Shown in pieces: positions 1 through 64,000 of a stretch of 64,000 nt of DNA (position 1 is the stretch's first letter; every line of letters starts with the position of its first letter). Position numbers and translations under genes: made by a program. The stretch comes from Heterotrichella gracilis (lineage: Eukaryota; Sar; Xanthophyceae; Tribonematales; Xanthonemataceae), in assembly GCA_032358255.1 (NCBI GenBank), contig JAULBX010028160.1:1-64000 (forward strand), given 5' to 3'. The notes beneath the pieces were generated by a model, which saw nothing but the letters and a program-made list of their open reading frames with translations, was not told the DNA's origin and searched no databases.

Positions 1-87
1 TTTTAGGCTGAACTGGTAGGTCGATTCCCCCCCCAATCAAATTTTTTTACCCCTTCGGGGATAAAAAAATTCGGATGCAGATGAGCG

Positions 88-165
88 CTAATGCTAGCAG
101 TTTGTCTTACATGCCATTGCGCTACTTGCGCCAACCAGCCTGTCCTGACTATCTAGACTATCCTG
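88..165. repeat. Fragment of a foldback (MITE-like) repeat family
   Basis: The segment contains GCAGTTTGTCTTACATGCC followed by TTGCGCCAACCAGCCTGTCC. It resembles the left arm of the long hairpin at 13176-13351 and the fragment at 45665-45740. Only one arm is visible, so this is probably a decayed copy. Confidence 0.5.
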
Positions 166-364
166 ACACTGCCTATATAGCTTATACTATCTATGTCATC
201 TCTGCACCGTCGGTGTCCACTGTGTCTACGGTGTCAACGCAGCTAAACTAGCTAAATTAGCTAAACCAGGTATACATGATATATATGATATACGTTATGT
301 GTGTTTGGCCAGGTCAGAGCATGTTGCTCTGGCGCTCCCTACAGCTACTACAGCGTGCTACCAG

Positions 365-412
365 CTGCCGTACTGTCTATACAGTCTATACAGTCTATAT
401 TGTCTACATTGT
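365..412. repeat. Short degenerate tandem repeat (ACAGTCTAT-type)
   Basis: A 9-bp unit of the form ACAGTCTAT repeats about four to five times with substitutions. A related stretch lies near 3553-3590 (ACAGTCAAT, ACAGTCTGT, TAGTCCAT). Confidence 0.6.
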
Positions 413-604
413 CCTACTAGTCCAACCAAAACGTAACACACTAAGGTATTATAAGTATTCTATGTAGCATATCGTTTGCCGTCATGCACCCTAGCCATTG
501 CAGCCTATGGAGCCTGAGTTTATTGAGCGCAGAACACATTGCCGGCTAGCCTGTATAGCCTGCAACCAATTAAACTAATTAAACCAATATTGCAATATCT
601 GAGC

Positions 605-930
605 AAAAACGTGCTTTTTCGGAAATAGTTCCGCACCACCTACACCACCGCCTAAGCGCTGATTCCGTAAAAGCGTTTAGACATGGCGCCGATGATTCGA
701 AAAGATATTGCGTTTTCGCCATTTACTGTTTTTCAGTGTGTCGCAACAAATATTATAATTACGTGGTTTATAACTATGTGTTTTATTTAAACCACACATG
801 CAGCATGCCAGCATTGGCTTCCCAGATATGTCGAATCATCCTAAACTGTGGCGACTCGTGAGCATAATTGAATTATTTTATGTTGTCAGTTGTACGCTGC
901 GTTTTGCACAGTCAGCTTAGGGTATACCGG
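605..930. repeat. Dispersed repeat family A, copy 1
   Basis: This stretch aligns by eye with 4135-4480 in the same orientation. Shared blocks in order are TAGTTCCG, CCGTAA..GCGTTTAGAC.TGGCG, TTGCGTT, TGTTGCAACAAAT or TGTCGCAACAAAT, GCAGCATGCCAGCAT, CCCAGA.ATGT, CTGAACTGTGGC or CTAAACTGTGGC, and TGCATTTTGCA or TGCGTTTTGCA. The copies are clearly diverged. I see no coding capacity, and the family is unknown to me. Confidence 0.6.
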
Positions 931-967
931 AGCTGACTGAACGTAAAAAATATGATTCAAATATGGT

Positions 968-1018
968 GGTGCAGTAGGTGTAGCACTATGTCAGTAGGTG
1001 TAGCACTGTGTCAGCTGA
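968..1018. repeat. Two-copy tandem repeat
   Basis: A 20-bp unit, CAGTAGGTGTAGCACTATGT, is directly repeated with one change (ACTATGT to ACTGTGT). Confidence 0.8.
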
Positions 1019-2317
1019 TGCAAAGGTTTAAAACGTACCTACCTGTTAAAAGGTGTGGCATTTTTTCTTAGTTTTATGGCATTAACCTTGGCGCTCAAAC
1101 TAAAAAGAATGCCGTCGCGACGGAGAGATATCAGACAAACTAGACAAAATTTCGAATTACCTTCGTAATAACTATAACAACTCAGCACTAAAAACTGATT
1201 TGAACTTTATCGGGAAAAATGCAAACTAAAATAATTGTGAGATGGCAACACAGCTTGTTTGTTTGCTGGTTGGCAACATCACAGGTTGATCCGGGAGATT
1301 GTGAAGGCATGCGCTCTCTGTTTCTGGGTTTGGCGGTCATTTTTTATTTTATGAAAAATCATGGTTGTGGTCCCGAGCGGGAGAAGCAGCATGAGCCTCC
1401 GGAGGATTGTCCCATTTGTACCTGCAATTTCGAGTATGAAGGTAAAAAGCGCAGGGTGCGTTGCACATCCGGCGGAAGGTGGCTTGTTTGTGCTCTTACG
1501 GTGTATACGGTGCTGAGTCTGGTGCACCCATGGGCCCACATAGCCCACACCCGGTTCACATGTGTATCTGAAAACCCATGCATCTGTGTCTAACTTGCTT
1601 GCATTGCAAGTGCCGAAAGGGCTCTGACTACTTGACTCTGTTGTAAGAGTACTAGCATTGCGCAGTTTCTCCTAGCATCCCTGAATGTAGCATGCTCTCG
1701 TGTGCGGGTGCATGCCCGGAAGGGTGCCAAGCCTTTCAGCGTCACCACACCTACCACACCCGAGTGCGTCCTTCGTCAATTGCCAAGCCCCCAAAGGGAT
1801 CTCTTGGGGTGGCGACGATGGCGGTGACCCCAGCGTCTGCGGGGATCTCGGTTCGACCAAGCACCAGCGGTTCCATGAGTTTGCTGAACAAAGCGCAAAT
1901 GTTTTTTAAAAAGCGCAATAAAACGGAAAGCGCAAGAAGGCTGTCAACCAACAGCACAGTTGACAGCTGTCATTTTTTGGTCAACGCCAACGGTTGCATC
2001 TGCGTTCCTTTTTGTTAGGTCCGAAGTGTCCTTGCAGAATATCACGCAAAATTGTATATTTCAATTAGAACAACTACACAAAAATATGTCTCAGATATTT
2101 ATTTGCAATTCTACCTCTTAAATACCCTGGGGCTTCTTTTATCAGACAGATGAGTGTTACCAATTAATTCTTGACCTGAAGGTCGTGCCATATGGATATT
2201 TGAATAAAACGAATACAGCGCTATCCTCCTATGTCTGCTCAAGACAAATAAAGCAAATTCATCATAACAAATATTAATAGGATAATCCCTCAGCCCTCCA
2301 GAGGGAATACTTACCTA

Positions 2318-2343
2318 TTACTATTACTATTACTATTACTATG
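2318..2343. repeat. (TTACTA)n microsatellite
   Basis: A short simple repeat of ATTACT units, about four copies. Confidence 0.85.
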
Positions 2344-2821
2344 GAAATCCGACAATATGTTCCGACCACAACTTTAAAAAGTTGTAATATTCCTTTTTGT
2401 CAATCTGGCTCGTATATCGACGTGGTCTAAACACATAATAGCATATATAGCAAACAGTCCTGAACACATTAACAACATATGTCTGCCTCTGGAGCGTTTT
2501 TTTTGCCATATGCGCAACGAAGTCTATTATATTCATTGGATACAAAAAGCTAGAAACAAATAAGCCAAAATAGGCACATTTATATCATAGTTGGCAAAAA
2601 AATGTATATCCCCGCTGAGAACCGAGGCGTTGAACCATGGGTTGTTTAATTTTGAAGTCTAGATACATCGCCTCAAAGTTTACTTAGTTAGCTAAATTAG
2701 CCTAGTAGGCCACATTGTATGACCACAAGTATTCGAATTCCCCATCCTCCAGGGGCCATCGTTTTACTATTTGACGATCTTTCTATTTGCTCGCGAGGTA
2801 GCTGCATTGACACCACCGGTG

Positions 2822-2884
2822 CAGTGTAAGCAGGGCCTTGATAGGGTTGGTTGGTGCTAGGCATTTAGGACTGATTGCTAACCA
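2822..2884. repeat. Fragment of the foldback repeat family (right arm)
   Basis: The order TAAGCAG..CC, GGTTGGTTGGTGC, AGGC, TAGGAC.GA.TG.TAA follows the right arm of the hairpin at 13176-13351. Only one arm is preserved. Confidence 0.45.
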
Positions 2885-4134
2885 GGCTGGCTGTATACGC
2901 TGTACTATTGAAACACCTATATTCAGTTGTAGTTTGTCTTTAATATGGAACAGCCAAATATAACTAAGTAGTTAAGTATGCCATCAATGAGAGCACACTG
3001 CCATAGCGCATAAGATATTTACTAGCTAGCGGTGTCAGTCCTTTAAACTTGCAGTCCTTGGAGATATCTGTCCTGGCAGGCAAACATTTTGAAAAATACT
3101 GATGTATTTTAATAACAGGCCAGAGTATATTAATTACATCGATATAGGATGTACTGTTTAATTATTATATGCAGGATGTACAGGATATGTAGAATTTGCA
3201 AATACGGAGTGCCTAGTCACTAAACATTCTTGCATAATGCAAATAATGGGTGAATGCGGCCCCTGGGCCCTCATGGCATAGTATGGTGCATAATATGGTA
3301 CGCATTGTTTTACCAAAAAGGTGGAAAGCGCAGATTACAGAGACAACAGTGATCAAACACAGAATTCAATGATACACAGTGATACATATACATATGATTT
3401 TATGATCATGGTGAATATCCGATGTTGCCAATTTTGTTGCAGCACATGTAGGATTTATATAATTATTGCATTGATGGTTGTTGTAGTTGTGGGAAGAAGA
3501 TAATGAAAATGAACATCCAGATTTGCATATTGTTGTATATTTTTCTCTTTACAGTCAATACAGTCTGTATAGTCCATTTAGTCCATATGGACCATCCACT
3601 ATAGAGTACGTGAAACTGTGTGGTTAATTAGGCTGAAATTAGCCATGGCTCACTGATTTCACTTGTTTCACTTCTTTCAGTAAAGTTGGCGCAGTCCAAC
3701 ATACAGTAAAATCCATACATTCCAGCTAGACTAGCGGTCCGTCTTATATATGCCTTGCCCTCAGCGTACTCAGCGTTAGATTAGCGCTACTTGCGCCATC
3801 TCAGCTGGTTGTGCTGGTCCTAGGCTAGCAAGGCAGATGGCCAGCTTAGCCTGCACTGCCCCTGGCACTGTAGTCCTGAATATCCTAGACATGAATTAAT
3901 TCACTTATGTGTACACGCCAGCAGTGGTTAAAGGTCTGCTGTAATACACTGTTTCAACAATTTCAATCACAGATAACTCACATTATTGAAGCTGGCACCA
4001 AGTGCAATAGTTACACTAGCTACGCTGGACACAACCCTCTGCAAACCTTCCTTGAAAAGCAGGATCCCCCAATTCCTGGAGCACTATTTGCACCTGAGAT
4101 TGGGAATAGCTTTGGATGTTGTTGAAATAGTGCA

Positions 4135-4480
4135 TTTTTTTGAAATACGGTAGTTCCGTCACCGTCACCGCCACCGTCAAATCACTGGTGCCGTAAGGCG
4201 TTTAGACCTGGCGGTGTAGGCGGTGCTGGTGCAAAAAGGCTTGCGTAGCTTGCGTTCTGGCCAATGTACCTTATTATTAATAATTTATATGTGTTGCAAC
4301 AAATAATTGAAAGTACATATGCGCAGCTAGCGCAGCATGCCAGCATCGACCTCCCAGACATGTGACGAATTATCAAACTTATAAGTTTGATAATTATCCT
4401 GAACTGTGGCATCTTGTGTGCAGAATGCTTTTGTTGTCCATGACCGATGTTGCGTGCAAGCTGCATTTTGCAAAGGGTTG
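4135..4480. repeat. Dispersed repeat family A, copy 2
   Basis: This is the second copy of the repeat described at 605-930. Within it the sequence matching the AATCATCCTAAACTG part of copy 1 is interrupted by a 28-bp perfect palindrome (4368-4395) that copy 1 lacks. Confidence 0.6.
4368..4395. repeat. Perfect 28-bp palindrome
   Basis: Each arm is 14 bases (AATTATCAAACTTA and its complement) with no spacer. The next base pair on either side does not match. It lies inside family A copy 2 and is missing from copy 1, so it arose or was inserted after the copies split. Confidence 0.85.
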
Positions 4481-7400
4481 GCTTACGTGCCAGTACTTTA
4501 TAATAATTCTAATCATGACTTGCAGAAAAGTTGTGAAACACTCAACTAATATCCAAATTCAATTATGGTTTAAAAGGTAAAGGTTAAGTTCCTTATAACA
4601 ATTTACACATCACGAGGTATAGCAGCTGTATTTCATGTCCGGATTGCGCTTGATGTCATGTCCGGACGTACTGGACGCTGAAACAGGATATTCTATACAT
4701 TCCATATGGCGTCGTGACGAAAAACCATTGAAATATCCGTCATTATTCAGCATGATCTTCAAAATGTTTCAAAAACCTCAAAATGTGCCCGCTCGCGAAA
4801 TTCTTGAATGACATCAAAGGAGCCATGAAAACATTCCTTGTAAAAACAGCCCTTTGGAAAAGAGTTTGATTGCATCTTACTTGCAATAATCTCATCAGCG
4901 CACTACACACATCTCTGGGTTGGGGCAAGATGTGGCGCATTACTACAGTATGGTGATTGGCAGGAGCTGGATATTTCTGTACTTTCTGATAACGGATTCC
5001 GCTATCGTTTCCACACACACGCAAAAAATGTTCACCTGTCAAGAGGGGCCAGCGAAGGGAAAGGCAATCCCCTCTAGCCACTATTGTCCGAAACAATATA
5101 TTGTATAGAAATGACGCAATTGTTGGAATTTATCGCTGTGCAGTAAATGGGATGGAATCAATGCGGTTTATGCACACTACTGAAATTCACACCATTGTTT
5201 AGCCATCATCAACAATAATAATAATTGGTACTACAATATTTACAGCGTTATTATCTGTAGTCACAATGCACGTGGTGTTAGAAAACAATCCTGGATTATT
5301 TTTCTACAGTAAAATTATTACCCTGTTGCCAATTTCAAATGTGCATTGTGACAGATTAGACAGATACCGTGTCGTACAAGATTTACAAGATTTGACAGTC
5401 ATATACAGGGAGTCAACCTGAACAGTATCAGTGGCATTTTCGAAGCCTTATGGAGACACCAGAAGAAAGTAAGCATTATTCTAGACCTTCAAACCCCTCC
5501 CCTTACAAACGCACAAACTACACAAACCAACAGAATGAAAAAATAGGAATGCAGAGAGGCATCTAACTAATTAGGGGACCATTGGCTTGCCCCTTGCTGG
5601 GCCAGGGCACAAAAGACCAGCAGAATGGCTGGTCAACCAGAGGCCCCAGCCAACGCCTGCATGCAAAAGAGTTTGACGTTTTGGTACGTATTATACCAGG
5701 CACCTGTTACACAGCTGACACAGCAAAGGAGCATTGCATAGCAAGAAGGACAAATTGCGCAAGTACATCCTTTGAAGGTGAGTTTGACAATAGCATAAAC
5801 AGCAAGGGGAGCCAAGTAAGCCAAGCCAATAGAAGGCACGGTAGTCTGGGCTTCAAAGGTGGAGACGGGATGCCTGTGCTGCCCAAAGCATTGTGTGGCA
5901 TGTCACGCTCCATGGGGTCCCCGAGGTGGGGTGCCATCATGGTGTACTGGCCTAGGGAAATAACTTATTGGTTGAACCCACTCATAAATTATGAAGGCAT
6001 TGGACACACTGTGGCACTTTACTGCAAGGAGGGCAATGTAGTCAATGACGGGGGGGCGGATTTATTGCGCACGTGCCAATTATTCAAAATCATTTTTGTT
6101 AGCTTTTGTCACCATGTACAATTTTCTGCGTTTGTGAACAGGAGGCAACTGCCATGGTCCAATTGAGGTCTCTGTTGTAATGGAAATGGAGTGCAGTCAT
6201 GAGCAAGATTGCCAATGGCATGTAAGCCTATGCATATGATGAGAGGGTGTAACAAGTACTCGTGGATTCTCGTGGCCCACAGTACGCAGCATACCAATTT
6301 AACCAATTGAATGCAATCCGATTGGAGGCTCCGGAGGGCAGCAATGCCAGCTGTTTGTCAACTTTCATACGTCATAGTACTCCCATCAATGATGATAGTG
6401 ATACCATAATAAATTTGAAGGTGATGCAACTAGTTGTTCTACACATATATGACATAATTAGGAACTTGGTACCATGTGCACACTGAAAACGTAACGTACA
6501 TAAACGGTTTATGTACATCAGTATATCATAAGAGCTTCCGGTGTGGACCCTGTCAGTGACACTATAGTAGTATTACTATCACTACCGGGGCCCGGGGCCT
6601 TCATTGAAGTCGACTTGAGAATTTGGACAGCAGCACATCATCAGTGATGCATCAGCGGCGATGCCAGGGCTACATAATATTGAGCAAGGCTGCTCGTTTG
6701 GCAATGCCCAAAACCCCCAAGGTCATTGGATCTACATCCACTTGCTGCGTGCATTTCTCTTACAATAATATGTACCATCAAGCCTTGCCAAGCCTCTTGA
6801 AGAGCGTCAACTACACGCCAATGGACCCGGTCTAGGGCCTAGACCGCCAACTTGCCTTCCTCTGAGGAAGGCAAAAAGCAATGTTTGAAAATACAGGGGG
6901 GGGAAACGCAGGCGTGTGCTGAACGATCAGCCTCCCTAAGCCACACCTTACTACAACCATCCACTGCATGCCAGAAAGGGGGCAAAAGGGATCTGCCCTC
7001 TCACCCCACCCCCCGATAGCCACCGCACAAGCACTTAGCTTAAGGGGGAGTGCCGTACACACTCAACAACTCACAAGTTGACAGCCGCAAAGTGTGCCCA
7101 ACAGCGACACACCATGCCACTCGTAGCTGTGTATCACAATATCACAAAAAAAAAAAAGCATTGCCTCGTCCATATCCACGCCAAACCCCCACACTCTGCT
7201 GCCGAGTTCCTCCCAACAACTGTATTCAGGCATTTAACTGCCTCTAAAATTTGCTTGGCTCATGGCAAATTGCTTGAGATCAGTGCCAAGGTACGTCACA
7301 ATTAAAAATTCCCCAGCATTTTGGCCCCTGATGTTGCTGACGCAAGCAAAGTGCTGCAGGTTTTGAGAGCTCCAGCAGTGTCAGGGACCGCAATCAGTGC

Positions 7401-7578
7401 CCATGATTATGAGCTGAGCCACAGCCCCCAACAGGCTGGTCTTTGGTGCATCAAAGCACTTTCCATCCATCAGTAGCACGTCATAAGGGACGCTCATGGG
7501 CTCGGTAGGTGGGGGAAGATGCGGCGGGGAGGGGTGGCACCATCCTCCACTCCTCCATGGCCTGCAACAGCAGCAGCA

Positions 7579-7601
7579 TGTTAAGGGTTTAGGGTTTAGG
7601 G
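7579..7601. repeat. Interstitial telomere-like motif (TTTAGGG)
   Basis: The sequence AAGGGTTTAGGGTTTAGGG contains two and a half TTTAGGG units. It is far too short to be a chromosome end. Confidence 0.8.
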
Positions 7602-8153
7602 AATGGGTTGCACCATGCTCAACCCCTCCATGGTTTGGGGCAGCAATAATGTGGTCAGGCACACGCCCATGCCTGGTGTCACAAACTACTGAACGTCGCC
7701 ATAAATTGGCAATTCTCACCAGATATCTGCATTCCTACTTTTTACATTAGGAGTAGCCGCAATGGTGCTTTCGCGCTAAAAATCAACTTTTCCCTGACTC
7801 CGCTAACTGCGCTAATTCGCCGCTCGACGTCCGAATTAGCGGAATCAGCAAAAGTAAGCCTATTATAAGCCAAAGCAATCGATAGGGGACTGTTTACGAC
7901 TCTGTTCGAGTTGATAAAAAGTTAAGGTACAATGGTAATATCCCACTACGGCGACGACTATTATGTAATATATATTTGCTGTTATACTATATACAGCATA
8001 CCAGCAAATTATTTTGCCCCTGCTGTCACCGACAAGTGAACGCAGCAATTGCTTGGTGGTTCTCATAGGATGCGTGCATCCCATAAGGGGGCATAGCTGA
8101 TGATGCAACAACGGATGCTTGCAAAGCAAATGCTTACGCTACTGGCGTTTCCT

Positions 8154-10015
8154 CTACTGATACCAGCAGGCCACTGGCAAGAACACTGGTAGGTAAATTT
8201 ATAGACGGCAGGATGTGGATGCACCAATGCACCAATGTACCCTATTGGCCAGCAGGTTGTGAGTGCCCCGATGCTCGCTGCTGGTCAGCAGGGGGTGAGT
8301 GCAACCATGCCCAGCTGCACATAACAGTATGAACCCATCTACGAGCCGCCGCCCCCTGGTGTAGGGTTTGGGGTTTGGGGTTGCAAACTCACCTACGAGC
8401 TGCTGTCCACTTGCGTCTGCCAGTGCTGATGCAGCTGCAAAGGTCAAGGCGGCTGCAATGCCCAGTGGCAGCTTCCCCACTGCGGCAACAAGGGACCAGG
8501 TGTCAATTGAACAATTTATTAATTGACTTAAATATATTGGATCAGGTGGCAGGCACCCAGTGGCAGCTTCCCCACTGCGGCAACAAGGGACCAGGTGTCA
8601 ATTTAGTAATTTACTTATTTATTTAATTTGGATCAGGTGGCAGGCACCCAGTGCAAGGAGGTGAGGAGCAAGGCCCGCCTAGGAGCATGGGGGGGAGGTA
8701 TCACAAGTGATAACAGTGCCACATGTGCCTTTTTGGGGGTGCCAGGTTCCCACTGTAGCGACCAGGGAAGGGGTGGGAGGCACCAAGCCAGGGTGCAAGG
8801 AGCAAAGGCGCTGATGCTGGTGGCAGGACTATCCCAGTGACCAATACGAGGCACATGAGCAACAGTATGCTTCCACCCGCGCCAATGCTGCATACGGTTG
8901 GTACCAGCCACAGGGTCAAAAGCGCGCAGCGCTTCAAGGGCCAAGCTAGCAGGGTGACGCACAACAGAAACCCTTTGGCACGCACCACGGTGCACACCAC
9001 ACCTCAGTGGAGGTAGTTGTCATCAGCACTGTGCATCAGGGTGAATGAAGGGTATATCACCCGGTGGCACCTTTGCAGCGGGGTTTTAACACAGTGCTAG
9101 TTGGCTAAAAGGTGTGGCCTGTAGGACAACAGCTACTCACTTCTGAGCCCGAGGGCGCCTCCTGCCGCCATGCCTCCCAAGGCGCCATTCTTCCAGTCCT
9201 TCTTGCCCCGCACCGACTCGGCAAAGCACTGCAAGCAGAGGTAATTGTTGGCCTCACCACAGTTCACGCCAGATGAAGTGTTGAATGGTGTACGGTACAC
9301 AATTGGCGTGATGGAAATGGTGCATGTATTGAGGTCCTTGGGCCAAAGGTGATGTGTCCTATTCTTATCCAATGCTGACAAGGCAAAGCATTAAGGGGGC
9401 TGTGCCGCAACCATCCTCTCACCAGTCTCTGTAGGTTACAAAAGTACGCAAGTGCAAGTCCTAGTGCAAGTAATGAGGCCCATGTCCCTCTGATATGCAC
9501 ACTCTGCTGACCCCCTAAACACGACGTTCTCCCTTGCCAGCATGCTTCCCTGTCAGTGCACAGGTATTGGGTGAACAAGCATGCATGTGAGAGAACGTAC
9601 GTCAATTCCAGAGTACATCAAGCCCACGATGCCGAAGGTGGTTCCATACTGTGCCATGATCGCCCCCGTTCTGGCCAGTGCAGGGAATGGCTTGTCCCGC
9701 AACACAACTGGGACATCGCCCCTGCATCAGATAGAAACCATATCGAGTTTGGTGTTCCTCACATCCTGAAGTTATTTCTGAGGTCAAGCAGGTTCTCACT
9801 TGAACACCAAGTGGAGGTCTCAAGATGTGGATGGGTGGGTGGTGAGGTGCAGGGCAGACAAGAAGCATCACATGTCAGGTTGCTAGTGGAACGTGCTGAA
9901 CGCACCAATTCGTTGTGATCGCTCCCATTATGGCTCCAAAAGCATACCCAGAGGCTGCTGAAGTCACAGTCCTGGTGGTGCAGTCCTGTGCGCGAGGGTC
10001 TTCCTGAAAGCTCAT
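8154..10015 (-). CDS. B14.7/NDUFA11-like Tim17-family protein (mitochondrial complex I)
   Basis: Exons (complement): 9906-10015, 9601-9721, 9141-9228, 8393-8479 and, tentatively, 8154-8185, giving 145 residues. The start ATG has a good context (CCACCATG). The protein begins MSFQEDPRAQDCTTRTVTSA, then GYAFGAIMGA, DVPVVLRDKPFPALARTG, YGTTFGIVGLMYSGID, VRGKKDWKNGALGGMAAGG and PLGIAAALTFAAASALAD. This matches the plant B14.7/OEP16-3 branch of the Tim17/22/23 family in length, in order of glycine-rich membrane segments and in the RxKxDxxNGAxGG loop. Known members are four-helix inner-membrane subunits of mitochondrial complex I or preprotein/amino-acid channels. Assignment among these is inference. 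The last exon is weakly supported: it fits the frame and expected length, but the C terminus is poorly conserved. The gene shares a 0.6-kb divergent upstream region with the next gene. Confidence 0.75.
8459..8662 (-). repeat. Tandem echo of B14.7-like exon 4 head
   Basis: A 95-bp unit holding the exon-4 acceptor, the first exon bases and upstream intron occurs at 8461 and again at 8556 (GTGGCAGCTTCCCCACTGCG in both). A shorter third piece, GATCAGGTGGCAGGCACCCA, repeats near 8630. Only the copy joined to the exon body can work as coding sequence. Confidence 0.85.
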
Positions 10016-10637
10016 GGTGGGATCGGGTCTGGTTGGGGTTTATTAACCCAAGGTGTGAGCTCCGCAGCCCGGTCAAGGCAGAAAATTTGCAGCAAAGGCG
10101 GGTTGGACAGGGAAAGAGCGTGTGGGTGGTGAAGTGTTGCACTCAACAGCACCAGGGGTGGGGAGGTTGCACCAAAGTGCATGCATATGCATCAACAACA
10201 AAACTGCGCCACCACCAAGCTCTGTCAAGGTTGCGGCGCAATTATAAGCTATTTATCTAGTTCTGTATGGTAATGGTGTTGGTAAACCAGACGAAGTCTG
10301 GTTTAGAGGCAAACATCGCCATCGGTAAAACAGTTTCCCCCTTGACTTATCACGGGGAGGGACGTTTTCAAGACTGGGCGGCCGACCAGCCACTAAAACC
10401 TTTAAAAGTACGTTCTATACTGTGCAGGAGGGCATTTTTAGTGGCTCAACGCCCATGTCCTCTTCTGGGTTCAAGACGGGAAGTTTGTGCAACAGTGTTG
10501 AACTCCAGGTGGAACGCGCAGCCACATTGACACACGCATGCATGCACACATGGGGCCAGTTTAGCTCGCAACTAGTTAGCCAGTCTACCAGCGGTGGCTT
10601 GCAATACTAGTACTATCTCAAGGCGTGCTTCGTCAAC
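10016..10637. promoter_or_regulatory. Divergent intergenic region
   Basis: This 622-bp interval separates the start codons of the B14.7-like gene (-) and the acidic-protein gene (+), so it should hold both promoters and 5' UTRs. I see no clear TATA box or other defined element. Confidence 0.4.
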
Positions 10638-13600
10638 ATGGTGGTGTCTTGCTCCTGGGCAGTGCATATGATGCCACCTAGCGCTGAACACTGCATCCGT
10701 GCCACCCAGGTATGTTAACTGTGTGTGTTGTCAAGTTGTTTCGTTGTTAGTGGCTGTAACAGCGCATTGCACGGGACTGAACCTGCATCGCTGCAGGGGT
10801 TTTGCAATTGGCCTTCATCCACACCACAACTGAAGCAGTGCTTCTCTCACCACACATGCCATCGCAGGTATGTGGCAGTTGGGTTTACATTGCTTTTGAA
10901 GCTGACTTGACTATGAAGAAGTTCCACTTGACAACTCATATTGTGCATGATGCAAGCTCACTTCTTGCAGGTTGCGGCCCACCTGTGCTGTCAGGCAAAA
11001 GCAGGATGGCGGGGCTAGTAAAGGGCCTTCCTCACGAAAGGCAAGTCGAGCTGTCGCCCTGGTTCATTCATATGTGCACCCTCGTTGCTGCCTATCGCCT
11101 ACAGCCGCATCTGCACTCTATGTCCCTAGTGCATTTACTTGGAGCGAGTGCGGTGTGTTCTCAAAGTAAGCCATGCCTCTAGCAAGCTCTGACCCACCTC
11201 CCTTGCTTGTGCAGGGCTCATTCAGCAGCAGAGACGTGAATGACCTGGCACAGTTGATGCCTGACCCCCAAGAAACCTTGCTGGACGAGTACGGTAGGTA
11301 GCCCCTGTGGTTTGACAAACCACGAGTGCATGGCAGGGCATTTGGAAGTTGGACAATTGTTATACCCACTAGGGCCATGGTCTTCACCACAAGTTTTTCT
11401 TCTTATACCACAAAGTGTCGCAAGCCCATGCTCAGCCTCACTCATTCGTGGAGAGACAATTCCCGTGGCCGACCCAGCGCACTTCATGATTGCACATCCA
11501 AAATCTCGTACTCACCCTCAGTTTGCATATTGATACCCAATAATCCATACAAATATTTAGTTGTGCTATTTGCCCCAGCCTCACGTTGTTTTTGCAGGCT
11601 CGTTATCGGCCTTTCGCCAGGCTGGCCAAGGCCTGCTGTCCCAGTTTGCATATCTATACATACATCTATGTAGATATTTAGTTGTATTTTTGGCCTCAGC
11701 CTCAGCCTCACGTTGTTTTTGCAGGCTCGTTATCGGCCTTTCGCCAGGCTGGCCAAGGCCTGCTGTCCCAGTTTGCATATCTATACATACATCTGTATAG
11801 ATAATTAGTTGTATTTTTGGCCTCAGCCTCAGCTTCATGTTGTTTTTGCAGACTCTTTATCGGCCTCTCGCCAAGCCGACCAGGGCCTGCTGTCCCAGTT
11901 TGCACATCCAACTATTCATACGGATAATTAGTTGTATATTTGCCCCAGCCTCAGCCTCGTTTTGTGTGTGCAGACTCGCTATCGGCCTCTCGCCAAGCCG
12001 ATCAGGGCTTGCTGTCCCAGTTTGGTGTGGACACCACAGCCTCCTACAGCGAGGAAGGGGAGGACGAGTGGGATGACATGGCGGCATCTTTTGACAGCGG
12101 GATGGAGGCGGGCGGTGCTTTTGGGAGCGGGGGCAAAGCAAACATGAGCGATCTCCCTCCAGAGGTAGGGTGTGCGCCACTGGTGTACTCTGCATGGTGG
12201 GTAAAAGGGGGGGAACTGCTGGCCGTGGGGACTCTAGGAAGGTGCAATTCCCATTTGGTGCATGTGCTTGTTTTTTGTATTTCTATATTTAGTAACGCAT
12301 GGCTTTGGGAGCGGGGGGAAAGCAAACATGAGCGATCTACCTCCAGAGGTAGGGGTGTGCATGTACCACTGGTGTACCGTATGTGGGAGAAATAAAAGGG
12401 GGGAAAACGCTCGCCATATGCACGTGGGGACTCCCGGAAGCTGCAAATCTCATTTAGAGCTTGTGCTTGTTTTTTGTATTTCTAGTTTTAGTATCTCATA
12501 GCTGTAAAAGCGGGGGCAAAGCAAACATGAGCGACCTTCCTCCAGAGGTAGGGGCGTGCTTGCACTATATGGTGTGCTGTACGTGTGGGGAAAAAAGGGA
12601 AACGCTGGCCATATGCATGTGGGGTCTCCTGGAAGCTGCAATCCCCATGTGGTGCATGAGCCTGTTGTATTCTATTTCTATAGTTAGTAACGCATGATTT
12701 CTGCTTCTGGCTGGGTTTGAAGTGAGATCGAGACTGAGTCTGGCTGGCGCTCCTCTGCTTTTTTCCGTCATCGCGAAATGTCATTTCTACAGTCAATTTA
12801 ATCACGCCATGAAAGCCACATGACCCACCTTGTTTATATTTGTATTTTAGTCCTTTTCTAATATTTTGCTTGCCCCATCCGCTGCAGGAGGTCCGTGAGA
12901 TGCAGCGAGCCATGGCGCAGCTTCAGTACAACTACCGCGCGCGGCGCCGCTTTGAGCTGTTCCTTGCGCAGGACAAGGCCATGGAGCTGCACCACAGGCA
13001 GATGGAGCGCGCACAAAACAGGTGAGGACAATTTGTATTGTCATTGCAATGGAATTCCAACTTTTTTTTATTGTAATGTCCACATATTGTCAAGGGTGTC
13101 AAGTGCAAGTACACTGTAATACCCAAATTAGGATGCACAACTTGTGCATCGATTGGAGGTAATAACTGAAGATCACTTACGTACATGCGTTCCAGCAGTC
13201 CAGCCAGATTGGCAGGCTGTCCAACATGCCTTGCGCAACCAACCCTGTCCTAGTACTGCGGTGTAAGCAGTGCCAGTCCAGGGCTGGTTGGTGCAAGGCG
13301 GGTAGGACAGACTGTTAATCTGGTTGTATCGCTGGAACGCATGTGAGTAAGCAAGTATAAGCCCAGTGCGGTTGAGCCATAGGCACATTCCTGGCGGATC
13401 GGTTCTAGTTCGGGAGGAGGGGTGCAGGAGGCACATATGGCCCGTGTGCACAGTGAAGTCACAGTCACAACTGCATGCATGCCCCATGTGCAAACAAAGG
13501 TAATGGAAGAACTGGCAAGTTCGCAATTTTGACAATTAACCGACAAACGCACGTGGTTTGTAGGTATGCTGTGTGCCTACGCATGGGCAAAATCATGGAG

Positions 13601-14588
13601 GAGATTGAGATGAGGGATGCGTACGAGGGGGACGAGGAGAACCCCATACCCTCGTGGATCCGCGCGCATTTTGCCCTGGAGGCGCAGTTTGAGGAGCTGA
13701 ACAATGCTCAGAAGGCGCTGGAGCAGCGCATTGATGCCAGTGAAAAGAAGCGGATACAGGTAGGGCTGGGGGCCAGGATTTATGTGTAGTGTTTATGCTT
13801 TTATTAATTGAGGAGCTCGACAGCGCCTAGGCCCTGGATCAGCGCATTGATGCCAGCGAAAAGAAGCGGATACAGGTAGGGCCGGTGTCAGGTTTTAGGG
13901 TTTATGTGTAGGGTTTAGATTTTAGCAATTGAGGAGCTCGAAAGCTCTCAGAAGGCTCTGGAGAAGCGCATTGAAAAGAAGCTGATACAGGTAGGGCCTG
14001 GGTCAGGGTTTAGGGTCTACAGTGATGCGTGCCACCCCCTTGCAGTATGGGGCCATTTCCATTTTGGAATACCCAGGTTAAGTTATTAATTTTTATCGAA
14101 AAATGATGGTGCACACCAGGGTGCAAGGCATATGCAGTTGACTGCTGAATTGGCTGTTTGCTAAGGTACATGTAGGAAAGTAACCAACGAACTTAATGTC
14201 TTTATAGATGCACGATTTAACCATCCTTGCATGATTAGGCCATGGCCATCCTGGACAGCGCCATCACATTTGAATCGTCCGAAATCATCGAGGTGTAAGT
14301 TAATCTAATCAAAAAATAAATATTCAACCTCCCTTGCAGGATGAGGCCATGGCCATGCTGGACAGCGCCATGCAGGACGCCCTGGTGGCGCCAGCTGGCG
14401 GTCCCTCAGACGCGGATGGCAGCATGGAACGGGACCCCCTGGACGCGTTCCTGGGCGACCTCATCCCGGGGGCCAGCCTGTACGATGTGGATGACTTCAT
14501 GGCAGACATCCTGCCGGGGGTGGGCACTGGAGACGGTGTGGCACTGGAGGAGGAGGACATGGACCTGGAGCTGGGGGAGGAGTTTTAG
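10638..14588 (+). CDS. Acidic coiled protein of unknown function
   Basis: Eight exons: 10638-10709, 10797-10867, 10971-11040, 11215-11293, 11974-12164, 12888-13021, 13564-13759, 14340-14588. All phases agree, giving 353 residues. Exons 4-8 are strong and exons 1-3 less certain. Intron 3 would use a GC donor (AAAG|GCAAGT). The N-terminal part is rich in Cys and His. The middle has an acidic stretch (YSEEGEDEWDDMAASFDSG). Exons 6-7 encode charged helices (EVREMQRAMAQLQYNYRARR, KIMEEIEMRDAYEGDEENPI) likely to form a coiled coil. The C terminus is very acidic and ends EEEDMDLELGEEF. I recognise no domain. Decayed copies of exons 5, 7 and 8 lie in its introns. Confidence 0.65.
11585..11990 (+). 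repeat. Three tandem echoes of exon 5 head
   Basis: Copies of the exon-5 acceptor region and about 60 exon bases begin near 11598, 11725 and 11852, before the working copy at 11974, so the period is about 122-127 bp. Each carries a GCAG acceptor followed by a form of CTCGTTATCGGCCTTTCGCC and GGCCTGCTGTCCCAGTTTG, then upstream-intron sequence ending in GCCTCAGCCTCA. Confidence 0.9.
12118..12560 (+). repeat. Two tandem echoes of exon 5 tail with donor
   Basis: The exon-5 end (AAAGCAAACATGAGCGATCT, then CCTCCAGAG and GTAGGG) recurs near 12316-12352 and 12511-12549, each followed by similar intron sequence (GGAAGCTGCAA, TTGTTTTTTGTATTTCTA). The period is about 190 bp. The first copy is the coding one. 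Confidence 0.9.
13176..13351. repeat. Long foldback hairpin (MITE-like) in an intron
   Basis: Two arms of about 85 bases are imperfect reverse complements along almost the whole length. The left arm includes ACATGCGTTCCAGC and CATGCCTTGCGCAACCAACC. The right arm includes GGTTGGTGCAAGGCGGG and GCTGGAACGCATGTGAGTAAG. The loop is only a few bases around 13263. It sits in the intron between exons 6 and 7 of the acidic-protein gene. Relatives occur at 88-165, 2822-2884 and 45665-45740. It could be a MITE, or the transcript could serve as a small-RNA precursor. Confidence 0.8.
13691..13995 (+). repeat. Two tandem echoes of exon 7 tail with donor
   Basis: The working exon end (13691-13759, GAAAAGAAGCGGATACAG then GTAGGG) recurs at about 13811-13875 and 13931-13990, each with its GTAGGGCC donor and a following telomere-like TTTAGGG motif. 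The first echo contains an in-frame TAG, so it is not a usable exon. Confidence 0.9.
14231..14266 (+). repeat. Echo of exon 8 head
   Basis: The sequence AGGCCATGGCCATCCTGGAC here repeats the start of exon 8 (AGGCCATGGCCATGCTGGAC at about 14344), about 105 bp upstream. Its acceptor AG has decayed to TTAGG. Confidence 0.85.
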
Positions 14589-14705
14589 AACCCTACGGGG
14601 AGGAACTTGAAAACCCAAGGAGGTTAAAACCCTAGGAGGAGGTGGTTTAAACCCTGGAGGGGCGGGTGGGGGGGATGGAGGTTTAAACTCTAGGAGGAGG
14701 TTTGT
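14574..14705. repeat. Degenerate GGAGGA/TTTAAACCCT minisatellite
   Basis: Beginning at the stop codon of the acidic-protein gene, units of about 25-30 bp alternate GGAGGAGG with TTTAAACCCTAGG or TTTAGAACCCTACG. It probably forms part of the 3' UTR. Confidence 0.6.
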
Positions 14706-15048
14706 GATGGACAGTTAAGTCTGCCAGGACTCGGAGCTTGGGGAGAAATTTGGAGTCCTAGTGGGAGGAGGTCCCCTGGACCTGTTTGCTTTTGGCCACC
14801 CCATGGCATGCGCGCGCGGTGGTTGTGAGTGCTCATGAGGCAGATTCAGTTTACGCCAAATTTTTTCCCACCGTCAGTGGTCCAGGCGCCGCAGTGATTG
14901 GTGCCACGAACGGTTGCAACTGCTGCGCCAGTCACTGACAACACTGTGGTAACAGTCAGTGTTGCTGGAGTCACTATGCAGTGCTGCTGTCAGTGAGCCT
15001 CAGGCTGCTAGGGAGTCTGGTGAGCTGCTGCAATCATTGTGATCACAT

Positions 15049-15110
15049 CGATGTCATTGGCACATGTGATCACATCGATCAGTGATCACATCGATGTCAT
15101 TGGCACATGT
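15049..15110. repeat. Tandem repeat around TGATCACATCGATGTCATTG
   Basis: Two nearly identical copies of TGATCACATCGATGTCATTG followed by GCACATGTG, separated by a partial third copy. Confidence 0.85.
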
Positions 15111-15725
15111 GCATTATGCATCGCCCTCACAGTGTGCACATGTGCTGCTAGAGGCACAGCGTGCGGCTGCCGAGTCATTGCATCTTAAAGTTTGCTCTGA
15201 GGCCTTCATATGCCCCAGTGCCAGGCCCTGCTCTTATTGTCAACAGCTACAGCCACTGCAGCTGCGTCACTAGTGCACAGCAATGATGCATGCATACGGA
15301 CACTGTCAACATGGGTTTTACAGTTCCAGTGATAACATCGATCACCCATCGCTAAAAAAAATAAGTTGTCTAAGACCTAGCAGTGCCACCGGTACTGTGT
15401 ACAATCCTGCAAAATTACGATGACGCATGCAAATTGCAATGCCATTAATTGAGGCGCACCCTGTTGGTCACCCATTGGCGCCCATGGAGTGCAATCACTG
15501 CATGTTGAACACAGGGTAAACTTCACCCTATGGAGTGCAAATAGTAAGTGTTACATGGAAACCCAGGTGATCTTGTTCATGCGATTGCAATCGTCGGCCT
15601 TGACGGTCATAGTGTGATATTATTCCCGACCTGGGCTAGGATCGCCGCCTGTGGGCCATAGGCCCTCGGCATAAAATTGTGCTGCGCAACGCATGCTTAT
15701 CAAATCGCATGCGCATTAGCTACAT

Positions 15726-15768
15726 CAGGGGTGTTAATATATTCGTGGTTTATATATTAACACCCCTG
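15726..15768. repeat. Perfect 17-bp stem hairpin
   Basis: CAGGGGTGTTAATATAT is followed by nine loop bases and the exact reverse complement. The 14-mer TCAGGGGTGTTAAT also occurs near 42346, which suggests a shared mobile-element end, but two occurrences are weak evidence. Confidence 0.85.
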
Positions 15769-16276
15769 GCTGCATAGACGTGTTCTCATTGACAGCAAGA
15801 GTAAAACCGATGCTGATGCAGCAATGTGTGTGCCTGCTGGTCCAACAGCCATCCGCGCTCCACTGGAGATACTGCTCTGTTGGCGATAATGGCCAGGGGT
15901 TGCCTTGCTCCAGCGAGGCGTGGCTGGCCAGAAGCAGCAGCATTCCACAAAAGGTGCTTTGCGATCTACTCCTGCCGGACGCCTACACAACTGCAAACCC
16001 CCTTGCCGGTGCAGAACAGACCATCGCCCAGGTGGCGCTTGCTAGTTCACTCTCTGACAGGCAGCTGAGGGTCCACTCCCATGCACATCGCCATCCCCCG
16101 GACAACCTGCTGCGTCCCAACTGGGACAAAATGACTGAGGGAATCCATCTTGAATTGCTTTATTTTGCGCGCCGATGCCTGCAAACGAATGCCCCACATG
16201 TTGATCAGTACTTATGCATGTGTCCCAAATCCATTGGGCTTGTATTTTAGTTACAGTAATCAATTCCCCCCATCAG

Positions 16277-16445
16277 CTCCAGGAGTACAGCCAAATGAGC
16301 CCAATTGGCGCCACCCAGCTCTACATTGACGAGTTCTACACAAGTGTAAATACATAAATATAAACACCAACCCCTAAGATCCTTTCCAACCAGGTCATGT
16401 GGCATTGGCTGATCATTGCACGTTGGGCAGACGAGCTTGTCCAAG
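16277..16445 (+). pseudogene. Two orphan exon-like blocks
   Basis: 16277-16345 is preceded by CATCAG and followed by GTAAAT, and reads LQEYSQMSPIGATQLYIDEF plus YTS. 16394-16445 is preceded by AACCAG and followed by GTATGC, and reads VMWHWLIIARWADELVQ. The frames join in phase. I find neither a start nor a terminal exon nearby and recognise no family. This may be a gene remnant or chance. Confidence 0.25.
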
Positions 16446-16558
16446 GTATGCAACATGCGCAATGCCCCATGCTGCCAAATGATGCGATCACCATCACAGG
16501 TAGATTTACGACCCATGCGATGCAGGGTGACATGGTGCATTGGCAAGGCACCGTGGAG

Positions 16559-16690
16559 GCCTGGAAGTCCTTGTGCATAGCAGCCATTTCTAGTATAGTG
16601 GGCGCTTTGGAAAGATTCTGCATGCATGGAAGCCTTTGTGCATAGCAACCTGTTCTAGTATAGTGGGCGCTTTTGAACAAGTTTACATGC
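16559..16690. repeat. Two-copy direct repeat of about 64 bp
   Basis: TTGTGCATAGCAGCC and TAGTATAGTGGGCGCTTT, with the sequence between them, occur twice in tandem with a few changes. Confidence 0.8.
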
Positions 16691-16907
16691 ATGCGTAGGA
16701 TGCATGCCAGCACCTGCAGTGCGGTAACCCACCCAACTAACGAGGCCCAGGCAAGTCCCTAGAACCCTAAACCCTGAATGAAAACCCTTCATCCTATAAG
16801 CAAGTGCAGCAGCTCACCTGATTAGCAAGGCCCATCCCCCGCCACCTGGCTTGCAGCATGTTGCATGCCGCTGCAGCCAGGCAGCACAGGGACAGACCCA
16901 GCACGCA

Positions 16908-18947
16908 TCATCCCCAGCGTACCACAGCGCCAGCCCACGTCAGCCCAGCCCCAAACCCGGCCATTGCAATCTGCCACAGCCAAAACAACAGGTTACGTCG
17001 AGTCTTGAGGGTGCAGCGAGCGAGCCACATGCAGCGGTATGCAAGTACGCGTGCAACCCATGTGGTGCGTACCGTATCGCCTGGCTTGATGTACCCCTGC
17101 CGCACAGCATCGTCCAGTGCCAGAGGGATGGAGGCAGCCGATGTGTTTCCATACTCGGCAAGGTTGGTGATTACTTTCTCCTCGGGCACTCCCATGCGCT
17201 CTGCTGCTGAGTTCAAAATCCTCTGGTTGGCTTGGTGCAACACAAACCAGTCAATGTCATCCTTTTGCAAGCCAGCTGCCTTGATCGAGTTCTCCAATAC
17301 CTGCCGTGTGCACCATAAATATAATTAATAATATGATACTATCCTATTGGCCACCACACGTCTGGGAGCGCGTCAAGCTTGTACAAAATAATCATTTGGG
17401 TACAGACCACACTGCGCAGCCCGAAAGAAGCGTCTTACCTGATACATATAAATAATAATAAAAGCCATTATATTGGTCACCATACTTCTGGGATCAACCT
17501 TGTGCAGAATATTTGGGTCTAGACCACACTGCGCAGCCCGAAAGGGACGTCTTACCTGATACATATAAATAATAATAAAAGGAGCGTCTTACCTGAGGCA
17601 CTGCCCGGACAGCGAACTTGAAAACCTCTCTGCCGTCCATTCCAATGTTGTCGAACGCGCCCAACCCGGAGGCTCCCTCGTTGCTGAAGGGCTTGCTGTC
17701 AGTACCTATGGCACACACACACACGATTGATTGGATTTCTTTCATGCCTGGATAGGCTGTGACACCACAGGGCTGCATGCAGGTTGGAGAGGCTCAGCAT
17801 TGCTCCAGTGCAGACAAAGTGTGAACCGGCCAATCAACCAGATGCAATCCCCAGGTCAAGCATAGACCAGTGGGTGCAGATGCACTACACACTCGTATGC
17901 TGCCTCCTTGCAATAGTGCGGCAGGTTGTAGGCAACGTTGAAGGGCATTGGGTGAGTGAGAGCAGCCAGATCGCCATTCCAATTCGACATACCTGTGAAG
18001 TGCGCTTGCAGGTGCTTGTGTCCGTTTCCATCGCTGTGCATGTCCAGCCCAAGCAGAGAGCACTGCCCAGGTTGTGCTTGCAGGACCACAGCACCACACC
18101 CGTCCCCAAACAGTATGCACGTCCCTGCACAGCCCCCATCATGCAGTTAGCTAACCATGAGGTAATCCACCACTGAATGGTGAATTTGCGACTGTGTGCA
18201 AGTGCATCAAGCAGAGCAGTGATCTGGGTTGGATTCAAAATAGAGCACCGGCATGATAGCCGCACCTCTGTCCCTCCAGTCGACATAGCGAGACAGCGCA
18301 TCAGCACCAATGACCAGCACGGTTTTGCACACCCCAGTGCGGATGTATTGCGCCCCATTCACAAGCCCAACAACAAAACCACTGCAAGCTGCGGTGATGT
18401 CGTAGGCTATGGCGTTCTTGGCCCCTAATTGTGCTTGCACCTGGCACGCCAAGGGAACAATTTTTAGGCTACCTCGACAAGCTCCATGCCATGCGATGTG
18501 CTGCCTGGAAAAAACTGTGCCCAATAAAGGCCAGGTGCTCTGGCTAGTACACACCTGGCAGGCGCTGCCGAACAGATCGTCAGGTGAAGACGTGGCAAGG
18601 AGAATGAGGTCGACATCCTCGGCAGAGATCTGCGCCATGTCCAGTGCTTTCTGGGCTGCCATTGCGGCATGGTCACTCAATGTCTCCCCAGGCCCCAATA
18701 CGTGCCTCCTCCTGATGCCCGTCCTGGAGGCAATCCACTCATCGTTGGTGTCCACGAACTGGGACATGTCTTCGTTGGTCAATACAGTGGCTGGCACAGA
18801 GCTCCCACAGCCAGTCAGCTTGCACCCAGCATTGAAGGTCATCGTGCTAGCTGCAACACTGCCGCTGGCCACATGGTGCACAGTTGCGCGAGCTGAGACA
18901 GCGGGCTGCCTGACCCACACCCGACTGGAAGTGAACGCGTGTGCCAT
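16908..18947 (-). CDS. KAS3: Beta-ketoacyl-ACP synthase III, plastid
   Basis: Six exons (complement): 18555-18947, 18266-18440, 17993-18124, 17593-17705, 17073-17300, 16908-16970; 367 residues, all phases consistent. The enzyme condenses acetyl-CoA with malonyl-ACP and starts type II fatty-acid synthesis in the plastid. The Ser/Ala/Val-rich N terminus of about 50 residues is a likely transit peptide. The FabH triad is visible: Cys150 in [13 protein letters not shown], His293 in [12 protein letters not shown] and Asn323 in [15 protein letters not shown], with the usual 30-residue His-Asn spacing. [16 protein letters not shown] closes the protein as expected. The last intron (16971-17072) is 102 bp with no stop in frame, so retention would only insert 34 residues. 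The ATG at 18947 is the first in-frame methionine. Confidence 0.95.
17395..17600 (-). repeat. Tandem echoes of the KAS III exon 4 donor region
   Basis: A unit of about 118 bp containing CACTGCGCAGCCCGAAAG, GCGTCTTACCTGA (the donor in reverse complement) and ATACATATAAATAATAATAA occurs twice in the intron, next to the working donor at 17592. GTCTTACCTGA is thus present three times. Confidence 0.85.
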
Positions 18948-21048
18948 GGTGCAACAGTCTGCAGTTACATGGGCTAGGCTAGGCACATGTCCTGCTAGCT
19001 GGAAAGGAAGGGGTGACTGGGGACAAACTTATCCCTTTGAAAGACACAGCTCACTTATATCCCCGAACGCTTGGTGGACAATAAGGTTTAAAGGGTGGCC
19101 CTTGCTTGGTGAAAACAGGCCGTCAAGTTTTGTTGGAAAGTCTCAACTGGGAGGGAAGGGGCTCACCTGGGGATCCTAGGTGGAATATTTGTTCCTGATG
19201 GATCTGTGTTGCAACCCCGTTGAGCTGCCACTGTATTTCAAACTGCAGTGTGCGATAACCCACTTTATTTAACGCAGCCCTTAGGCTTCCTGTCTGATGA
19301 ATACCCTCTCGTGGACCCTTATTAGGTGTGGCATGCATGTGCTGAGAATTGTGTGTAAAACCCTGAGGGTTTGAGGCTGGTGTACTCACGAAGCTTCATC
19401 TGCCAACACCACAGATACAGACCGCAGATGTTTCCAGCTGCAGGGGAATAGTCCTGCTGGTGGGCTCCCGTGCATGGCACCAGATAGCCACCACCCCAGT
19501 GTCTGCCTGCATCATGTCCCAGCTGCTCTCCTGCGCCCTGCACTTTTTTGTGCCATATGTTTGGGGGCTGGATACCCAGAGCTTGTGGCCCCGGCGTTGT
19601 TAGTAATGCTTTATGAGGGCCTGTTGCAGAGAGGAGTGGAAGCTTGCTTTTTTTTAGCCATACCCCACTGGATCCCTGTACAAGGTGACACATGCCATGG
19701 CGGATGCCTGCAGACCCTTATGGCGCATTTGGTATCCCCTGGCTAGATAAACCGTTGCCGCACAGCCGCACTGCAACATCCCATTCCAAAACCACCAGCA
19801 GCACAATTGTCCCAGAGGGATACCACCCTTTGTCCAGGTCGACCCAAAGCTGCACACAACGTCACTCCAATGCAGTGTTGTTCATAACTTATGACTCATA
19901 AGGCTCGCCTCCCACTGTGCTTGTTTACAACTGGCTGTTCTTTATCATACGGCAATCGAAAGAAAGTGAAACAATTTAATGTAACCACAAAGCTCCACAC
20001 CTGTAACAAACAGGCTAGCTGGAGTGAAGGCTTTCGAGGCCTCACCTCCAAGCTACGCCCCTAGGAATCAAGATCAACAACACTAGCTAGTAGTGTCGTC
20101 GTCCAGACTGTTCACCAAACTGAGGCATAAGCTGAGGGTATTGGCAACTTGGCTAGCGTTGAAAGATCACTCAGGCTCAAAGGCTGTGCCAAACCCACTT
20201 CATTTTAATGAGTCTACTATTAGTAAGTAAAAAGGATAAGCATAACTCGTAATACCACAAACCGAGTCGGTCAAACAACATTGAAGCTATCGTCTATGAT
20301 TGCTGGAGGCATGCGCTCATCACTGTAAACAAATAGTCTAGTTATATTTTGAACCTGTCACACCATACCAAATTGGTTTTTCTCAACACCAATTGAAGGG
20401 AGTGCAGCAGCTAGTATCTAGTTTGCGGCACAGCCTGCGAAAAAGGACTCACCAAACCTGGCAGTCACTTTTGCCAGTTAATATGGCTGTCCAAATATAC
20501 CTAACCAGAAAAAATCGCCCCAGCTGCCCAATGACGACCGGCCTAAATGGCTTGCTAATGAACACTGTATCGACGTCTGCAACAGATAAGTGTAACACAA
20601 AGCGCTTGGCTAGATACACGCGACAAGAACATACCAAAAAGAATTGAAGCAGCTGCTGCTGTCTTTTAAGGCGAAGCAAAGTGTAGCTTGCAGGCCGGAC
20701 GAATATCGTTCAAAGCTTGAAGAACATACTGCAAAGGGTGTGAAGGTGGTACACCTGAAACCTGGACCTGAAATTTGTTTTCCCAATTGAATACTTGCAC
20801 GTTGAAACCAGACACTGTACTAGGAAACAACATGTGCCTGCACATAAAGAAAAACTTTGCTAAGCTGCTCTGCAGCAAGCGCGTCCCTACTGAAGGCGAC
20901 CCAGTCGGTGAATCCTCCAACTGCACACACGCCTGCATGGAGGGGAGTGCCAGTACATAGAAGTGAAGCGGCGCCAGAGAGCTTCCACACTGCCACCTTC
21001 CGGCCACCGATCCTTGCTGCCGACGTCCCCATGTCAAAGCCAGCAGTC
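18948..21048. other. Intergenic region, no gene seen
   Basis: This lies upstream of KAS III and downstream of the zinc-finger gene, both on the minus strand, so it should contain the KAS III promoter and the 3' UTR of the latter. Open frames are short, overlap on both strands and show no recognisable domain. Confidence 0.5.
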
Positions 21049-23852
21049 CTAGTAGTACTGTGACATTGTAGCTGGTGGTGGCTGCCCATAGTGCCCGCCT
21101 TGCCCCTGTGGCATGGCCCCCCCGCCAGGCATCATGCGCGACTGCTCCGCCATCATGCGGAAAGCCTGCTGCTGCTGCTGCTGGTGCATGAATGCTGCCT
21201 GTGCCTGCGCCTGTGCAGCGCTGCCCGGCCCGCTGTTGCTCCGCATGTAGCCCCTTGGCCCTTGCTGGTGGTGCTGCTGGTGGTGGTGCTGCTGGGAGTG
21301 GGGCTGCTGTGGGTAGGGTGCGCGGTTGGTCAGCGCCATCTGGGTGATGAGGTCAGGCGTCATGTGCGCGTTGGCGGCCTTGGGCAGGTTGCCGTCGCTC
21401 CCCAGCTGCCGCAGCTCCGCTGCCACTTGAACATTGTACACCTCCCGTGACTGCCGCCGCGCAGGGGGGTTGAGCGGCGGGGAGCCAACCAGCGGGCTGC
21501 CGACTGGCGGCTCTTCAGCGCCCACCTGGGTGGGGAGGGACGCAGAGCGCCGGTAGGGCAGCGCGCCCGATGACAGCACCTCGTTGGAGGACTGCGGGGA
21601 GGACGGCTGCGGGGTGCTGCGCTTGCCTTCCGACACACAGCTCCCAGGGCTGCCAGGCTGCGGGGGCGAGGTTGCCGCCAGCGACGCGACCACCTGTGCT
21701 GCGGCGGTGGGCGAGTCCTGGGCGTCCTTGATGATGCCTGACAGCAGCTGAAGGATCTTGTCCTTGTCGGTGCTGTCGCGGTTCAGCGCCAGCTTGAGGT
21801 TCATGAGCGAGGAGATGACGTCGTCCACCACCGCGGATGCAGAGCCGTCGCCCTTGGAAAGCAACACAGTTGTTAGTGAAGGTGGGTGGGGGTTGTGTGG
21901 GCACAGCACCAACACAAGCGGCGAGGTTTGCTATGCACACTGAGGAACATCATAACAGGAGTACAGCACGCTAACCTCTGTTCCTGTAGATTCTAGATTC
22001 TTCTGAAGCTCATTTGCCTTCACATGGTTATCAACAATCGCAACAACTACTTGCCACTGCATTAGACGAGCAGCGGCTACACCAGTCATGGACACCCAAG
22101 GCCATCACCACACACCTGGGATCCACCTGGGCTGCCAGGAGGCAGGGTCGGCTTGGTAGCTGCCACCGCCGCTGCACCCGAGCCAGGCTCCGGCAGGCTG
22201 TGCGCTGCAGGCTGCCCAGTGAACACCGCCCCAGGCATCCGCTGCCCGCCATGCACTGCGCTGTCCAGAGAGCTGGTGCGCTGCTGGTCGTGCTGCATCC
22301 TGGCCGCCTGCGCGGTGACCGCGTTGAGCGTGCGGCTGGTTGGCCCCTTGGGTGTCAGCCCAAAGGGGGAGTCAGAGTAGTTGGACGAGAGGGTGGCGCT
22401 GGCGTTGCCTGTGGGCGGCGTGGTGTGCAGCGACTCCAGCGAGGCGGCTGCCAGCACCTCTGGGCTCACGTAGGGCTTGCAGGGAGGGATGCGCAGCTCC
22501 TCCAGGGTGTGTGCAAAGAAACAGACCTTGCGGCCACAGTTGATGCCGTCGTTGCACAGCTGTGTGCGGTACCCTGCATGGGACGGGGTGGGCAGCTCAG
22601 GCTAGCTGGCAGTACAGGTGTTGGGTTGGCGTCTGGAACAGGAAGCTCTCCACGTTTGCCCTTGTTTTGCCAACCCCACCATATGGGTGTAGGCAGAGTG
22701 TGTGCAGCAGCAAGCGTTGAGCACCGAGCATGCTACAGCAAAGTATGCAGCTGCAAAGCTGCATGGCAGCGCAGTCAAGTGAATAGGAGGCATCAAGCAG
22801 CTGACCACCTTGCCATTGCAGGCCACAATCGCTGTGGAAAGCAAAGGTTGCTACTCACGTGTGGGGTGCAGCCAGTACTCGAACACGTTGTGTGCGTACG
22901 GGCACTTGTCTCCTCGGATGCAGCTGGCACACTGCAAAAAAGCACAGGTACGTCAATAAAGAGACGTTGCAAAAGTTCAAGCCTTGATGCAATACTACAT
23001 ATACGAGAGCAAGCACTCTGATATGCAACCCACAACTTTCTGCCAATGCCAACTCCATGCTACTCAGGGGAAGCACCAGGTGCTGGGAATGTAGCCAGTT
23101 GTTCCAGACACCAGAAGGCCTTTGCTAGTTGATTCAGCAATGTATCCCAACTACAGAGTTTACAAGGGCAAACAATACGGCATGGACGAACCTTTTTCAT
23201 ATCCGGGCACGCAATGCCCGTATAGTTGCTTAGCCTAGGGTCCCGCCTCGTGGCCTTCTCACCAGGATGGGCGAAAGGGCAGGTGGTCCAGTCGTGGCAG
23301 TAACGCTTGGAGCACGGAACAATCTATGGACAGGTGGCGGTTGGTGGTCAGTTGCCGGGATTGTAGTTTGTTACCTAGGCAGATGCGTGCACGGTGCATA
23401 GCAAGAATGCTCAGTTATGAGAAAACAACTGCAGGAAAGGAAGTAGTAGGACAAATGGGTTGCCACCGAGAAGTGCTGCCGAGGAACAAGACCCTGGTTT
23501 ATCTGCAGTGGCCCACACAGGGATCGCACATGCCTTGGCACTACACTCTATCCTTGAAACAGAACTGACCTTCATACAGAACATTCGGAAGTCGTCACTC
23601 CTGAACACCGGGAGATCATCGTCGTCTATTGGCCCTTCTCCATCGCCACCACCGTCCAAGAACTGCAAACAGTGGCATCAAGGTGAGGCACAGCTCAACA
23701 GGCTGAGGGGAGTGTACGCACGCCTCGTGGCATTGCTGCAAAGCACGGACCTTGTTGCGGGGGTCGTCCTCCATGTTCCCACCCAGGCCCTCGTAGCTCT
23801 GGTAGGAATACCCGTTGCTTCCAGGTCCAGCGCTGTAGCCGTCTGAAGACAT
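21049..23852 (-). CDS. Plant-type RR-TZF CCCH zinc-finger protein
   Basis: Six exons (complement): 23751-23852, 23570-23662, 23192-23323, 22859-22931, 22116-22573, 21049-21852; 553 residues. After an acidic N terminus comes DDFRMFCMKIVPCS, an RR-type block with C-X5-H-X4-C-X3-H (CSKRYCHDWTTCPFAH), then C-X8-C-X5-C-X3-H (CPDMKKCASCIRGDKCPYAH) and C-X5-C-X4-C-X3-H (CNDGINCGRKVCFFAH), with FEYWLHPTRYRT between. This is the arrangement of plant arginine-rich tandem zinc-finger proteins, which bind AU-rich RNA in cytoplasmic granules and promote mRNA decay. Algal function is inferred. The rest is low complexity, rich in Ser, Pro, Gln and His with a polyglutamine run near the C terminus, ending PATMSQYY. 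There is no N-terminal ankyrin domain, unlike some land-plant relatives. Confidence 0.93.
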
Positions 23853-25575
23853 ACTTGCTGCTGTAGAACCCAAAGGATCGTACTCTCGCTCTCGGGCTTT
23901 CAACGGGAAATTGGCAATATAGATCGAATGGACAAACAATAGAGAAAGGCGATCGGAAAGTGTTGTTAAAGGCTTACGAAACGCTCATGCTCACTGCAGA
24001 CAATCATGACTTCGCAGCCACTGCGGCCTTTGAACAGGCATGTTGACAAAGCTGCCGGCTCAGCTGGATGGGTGTGTTGTGCTGTGCCAGGTGGTAGTCA
24101 TGGTTGCAACAACGTGAGCCTAACCCCCCCGCATTGGCTTTGCCTAATGTACACAAGTGCCTTCACTTGTCACTGGCAACGGTCGATATGAGAGGTGTGC
24201 CACGCTTTCAACCAGCCTGCTTTGCCTTGGTGAAGACAACGCCATGGACAAGGGCCATGACATAAAAGTTCATCATTTCTTTACCAAAATTGCATCATGG
24301 TCCGGCAAGGGGGGGATAATACAGAAAATGCTGCCCGGATGTGCCTAAAAATGCGCCCGGATGTGGTGGCGAGGGGTTGTCGATCCGAGAAGGTTCCCAA
24401 AACGTGGCAAGAAGAATACAAAAGAGGGACGACTTTTGCAGCTTGAGGGTTCTTTATACAGACATGTGCTTGGTACCCAGGCTGCAGGTGGGCAGCAAGG
24501 AGGTGTTTGCACGGTGTGTGCCCTGTACGTCAGTGCCAGGGTGTATGTGGCCATGCCAACGGCCACATGGTCAGATGCCAGGTGGAACCTGCAGATCAAG
24601 GATGGTGCCTCGATGGGCTGCCACTTGGTGCGAGCTACAGTCCTTTGGCCGCCCAAACGGCTTGGAGTTTTGAATAAGCCTGAAGCAATCCAAAGTTTGG
24701 ATGGGTGCATACAGGGCACCACTTGCGTACACTGTTGGTACCGGGTGTGACCGGGCTACGCAAGTACACTTTGACATTGTAACTGGACAAGTGTGTGACA
24801 GCATATAACACCATCTGGCGCAGTACAGGCATCATTTGACCCAATGCCATCACCACATGGCAACACACCACGGGTGACACCGTGAGCAAGCTGTGGCACT
24901 GTAGTGGGCACACAGACGACAAGACCACTCATTATAAGGGTGTAGGTATATCTGCCCACCCCACTTGGTGACTAGACCCAAGAACACATGACATCATGCC
25001 ACACATGGCACAAGTATCCAAGGAGTTCAGGGCCCCTCGAGGCACGGGCGGCGTGAACTCTGTAACGATACAGACAGGTGGGTAGGTGGCTGGTGAACGC
25101 CATTGCTTGGCATGGAATGCATCGGCATGGATTGGCATGGAATGCATCGGCATGGATTGCATTGGCATGCAATCAGCGCTCTGGTGACCATGCCACCCAG
25201 GATGCAGCAGCAGCAAGACTCCACAGTGGGCACAATTGTTGCCTGTACTTGCTACGCTGCTACAGCGTGTCGCCTGTGTTTGCGGTTTTCGAGGTTGCGC
25301 ACACAATTGCGCACTATTTTCAGGACAACACTATCATCCAGCCAGGGCACTGGCACAGCCAGCAAGCACTTGAAGCCACCAGCCCGGCACAGTTCACTGA
25401 CACTCCACTGCATCCAGATGAAACCTGCATATTTTCAAATACAAGTGGGTGTGTCTGCATTACAATGTGTATACAGCACTACACTACACCAGCAGAGACT
25501 CACGTGGCCGCTCAACAGCAGTGATTTTCCTGCTACTGGTGGGCACTTTCAGCAACATGCAAGGCGAGGGCATGC
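23853..25575. other. Intergenic region with small repeats
   Basis: This lies between the zinc-finger gene's start and the SPAG1-like gene's stop, both on the minus strand. It contains a short minisatellite at 25098-25180. Several open frames at 24345-24750 overlap on both strands and show no family similarity. Confidence 0.5.
25098..25180. repeat. GGCATGGAATGCATC minisatellite
   Basis: A unit of about 25 bp (GGCATGGAATGCATCGGCAT plus GGATT) repeats about two and a half times. Confidence 0.8.
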
Positions 25576-28500
25576 CTACACCTTGTAGGCGGCACGCAGC
25601 ACGTCGCACCCAATCACTCCCTTGCCGTCTAGAATGTCCAGCGCCTCCCGCAGTGCCTGCTTGTCCTTCCTACCCAGAAGCATGACGGCAATGCCCAGCC
25701 GCTCGCCCTTGCTGGCGGCCTCTAGGAGGGTGTATGCAAGCTGCGGATTGTCATCTGCCAACCCGCCCTCCACAAGCACTGTCGCAAGGTGGTGGAGGGT
25801 GGGGGCGCTGATGGGCCCCTGGAAAATGGCGCAGAATTGCTGGGGTGGGATGGAGGCCACAAAGACCCGCAGTGCCCGCACAGACTGCTGAGAAAGCTTG
25901 CGACATGTGCGCTCAAACTCGTCGCTGGTTCTGGGGATGGGTGGGGGTGGGGCCATGGTGATGGGGACTCGGAAGGCTCCCTCGGGGACTGGGGATCCCG
26001 CAGGGCTGTAATCGCTCTCTTCCCAAGTGCCCTCCATCACCTGTTCAAAGCCTTTGAGGGACCCAAACACGCCATATCCTGGGCTCCAGCTGTCGGCATC
26101 ATGGTGGGATGGAGACGGGGGCGTGCAGGTGGGCGAAGGTGTGGCGGAGTGCCTGGTGTTAGCGCTGCTAGCATCGCTTTCAGACTGGTCTTGCTCCTCC
26201 TGCCTGCCATCTGTCTCGACCTCTGTTGGTGGACTAGGCGCAGCATGAGAGGCATCGACCTCTGTCTGCTCACCAGCCAGCTGTGGGTGTGTGCTGGCGC
26301 CATCCCATTGGTCAACTAAAGCCTCACCAGGGTCACCGGTCACATGATCCTGGTCAACATGGGTGACCTCCGGGGAGTGGGGAAGGCTGAATCCTGAAGG
26401 CTGCTGGGGGGAGGCATCCACAGCTGCAGCCTCCAACGCGCACACATGCTGACCAACTACAGGGCTGCTACTGCTGACGGGGCTGGTGGCGCCGATGGTG
26501 GTGGTGGTGGTGGCGGCAGCGGCGGTTGCTAGAGGTGGTGCTGCAGGGCTGCCCTCCAGGGCTGGTGCCGCAGCTGGGTGGGAGTTGGCGGTGGTGGTGG
26601 GGAAGGAGGTTGCTGGACGCGGGCCAGGAATACCATCCAGGTCTGGTGCGGCGGCTGCGTGGGAGGTGGTGGTGGTGGGGAAGGAGGTGGCTGGTACGGC
26701 GGCTGAGTGGGAGGTGGTGGTGATGATGCCATCTGCACCAAGAATGTGCACGAATGTGTCTCCGATCAGCGCACCATGTATGCGCATGAATGCAATGCAC
26801 AATCCTTGGATAGCGGGGCGGAGTAGTGGGCTACAGCGAGGCCACAGATGCGCGGCCACAGAAACAAGGGTGCAGCATACCCACTGCCTCATGGTATGTG
26901 CAGAGGGTGAGCATTGTCTGTTGTGGATTGGAACTGTTCCTGGCGGCTAGTAGAAAATGTGAATGCATTAGGTGCATCAACACTTTTGCATGGCTACTGG
27001 CTCCCGTGGAAACTGGGAGAGTAAGTGCTCAATGAGGATCCCTGTAAAAACAGTGCTGTGCCACGGTATCACAACTATCCTGAAATGTTATCCAACCCTA
27101 AATGAAAACCCCTAAACAGCCTACAGGTCCGTCCAACACACCACCACTGACCAACACACTCTCCGCTGCAATAATAATTGCTACACCCGGGTGAAACTGC
27201 AAAGTTCTAGGGTTTTCTCAGCTAGACGCCAGGATTCAAACCCTACGGTCCACGCTTGGCCCTCGGGTTCAGACAGGGTCGCAAGGCGCACCTGCTGTGC
27301 GCGTCGTAAACACCGGTACTGCATCATCATCATCGGAGTCCGAATCAGTGCTATCGGTCATCTGGACAGGGATATCCACACGGTCGAGGAACGAGGATTG
27401 GCGCCACCCGCGGCCCGCTGCAGCCACCGTGCCCTTCGGAACGCCGCCAGGTGTCGCGTCCTTGTGCGCCCCATTGGAAGGCACCGGCGGGTCATCCCTG
27501 GGAGGAGAGGGCCTGGCGCCCGTTGAAGTCGCCCTGCCAAGCGCTGCGCCCTTCTGATTGCCATTGGCACGCGGGGGTTGGGCATCCTTGGGAATTTTGC
27601 CAAATAGCGGCGATGCAAAACCCTGCCCAAGGGTTTCGCCGCGGCCAGGTGCCGCGGCCGCTGGTCGCTTGAGCGCCTCAGCCTGGGCAGCCAGGACTTG
27701 CTCGAGGTCGGCAACAGCATGCCGCACATCCGGCTGCATGGGAGGCAGGGAGGAGGTTGGGGATGGCGCCCGCCTGCCCTGGGGATTGGAGGCATCCGCC
27801 GGGGACGGCACCTTCTCAGAGGACACCGGGGATGGCTTGCTGGTTGGCTGAGAGGGCTTTGGTGGCGTGGTGACTGGCTTGCCTGCCGGGGGTTTGGCGC
27901 CAGGGCTGTGGGAGGACAGGCCCGCTGCCGGCAATTGTGAGCTCCAGTTATAATACTTCTGTATGAAATCTTCGCGCGCTTTCCTGCACAAGACCATGGC
28001 ATTAGGGTTAATTTCTGCACACAGGGCCCTGCTGAACGCAATGCATGTAGCCAACCAGCTTGATAGTGCCATACATGTGAACATGATCGTGACTACCACA
28101 CTGGTGCACTTGTAAGCGCAAGATATTTGGGGTTTGAATGTAGGGTTCAGTGTAAAGCGCCAGCTGCCAGCCTCACCTCAGCTCCTCATCCTGGGGGTCG
28201 CACTCCACTGCTCGCGCGTAGTCACACAGCGCCCCCTCCATGTCGCATGCGCCCCCCTCCCTGGCCGCGGCCCTGCGCCACCACGCAACGGCGCTGTCCG
28301 GAGCAAGGCCAATGGCTCTCCCAGCATGCTCCTCGGCCTCCGCATAGCGCCTCAAGGCCAGGCAAACAGTGGCCAGGTTGCGCTGAGGGGCGGGGTCGGT
28401 GGGGTCCAGGAGAGCCGCACGGGTGTACAGGCCTTCAGCATCCTGCAAAACACATGGAACTCTTCAGTTGATTGTCTTATCATCCAATTATTAATATATT

Positions 28501-31500
28501 TTTTGTTGCATGTTTATAAAATAAGAACATTCATTGTTTTAAAATTTATTGCTTTTAAGTGCAGTTGGCAGCTGGTTTTGCCACTCTTGGATTTTAGACA
28601 CCCTGGCCCCTGCACTCCTCACCAAGCGGAACGCAATCTAAATGGGTTCCCAACCTAAAAGCTAAACCCGATTTATTGTATTTAGTACAACACGTGACAT
28701 GGACAGCAATGCGAAGGAGCCATTGCTGTGTATGCACATGTTCATTGTGCGCACCTTGTACTGCCTCCGCCTGTACTTTACATTTCCCTCCCTGCGCAGC
28801 TCGCCAGACTCAGCCACCTCAGCCTCGGAGGGGGGCCTTGCGGCAGGCGGTGGCGCCTCCTCGGGCCCGTCGTCCAGTGCCGCATTGGCATCAGACGCAT
28901 CGCCCCGCGTGTCAACCACCGCTGCTGCACCGAGGGCTGATTCGCCAGCTGGGGATGCCTGCTCCCTCGCACCTGACACCATGTCAATGGCAGCAGTATC
29001 CACAGTGGGTGACAGAACGGGTAGGCCCACCCATGCATCAAGGGACGGGGCATCCACAGGCCTGCTGAAGAACCTACAGGGTTCTGATAAGACTGGCTGT
29101 TGTGGGGGCCTGACGTCCGGCGACGCCATCACCCCTGCTGGGATGGCGCCATGTGCGCACTCGGCTTCCATTGTGTTGAAGCCAGGCGACGCCATCACCA
29201 CTGCTGGGATGGCATCATGTGCGCAGTCAGCTTCAGGTGCGCTCACATCCTCCCCACTGCTGGGATCGCTGGTAAGCTCTGGGATTTCGCAGTCATAGCT
29301 GGCCAGCCGGGTGACGTCATCCAGCGCTGGCGCCTCGTCATCGCTGACCACCTCCACCTCAATCCTGTACCTGATGACATCACCAGCAGCCGCAGGCGCA
29401 CATACCAAACCACTCGGTGCGCCAGCCGCACCCCTGGAAACGCCAGTTGACTCCCCAGTCCAGCCTGGGGCGCTGCATGAGGGGGCATTGGATGCACCCG
29501 CCTCGCCTGAAACCGCCTCTGAATGCAGCACACTGGCTGCCGCCGGCCGGTCACACGCAGGTGCAGTGGTGGGTGCTGCATCCCCCTGGTCATCCCCATC
29601 TTCCTCCCTGCTTGGCTGACCAATGTAGTGCGTCTGGCGGGAGCTGAGACTGTGTGTGGCCACCACAAAGTCTGCCGCATCCACTGTGGCACCCCCGGGG
29701 GCGCTAGGGTGGCGGGCTGGCAGCTCAGGCGCCTGTGCAGGCGTTGAGGAGGCGGCGGTGGCCTGTGGCTCCAGATTGCCAGCCATGGTTGCATGTGCAG
29801 CGGGTTCTGCAGGGGCGGTGGCCTGTGCTGGGGTGCCTGGCGGTGGGGGGGCTGGTGCAGTGGACGTGTCAGGTGGAGGTGGAGGTGAGGATGCCAGCTC
29901 AGCAGCAGGCAGTGGAGGTGCAGCAGGGGGTCCACCACTGTCCGGTGCAGGTGGAGCAGTAGGCTGTGGCTGTGGCTGTGGCTGTGGCTGTGGCTGTGGC
30001 TGTGGCTGTGGCTGTGGCTGTGGCTGTGGCTGTGCAGCTGCAGTGGCGGTTGTTTCCATGGATGCACGGGAGGTGTAGCTTGGCGACTCCATGTCTTTGA
30101 GCACCTGAGGCATGTGATCAGCATGGAATCAGAAGCAGCAGGTGTGTGATCAGTATGGATCAGAAGCGGCAGGTGTGTGATCAGAATGGAATCGGAAGCG
30201 ACAGGTGTGTGATCAGCATGGAATCAGGAATGACAGGAGTGTGATCAGTATCGACCAGAAGCAACAGGTGTGTGATCAGCGTGGATCAGAAGCGACTAGC
30301 GTTTGATCAGCAACGATCAGAAACCCCAGGTGTGTGATCATCATGGCATCAGACGCGACGAGTGTGTGATCGGCATAGATGCGTTTCTCACCTGAGTCAT
30401 CGCCTTCCCTACATCCTTGTCGATGGGATTCTGCACCTGGGCACCCTCTAAGTCATCCAGTGCATGCTGCAGTTGTCCCAAGGCATGGTACGACTTGCCA
30501 CGCCTGCGAGGGGGGGGCAGCACCGATCAGCAAGGAAGACAACACATAGCCCTAATCCAGAACTTACTGATTACCCACAAAAAACTTCAAGCCTGCAAGG
30601 GCTGGGATCAATTAGCAAAAAAATAATAGATGCATTCCTCTGGGAACACACATGCAAGGGCAATCGAAATTCCACCCACGCACCTGTACAGCGCCTTGAA
30701 GTTGCCTGGCTCCAGCCTAAACCCTATACCATAAACCCTAAACCCTGAAACCACTGCATGTACTACACACCTGTACAGCGCCTTGAAGTTGCCTGGTTCC
30801 AGATCCAGGACTGCCGTGCAATCCGCAACGCTGCCGTGGTAGTCGCCGTGGTAGTACTTGGCCAGCGAGCGATTGCTCAGCACCTTGACATTATGTGGCT
30901 CAAACGCAAGCAGCTGGTCGTACAGGGCGATGGCCTGCGGCAATGCAGTCAGTCAGTACCGTGCGATCCAGCAGTATGACAGTGACGTGCATTCCAGCAC
31001 CTTGGCATTGTGCGCCTCAAAAGCAATCCGCTGGTAGTACAGGGCATTGGCATGCCAGTAGCCAGTGAGGAGCATGGTGGTAGTTTGCAAGGGAGCATTT
31101 GCCACCAGTTGCTATTGTTTGTAATGTGCGGCGCCACATTCAAGCAAGCTGATTGTACATGACAGCGGCCTGCAGGTATTCAGCACCATGCAGCACTCTG
31201 TACGATGCTATCCAGGCGTACAGCTGGATGGGCAGCCAGCGTTGCACATGCAGCGCCGAGCAGTTTGTCAATTTAAAATTAACACTTTTCACGTATTTTG
31301 CCGTGGCAATGCCCATAGCCTACCTGCGGGTACTGCTTCATCTTGGTCAGCTTGTCAGCCTCCTGCTTCAGCGCCTCCAGGTCTGGCGTGGGTGCTGTAC
31401 AACTTGGCAATGCCCCCCCCGCCGCGTGGCCAGTGGCTGCTGGGGATGTGGACGAGGCAGCGCGAGGTGTAACATCCCCTTTGCCAGGCGAATCCACCCC

Positions 31501-34500
31501 TTCGCCCCCATCCGCCGGCCCGGACACCACTGGACCAGCCGCCTCGCCGCCATTGGCTGAGGATGGCTCACCGGGTTTAATCTGGCTGGCCTCCCACGCC
31601 TGCATGCTCTCCTTGAAACGGGCCATTGCAGCAGCGTGCGCAGCCTCTACCTCCTTCCCAGTCTTCTTTGCCAATATGCCCTCCTTCTTGGCTTGCAGCG
31701 CCAGCGCCATGGCTGTGGCGTTTGCCAGGTGCTCGGCTTCGTCCTCGTCTTCGACCACCTCCTCGATCACCAGGCCATGCGCATACTGGGCCCTGCACAA
31801 ATTAATTAGACAATCAAATGCATAATCAGAAAGAAAAATTCAAGTTCAAACAGCATCTGAACTTCAGAATTTCCTCGATGACCAGGCCATGGGCATACTG
31901 GGCCCTGCGCAAAAGGCAGGGCATGAGGTGGTGTTCGCATGTAGCACGTATAAACAGTTAGCCAATCAAAGACATGATCAGAAAGGTAAATTTGATGTGG
32001 GATGCCAGGTGGTGACTGTAACCTTTCATAAACCCTGAATGATAACCCTACAAATGCCTGCACTCACTTGCTAGCATCCCGTTCAGCAGCCGCCTTGCGC
32101 GCCGCCTCAGTGCGCTCGGCGATCGCGGCATGGATGGCCTTTATCTCCGTGTGCACAGGGGCCTTGGAGCTATCCGGCGCTAGCTTCCTGGCATTTTCTG
32201 CATCCCTCAATGCCGACCTGAAGGGCACACAGGGCTTAAGCTACAAGCCGTTGGCGGAATTTTGTACTTTCTTAAGCAGGAAAAACAATGTGAAGGCATG
32301 GTTATAAAGGACAACAATGCAATGGCACATCTATTTGCTGCTGATTTCTTTAATGCTTGCTTGTAAATCCACGTTGACAAAAATTTATTTCATTTACTAG
32401 AATTTAATCTGTGAGAATGATGTTTTCCATTGCTATTATCAACGCCGACCTGAAGGCGCCGCACACACGGCGCGCGGTTGCTCGTCGCAGCAGCGCCTTG
32501 AAGGACTTTGGCTCCTGCTCCAGGGCAATTCCGGCGTCCACCTGTGCGCCTGCAGGTGGTTGGTGGTGGGGGTCAGTGGTGGGCCCAGGCCTTGCACAGG
32601 TGGACATGACAGGGTGACATATTCAAAATTCGTGGTTTTCCACCTCATGCAACCTACCTCCTTGAAATCTCATCTGATACACATCGCTGCAAGGGCAACA
32701 TCCATTGTCTGTTGCATACGTTAATACATATACAAAGGTATATCCTTGCTCCTTGCTCCTTAATTTAAATTACTACCAGACCATAATCAAGTGACATACG
32801 CAAGTGCTTAGCTAGCTCAACCTAGGTAAAATCCTTCTTTGTCATTGCATCTGTACTCCTAACCGCCCCACCCCCCACCTTCGTACTCCTCGAGGTACAG
32901 CCTGGCAGTGGCTCGGTTGGTGTACAACATGGGATTGGCTGGGTCCCTGGCAATGGCCTGGGTGTACAGGCGCAGCGCCTGCGCATGGTGCCCCTGGAGG
33001 AAAGCAGCGTTGCCCTGCAGCTTGAATTCTTCTGCCTGCAGGGCGGTGGGGGGTGGCACATTCAGGTAGGGGGGTGGGCACAAATAGGCATTGGAGGGTG
33101 GCACGATTTGGGAGTGGGGGGTGGGCACATTTAGGGAGCGTGGGGGGTGACATGCAGCAGGAGGGCAGTGAGTGCAGTGCAGCAGCTTGTGGGATGAAAT
33201 TGCAATTGGTATGGTTTTCATTCGCAACAAATTCTAGGCAGGGAGAAGCGCATGCTAAGAGGATAAAGATGCCATGCGAAATAACAAAAGATAATCCATG
33301 TTTTCCAGACAATAGATAGTAAAATATTTCGTCACATATACGCAGAAGCAGCCATTTTCCCTATACATTACCGGCCTCAAGTACTCTACCGAGCCATAAT
33401 TGTTATGCAATAGCGGCAGGTGCCCAAAGGAAACCAAGCAATCATGAGCATACAAGCTGGGTCAACACTCCTAACATGTGGATCACCCCACTGGGATGAC
33501 ACACACACACAGCGTTTAGGCGCATGCGCCAGCCAACCCCCACCAGCCACCCCCACCAGCCACCCCGCATCAGTCACCCACCCACCTCACCCACCTCTGC
33601 TTTATACGACTGCGGCGCAACCGGCTTTGGCATAACCGGCACCTCAGGCACAGCCACTGCTTCTGGAGAGGCTGGAGCCGCTGCAACAGCTGCTGATGTG
33701 GATGACTCCCCAGGAGTGGCTCCAGCTGCTGTTGAGGCTGAGGTAGGTGAGTCAGCGCCATCAGCGGGCGCAGGCGAGGTGGTTTCGGGCGCAGGTTGGG
33801 TTGCCGTGGGTGCATTGGGTTCAGGGGAGGGCTGGTTGGCTGGCTCGGCGGGTGTGTGCATGTATGCGTCCTGCGAATTCCAGCGCTGTACCAAGTGGTC
33901 AGGGATGTCGGTCCCGTCAGAGGGCTCCTCCCGGGTGTTGGGGGCCCGGCGGGGCTCGGGGTTCGGGGGGGGCACATAGTCTGCATACGACTCTGCTGCA
34001 GTCTGCACCTCCTGGATCGGCACCCGGCGCTTGTCCTTCATGCTTGCAATCATGAGCTGGATCTCAGCCTGCGCACAGCAGTCAGGGATTAGGGTTTAAG
34101 GTTTGGGGTTTTAGAGTTTGAGGTCTCAGCCTGCGCACAGTAATTGGGACTTAGAATTTAGGGATTGGGGTTTTAGAATTTGAGATCTCAGCCTGCGCAC
34201 AGTAACCAACCAATAATTATGTTAGTTACTACATGCCTGCGATGCAGCAAGATGAACAGTAGTTAGGGTTTGGGGCTTGGGGTGTAGGGAGCTCGTCCTG
34301 CAAATTTAAATGATTAGTAAGTTACATGCGCACAAGCAGTGCATATTCTCTGTAAACAAGATAAATAAAATAGATTTAAGCAGTCTAATTCTGTCCTGTA
34401 ACCTCGATGCACATTCTGCCAGACTCGTGTACTTGCCATAGCAAACACCCTCCAGCTCACCTTCAGCTTCTGGGCTTCTTTAGGACGGCCGCCTTTTCTG

Positions 34501-37118
34501 CTGTAACTCTTGTAACCTTGATCTATGTCCCGCTAGACTCGTGTGTATGGCCATGCATATACCCTCACCTTTAGCATCTGGGCTTCTTTGGGGACTGCCG
34601 TCTTTTCTGCTGTACAATTCGCTTCAATCAGGTAGATTTGTTCCATTGCTCCCATGTGATTCCCCAGCGCCAGCTCAGCTCGTGCCAGGCGATGCAGCGC
34701 TTTGGCGTTGCTGCAAATCCAAAGCAGATGTGTAAGCTCGGGTCCATGATTAGGCTGGAAAACATGCAAAGCGCAACAGTGCAAGCCATTTTGTTGCAAA
34801 ATGTACAGAGCACCAAGTTTACAGATGCTGTGACATTTTGTCCGATTTGTAAATTTGCAAATGCCAAACCATTCGAAATACTAACTTGCATGCACTGCCA
34901 AGGTCCGCATTGACCACAGGTGTAGAAATTTGTATGCGTACGTTTTGTCCAATGCCAATGCGCTCCTGCTGTCCTCTGCAGCCTTGCTGTAGGCCCCCAG
35001 GTTCAGATGGGTCTGGGCACGGTTGTTGTACGCAGTCGCTGTTGGGAACAGCTGCACGACACATAGCGATGGGCACTTGAGCACATTGTTCAAATACTTT
35101 GGATAGATTGACGAATGCCAAGTTGGACGATCACTGGGCATGGATTGATCGCAATTCGTTGCTGAACAATGCAGGCCGGCTGCATACCTGGATTGATAGC
35201 GTATACAACTCCAGCGCCTGGTGATACTCCTTTGCTTTGAATGACGCATTCCCCTTGAGTCGCTCATCATCAGCACGTGCAACACGCTCAGCCTCGGACA
35301 GCGCCTGCATGTGGCACCAAAATAGGACCCTGAGCATCTATTTGCGCACGTGAATGCGATGCCTTTGTCATTTCTGCAACATTTCTTTCATTATTTGCAA
35401 GGAACCTCGATTGCAAATTCTGTCGAGCACTTCCTTTTCAAACTCCATGCCAGGTGGCCTAAAATTCTGCACTCGCTGGTGAAAAAGCGTTTTGTTCCAC
35501 GCTGGAGGGTAACCTGTACTCGCCAGCGCATTGGCGTTGAGCACCACATAATGCGTTCTATCTTGTGGCAAGGAGCATGCGTACCTCATGCCCGTTGCCA
35601 GGCGCCTCCATCTGTCCACTGGGTCCCTCAGCACTGGAGGCTGCAGCGCCCAAGCTGGGCTGCTCTTCACCAATCACCTGCTTGGCTGCTGTTCTGAGAG
35701 GAGCTCCCTCGGTGTTGCGCCTGTGACAAAAATGGCCCACAAGTTGCCTCAAATTGGTTGCCTAGTAAATCTAAAGGTTTTAGATATACATTCCTGGTTT
35801 GTGGTATATAAAGTCCTGTTAAATCGGTGCACCGCATTGGTGGCCGCTTTGAATATGTCTGCAGCAATGGTCAGCAATGCACCAATGCAACAAAATTGAC
35901 AGGGTCAATGCAACATGGTCTTCTCAGGTTGAAGGTAATGGTTTTAGTGCCAAGGGTGTGGGTGTGGCTGCTAAGCAAGGTGGACATGGTGAGGAGTGAC
36001 TGGTCAACAATTTAAACCTATTTTCTTATCAAACTGTACATACTTGTTGTACACTGAATACCCAGCAAGTGTATGTTATCTACCACCAATGACCCTGTCC
36101 TGTCAGGAACTTACCCGCTTATGCCGGCCTTCGCGCGTTGGGTTTCACCTTCCCTCATCTTGTTCTGCACAAGCTCAGTGTTAGTTCAGCCCAAAATTTC
36201 AGCATCAGCGCGAGTACAAGACCATAAAGTAAGCAACAGTTGTACCTCCCAGTCCCTCATCTCATCGTCAAAAGAGTCCCGGCCCTGGTTCTCAGGACGG
36301 GATTTCATGTGCTGGGTGCTGCTGGTCCCGGGTGGGGCTGAACGTGGGTCTCTGAGTTGCTGTGGAAGTTCTTGCTCCAGTTGGCGGAGCCTTATCCGTG
36401 CAGCATCAGCAGTTGGATGAAAACCTTCTGCCCTACAAGCAATTGCCCAGCTTTTCACAGCTGTGGAGTATTGGGCGAGCATGTGGGTGCAGCAGTCTTA
36501 GGGAGCAATGTGCAGGAATTTGTCGCAATGAAACGTCGCTTGTAAGCAAGCAGTTAGCGTCCGAGGAAAGCGGTGGGTCATACGAAATTTGGGTCCCTTG
36601 CATAGCCTGACTCGACCGCAACCCGCACGGTGGTTGGCCTCACGCTGATTAACGCTTGGTCAGAGGAGATGAGACGGTCTGAGATGCACTGCTTTCTATT
36701 GCTAATCAAGAACAGCAAGCAGCTAGCAAACACGTGTTAAGGTATGCTGTTTAATGCAGAAAATACACGGCTATTGAGACCGCCTCCGAGCAAGTTTGAG
36801 AAAGGAGCACCACCGCCATGTCTCCGTACTCAAAGATTCCATATGCATGCCAATATGAAACCCACATGAAATAAGGTGACTGCAGCGTTCAAAATCGTAC
36901 ACAGACGACTGCGGAACGCTTCAGCTAACGTACCGCATGTACTCCTCCACAAGAAGCAACGTTGGGGCGTCGCTGGTTGCTATAAAGTCGTGCCTGTTCA
37001 GCAGGAATTACCACATAAGTTAACGGTTTCAATTCTCGGATAAACCAACGGGCTCTTCACAGCTAGAGACTTACGGAGAGGTATTCAAACGATGAATATC
37101 GCCCTCTGACAGACCCAT
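25576..37118 (-). CDS. SPAG1: SPAG1-like TPR protein, dynein-arm assembly factor
   Basis: Nineteen exons (complement): 37075-37118, 36934-36993, 36246-36432, 36115-36164, 35585-35720, 35188-35304, 34942-35051, 34569-34710, 33595-34068, 32879-33035, 32450-32549, 32068-32217, 31324-31792, 30771-30934, 30392-30503, 28755-30104, 28177-28442, 27292-27983, 25576-26732. All junctions keep frame, giving 1978 residues. There are four TPR clusters at about 160-282 (LKGNASFKAKEYHQALELYT), 441-530 (LQGNAAFLQGHHAQALRLYT), 712-824 and 1257-1362. After cluster 1 is KRRVPIQEVQ, like human SPAG1. The C-terminal 125 residues form an RPAP3_C domain (PRTSDEFERTCRKL, LAYTLLEAASKGERLGIAVM). Linkers are Pro/Ser/Ala-rich. 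SPAG1 works with HSP90/R2TP to preassemble axonemal dyneins in the cytoplasm, and the same role here is inference. The last junction (27292 to 26732) is the least certain. Confidence 0.85.
26466..26735. repeat. GGTGGT-rich coding low-complexity tract
   Basis: Blocks of GTGGTGGTGG and a repeated module (AAGGAGGT.GCTGG, CCGGAATACCATCC-type) encode Thr/Ser/Ala/His-rich sequence in the last SPAG1-like exon, with SFPTTTTSH-like repeats. Confidence 0.6.
29962..30032. repeat. (GGCTGT)n coding hexanucleotide repeat
   Basis: Almost twelve perfect GGCTGT units read as a Pro-Gln dipeptide repeat in exon 16 of the SPAG1-like gene. The length is a multiple of three, so changes in copy number keep frame. 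Confidence 0.95.
30112..30380. repeat. Intron-filling minisatellite (about 33 bp units)
   Basis: About eight units of the form CAGGTGTGTGATCAGCATGG followed by AATCAGAAGCGA make up nearly the whole intron between exons 15 and 16 of the SPAG1-like gene (30105-30391). Units vary at several positions. The consensus includes AGGTGTG on the plus strand. Confidence 0.9.
30683..30803 (-). repeat. Echo of SPAG1-like exon 14 tail with telomere-like motif
   Basis: CACCTGTACAGCGCCTTGAA with GTTGCCTGG.TCCAG occurs at about 30683 and again at the working exon end (about 30769). Between the copies lies AACCCTAAACCCTGAAACC. The period is about 88 bp. Confidence 0.9.
30985..31172 (-). repeat. Two echoes of SPAG1-like exon 14 head
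   Basis: On the minus strand the exon head (GCCATCGCCCTGTACGACCA) has decayed copies upstream at about 30993-31060 (GCCAATGCCCTGTACTACCA, with AATGCCAAGGTGCTG) and 31146-31172 (GCCGCTGTCATGTACAATCA after CCTGCAG). Confidence 0.8.
31868..31912 (-). repeat. Echo of SPAG1-like exon 13 head
   Basis: On the minus strand GGCCCAGTATGCCCATGGCC with TGGTCATCGAGG repeats the start of exon 13 (31792), including the CAG acceptor. Confidence 0.85.
32190..32475 (-). repeat. Direct repeats flanking SPAG1-like intron 11
   Basis: Both ends of this 232-bp intron (32218-32449) lie inside the same sequence: TGTGTGC, then CCTTCAG|GTCGGC and a GTTGA or ATTGA end. The donor copy and the acceptor copy are both cut at AG|GT. 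This fits an intron created by tandem duplication of an AGGT-containing exon segment. Confidence 0.85.
34058..34206 (-). repeat. Two echoes of SPAG1-like exon 9 acceptor
   Basis: GATCTCAGCCTGCGCACAG (acceptor and first exon bases, complement) is present at about 34060, 34121 (GGTCTCAG variant) and 34186. The spacer in each unit carries a degenerate TTTAGGG/TTTGGGG motif. Confidence 0.9.
34452..34622 (-). repeat. Echo of SPAG1-like exon 8 tail with donor
   Basis: CTTCTGGGCTTCTTTAGGAC with GCCGCCTTTTCTGCTGTA (about 34467) copies the exon end at about 34573 (CATCTGGGCTTCTTTGGGGA). The TCACCTT donor is in both. The period is about 107 bp. Confidence 0.9.
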
Positions 37119-37645
37119 TGGGTGGCAATACCTTGGCTTGCTATTCAACCGGTTGCAAGAAGGCCATATTTGTACGCAACGAAGTCAAGAGAACACCCTC
37201 CTGTTGCAGTTGTTCTGCGGCTTGCACACAGCACATATCTGTGCACACGGCTGCCCGACAGAGCTTGTGAGAAACCCACAGAGAGTTGTTCCCACTTGGG
37301 CATCGTCAAGTTGCCCGCCAAAGCTGGGGATGGTATATATTTTATCGAGACAACAAACGCATCTTTAACCCATTTTAGTATTCTGTTCCTTGCACACAAA
37401 AGTCTGACCTTATACACTCCGGAGGCTGTACACTCTCTCGGTATTGGTGCTAGGTTTCAGTTCAAATATCTTGGCTTGTGCGACACTTGGGGATGGGAAG
37501 CTTGCTATGACAACCGGTTTCGCTAATTGACACCCACTCTGCTTTCACAGACCATACCTATGCAAGGGTAGCAAGTGCTACTAGCAACGGTTACCGTGAT
37601 TGTTCACCAATGTTGTTCTGACACTTGGTGTCTGCTGTGGGTGCC
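37119..37645. promoter_or_regulatory. Divergent intergenic region
   Basis: This 527-bp interval lies between the start codons of the SPAG1-like (-) and glycosyltransferase (+) genes and probably carries both promoters. A TATATATTTTAT stretch near 37331 is the only TATA-like sequence I noticed. Confidence 0.4.
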
Positions 37646-40594
37646 ATGGGGCTTGCCCAGTCAGTGGCGGGTATATGCATACACCTGCTGCTGCTGTTGG
37701 CAGGCACTGCAGCAGTCCAGGGCGCCAGCAAGGCAAAAGCTCGAGCACGGCAAACTGCCTTGAATTGTTCAGGTAATAGTTGGTTCAACCCAGCTGGTTG
37801 TGCTCATCCTGAAGGGGCAGCATAGCAGTGCATGCATATGCGCCCGCGAGTGCCGTTAGTGTCTGCAGCAGCATGGCTTAGCAAACCAAGGCTATGCGTT
37901 GAAGCAGCGCTGTTTCCCTATAGGTGGCCTATGTTTTGTTGCACTGAGGCGGTGCATGTGCGGCAACTAAGGTGCAACACAACCGTTTGCAGCAACTTGT
38001 ACTAGGCAGCAATGCATGCATACGCACCTGTCAGTGCAGGAAGTGGGTTGCAGTAGCTGCGATGGCTCACATAACCTGGCAACTCTCTGCCAAAAAACAT
38101 GGCATGTTTTACAGCACTGTTTTCAAGGTGTACTTCCGCACGAATATCCTTATAATAAAAACATATAGTACAAGATGGTGCGCGTAGAACGAGGTACCCC
38201 AAGCAACAAACCATCTGCAGGCGCTGCCTGCAAGCAGAAGAGCCGCAAAGCACACCAGCCAGCCATCGATGGCATCATCTTTGTCAACGTGCCGGACGAA
38301 ATCGTGCATGACAACGGCACAGCAAGCGACTTTGGGCCCATCGAGATCAAGGTGTTCTCGTACCAGCCCCACCTGCAAGACGCACCAGAGGACCGGGTCA
38401 GGGGCAGGTTCCTGGTGCGCGACCACCTCTACTACAACCCCCCACGGCGTGCAGAGGCATGCAGGCGCTACGTGCGCTCGTTACTCCACCGGTCCCCCCT
38501 GGCCCTCCTCAAGATGGCGACCTCCCTCGATTTTGTGCACAAGTACAAGGCGACAGTGGCCAACGCGATGCGCTACACAGAGATGCACGGCTACGATTTC
38601 TACATCAACCTGCCCACCCTGGGACCCCTGTTCAACACCACGCCCACTGCCTTTGCCAAGATCCCAGCCATCAAGGACATCTTGACCCTCAAGGACAGGT
38701 GCGCAGTGCTGCCATTTTCGTCTACGCAGATTTGGTGGTTATCTGAAAATAGCATAGTCGCCGGGGCGTAAATTATTCGGAATAACGAGAGTTTGGGGTT
38801 TTTTTGCAGGTTACTTTTCATTTCATACTTTATTTGACAGAAAAAGGCGATCCAACGAAAATCACAATGAATAAATCGCAACAAATGAAAAATGTCAGAT
38901 TGGGTCCCTTTTCGTTTGCAATAACGAAGATTTAAAAATAAGCTGGCACCACTGCAGGTCCGGCTACATGCATGACAGCGTGTTCTTCATGGACATGGAC
39001 GCGTGGTTCCAGCTGGACCTCCACGCCCACGTGCGCCTCGACTCCTTCTTCCCCCCTGGACCCGCGTTCGGCATCCAGACAGACACCATCATCTGCACCT
39101 GCATGTTCTTTGTGCGGCGCAGCAAGGCAGCCTTTGCCATGCTGCGGCAGTGGCTGCAGAAGGGTGTAGATGGGTGCTGTCCCCAGCACACGTATGAGCA
39201 GTTTGCCTTTGAGCTGATGATGCTTGAGGGCATGACCTACTACGTGAATGGCCACCCCAAGACGTACGACAACAGCTGCAACATCACATCGGTGCGTGTG
39301 GTGAAAACCCTAAACCCTAAACCCTAAACCCTAGAACATCAGCACGCAGGGGGCTCGCATGGGGCATCGCTTCTCTCTATCGGCATGTAAGTTCGCTAAT
39401 TAAGGGAATCGGTGCCATATCGATCGCAACATCTTAGGCATGCCACCCAGTATCCTCGCCCTCTCGTCTTGTAGCACCTCCCTACTTGCAACGGCATGCC
39501 ATCCAATTCCCACTCTGACCTGCAAACTCCATCATTCTACGTAAGGATTAGGAGGCGATGTTTGCTGCATTGCATTTGATGTAGTTGCTGCGCAGCTCTT
39601 TGGCATGCCAGCCTCTAGCCTCTCCCTGCTGACCTTAAAAGCCCCAACGTGCGTGGACAAGCCACCCATCCCCAACCCTCACAGCAATTCCATCTCGTGC
39701 AATGCAATCATAGGGGGCTCGGTGATATCAAAACCATCATGGATAGAGGACCAACGTGTTTGGTACTCATGTCGCGAAGTGTCTTCTTTCTTATGAGAGC
39801 CGTGCAAATGCACGCAGCACCCCATGGCGTGCCAGTGGCATCCGACCCTTCAGAATTCCAATTCTCATTTCTTACATGATATGCAGCCCTCATCCTGACA
39901 TGCACCCCCCACCCGCCCTGACATGCACCCGCCATCCTGGCATGCACCCCCCATCCACTTAAACCTGCACCCTTGCCCTCACAGGCACACCCCCAACCAG
40001 CCTGACCTGCAGACCTCATCCTGCCGTGCACCCTTACATTGATTGGCACCCCCCATTCACCTTGACATTCATACCCCCAGCCAACATTTTTCCGCCGCCA
40101 AGTCCCTCCCATTGACTGGCTGTCTGCTGGTGTGATCGTTGCACACATTACAGATACAACAAGCTTGGCATAGAATTGGAGGAGGTCACACTGCATAGAA
40201 TTGGAGCAGATCATAAAGGAAGTGAACATAGGTGCATTTATGTCCATTGTTGTTGCTTTTACCCTTGTTTATACGTTCACAGGTGCTCAACTGCGTCAAC
40301 TGGTGGATGAAGACGCACGTCCACAACAAGATCCTGGCCTCAGCCTACCTGAAGAACGAGTACTTTGGGCCACAGTACCACTTTGTGCCGGTGTCCCGCA
40401 GCGCCAGCGCCCCACAGCTGGGACGATGGTGCAACCACCATTTAGGACCCTGCAGCTATGATAATCTGCTCATCATGCACTTTTCGCACCTGTGGTACCA
40501 CGAGTTCACGCACCGCATCACGCTGGATGCGCCGCTTGAGAAGCGGCCAAAGGTTCGGGTCATCGAGCTGGGTGGATCCGGGGACAGGCGGTAG
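37646..40594 (+). CDS. Signal-anchored DxD glycosyltransferase, GT34-like
   Basis: Four exons: 37646-37772, 38221-38698, 38958-39291, 40283-40594; 416 residues. The protein begins MGLAQSVAGICIHLLLLLAG, a signal peptide or type II anchor, which suggests the Golgi. The centre has MHGYDFYINL, then AFAKIPAIKDIL and FFMDMDAWFQLD. This order (GYD.., A.AKIPAI, then a D.D motif after a hydrophobic strand) is what GT34 (GMA12/MNN10) sugar transferases show, with the D.D acting as metal and nucleotide-sugar ligand. The end contains a Cys/Trp-rich part and LLIMHFSHLWYHEFTHRI. Substrate cannot be read from the sequence, and the family call is moderate. The stop at 40592-40594 is followed by a decayed duplicate of the last exon. 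Confidence 0.7.
39302..39334. repeat. Interstitial telomere-like array (CCCTAAA)4
   Basis: Four consecutive CCCTAAA units begin about ten bases after the donor of glycosyltransferase exon 3. This is the longest such array in the window. Confidence 0.95.
39888..40085. repeat. Degenerate C-rich minisatellite in an intron
   Basis: Units of about 20 bp such as CCTGACATGCACCCCCCATC recur about nine times with many changes in the last intron of the glycosyltransferase gene. Confidence 0.75.
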
Positions 40595-40870
40595 CGGCTT
40601 TGGCATGCAATGACAGGGCAGCTATGTTAGCCAAGCAGCTATCTATACCATTTTTTTGTGGTGTCACTCAGGGCCCTGCAGCTACGATAACTTGCTCATC
40701 TGATGATTCATGCACTTTTCACACCTGTGGTACCACGAGTTCACGCACAGAATCACGCTGGATGCGCGGCTTGTCAAGGCAGGCCTTTTTAGCTGGGCAT
40801 GGAATGACAAGGCAAAGGGTTTTAGCCAGACAGCGGTGTGTACCCTTTTGTTGTGGTGTAATGTCACTCA
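40440..40870 (+). repeat. Tandem duplicate of the glycosyltransferase 3' end
   Basis: About 230 bp covering the last exon and sequence after the stop (CCTGCAGCTATGATAAT, CACTTTTCGCACCTGTGG, TACCACGAGTTCACGCAC, ATCACGCTGGATGCG, TTTGTGGTGTCACTCAG) is repeated at about 40672-40870 with substitutions and an in-frame stop early in the copy. The first copy keeps the frame. Confidence 0.9.
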
Positions 40871-42037
40871 GGATTGCCACTGCGATTGGTAACACTGCTG
40901 TGAAGTTAGCAATTCTAGGGCGTTTAAATTGCTAGACTGGCACTGTGTTTTATCGCCAATGCCGTACACGCATTGCAACCATTTGACCAGTAGATCCCAA
41001 TGAATCCCCAGGCTTGTTACCGTCCTGAATTTGAACCAGTATTATATTTCATATATTTATAATCAACTGGGTGCGCGCATGCAAGGCGGGTGCTGGGGTA
41101 TCACTAACGCAGGTATTGTTGTCTGTAGCCAGTGGCCTGCCCCCTAATAAAACGTAGTGGAACAATCAAAAGGGCCTTTGGCAAAGGCCCGTGTCAGGGA
41201 ATAGTTACTTCCATTTTCAATTTTTGGTACATTTAATTCATGACGATGTACGGTACAAAGATAATTATCGTTGCAGTCGCTACAGATTGTAGACCGGTCT
41301 CGGTGACATGATCAGTACAGATTCAATTCACCCACATTGACCTATTGTAGGCTTAAAATCTAGACACAGATTTCCAGAGAAAGTAGATTGTATTCATTAC
41401 ACCATCCCCAACATCGCCATGGCACGCATATAATGATGGTACCATGCACTTCCGCACACTTGATGCATGCTGACATGTCACCCCGACCCCGCCAAAAACA
41501 CACAAGCATACATTTGTACCACGGTTTATTGTTGACACCAATGATGGCAATGCAGGGGATCATTGACAAACTCTAAACATGCACACGTGACGTGCATCTA
41601 CAGATAAACCCATATCTCTTGAAAGCAGCAAATCATCCAGTCTGTTGCAAAACTCCCCACAATATCTTACCATCGACAACGCTGTAAATGCCAAGAGCGT
41701 TACCTAGCTCGGGCTATGCTTTCATCCGTTGATCAAATGTGCAAGCCAAAAAAATAAATCAAGTTCAGAACTGTACAATTACCCCGCACACCCGTTCCCA
41801 AAAATTCACACGCTCCACGAAAATGCATCAACAGCATGCCACAAGACATTCACAAGAGCAGCTTTGTCATGGCATACACTGCATCAATCAAGGAAAAACC
41901 AACACACCAACTCTCATAAGAAGAACAATATCCGTCTACGAAAAACTACCACGATGTGCAATTACCAAAAGGCTGGACCCATTGCTGGAGGAATACTTTT
42001 GCCCTCCAATTGGGCACTGAACCTATACCACAGGTGC
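40595..42037. other. Intergenic region between convergent genes
   Basis: It holds the decayed exon copy just described and then about 1.1 kb in which I see no gene, only short open frames. Confidence 0.5.
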
Positions 42038-44180
42038 TTAGAATCCGGAGGCAGCCCCCAGCAGCCCGCTGAACTTCAGCCACATGATGATTTGCATGAT
42101 GATCCCCTGGCCGGTGCCAGCCTCAATGCCGATTGCCAGGAGGAAGCCAACCATGGCCCACCGCCCATTGCGCATCTCGATTGACTGTGCATACGCCATG
42201 TCTGAGCTTGTGAATGCGATGGACTCCTGGGCGTCACGGGCGCCGTTGAGAGGCAGGGAGGTGTTGGAGGCGTTGGCGGTGCGGGCCTGTAGGGTGATGG
42301 GAGAAGGGGTGAGAAGGTTGGCAGGTGGGGTTGGAAGGAGACATATCAGGGGTGTTAATGGCAGGTAATGCATGGGCTAGGAAGGTAGATATAGCAGACA
42401 GGGTTTGCAATACATGGTACAAGGCTGGTAAGCAGGCAATCAGTGTAGAATCATGCAAAGATTATACTCAACTGTTATCAAGTCATTAATAAAACACGAC
42501 ATGCACTCATCCACCATGCCATAGCAAACAGGCTGCTACATCAGTATCCTATCAATCCCTCTTACCTTGAGGTCGGCAGCTGCAGCGTCCACCTCAGCCA
42601 TCTCCTGCGACGTGGACTCCAGCGTCAGGATGTTGCTGTCCTGCTTCATCTGCGCAGCTGCAGCCTCGGCGTCCGAGCTGTCGATGGTGAGAAAGCGGTC
42701 TGCCGCTGTGGCCTGTGACCTGGCCTCAATGATAGCCTTGATGTTATCTGGGGATGTGAAGTCGCCAGTAGCCTTCATCTTCTCGGCCTCCTTCTTGTAG
42801 TCATCCTCGTTTGTCATCTGGAGGAAGCCGCGGTAGCGGTTGACCTCGGCGCGGGACATCTTGCCTGTACAGGGGAAACATTGTGTTTAGAAATAATGGG
42901 GGTTAAAAGGGCACAGTGGGTGGTGGGGATTGCAAGGGGGGAGGAAGGGAGCACCTGAATTGGATTTTGCGAAGCATGACAGCAAGGCAGCCATGTGCAC
43001 ACGGTACATGGGCACAGGGGTAGTTCTGTTATGCATGGAGCCAAGGGATGGGTTGTGGCGCCCAGCACCATCAACAAGCGCAAGGCAAGGTTTGCTGCAG
43101 ACAGCCCAGCTGGTTGGCAAGGCACAGGCCGCTGGTTGGCACTGGAATCCGACTGCACTGCATTCACCCTGCTAGGATGTGATGGGTCGAGGGCTCACCT
43201 GAGGTTGCGCGAGCGATGGTGTTTGCCAGCCCAGCGACAGTGCCGCCAACGGTCAGGCCGATGATTGCGTACAGCACTGTGTCGTTGGGGGTTGTCAGGC
43301 CAATCTGGCCCAGGGTGCCCTTGCCAGTGATACCCTCCTCGATGATGCTCACGATGAAGCCCATCATAGCCAGGCGGCCAGTCCACTTCTGCAGGTACAA
43401 AAACAGCCAGTCAGCTATAACTCCCAACAGCCAGACACTACCAATGTGTTATGTGGTGACTCATTGGTGCAAAAGAGCCAAAAGGAGTGCTGTACACAGG
43501 GGTGGCAAGCTGTTGGGCTTTCGAGGTGTGTGGTGTCAAGAACAATACGGTATGGATACAAAGTGCAGAGCAAGCAGGAGCAAGCAGGAGGGGTGGGACG
43601 GGGCTGAAGCTCACTGGTGAATACGCCCAGGGGGAATGCAGTGCATAAGGGTGGCAAGCTGTTGGGCTTTCGGTGTGGCGCCAAAACCAAACAAGGTACC
43701 ACAGGAAACGAGTTTAAGAGCCGGTTGAAGAGGAAGCAGGACTCAAGCTGTGGAGTGGGGCAGGGCTGGAGCTTACCTCTGAGAAGGGAGTGAATCCAAA
43801 CAGGCCCTCCTGGGTTGGCAGCCCGATGTTCTCGGCAAACTGCAACACGAAAAAACACGGGATCAACAGAGAGTCACAGAAAGAGAAAAGCAATATGACC
43901 AAGCATATGACACACTGGTGTGGCGACCCACTAGCAATCTGTGTGGCGTGAGCCATGACTAAGCATCTAAAGTGTCGAGGCAGAGTGCACACAGACAGAC
44001 CCCGTGCAGATCGCGGCTCACCTGCACGACTCCGTCTTGATCGACCTTCTGAGCTGTGGCGCGGACGGTCCTTGCCACGCTCACCCTAGCTGGGCGAGAG
44101 GTTGCCCTAGAGGCACCCACCACACCCCTCTGCAGGGATGGCAGGGTTGCGACGCGGGAGGAACCCAGTGCTGACTGCAT
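42038..44180 (-). CDS. Three-helix LHC/ELIP-like thylakoid protein with long loop
   Basis: Five exons (complement): 44022-44180, 43777-43839, 43199-43388, 42566-42864, 42038-42286; 319 residues. The first 45 or so residues are Arg/Ser/Ala/Val-rich like a plastid transit peptide. GLFGFTPFSEKWTGRLAMMG (about 65-84) starts helix I, a second hydrophobic helix follows (VLYAIIGLTVGGTVAG), and SIEMRNGRWAMVGFLLAIGI (about 272-291) is helix III. The E-x-x-x-G-R and E-x-x-N-G-R-x-A-M motifs are the chlorophyll-binding signature of LHC, ELIP, PsbS and HLIP proteins. Such members usually act in photoprotection. A hydrophilic stretch of about 100 residues (138-237, with KMSRAEVNRYRGFLQM) separates helices II and III, which is much longer than in ordinary ELIPs. 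Assignment to a named subfamily is open. Confidence 0.85.
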
Positions 44181-45000
44181 TTTGCTTAGCTGTTGTCGAC
44201 TGCAACACGAGAGAGGAAGGAGGGTATGGAGTACAGGTGGAGGCGAACAGAGTTGTTGGAAATAAGAGTGCGAGAGGTGCAGTTATGGTGGTAGACGGCG
44301 GAGGTGCTTGCTACTTATGATTTGCGTTGTCTGGTGAGAGGAGTCTGGGAAAGGCTTTCGTAGCTGCTATCGTCTCAGGTGCCACGACTGCGCTATGAGT
44401 TCACAGGAGCAAGAACAGCGTCCATTGCGTGCAAGCCACACAGCGGTCGACCACACTGGTGGCCACACGTTGCGAGCTTCCAGAAACGGCCACCTGGCAA
44501 TGGCTCTTGTGGGTTCCCGCCATTATAACTGTCGAGTCAGCTCACGGCCACACAACGATACAAAGTTTTGCACTTTAACCTCGAGGGCCAATTGGGTCTG
44601 TTGTTGTGTCCACGTTACCACCTCCCAGCAGGGGCAAAACTTGGTCAGCTTGCGTTTAGCCTGCTGGACCACCAGGGCCACTCCAAGCCTAGTGTTGGGA
44701 TCTAAGCTAGCCTGGCTCAGCAGAGAGATATTTCAATCCTGACGGGCAGCTCTGGCTACACCCTACAAAACCTAGGTTCAGATGGGCCAAGTGTAGTCTA
44801 GACCCTCAAACGCACCCCTGTGGGCACAGCTTGCAAGAACAACTCCAGTTCAATTGTTACGGGACCAGTGCTGCCATATGTCCACAGGCTAAACTCAACC
44901 CTAAACCCTAACCTGGTGGAGCAAAGCAACACTTGCGAGCACCTGATGCAGTAATAAAGCTAGGCCAAGTCAGCTTCTTCCCCGGCTTCAGCTAGACTTG
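44181..45000. other. Intergenic region upstream of the LHC-like gene
   Basis: This 820-bp region holds the likely promoter of the LHC-like gene and the 3' UTR of the next minus-strand gene. A telomere-like AACCCTAAACCCTAACC lies near 44893. No gene is seen. Confidence 0.5.
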
Positions 45001-48000
45001 CTAACTGTGTGCCCTTTCCATGAGCAAGTGCTCGCGGGTGACTGCATGGTACACCTCAGCCAGGGCCGCTGACGTGGCAGCAGGGTCGGGTGACAGCTGG
45101 TGGGACATGGAGCGCATTCGGGCAACAAGCTCATCCTGCGGGGTGGGTTGGGGTGCGGGGTGAGGAATGGGGCAAAGGGGATATCATATGCAGGTGGGGT
45201 TTATGTGTTAGGGTTTCGTGCAACAAGCCGGGTCTGCAGGAGGGGTGAGGGTGGAGGGGTATGGGGACTGCAGCTATGTAGTGCATGGTACTCGATGAGG
45301 TCGTACAAAATAACAAGAATTTAGAAGAAACAACTCCAGCACAACGCAGTTGCACACCTATAATCCGGTTTGGCAAAGGAAAAATGCAATAAATGCCAAT
45401 ATTATCATGATGGTTATGTGCATCGAGCATGTTGGAGCAGCGCTTGTCATTACCTGGTCCTCCTTGGATAGCCTGGGATCCACCTGCAATTTTCCGTCCC
45501 CGTCTCCCAGCTTGCCAGTCCCCACCAGGGGCACAGGGCAGAGGTGTGGGGACCTGCATCGGGACTGCACCGCCTTCATGACCAAGGAAACTAGCCCAAT
45601 GGCGAACTCCTCTCCTTTGGCACCTGCATATCGTGTGAATCATTTCTTACTTGCATGCCTACCTGGTCCACTGGCACAGGCAGATTAGCAGTTTGTCCTA
45701 CATGCCTTGCGCCAACCAGTTGTGTCCAAGCACTGCTTCTACCATCTCTGCTTTGGAGGTCTCAACGCAGTTTAATCACGCAACAGGGTGCTCCCCACTG
45801 CTCACCTTGTCGCATGTCGGACCATGTGGATTAATACAGATTTTTCTAGGTCACTTGCTAGCTGGTGCGTGTAGGAGAACAGGTGCCGCAGAGATGGATG
45901 CCGGGCATGCCAGTTGTCAATTACATTAGGGAGTCAACAGTGTTGCATCTGGTAGCAACCATGCTTCCCGCCACAATTTCCTCCCCACCTGAACCACTTG
46001 TGCTGTTCCCCTCGACATCCCCTGGCCCTTCCAGCGGAGCAAAGGGGAGGAAAGTGTCTGAAAGCGTGCCGAAGGCAATCACGGCTGGCCGGATGTGCTT
46101 GGCAAGCCTGCAGCAACAAAACCACATGCTAAAACTTAGGATGGGAAAGCTGGCAATAATTTGCGCATGTATGTCCCATGCAAAGATGCAGACAATCTAT
46201 CGCGAGGTGGTGCATGGCACATTCTCTTGAAGTGGTCCATGTCGGGCATGTAAGTTCCTGTTAGGGTCTCTGGTTCCGTGGACAGCCATGCATGCGTGGC
46301 TGATCAAAGGCGATGAACTGCTCAAGAGCCGATCAGACATCCAATGCTGACCAGAGCTCATGACCTGCAGAGGCATTCCAAGACTTGCCCATGCACACAT
46401 TATCCCAATCTGACATCCACACTAAGTGGCCCAGGCCACGTACCTTTCCGCTGCAATGACTTCCTCCACAGAGCCAAGGTTGGAATGGATGAATCGTGGA
46501 CGGGGAGGGCAATCCCCTGGCAGAGCGGGTTCCCCCGCCACCGCCACATGTCCATCCTCACCATCCCCTTCTTGCCCTGCCTCAGGTCTTCCAGAAGCTG
46601 TCGCGGCCCCTTCCAATCCATGCGCCAAGGAGTCGCGCCCCGCAGCTGCCACAACAACCGCATCTGGTGTGACACATCCTGCACCTGCTGTCCTTGCCAC
46701 GGCCTCTACCACAGCGCCTGCTTCGTGTCCTGTCAGAACCCCTTCATTCTCTGACAAAGCCCCAACATGGCCTGCCCCGGCCAAATCATGCGCTGCCCTG
46801 ACTGTCCCAGCGCCAGCATGCGCTGCCACATCCCGCTCACATGTCGCTGGCGACACGCCGCAGGGATGCGCTGCAACAACTTGTGGCTGAGCCCCGTCCA
46901 ATGCATGCGCTGCCCCTGCTCCATCCCCGGGATTTCCCGCAGCATCCCTGGGATGCGCTGCTGCTGCAATATTGTTGTTAATGGCGGCGCATCGGCGCTC
47001 CCACGCATCCAAAACGCATGTTGCAATGGTGGGGTAGTCGCCAGAGTCCAGGCGCCAGAAGCGGAACAGGTCAAACACCACACTGCCTGCAACGTGTAGG
47101 GCATTACATTACATTACATTACATTACATTACATTACATTACATTACATTACATTACATTACATTACACTACATTACACTACATTACATTACATTACATT
47201 ACATTACATTACATTACATTACATTACATTACATTACATGTGCGTCATTAGCGAGGGGGCAAACAGTCTTTGGGTAAGTCGCTGCGATAGCGTTCCATCC
47301 TGGGGTTTACCAATGCGATTGGTTATGCGTCACAATCCCCAAACAAAACTTTAAATGCACAAAACAAGCCATCCAGCCACAGGTAGCTGTGGAAAACACA
47401 CCCGTGCCTGGCAAACGCGCATGCACGGGTGCAACTGCATTTCTCACCTGGTTGTATGGGTGATTCATCAGGGTGCAGCTGGTGCATGTCATCGATGAAC
47501 TCCTGCGGCACCTGTGCTGCCAGAGCTGACGCAACAAACGCACGCGTGCCTGCGCCAGTGACCAAGGCAAGGTTGATGATGGCTTAGAAAACATATAAAA
47601 TCATATGACATGATGCATCTACACCTTGAATACTTGTGCACCCTGTGCAACGTGCATCAAACCCAGCGCCAAACCATAGGTGACAGTGTCTGTTACTGTG
47701 TGTTACTGTGTGAATCAGCCATTGGCTGCTTCTCATGCTCCAACGCCTGCCACAGACCTTAGGATCCCCTAGCGTTAAACAGAGCCCGTGTGACAGGCAG
47801 GAGGAAATAGCTGTGGCGCATTATATCAATGCCAAATGACAGAATCCAAAGATTTAAACCGATTATCACGTACCAATGTGTCTGCCAGGGCGGCCGCTGT
47901 GGCCAGGTGCTATTCCCCAAAATACATCAATAAGAACTTATATACAGTTGCACTTTTTTTAGATGACTTATCATTGCGTACCAAATGTGTCTGCCAGGGC

Positions 48001-51000
48001 GGTTGCTGTGGCCAGGTTGCCATTCTCCCGCAGGAACAGCAGGTGTGCGAGCAGGGCTGAAACTGCCACCGGTCCTCCTCCCCCTGCCCCAGCGGCATCG
48101 TCCCAGGAGCTCAGCGGTTGCAGCAGCACACTCATCACCTCGTGCGCTAGAGTGCCAACAAGCCAACCTGCACATGTTGATTTGTGACCCCTTACTTGAA
48201 GTTTACTTGTTGTGTTACTGTTGTTGTTGTTGCATTGGAATTCAGCATTGGTATGATGGTAGCAACCCAGACTGTTGGTCTTTTCTAGGGGATTTCATTT
48301 ACTTTACTCGGTGTGTGAGGTTTAGGGTTTAGAAGCTTGAAGCCCTGCTCCGCTCCTGTAACAGTCATCGATTGCCGTAGCTGTATAGGCATTCCTGGCA
48401 CTGTTCTCCAGAAACTCCCTGGGGGCATGGCTGACCCACAAGGTACCCCCCATTGCAGCACCTACGGTATACCTTATGCTCTTCACATTGACCCATGCAT
48501 GGGTGAAACTGCAGCAAACTGGGCGTGGAACTCAGTCATGAGCCCCGCTTGCCCTTCAACCCCTTCACCCCCCCCACCCCCCACACGCACCAATGACTCC
48601 TTGCTTCACCTCTTGCCCCACCAGGCCAGAACCTTGGGCTCCTTCCTCCTCAAGCACTGCATCCACCTGGGCCGCAAACCACAGAAGAGGGTCAAACAAA
48701 TCAAAGCATGGCTATTTGAATAGAATTGAAGTATAATGAGAAATTAAAACCCAAAATATAAGCTTCTACCCTGCTTGTGATTAAATAGGCGCTTGATCGA
48801 GGTGTAAGCAAGGAGGAGACATGGCGCGTTCCCTTCCTATTTGTTATTTCTCCGGGATCCCATCCTACCAGGTGTAGGGTTTGGGGACTTATAGGGTTAC
48901 CTGTGCTGCGTAGTACACCGCACTGGTCCCCGCGTATGTGCGCAGATGGCGCCGGCAGTACAGGTTCTGCACCACAGGCCAGCGGGTGAGGCTCCATGCT
49001 TAGGCAGACGATGGTTGTACGTGCACATACGACACTGAAATGTGAAGCAATTTGTATGCGCACGCACATACAGTGTATGTCATGTTCATTGCATGCGTAC
49101 ACGGGCAGTCAGCAGGTAACTCAGGCTAGTGTGCAGGTTGTGCCCAGCAAATGACCGATCGGTACCCATCGCTTTACCTGGAGCAGCAGCATGGCTCGGT
49201 CGGTGGAGCGCCTGCCTGCAAAGAGCATGACGTCGGCGCTGACGTCAGCGTCGCTCAGCTGCTGCATCACCAGCGCCAGGTGGGCAAGGGAGTTGGCCAG
49301 CCGTTCAGTGCGGTCGATCTTCACTCCCCTCTCCTTGAATATCTTCCTCACCTGCCACATTGAGGCGGAGTGATTCTGGTTGCCTTAGGGTTTAGGGTTG
49401 TAATGTGGGCCATGAGCAAGGCAAGATGGCCAAGGTTGATATTCCAGATCCTGATCCTAACCCAGATCTAGGCGCATCACATGTGGCATCAACAAACTTG
49501 TACGTAGGATGGATGTCTTGTCTTTAAAATATTTGTTCTGGGTTAATAAAATTATGATTACCTGATGGCAATGCAGGAAATGCACCCCACCTGTGCCCTG
49601 ATGGTGTATTCTTGCACCAGCTGCATCAAGGTGGTCTCAACATTTGAAGCGGCATCCACAGGGCCTGGCAGGGCATGGGCCGTATACATAAATGAGTCAA
49701 GTCTAGCCGAATACATAGATGAGTTCAGTCTAGTAGCACGTGCCTGTCTGAATGCATCAGCAGTACACAGCAGACACATTGCAGGTAGTGGTGCGCGCGA
49801 GTGCTGAACAGACTCCACTGGAATACCACAGACTCCACTGGAATACCAACACATTTGACAAAGGCAATGGGATCTATTGCATCTATAAACGTGCCACTCC
49901 ATGGAAAGGTCAAATATTATCTCTTGCAAAATTACCCTCTGCAATGGCCACCAGCTCGCCCCCCAGCTGCTCCCAGTGCACAGGCGCCACACAGTGGAGG
50001 GATGCGCGGTCCAGCATTGCCTGCGTGGCGTGCGGACGGTTTAGGGTTCATGGCGGGTTGTAAGGTGCACTCGCTATGGCGAGATATGCGGTCCACCATA
50101 TATTTGATGTGCACCCGTCAAACAATACAGGACAAACCAGCCCAAGCAGGATCATGGTTTAAAATGCACCACTTGTGAGCCTGTAAAATTGCACATTTCT
50201 GCATTTAGACAGCCCTTTGGCCATACCTGTGTTGTCTGGAAGCCACCAAAGTAGGTGCACAGCACTTCCGCCACATGGCGGTCATAGGGCACCGTCGTGG
50301 ACAGCTGGCGCACTGCTTCCAGGAACTCGCACCACAGCTCTGGATCCTGGCAAGGCACCAATGCGGGGTTAATGATGGCATGCAAATTCATAGCTGATCG
50401 GTCAAATATTCTAGAGCATGAACCTCCCTTATGTAACCAGGCCCTGGATGGCCTTGGTCGCCTTCCCACTGAAAAGCCGTAAACCCTAGAAAAAACCCTG
50501 CTGGCGCACTGCCTCCAGGAACTCGCACCACAGCTCTGGATCCTGGCAAGGCACCAATGCGGGGTTTATGATGGCATGCAAATTCATAGCTGATCATCCA
50601 AATATTCTAGAGCATGAACCTCCCTTATGTGGCCAGGCCCTGGATGGCCTTGGTCGCCTTCCCACTGAAAAGCCATAAACCCTAGAGAAACCCTGCTGGC
50701 GCTACTGCATGGCGTTGGCTGTAAATGCATGGTGCCTCAGTGATATTAGCAAAGTGCATCTTCCCACACCGCATCCCTTACGCACACCAGCGCCAATGCC
50801 GTGCACCACACCTGCAATGTCCAGCCCCATTAGCGCAAAAATGTGTATATGCATCCACAGGCAAGCAAACGAATCAAACAGAGGTAGCCTTCAATTTCAT
50901 CCGATCAAACACCATTTTTCGGATGCAGGGGGTACATGTGGTGAGAAACTCCCCACCTCATCCCGTATGCACGCAAGGCCCACCGGCGTGCGCCGCACGT

Positions 51001-51931
51001 GCAGTGCAAAGTGCGCGTCCAGCCCCGACAGCAGCCCTGCGTACAGCTTGGCCATGCGGGCCTTGTAGGCGTCGTTCACCAGCAGGCCTCGCAGGGCCTG
51101 GAGCGAGAGGGCGGTGATGCGGCGCGCCAGGGCTTCGTCCAGGAAGGACAGCAGGGTATCTACATGAAGCAGATTCGAAGCTTACATATTGGGTTGCAAC
51201 TGGTTAAACTGGTTCATGTAGTTGTAGTTGTACTTTGAGACAGGTCTGCTGCAGCAATTCAACAACCATATTTGTGCACAGCTCCCGTTCTCGCATCCAG
51301 AGCAATGTAAGCAGTGTGTGTGCCTGTGCAACGTGGGTCTGGAAACTAACTAGAGCAAACACCTTGCTGGTAGAATATGACACAGGTCAAGGGAGGGGAG
51401 GCCCTTAGCAAGGGTTCTCGAGCAGGACTAGCAGAGTGCCCACTCCAGCTGATCAGACTGACTGTGTGCAGGCAAGGCTTTGCCTTGGCGGGTTTACACC
51501 TGGTTGCCAGCGTGTGGCACAGGTAAGCCCAGGAGGACACCTGCTAAGCTGTGGACCAGATAGCCAAAGGCGTCTGCTGCTGCATATGCAATACTGCAGT
51601 GCTCACAATGCCACACTACAGTTAGCAAACCAGGGGTGTCCATATCCATACCTGTGGTTTCTGCCCTGACGCCAGCTCGGGAGCAGTAAAACCCTGTGCG
51701 CAGCAGCAGCCTGGCGTGGTCGATGGCGCCAAACTCCCAGCTGGGCCAGTCACCGGTGCCCATGGGACCACTGGCAAGGACCATCGGCATGGAATGTGTG
51801 TCGTGACACACTGGTGGAAGTTGTGCAGGAAATGACAAGTTCTGTAGAAGCCCAGGAGTGCCCGAAGTAGGTTGGCCTGGTGAGGGAACGTGTAAGGAAG
51901 CCACTGGCATGCGTATGTCACATGCATGCAT
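45001..51931 (-). CDS. Large helical protein of unknown function, 14 exons
   Basis: Exons (complement): 51652-51931, 50957-51159, 50227-50346, 49936-50020, 49591-49664, 49178-49351, 48901-48966, 48591-48666, 47982-48167, 47448-47549, 46444-47086, 45989-46107, 45454-45623, 45001-45135. All phases agree, giving 810 residues if the ATG at 51931 is right. The 5' end is the weak part and another upstream exon is possible. Most of the protein is short amphipathic helices of alpha-solenoid type (TLLSFLDEALARRITALSLQ, ERLANSLAHLALVMQQLSDA, ALLAHLLFLRENGNLATATA). Exon 11 is a low-complexity, Ala/Gly/Val/His-rich insert. It ends AALAEVYHAVTREHLLMERA plus HS. I recognise no family. There is no signal peptide or membrane segment. 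Exons 3 and 9 have decayed duplicates in the adjoining introns. Confidence 0.65.
45665..45740. repeat. Fragment of the foldback repeat family
   Basis: CAGATTAGCAGTTTGTCCTA, then CATGCCTTGCGCCAACCAG, matches the left arm of the hairpin at 13176-13351 and the fragment at 88-165. Confidence 0.65.
47102..47240. repeat. (ACATT)n pentanucleotide microsatellite
   Basis: About 27 units of CATTA/ACATT with two ACACT variants. It lies in the intron directly upstream (gene sense) of exon 11 of the helical-protein gene, 16 bp from the acceptor. Confidence 0.98.
47840..48015 (-). repeat. Echo of helical-protein exon 9 tail
   Basis: TACCAATGTGTCTGCCAGGG with CGGCCGCTGTGGCCAGG (about 47872) copies the exon end and donor at about 47979 (TACCAAATGTGTCTGCCAGG). 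The period is about 108 bp. Confidence 0.9.
50303..50720 (-). repeat. Tandem duplicate of helical-protein exon 3 head and intron
   Basis: About 198 bp (CTGGCGCACTGCTTCCAGGA, then the acceptor, intron and AAACCCTAGA) is repeated almost intact from about 50503 (CTGGCGCACTGCCTCCAGGA). Only a few changes separate the copies, so this is among the youngest echoes. Each unit contains a CCCTAGA or CCCTAAA-like motif. Confidence 0.95.
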
Positions 51932-52796
51932 GCAAATGGTTTTGTGATGCTGTCAACTTGGCTTGTTGACAACAAGCCAAACGTGCACTGCATTTGCCAA
52001 CCCAAAGACAAGAAGTGCGCGTTAAATGCATGTTATATCGGCTATCAACACACTGAGTCAGGCTGTAAAGTTAGGGACAGGGTTTATTGAAAATCAGTCC
52101 CCAAATGTTTCAAACCGCTACGTAGCTCTTAAAGCAAGGACAGGGTATGTGCTCCTGCATAACTGCTGCAACGGACACTGCCTTTGCCATTCAGGTTACG
52201 GTTGATTTCCAGTCAAGGTGAAAAGAAGCTACCCGATAACGCCCTCTCCGACAGGTAGGGCAAACTGCATGCATCGCAGATGAGAGGTCCCTGTGTTTGT
52301 TGCTGCCAGGTCTACACTCGTATGGGTTGAGTTCTGTGAAGCACTAGTCAAACAAGGGTGCTTTCGAAAGACGGGAGGTCCTTGCGTGTTTGCCTCTGAG
52401 CGTGGGTTCGAAAAACTCATCCCCCCAGCTCCGTCAACGGGGTTTTCTTGGTTCGGCACTAGGTTCGCGTTTGAGACACCGTTGATGGCCTTCTGGTCTG
52501 AGGATGTTTGTTTTGGTAACGTGTTCTCTGGCAGTTGGCGTTGCGGTTGTTGCTGCATCTTGGTGTGGGTCGTCCCATGCATGCCACTACGGTGCTGGAA
52601 TAGTTGCAAGCGGTAACCACCACCTAAGCTTCTTGTGATGAAAAGTACCAGGTTTGATTCACACACCTTCTGTTGGTCAAAGTGTTCGACATCTCCGTGT
52701 CCCACCTGACCATCCCTATGTATACAGCACCTTTTGACACAGCACCTGTTGTGGAGTGCTCAAACCTAACCTGCCCTGGCTACATACGCAGGCAAG
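51932..52796. promoter_or_regulatory. Divergent intergenic region
   Basis: This lies between the presumed start of the helical-protein gene (-) and the metallothionein ATG (+). A TATGTATACA stretch lies near 52717. The sequence before the metallothionein ATG ends ACATACGCAG, which could be a 5'-UTR splice acceptor. Open frames at 52229-52705 on both strands look accidental. Confidence 0.35.
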
Positions 52797-53042
52797 ATGT
52801 CTTCCTGCGAGAAGTGCAAGAACGGGTGCTCCTGCGGAGCCACCTGCGAGTGCGGGGATGACTGCCGTGACTGCACCACCTGCGCCAAAAAGTGCTGCGC
52901 CAATGGCTGCACCTGCGGAGAGTCGTGCACGTGCGGCCCCAACTGCACCTGCGCCACCTGCAAGAAGCCATCCACAGCAGCCGTGTCCAGTGGCTGCAAC
53001 TGCGGGACCCCCTGCCCTTGTGGCGATGACTGCAAGTGCTGA
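52797..53042 (+). CDS. Metallothionein, 24 cysteines in 81 residues
   Basis: A single exon encodes 81 residues, 30 percent Cys, with no aromatic residue and no Leu. Cysteines occur as CxC, CxxC and CxxxC motifs plus one CC pair (MSSCEKCKNGCSCGATCECG, GCTCGESCTCGPNCTC). A spacer of 11 residues without cysteine (KKPSTAAVSSG) divides an 18-Cys N-terminal part from a 6-Cys C-terminal part (CNCGTPCPCGDDCKC). This is the composition of metallothioneins, which bind Cu, Zn or Cd by thiolate clusters in the cytosol. Which metal is not decidable from sequence. The EC-GDDC and GC-TCGES-CTCG patterns recall plant EC-type and animal types, but the spacing matches neither exactly. Confidence 0.9.
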   Translation: MSSCEKCKNGCSCGATCECGDDCRDCTTCAKKCCANGCTCGESCTCGPNCTCATCKKPSTAAVSSGCNCGTPCPCGDDCKC

Positions 53043-55554
53043 GCAGCTGGACTCCCAGCTTTGACCCTGTTTGAAAAGGTTTTTGAGGCATTCCAACTGG
53101 GTCCTGTGTGTGCCCTGTGTGGGTTACAGTTGCCTACTGGAACAAAACATAATCAAAAAATTGCAGGCAGTAGACCGCAAAGAACTGACTTGGTGATAGG
53201 GGTATGGAGGGCGTGGTAGTGCAATGTTGCTGGCTCCTCCTTTATGTAAAGTTGTAAGTTCACACAATGCCTGCTCCAGCTGGTCTCGACCCTTGGCCAA
53301 TTGCCCGTGCCAGGGAACACAGGCTTGGGGCTTGATACTTTGTATTGGTTGCAGCAAAAGGGCACAATGGGCAAGTGTGCTTGTCGTTGCAACCCATGGC
53401 AAGTATATTTCCTGTATTTGGTGCCTTGGTCTGTCCTGCTTTGCAAAGCCTTAGCTGCAGCTGGTGACTGATAGCATACAGCATAGTACTTCAAGATCGA
53501 GCTCAAATCTGCTGCAGCCAAGGCTCTGCTCAAGGCTTTGACTATGCTAACAATTGGCGCGCAAGCACGATGCATCGACGACGACTCCAATGGTCACCCA
53601 GTGGTACTACGTAGTTACCTGGTCCAGTGCCAAATTTGCAAGCAGCTGTGCTGCGGCGGCATGCCCAATTGCAGGCACGTACGGCACGCGTCAAGGAGTG
53701 AGGAGCCGGCTCAGAAAGATATCCAGTGAACCCAAAAGGGAAACACCTGGCCCGTGATGCTCCACCTCAGAACCAGCAGGGATTCCTGCCCATCTGCACT
53801 GCAATCCATTGGTTGGCAACCCTTGTCATGGTTTTCACGCCTTAGTGCATTGTTGAATATCTGAAAGAGAATACTTGTAATCATTACCCAAGTTTGCATG
53901 ATATGGCAGGCCGCAGTTTTTAAGAACAAAATCAACTGGAAAATGAACAGATGCTGGGGAAAAATATCACTCTGTCTATAGAGCCAAATTTGAACATGGG
54001 TTAAAAACCTACTGCAAAATATCGTCTGTCACCACATGTACATCAACCAGCAATCTGCATCCATTTGCATACAATACGTTGTTCAATCCTATCTAAGAGC
54101 TAGTCGGCACAACCGCTGCCTTAAAATCCTTTTGCCCCACGACATTCGACTGCCAAAACCCTAACTTGTTATCATTCTGAACGGGAACGGGTTCTACCAA
54201 GCCCAAACAACGCTGGCTTGTTCTCTCTCTCAAGCAAATAAACAGCTCCAAACCTTCTATACAAGAAAGGATGCCCTGAGCACAGATATAGCACAGGCAC
54301 CTTCACCACATCAATCACTCAGGCATGAAACAGTGTACCTTATAAAGACGTGCAACCCTAGAAACACCTAACCACTAACTTGCAACACCACTCGACGCAG
54401 TTTGTGTGGGTGTGAAGGTCCTTAGTAGATTTGAAAAGCACCTAGCCATGAGTGGGGCGAACCAAATTGGAGCCGTATGCTACAATGCTGCCCCTTCAAA
54501 GAAATTCAGAAAAAGAATCTGCACTACCCCTTGTCCCCTCCTAAACCCGAGTGCTCGTCAAAAACGTCACTGTATCCAAATTACCCCCGGATGTTGGTAC
54601 AAGCCTTGCACGGAAACAGTATGCCAATCAATACAAGGCACCCAGGGAGCAGAAAACGAATGCTACAAATGGGCTCTGCTAGTAGTTCACCTACACGTCG
54701 TCGGTTCCACCACCCACCACACAAACTGCACAGACGCAATTACGAATCGCTAATGAGCGCCTGTGCAGACATCTATCTATGTAAAAGAGATCTCTCCCTT
54801 GCGATATAGCTTCATGTGCACAAGGGGGGCAGGTGGCAGGGTCATGAAAGCACTGCAACAACCATCGATATGCTGTTGTGGGAGAAAACTTTATGCAGCC
54901 GCGTATGCTGCTTTACCTTGGCAACCAATCCAATGAAATCCTGAAAAGTCAAACCCACACCCCCCACGGTTAACGCTCTAAAGTAATACAACGTCTAATC
55001 TAATGAAACAAAACCTTGCCCGCCCAAATCGCCCAGCAGCAGCTGCTCTCTGTAGCACCCCCCACCATGCCTTGCACCGTGGATTTGTAATGTTGCTGCA
55101 CCCCATGCAGGCTGCACGAAGTGGAACATTGCAACAGGCTCGGCAAGCCATGCTGGTAAAGTGTGCAACGAGAGCATTGGCCTGCTGCTAGCTACCCATG
55201 AGGTCCCCCTCCTGCCCAGCGCCACTCATGGTTATGTTTTTTGCATGTGGAAGCCCTGGAAGGATCTGTAGCTGCCTCCCGCATGGCGGCTACTGCGCTT
55301 GCCATCAGTGGAATTGCGCTGGGCTGTGAGAGCACTAGTGATCTGACCCTCTGTGGCCTGCTTCGCACATGGCTGCTGCTCCCCGCCAGCGCCACAAGTG
55401 CACCTGCGCTGGGCTGTGAGAAGCTCGTGGATCTGTGCTGGGCTGCCGGTGAGTGGCATGATCCTATCCCACCAATCGCAGCCTGCTTTGCAAATCTGCC
55501 AAGCGCCACGTCGGAACCCCCCAGCCGCAGCCAGCTCCGCAAACCTTGCCCAGC
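53043..55554. other. Region between metallothionein and WD40 gene
   Basis: It contains the metallothionein 3' UTR, two exon-like blocks on the minus strand (listed separately), about 1 kb of AT-richer DNA without features (53900-55000), and the probable 3' UTR of the WD40 gene with a direct repeat of GCGCTGGGCTGTGAGA (about 55316 and 55409). Confidence 0.45.
53610..53860 (-). pseudogene. Exon-like blocks of an unknown gene or gene fragment
   Basis: 53747-53860 (complement) is preceded by CTTTCAG and followed by GTGTTT, and reads IFNNALRRENHDKGCQPMDC, then SADGQESLLVLRWSITGQ. A second block ends at 53619 with LLANLALDQ before GTAACT. Further downstream LSRALAAADLSSILKYYAVC could continue it. 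Neither start nor end is clear and no family is recognised. Confidence 0.3.
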
Positions 55555-58395
55555 TCACACCTTCCAGACCGCAATCTCCCCGCTGGAATCCCCAGACAGC
55601 AGCATGTCTGTCTTGCCTGCTGACAGGGTGCGCACGCTGTGGCTGTGGCAGTACAGGGGGCTGGCCACTGGCTCCAGCAGGCCAGGCGACCAGCGGCGCA
55701 CCAACTGCGGCAACAAAGGAGATGTTTAGGGTGCAGGGTTTGGGTTTAGGCCTGCAGGGGTAGACGCACGGGGGCATGCATGGGCGCATCGCGTGCGGCA
55801 CATGTACCTGTCTCACAGTGGCAGACACTTTTTAGGTTTTTAGGGTCTCCAATTTGCAGCACACGATCACCAGGTGTTCCAACTGGCATGGCATGCTCTT
55901 GGCGTATCAATGCACTCTGGACCTGACACTGCAAAACCTAGGTGCAGACCATCCCCAGCCAGTGCCAGGATGTAACTGCGGTGGCACCATCTGTGAAGCA
56001 GCTGTCTGCTCGTCTGGCTGTACTACCGAAATGCATGCAACCAACCACCTCTTGCCAACTAAACCACGTAGCCCTCCCCTCCCTTACCTTGTCGTTCCCG
56101 CCAGTGTACAGCACGCCATCCGGCCCCACGGTCAGGCAGTAGATCCGCTCGCCATCATGGGCGTCCTTCACGCAGTTGACCAGCTCCAGCGTGAGGGCGT
56201 CCCACTGCTTCAGGCCCCCGTCATAGCTGACTGAGTAGAGAAAGTTGTTGTGGAACAGGATGCCAGTCACCCTGTCCTTGTGCGCCTTTTCCCTGGCAGC
56301 TGACTCCACCAGCTCGCCCTTTTTGGTGATCTCCCACGACCTGCAACACATGAGGGTCAACAAGTGAGCACCGCAGGGGTTCACATGAATGACACAGGAC
56401 ACAGTGGCAGGTAGATGCTCTGCCAAAAGGCCAGGGTAGCAAACGCTGATTCAGCCACCATCACCACCACCGCCGCCGCCGCAACCCCAGGTGAACGCTC
56501 CGACTGTGCCCTTGCAGTCCCATACCAACGACCCATGCGGTGATGCATGAACAGCCATGTATTGTCTTTGTCCCCAAACAAACCTGACCACCTACTCACA
56601 CTGCAGTGTGACTAATAGATCAATGGGTCATTGGGGCAGTACAAGCGCTTACCTGATCGACCCGTCCGCCCCGCAGCTGTACAGGTGGTTGCTGCCGGTG
56701 GCCAAGCCTAACACATCCCCAGTGAAGAGCTGAATGTCAGCCACATGCTTGGGGACCGCGCGGCTCATGTCCCACTGGTGAATGACGTTGCACCCGCAGC
56801 TGCATATGGGGAACACAATGTAAGACAAACAGAGCTCTCACGTTGGGCTAAGTCGATCTGCTGAGACAAATCAGTGACTGGACAGCAAAGATATCAGGTA
56901 ACAAGAAAATGTAGTGTGCAGCTGGGCTGAGTAGTTACCTGAAGAGCCACTTTCCCGATGTGGCCAGTGCTCGCACCCAGCCGGTGTGGCCGTTCAGCAC
57001 AACCTGCGGAATACAGGTAAGTGCCAGTCAGCAGTAGTTGGCACAAGCTTGGATCCGGCCACAGTGAAGGGTCCTCACGCAGCCAGGCAAAGCACACCCA
57101 GTTGGGCTTACACACAGAAAGATCCTCCTCCATCACCCACCACCTCACAGGTTTATATGCAGAAGCTTAGTGCAATACCATGGTGTGGGGTTGCTTACGT
57201 TCGGCACTAGCTCCTCCTGTGGCGGCTCCCACGCGACAATGTGCCTCGCAGACAGGCCCACAAACACCTGGGTGCGGTCCACCTGGCCAGCCTGGGCAAG
57301 TGCATAGCCATCCTTCACCAGGGAGAAAACTGGCCCTCCCTCGGGAGTCAACCTGGTCACCTCGTCAGCTGTTGAGCAGCACAGCTCATCGGTGTCTCCA
57401 TTCTGTGCAGCGTGGGAGGAGTGTCAAGGTGGGTGAACTTCTCGACTGGGGTGGGGTGGGGTCTTGTCTCCTGCAACAGTCAACTATGGCAGATTCCAGA
57501 AAGGACAAGACCAGGTTGCCACCAGGAAAGCCCCCCCGTGACTCCTGCTTACCTCAAGCCGCCACAGCGCTACGGTTTTGTCCAGAGAGGAGGTGATGAA
57601 CTCCTTGCGCTTCTCTGCAAAGAAAAGCAGGGGAAATGTAAGCCAACTGAAATTCGCCCACAAACCTTGCAGATTACAAGGAGCGTGCTGTGACCACAAC
57701 ATGCACGCGTTACAAAGAAAGTGTCAACTATCAGAGTGCTATGCAAGGGGTTTGCACAACAATAGACCCGCCCATCAAAAGGGGATCTGAAGGCCTGGTG
57801 CATGCAGCGAGGGTTTGGGCGATGCACACCAAAAAGTAGCAGAACCAGTACCGATTGCTTTTAAAGCTGATGCGGACAACCAATCAAACAATAGAAACGA
57901 AGCAATAGCGTGGCAAAGCCTTTGACTCCATGCACAAGACCAGCGGTCCGGAGATACGTCAGCGACCTAGGTCACACGACAACAGTCACACGACAACCCT
58001 TCAAACAGCCCGGTTACACAAAGAAGGCGAGGGGGATAGCGTTGCTTTTGCTTTTTCCAAACTTCCCGGTTTCGGCAGCCAGTGTGTATTCACGACCATC
58101 AGCGTCAGCACTTGATGACAAGGGCAAACGTATCTGCCATGCACATACCATCGTCCACCAGGACCAAACCAGCCGTCACCGCTCCCGTGTGTGCGGTTAG
58201 GCGCTGGCACAGTATCGCTTCCTTGCCCTGCTCCTCCCAGAGCACTTGGCACACGCAGCGAACCGCCAAGCTCGACTGGATGGCGGAGCCCCGGGCAACG
58301 CGCTTTGGAGCACGCAGGTGTCTGGAAATGGGCACGAGCCGAGCAGACAGCAGGCTACTGTTCAAAACACCACGACCAGCGACAACCGGAGGCAT
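55555..58395 (-). CDS. WD40-repeat protein, single beta-propeller
   Basis: Seven exons (complement): 58149-58395, 57553-57614, 57199-57402, 56939-57003, 56653-56799, 56088-56340, 55555-55704; 375 residues, all phases consistent. The start is the first ATG in frame after an upstream stop. WD40 blades are visible: LTAHTGAVTAG with FITSSLDKTVALWRLE, NGHTGWVRALATSGKWLF, GCNVIHQWDM with HLYSCGADGSIRSWEI, HKDRVTGILFHNNFLYSVS with GGLKQWD, HDGERIYCLTVGPDGVLYTG with RRWSPG, and a last blade LLSGDSSGEIAVWKV at the C terminus. The first 60 residues precede the propeller. Length and blade number indicate one propeller acting as a protein-binding scaffold. I cannot name the orthologue. The upstream region is shared with TRM8. 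Confidence 0.85.
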
Positions 58396-59892
58396 CGCCG
58401 TCTCTCCTGTTCCCAGACCAACCCAAATGCTGCTTGTTTTCGCCAAAGAAAAAGCTAATGCTTCCAACCGAAACTCGGGCTTCCAAAGCGTGTGGAACCC
58501 AATGCCACCCAAGTGCCTCAGTTCTTGGAACAGTTACCCCAATGCTTGTCCAACTGTACCCCCCGATAGGAATGCGCCTATGCGCGCAAGCAGCGCCTTG
58601 TAAGAACCACTTCTGGCCACGGAAAGGCCATTCGCACACCTTCTAAGCACTACACAGCCGACGGAAAGGGGCTGTTCCCAGTCCGAGCCTGAGTCGAGTT
58701 TGATTTCAGCGGCTGTAATCAGCCCCCGTGGCAGCTGCTGGAGCTGTCCCTGATTTAATTTAAATTCAATTTCGTTTTTTGTATTCTGGGAAACAAGACG
58801 TCTTTTCCTTCGCTGGACTTGGAAGTGAACTGGTATATTCCATTTGTTACGGCGTGTTGATGTCGACGTAAGACTTGCTGGGGTATTTAGATGCTGCAGG
58901 AACTACAACACTTGCACGACACTGAAACATTGGGTCTAGGTCTAGCGGTACATTGCGGCTGGGGGCTCTGCCTTTGATTGGCTGGGCACACAAAGCCGGT
59001 ATCGGTAGGCATAGGTGAGTAGCCGAACGCTTCATGTTCCTAGTGTTTTCACGTCATGAGAACGCCTTTCGCAACAAACTTGCAGCCATGCTTTGCATAT
59101 GCAAGCATGCATATGACTGCGCCGCATGCAAAGTTTCTCCCTAGTTGACATGCGCTGCACGCACTATTTTTGCAACGGTAGACACCATGCAGACGACAAA
59201 TTTGTGTTTAGTTAGTGAACTTGACCCTTATGGAGTTGAACGCTGTAGACATTGGCATCGCAGTGGTGTGCCTATGCGCCAGTGCCCACCATGGAGTCAC
59301 TCTGTAGACGGTATTTGGCAACCTGCGACACCAAACCATACTACCTACTTGGTGCAAAATTTTACGGCACTCACAATAACGAGGGGTGCACTTGCAGCCA
59401 ACCACATGCCATATGTGTGCACATACCCTTTGCAAGGGTACACTGTATTCCTAAGCACAACCTCGCTGTGGCACTTGCAGGGCAGTGCAATAGTCACCAC
59501 ACCGAGCAGCAGCGCTCACTGATCCCTGGGACAGCTGTACCACAAGCTGTTCACTGTAGCAAAAGCAAGCCCGGGTCAGCTCATCAACGTGCCAGGTGGC
59601 GACTACCTAGCCAGCGACAACAGCGGCGCACTTTCAGAGCAGAAGCATCTTTGCTGTGTTGCTACAAGAGCATTCGCGGTCCTACAGGGCATTGCAGCAG
59701 CACCTGGTGAAGCCAAGGGAGGTCAAGGGCCAGTGCAACATCGCGTGTGCGGGGCTGGTTTTCTCGCCCGCAAAGCTCAAGTTAATAGCAGCACAATTAC
59801 CAGTACTACCACCACAACCAACCAGCCACAAATACCCCCCCCCCATCACCACCACTGCCACCAACAACACCACCACCAACAGCACGAGCACC
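58396..59892. promoter_or_regulatory. Divergent intergenic region, WD40/TRM8
   Basis: A 1.5-kb interval between two start codons. It includes the AT-rich stretch TTTAATTTAAATTCAATTTC near 58752 and, close to TRM8, a CAC/ACC-rich tract (59808-59890) probably in the 5' UTR. No gene is evident. Confidence 0.4.
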
Positions 59893-62749
<2,857 letters not shown>

Positions 62750-64000
62750 GGCCCCCAAAGCTTGAGGGACGGTGCACAGCAGGGTTTTTTCACCAGGGTG
62801 GTGGTGGTGGTGGTGGGAGGGTGAGGGAGAGGGAGGGGGGCCTGCTGGTGGATGCAGCGCAGCCACAATGCGAGTGCGCTGGTGGTGATGCTGGGCACAT
62901 CCGATGGCCGGTGACCATGTGATTCATTATAGTAATTTATAATTATTTGCTCATTGTAATCTGGGTAAGCACCACACGGTGACACCACGAGAGGCCACCT
63001 GGCAGACAGCCTGCATCTGATTCATCACATGCACACACTATTGTACTATCAGTAATGCGGATGGTCTGGCACTGTTATGGCATGGCATTGCCGTCATGGT
63101 GTACACCATGCATGCACCGCCTATTGGCATTGCCATGGCCACCATATCATGTACCATATGGTGGCATGCATGGCACTGTGCAGCGAGTCATCATGGCACT
63201 GCCGGGCATCATGCATGCCATTCAATTCCAATCTTGCATGCAGTGAGGCTCACTGTGCAACGGCATTTGATGATGCATGATGTTGAGGCAACTTGAAGGC
63301 GCCGCCTGCGTACGTGCGTCTTGCTTATCATCACTGCAGCTGCTGCAGCACTTGACCCACGCCTTCCGAGAAGGAATTTCAATAGCGCTAATAAGACAAT
63401 ATAAAATAATTCACATCATTATTGATCTACATATGGTAACCTCGATGACCTAAGCATGCTGCATCTACCAGAAAAATCTTAACTTTAATGATTCTTCAGA
63501 CATCCTACACGTCACACTCTTACCAGCTCGTTCGATGTGAAGAACGATAATGTTTATTGCATAGACTTCAAAGTTTGCCGCGGGGCATGCCTCACTAGTA
63601 TGCCCTCGAGAGCCAGCCTCAGATCCAGAGGCAATTGACTCAATGGTCAGACAATTCCAGCGGCAATCGCTGTGACACCAGCTTCTAAACCAAACAGATT
63701 AGCAGCATCAGTCTGCTTGCCATGCACAACTGCAGTCCACTCCAACGACCATCGTTTGCATGGGCGTGTTTAGACAGAAGATTGTTCAAACCTATGCTGT
63801 CCTATGGGAACCATGTGTAGACCGCCATGTTGCTCATCATGAGCACAACTTGAAGGGCAGCGCTTGGTGTTGAGTGTGCTACTCCCTGCAGAACGTACGA
63901 TCCCCATGCCACAGTGTGTGCTGTTGGGGCTGGATCAGTAATCGGTGACACCTCCTCCAGAGTATCAAAGTCTTGGACGCGTGCCTCAGGCACTGGCTGG
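62750..64000. other. Downstream region and window edge
   Basis: After the TRM8 stop there is a GGTGGT tract (62796-62816) in the presumed 3' UTR and a stretch rich in GGCATGGCATTGCC-like words (63060-63240). A minus-strand open frame (63802 to the window end) is listed separately. Confidence 0.45.
63802..64000 (-). CDS. Possible 3' end of a gene running off the window
   Basis: The frame is open from the window edge to a TAG at 63802-63804 and contains VQDFDTLEEVSPITDPAPTA and ends NMAVYTWFP. No family is recognised. It may be a terminal exon of a minus-strand gene lying mostly beyond the window, or chance. Confidence 0.25.
   Translation of the reverse strand, partial: QPVPEARVQDFDTLEEVSPITDPAPTAHTVAWGSYVLQGVAHSTPSAALQVVLMMSNMAVYTWFP

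Follow-up and report, generated by a model that had tools for sequence, protein, structure and literature searches.

Duplicated exon-intron borders and telomeric repeats in the introns of the xanthophyte Heterotrichella gracilis

The stretch of DNA examined here (the window) comprises positions 1 to 64,000 of contig JAULBX010028160.1 from Heterotrichella gracilis (GenBank assembly GCA_032358255.1). Five of its predicted genes, listed in Table 1, contain echoes, i.e. copies of a segment that crosses an exon-intron border, with head echoes found upstream of the exon and tail echoes downstream. One of the five encodes TRM8, a tRNA m7G methyltransferase. Its predicted product aligns with human METTL1 (7u20) with an E value of 2.4e-80 and without gaps at any of the four exon joins, and all four introns contain echoes. 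The older of the two head echoes of TRM8 exon 4 includes an in-frame stop within the copied coding text, and the second was called an exon by the gene predictor (positions 61645-61761).

When the window was compared with itself, 36 local alignments in direct orientation and no local inverted alignments were recovered, and a splice junction lies inside a copy in 19 of them. The echo copies in the window are 19 found computationally and one found by eye, in five predicted genes. A preliminary description of the window had reported about 25 copies in seven genes; about 20 copies in five genes were retained and two genes were removed. The duplication assigned to a KAS III gene (17315-17581) is real, but the models place it in predicted intergenic DNA. 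The duplication at the 3' end of a glycosyltransferase gene (40444-40773) is also real but crosses the point where the last predicted exon ends. Neither is confirmed as a border copy. The single gene predicted at 42038-51790 ends in a chlorophyll a/b-binding domain, which points to a photosynthetic organism, and is probably two genes fused by the predictor. The window also includes 27.6 copies of the pentamer CATTA (47102-47239).

Table 1. Echo-bearing genes, echoes, telomeric tracts and related features in the window
Feature	Position	Strand	Remarks
B14.7-like gene	8.3-10.2 kb		Echo-bearing; name from preliminary description
Head echo of minus-strand exon 8393-8479	8556-8653	-	Source 8461-8562, 88 % identity, offset 95
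Acidic protein gene	10.9-14.9 kb		Echo-bearing; name from preliminary description
Three head echoes of acidic-protein exon 11974-12164	11519-11902	+	Unit ~123-127
Two tail echoes of acidic-protein exon 11974-12164	12304-12696	+	Unit 184-199; source begins at 12120, 5' splice site after 12164
Two tail echoes of exon 13564-13759	13808-14019	+	Unit ~116-120
Telomeric tract between tail echoes	13890-13925	+	G strand on sense
Head echo of exon starting at 14340	14215-14264	+	Source 14322-14371, 88 % identity
SPAG1-like gene	25.6-36.3 kb		Echo-bearing; name from preliminary description
Tail echo, SPAG1-like gene	30678-30715	-	Source 30765-30802, 95 % identity
Telomeric tract	30716-30752	-	Directly between tail echo 30678-30715 and its source
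Head echo	31872-31913	-	Source 31760-31801, 93 % identity
Predicted intron, likely born by duplication	32218-32449	-	18-base direct repeat (one mismatch) containing both splice sites in register
Telomeric tract	34084-34123		In intron of echo 34394-34505
Tail echo	34394-34505	-	Source 34508-34614, 75 % identity
Helical protein gene	42.0-51.8 kb		Echo-bearing; name from preliminary description
Tail echo	47863-47918	-	Source 47968-48028, 85 % identity
Head echo	50500-50708	-	Source 50304-50512, 95 % identity, offset 196; telomere-like bases at joint
TRM8 gene	59.9-62.7 kb		Echo-bearing; identity confirmed by homology
TRM8 exon 1	59893-60104	+	Tail is source of tail echo; join to exon 2 ungapped versus METTL1
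Tail echo of TRM8 exon 1	60203-60279	+	Source 60037-60109, 83 % identity, offset 166
TRM8 exon 2	60504-60666	+	Predictor and METTL1 alignment
Head echo of TRM8 exon 3	60840-60925	+	Source 61075-61160, 88 % identity, offset 235
TRM8 exon 3	61080-61277	+	Predictor and METTL1 alignment
Older head echo of TRM8 exon 4	61432-61567	+	Source 61795-61929, 89 % identity
Telomeric tract	61594-61614	+	G strand on sense; separates two exon 4 head echoes
Second head echo of TRM8 exon 4	61623-61756	+	METTL1 has no such insertion
TRM8 exon 4	61810-61986	+	Predictor and METTL1 alignment
Tail echo of TRM8 exon 4	62118-62164	+	Source 61945-61999, 76 % identity; extra fragment, by eye, near 62227-62250
TRM8 exon 5, including stop	62663-62749	+	METTL1 alignment

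The DNA analysed totals 294 kb, made up of the window and 230 kb from elsewhere in the assembly (68.5 Mb, 903 contigs). The additional sample, which is small, consists of 23 stretches of 10 kb, and ten adjacent pairs were joined to give 20 kb pieces situated 5-25 kb from contig starts. A further stretch, L008, is a repeat of the window. Two stretches, L009 (C1:1-10000, from an 894 kb contig) and L011 (C100:1-10000), have a GC content of 0.36-0.37, densely packed long ORFs and type IX secretion sorting domains, indicating that bacterial contigs are present in the assembly. These are probably from a Bacteroidota companion, and both were excluded from the border counts.

The gene predictor was trained on the sampled sequences using exons read by eye as the seed. 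Unsupervised codon clustering of long ORFs was also tried as a seed but was discarded, as the clusters split by base composition rather than coding. The predictor converged on the splice consensus MAG/GTRNG and TGCAG/G, with 418 introns. Masking the weaker of two duplicate coding copies left 407 introns, 395 of them not at a sequence end. Three versions of the gene models (first parse, echo-masked and tied emissions) were used, and all gene models and introns are predictions from genomic sequence. Several models are supported by homology. A mitochondrial HSP70 model could be aligned over 613 residues, with a 10-residue insertion and an 8-residue gap, both close to predicted exon ends, as errors. 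Domains were found in four predicted proteins (KAS III, lipase 3, CBF, zinc dehydrogenase, SET and GTP cyclohydrolase). Echoes were often called exons by the predictor and are a practical trap that misleads gene prediction. The gene predicted at 1038-12541 of L016_017 (quinone-oxidoreductase-like) includes a near-repeat of about 17 residues that is probably an echo read as coding.

At a cut-off of at least 45 bits, the 294 kb yielded 112 direct local alignments and 3 inverted ones, and shuffled sequence yielded none. Duplications were present in 8 of the 10 sampled 20 kb stretches outside the window, confirming the duplication of borders first described for the window and extending it beyond. 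Self-comparison detected no local duplication in L020_021, L024_025 and the 10 kb L010. These three are gene-bearing, contain few telomeric tracts and are regionally unlike the rest.

For the border test, one alignment per cluster was used (94 clusters) and compared with random placement. A predicted splice junction falls within a copy in 61 clusters, with 37.8 expected, and this number was not reached in any of 2000 placements. The remaining clusters are intergenic (6 observed, 20.2 expected), in intron interiors (12, 20.1 expected), in exons (5, 5.5 expected) or mixed (10, 10.4 expected). The preliminary description had named self-matches equally common in intergenic DNA and at borders as a refuting result; intergenic self-matches are scarcer, and the claim is not refuted. 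The border excess was also found using the echo-masked (56 clusters versus 35.9) and tied (59 versus 35.9) models. Borders are likewise enriched relative to intron interiors. The border share of the border plus intron clusters, J/(J+I), is 0.84 versus 0.65 expected in the first parse (P 0.002), and it exceeds expectation in the other two parses (P 0.001 and 0/1000). Young clusters, defined as at least 88 % identity, are equally biased, with 17 of 22 at borders versus 7.9 expected and border-share P values of 0.008, 0.031 and 0.004 in the three parses; hence, slow decay of exon copies is not the only source of the bias. In 11 of the 94 clusters, the copy includes an entire exon together with both of its splice sites (5.9 expected), a number from which avoidance of whole-exon duplication cannot be read, because the predictor labels echoes as exons.

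A junction falls within a copy in 91 alignments, which are partly non-independent as arrays give several. Fifteen of these are multi-junction pairs, which were left unscored for geometry, and the 76 single-junction pairs comprise 48 tail, 27 head and 1 of unexpected geometry. In 75 of these 76, it is thus the working copy that adjoins the exon body, as stated in the preliminary description, though this arrangement is partly forced by geometry.

The echoes are dead coding sequence. Among the 33 indels in the exon parts of the 56 usable pairs, 30 disrupt the reading frame, and the mismatches at codon positions 1, 2 and 3 (0.084, 0.078 and 0.170) are as expected if an unconstrained echo is compared with a real exon that changes mainly at third positions. 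Mismatch is 0.111 in the exon part and 0.148 in the intron part. A border echo is detectable in 75 of 395 introns, and the median length of introns with a border echo is 409 bp versus 255.5 bp for introns without any duplication, although longer introns also offer duplications more room. Detectable copies account for 11.4 % of intron bases. These figures support enlargement of introns by border duplication, but not the earlier suggestion that this is the main way in which introns grow in this genome.

The six commonest 7-mers in the introns are all rotations of TTTAGGG/CCCTAAA. TTTAGGG is the terminal repeat of this genome, and CCCTAAA arrays start no more than 7 bases from base 1 in six contigs. 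Tracts of at least 10 bp were found 171 times in 123,353 bp of intron, 3 times in 70,091 bp of intergenic DNA and not at all in 76,259 bp of exon. The density of telomeric 7-mers is 29.0 per kb in gaps between copies, 22.5 in duplication-bearing introns, 10.2 in other introns, 1.3 in intergenic DNA and 0.54 in exons, and the 15 other necklaces of equal composition that served as controls range from 0.2 to 3.2 per kb in every class. At least one telomeric 7-mer is present in 184 of the 395 introns and none in 211, and degenerate telomeric runs (score of at least 10) were detected in 114 introns versus 1 after shuffling. Because the intron state of the predictor could learn the repeat, a model with tied emissions for introns and intergenic DNA, in which telomeric stretches had been neutralised, was also used. 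Under the tied model, in which 723 of about 801 junctions are shared, the densities are 11.7 per kb in introns, 3.1 in intergenic DNA and 1.1 in exons; the contrast is weaker yet persists. Six loci on other contigs had been picked by a telomeric match before the pattern was recognised, and both models place the tract of every one of them within a predicted intron. The whole genome contains 2,790 copies of a 17-base telomeric word and none of the reversed word.

Tract density is highest between 20 and 59 bp into the intron from either splice site (29.3 and 30.7 per kb at 20-39 bp), drops to about 4-7 per kb at 60-100 bp and climbs again at about 200-280 bp, in a profile for which the exon sides were measured only for introns of at least 300 bp. 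The orientation of the tracts is also biased. Among the 209 tracts in the first half of introns, 119 have the G strand as the sense strand, compared with 45 of 173 in the second half (P 1.3e-9). At positions at least 60 bp from both ends of all introns, the counts are 54G:41C in the first half and 20G:66C in the second (P 4.9e-6). The trend is also present in introns without duplications, where the first 30 bp past the 5' splice site are balanced (75G:82C) and the 7-mers 100-240 bp from the 3' splice site are 74C:1G and 15C:2G. A G-strand tract at the 5' end and a C-strand tract at the 3' end of the same intron were seen in 10 of 288 introns of at least 200 bp, close to what the separate frequencies predict, and paired capping of both intron ends is therefore unsupported.

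Of 63 echo gaps, 33 contain telomeric DNA, compared with 14.5 expected from equal segments of introns without duplications and 21.3 from region-matched segments (P 0.0005). The other 30 have no telomeric 7-mer, so that not every duplication requires telomerase. Where telomeric DNA is present, the sense strand is the G strand in 18 of 22 tail-echo gaps and the C strand in 9 of 11 head-echo gaps. Thus, the G strand points from exon to intron, as extension of an exon-side 3' end would give. Telomeric 7-mers also occur beyond the echo copy (20.7 per kb for tail and 15.2 per kb for head echoes), so that in many cases the duplicated unit already contained a tract. Tracts and echoes covary by region (Spearman 0.90, 12 sequences, P 6e-5). 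Per intron, the length-stratified association between them is modest (odds ratio 2.2, with P <0.05 in one of five strata). A short-range (<300 bp) duplication spans the tract at only one of the six tract loci from other contigs.

Distances between neighbouring copies (91 clusters) form two classes with means of about 104 and 194-195 bp (BIC 958 versus 984 for one class). The classes are sharper in the pairs with telomeric DNA (n=44; 18 pairs at 80-120 bp, 4 at 120-180 bp and 16 at 180-220 bp) than in pairs lacking it (n=33; 8, 11 and 8, respectively). A connection of the two unit sizes with the spacing of nucleosomes is conjectural. Neither the telomeric repeats nor the size classes nor the regional clustering featured in the preliminary description.

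One predicted intron in the window (32218-32449, Table 1) likely arose when an AGGT site was duplicated in tandem, to judge from the repeat at its ends. This is the one clear case of intron birth in the window, and the 76 single-junction pairs do not have this form. Among the 395 introns, in-register repeats at the intron ends with runs of at least 8 number 8 versus 2.7 expected, and runs of at least 9 number 5 versus 0.6. Some short introns are almost wholly telomeric.

We consider the chances to be even that these features arose from breaks near exon borders that were repaired with duplication, often with capping by telomerase. What we infer here is the breakage itself, the involvement of telomerase, the sequence of events and the cause of the bias towards borders. 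Gene bodies would suffer many breaks close to exon-intron borders, and repair would leave a side-by-side copy of the broken stretch, the two copies lying about 104 or about 195 bp apart. Before joining, the broken end on the exon side would often be extended by telomerase with TTTAGGG repeats, producing the order copy, telomere repeats, copy. Where the duplicate crosses a splice border, the copy joined to the exon body would be spliced and the protein left unchanged, and the other copy would drop into the intron and decay. Introns would grow stepwise and fill with telomeric scars and, now and then, a duplication would create a new intron. General breakage alone does not explain the sparing of intergenic DNA, and the bias towards introns over intergenic DNA would require an extra cause, such as breaks linked to transcription or splicing. 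In a broader version, telomerase would be a genome-wide intron builder. Breaks within genes would receive a telomeric cap and be rejoined with a doubled border, and the introns of this lineage would largely be scars of healed breaks, made in steps of about 104 and about 195 bp. Short introns that are almost wholly telomeric would then have been born in this way, as TTTAGGG repeats contain GT and AG. We consider this broader version somewhat doubtful.

Small tandem duplications could instead occur everywhere, with exonic ones purged, border ones hidden by splicing and the telomeric tracts unrelated to them. This would account for the geometry (75/76), the decay of the frame and the roughly half of pairs that have no telomeric DNA, and conservation of the exon copy would keep border pairs detectable for longer (mismatch 0.111 versus 0.148). 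However, intergenic DNA should then be as full of duplications as introns, and only 6 clusters were seen where 20.2 were expected. Young pairs, which are little decayed, are equally biased (17/22), and tracts between copies exceed the region-matched expectation and covary regionally with the echoes. We therefore regard this explanation as unlikely. We regard as equally unlikely the proposal that the tracts came first, for example kept as splicing aids, and, being G-quadruplex-forming, stalled replication such that the neighbouring border was duplicated. The C strand near a 3' splice site would supply a branch-point-like CTAA and pyrimidines, and G runs near a 5' splice site would likewise help splicing. 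Such signals would fit the density maxima at 20-59 bp from each splice site as well as the orientation bias, and tracts often lie within the duplicated unit. Against this, introns without duplications still show the bias in orientation at 100-240 bp from the 3' splice site (74C:1G, 15C:2G), a telomeric 7-mer is missing from 211 of the 395 introns, and the proposal does not explain the origin of the tracts.

The many short introns that are largely telomeric might suggest a family of intron-making transposons (introners), but comparison of 370 introns gave only two non-telomeric cross-locus alignments of at least 60 bp, near-identical introns at many loci were not encountered, and the copies derive from the local exon rather than a common element. 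This interpretation was rejected as extremely improbable. That the echoes are assembly artefacts or alternative exons is also very improbable. One pair in L014_015, 98 % identical, flanks a gap of 100 Ns (~11335-11434) in an echo array and may reflect a scaffolding error, but all remaining pairs are <97 % identical and show real divergence. Tandem alternative exons were rejected because the copies do not keep an open frame; the 30 of 33 indels that break frame in the 56 pairs exclude intact alternative exons for most echoes.

Duplication within a gene with one copy hidden by splicing is shared with the tandem-duplication model of intron gain (Gao & Lynch 2009, via PMC4974935), and the intron at 32218-32449 fits that model exactly. 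However, in the model both splice sites of the new intron lie in the copies, whereas here mostly one existing border is copied and an existing intron grows. Telomeric DNA between the copies, found here, is absent from the model as outlined in that source. Exonic or exon-intron tandem duplications within genes are described in Drosophila and potato (PMC2891723, PMC4974935), including an additional 83 bp duplication inside an intron of the potato gene (PMC4974935). Those are single cases or a handful, compared with 75 of 395 predicted introns here. Direct repeats around exon-intron borders have been attributed to break repair (PMC11782384), but these are 4-30 bp long and pair the two ends of an intron, whereas here one border is copied in units of about 60-240 bp. 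Introners, reported also from green algae, create introns genome-wide (PMC9860276) and resemble the present case in creating or enlarging introns across a genome. However, introners share sequence between introns, and here only the telomeric repeats are common.

In mammals, short interstitial telomeric sequences are inserted during double-strand break repair, some with direct target duplication at staggered breaks, and duplication alone was seen at 3 of 66 horse loci (PMC7215372). The tracts described here are likewise short, decayed and inside chromosomes. They are made of the chromosome-end repeat. However, their genomic distribution is not random: 31 % of the human tracts are in introns, which is compatible with random insertion (PMC7215372), whereas the present tracts have an intronic density about 32 times the intergenic one, lie near splice sites and are often found between border copies. 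In the literature searched, which includes few subscription journals, nine papers mention both telomeric repeats and intron gain; none of the matches listed names telomere-like sequence as well, and the best 25 of 83 contain no phrase for telomeric repeats in introns. The component parts are of known kinds, and the combination and the intron bias appear to be new.

How introns originate and grow is an old question, and the known routes are mostly single cases or transposons. With a readable border duplication in 75 of 395 introns and telomere repeats in 184 of 395, the process could be dated and counted in this organism. If the proposed mechanism is true, intron evolution would be tied to break repair and telomerase.
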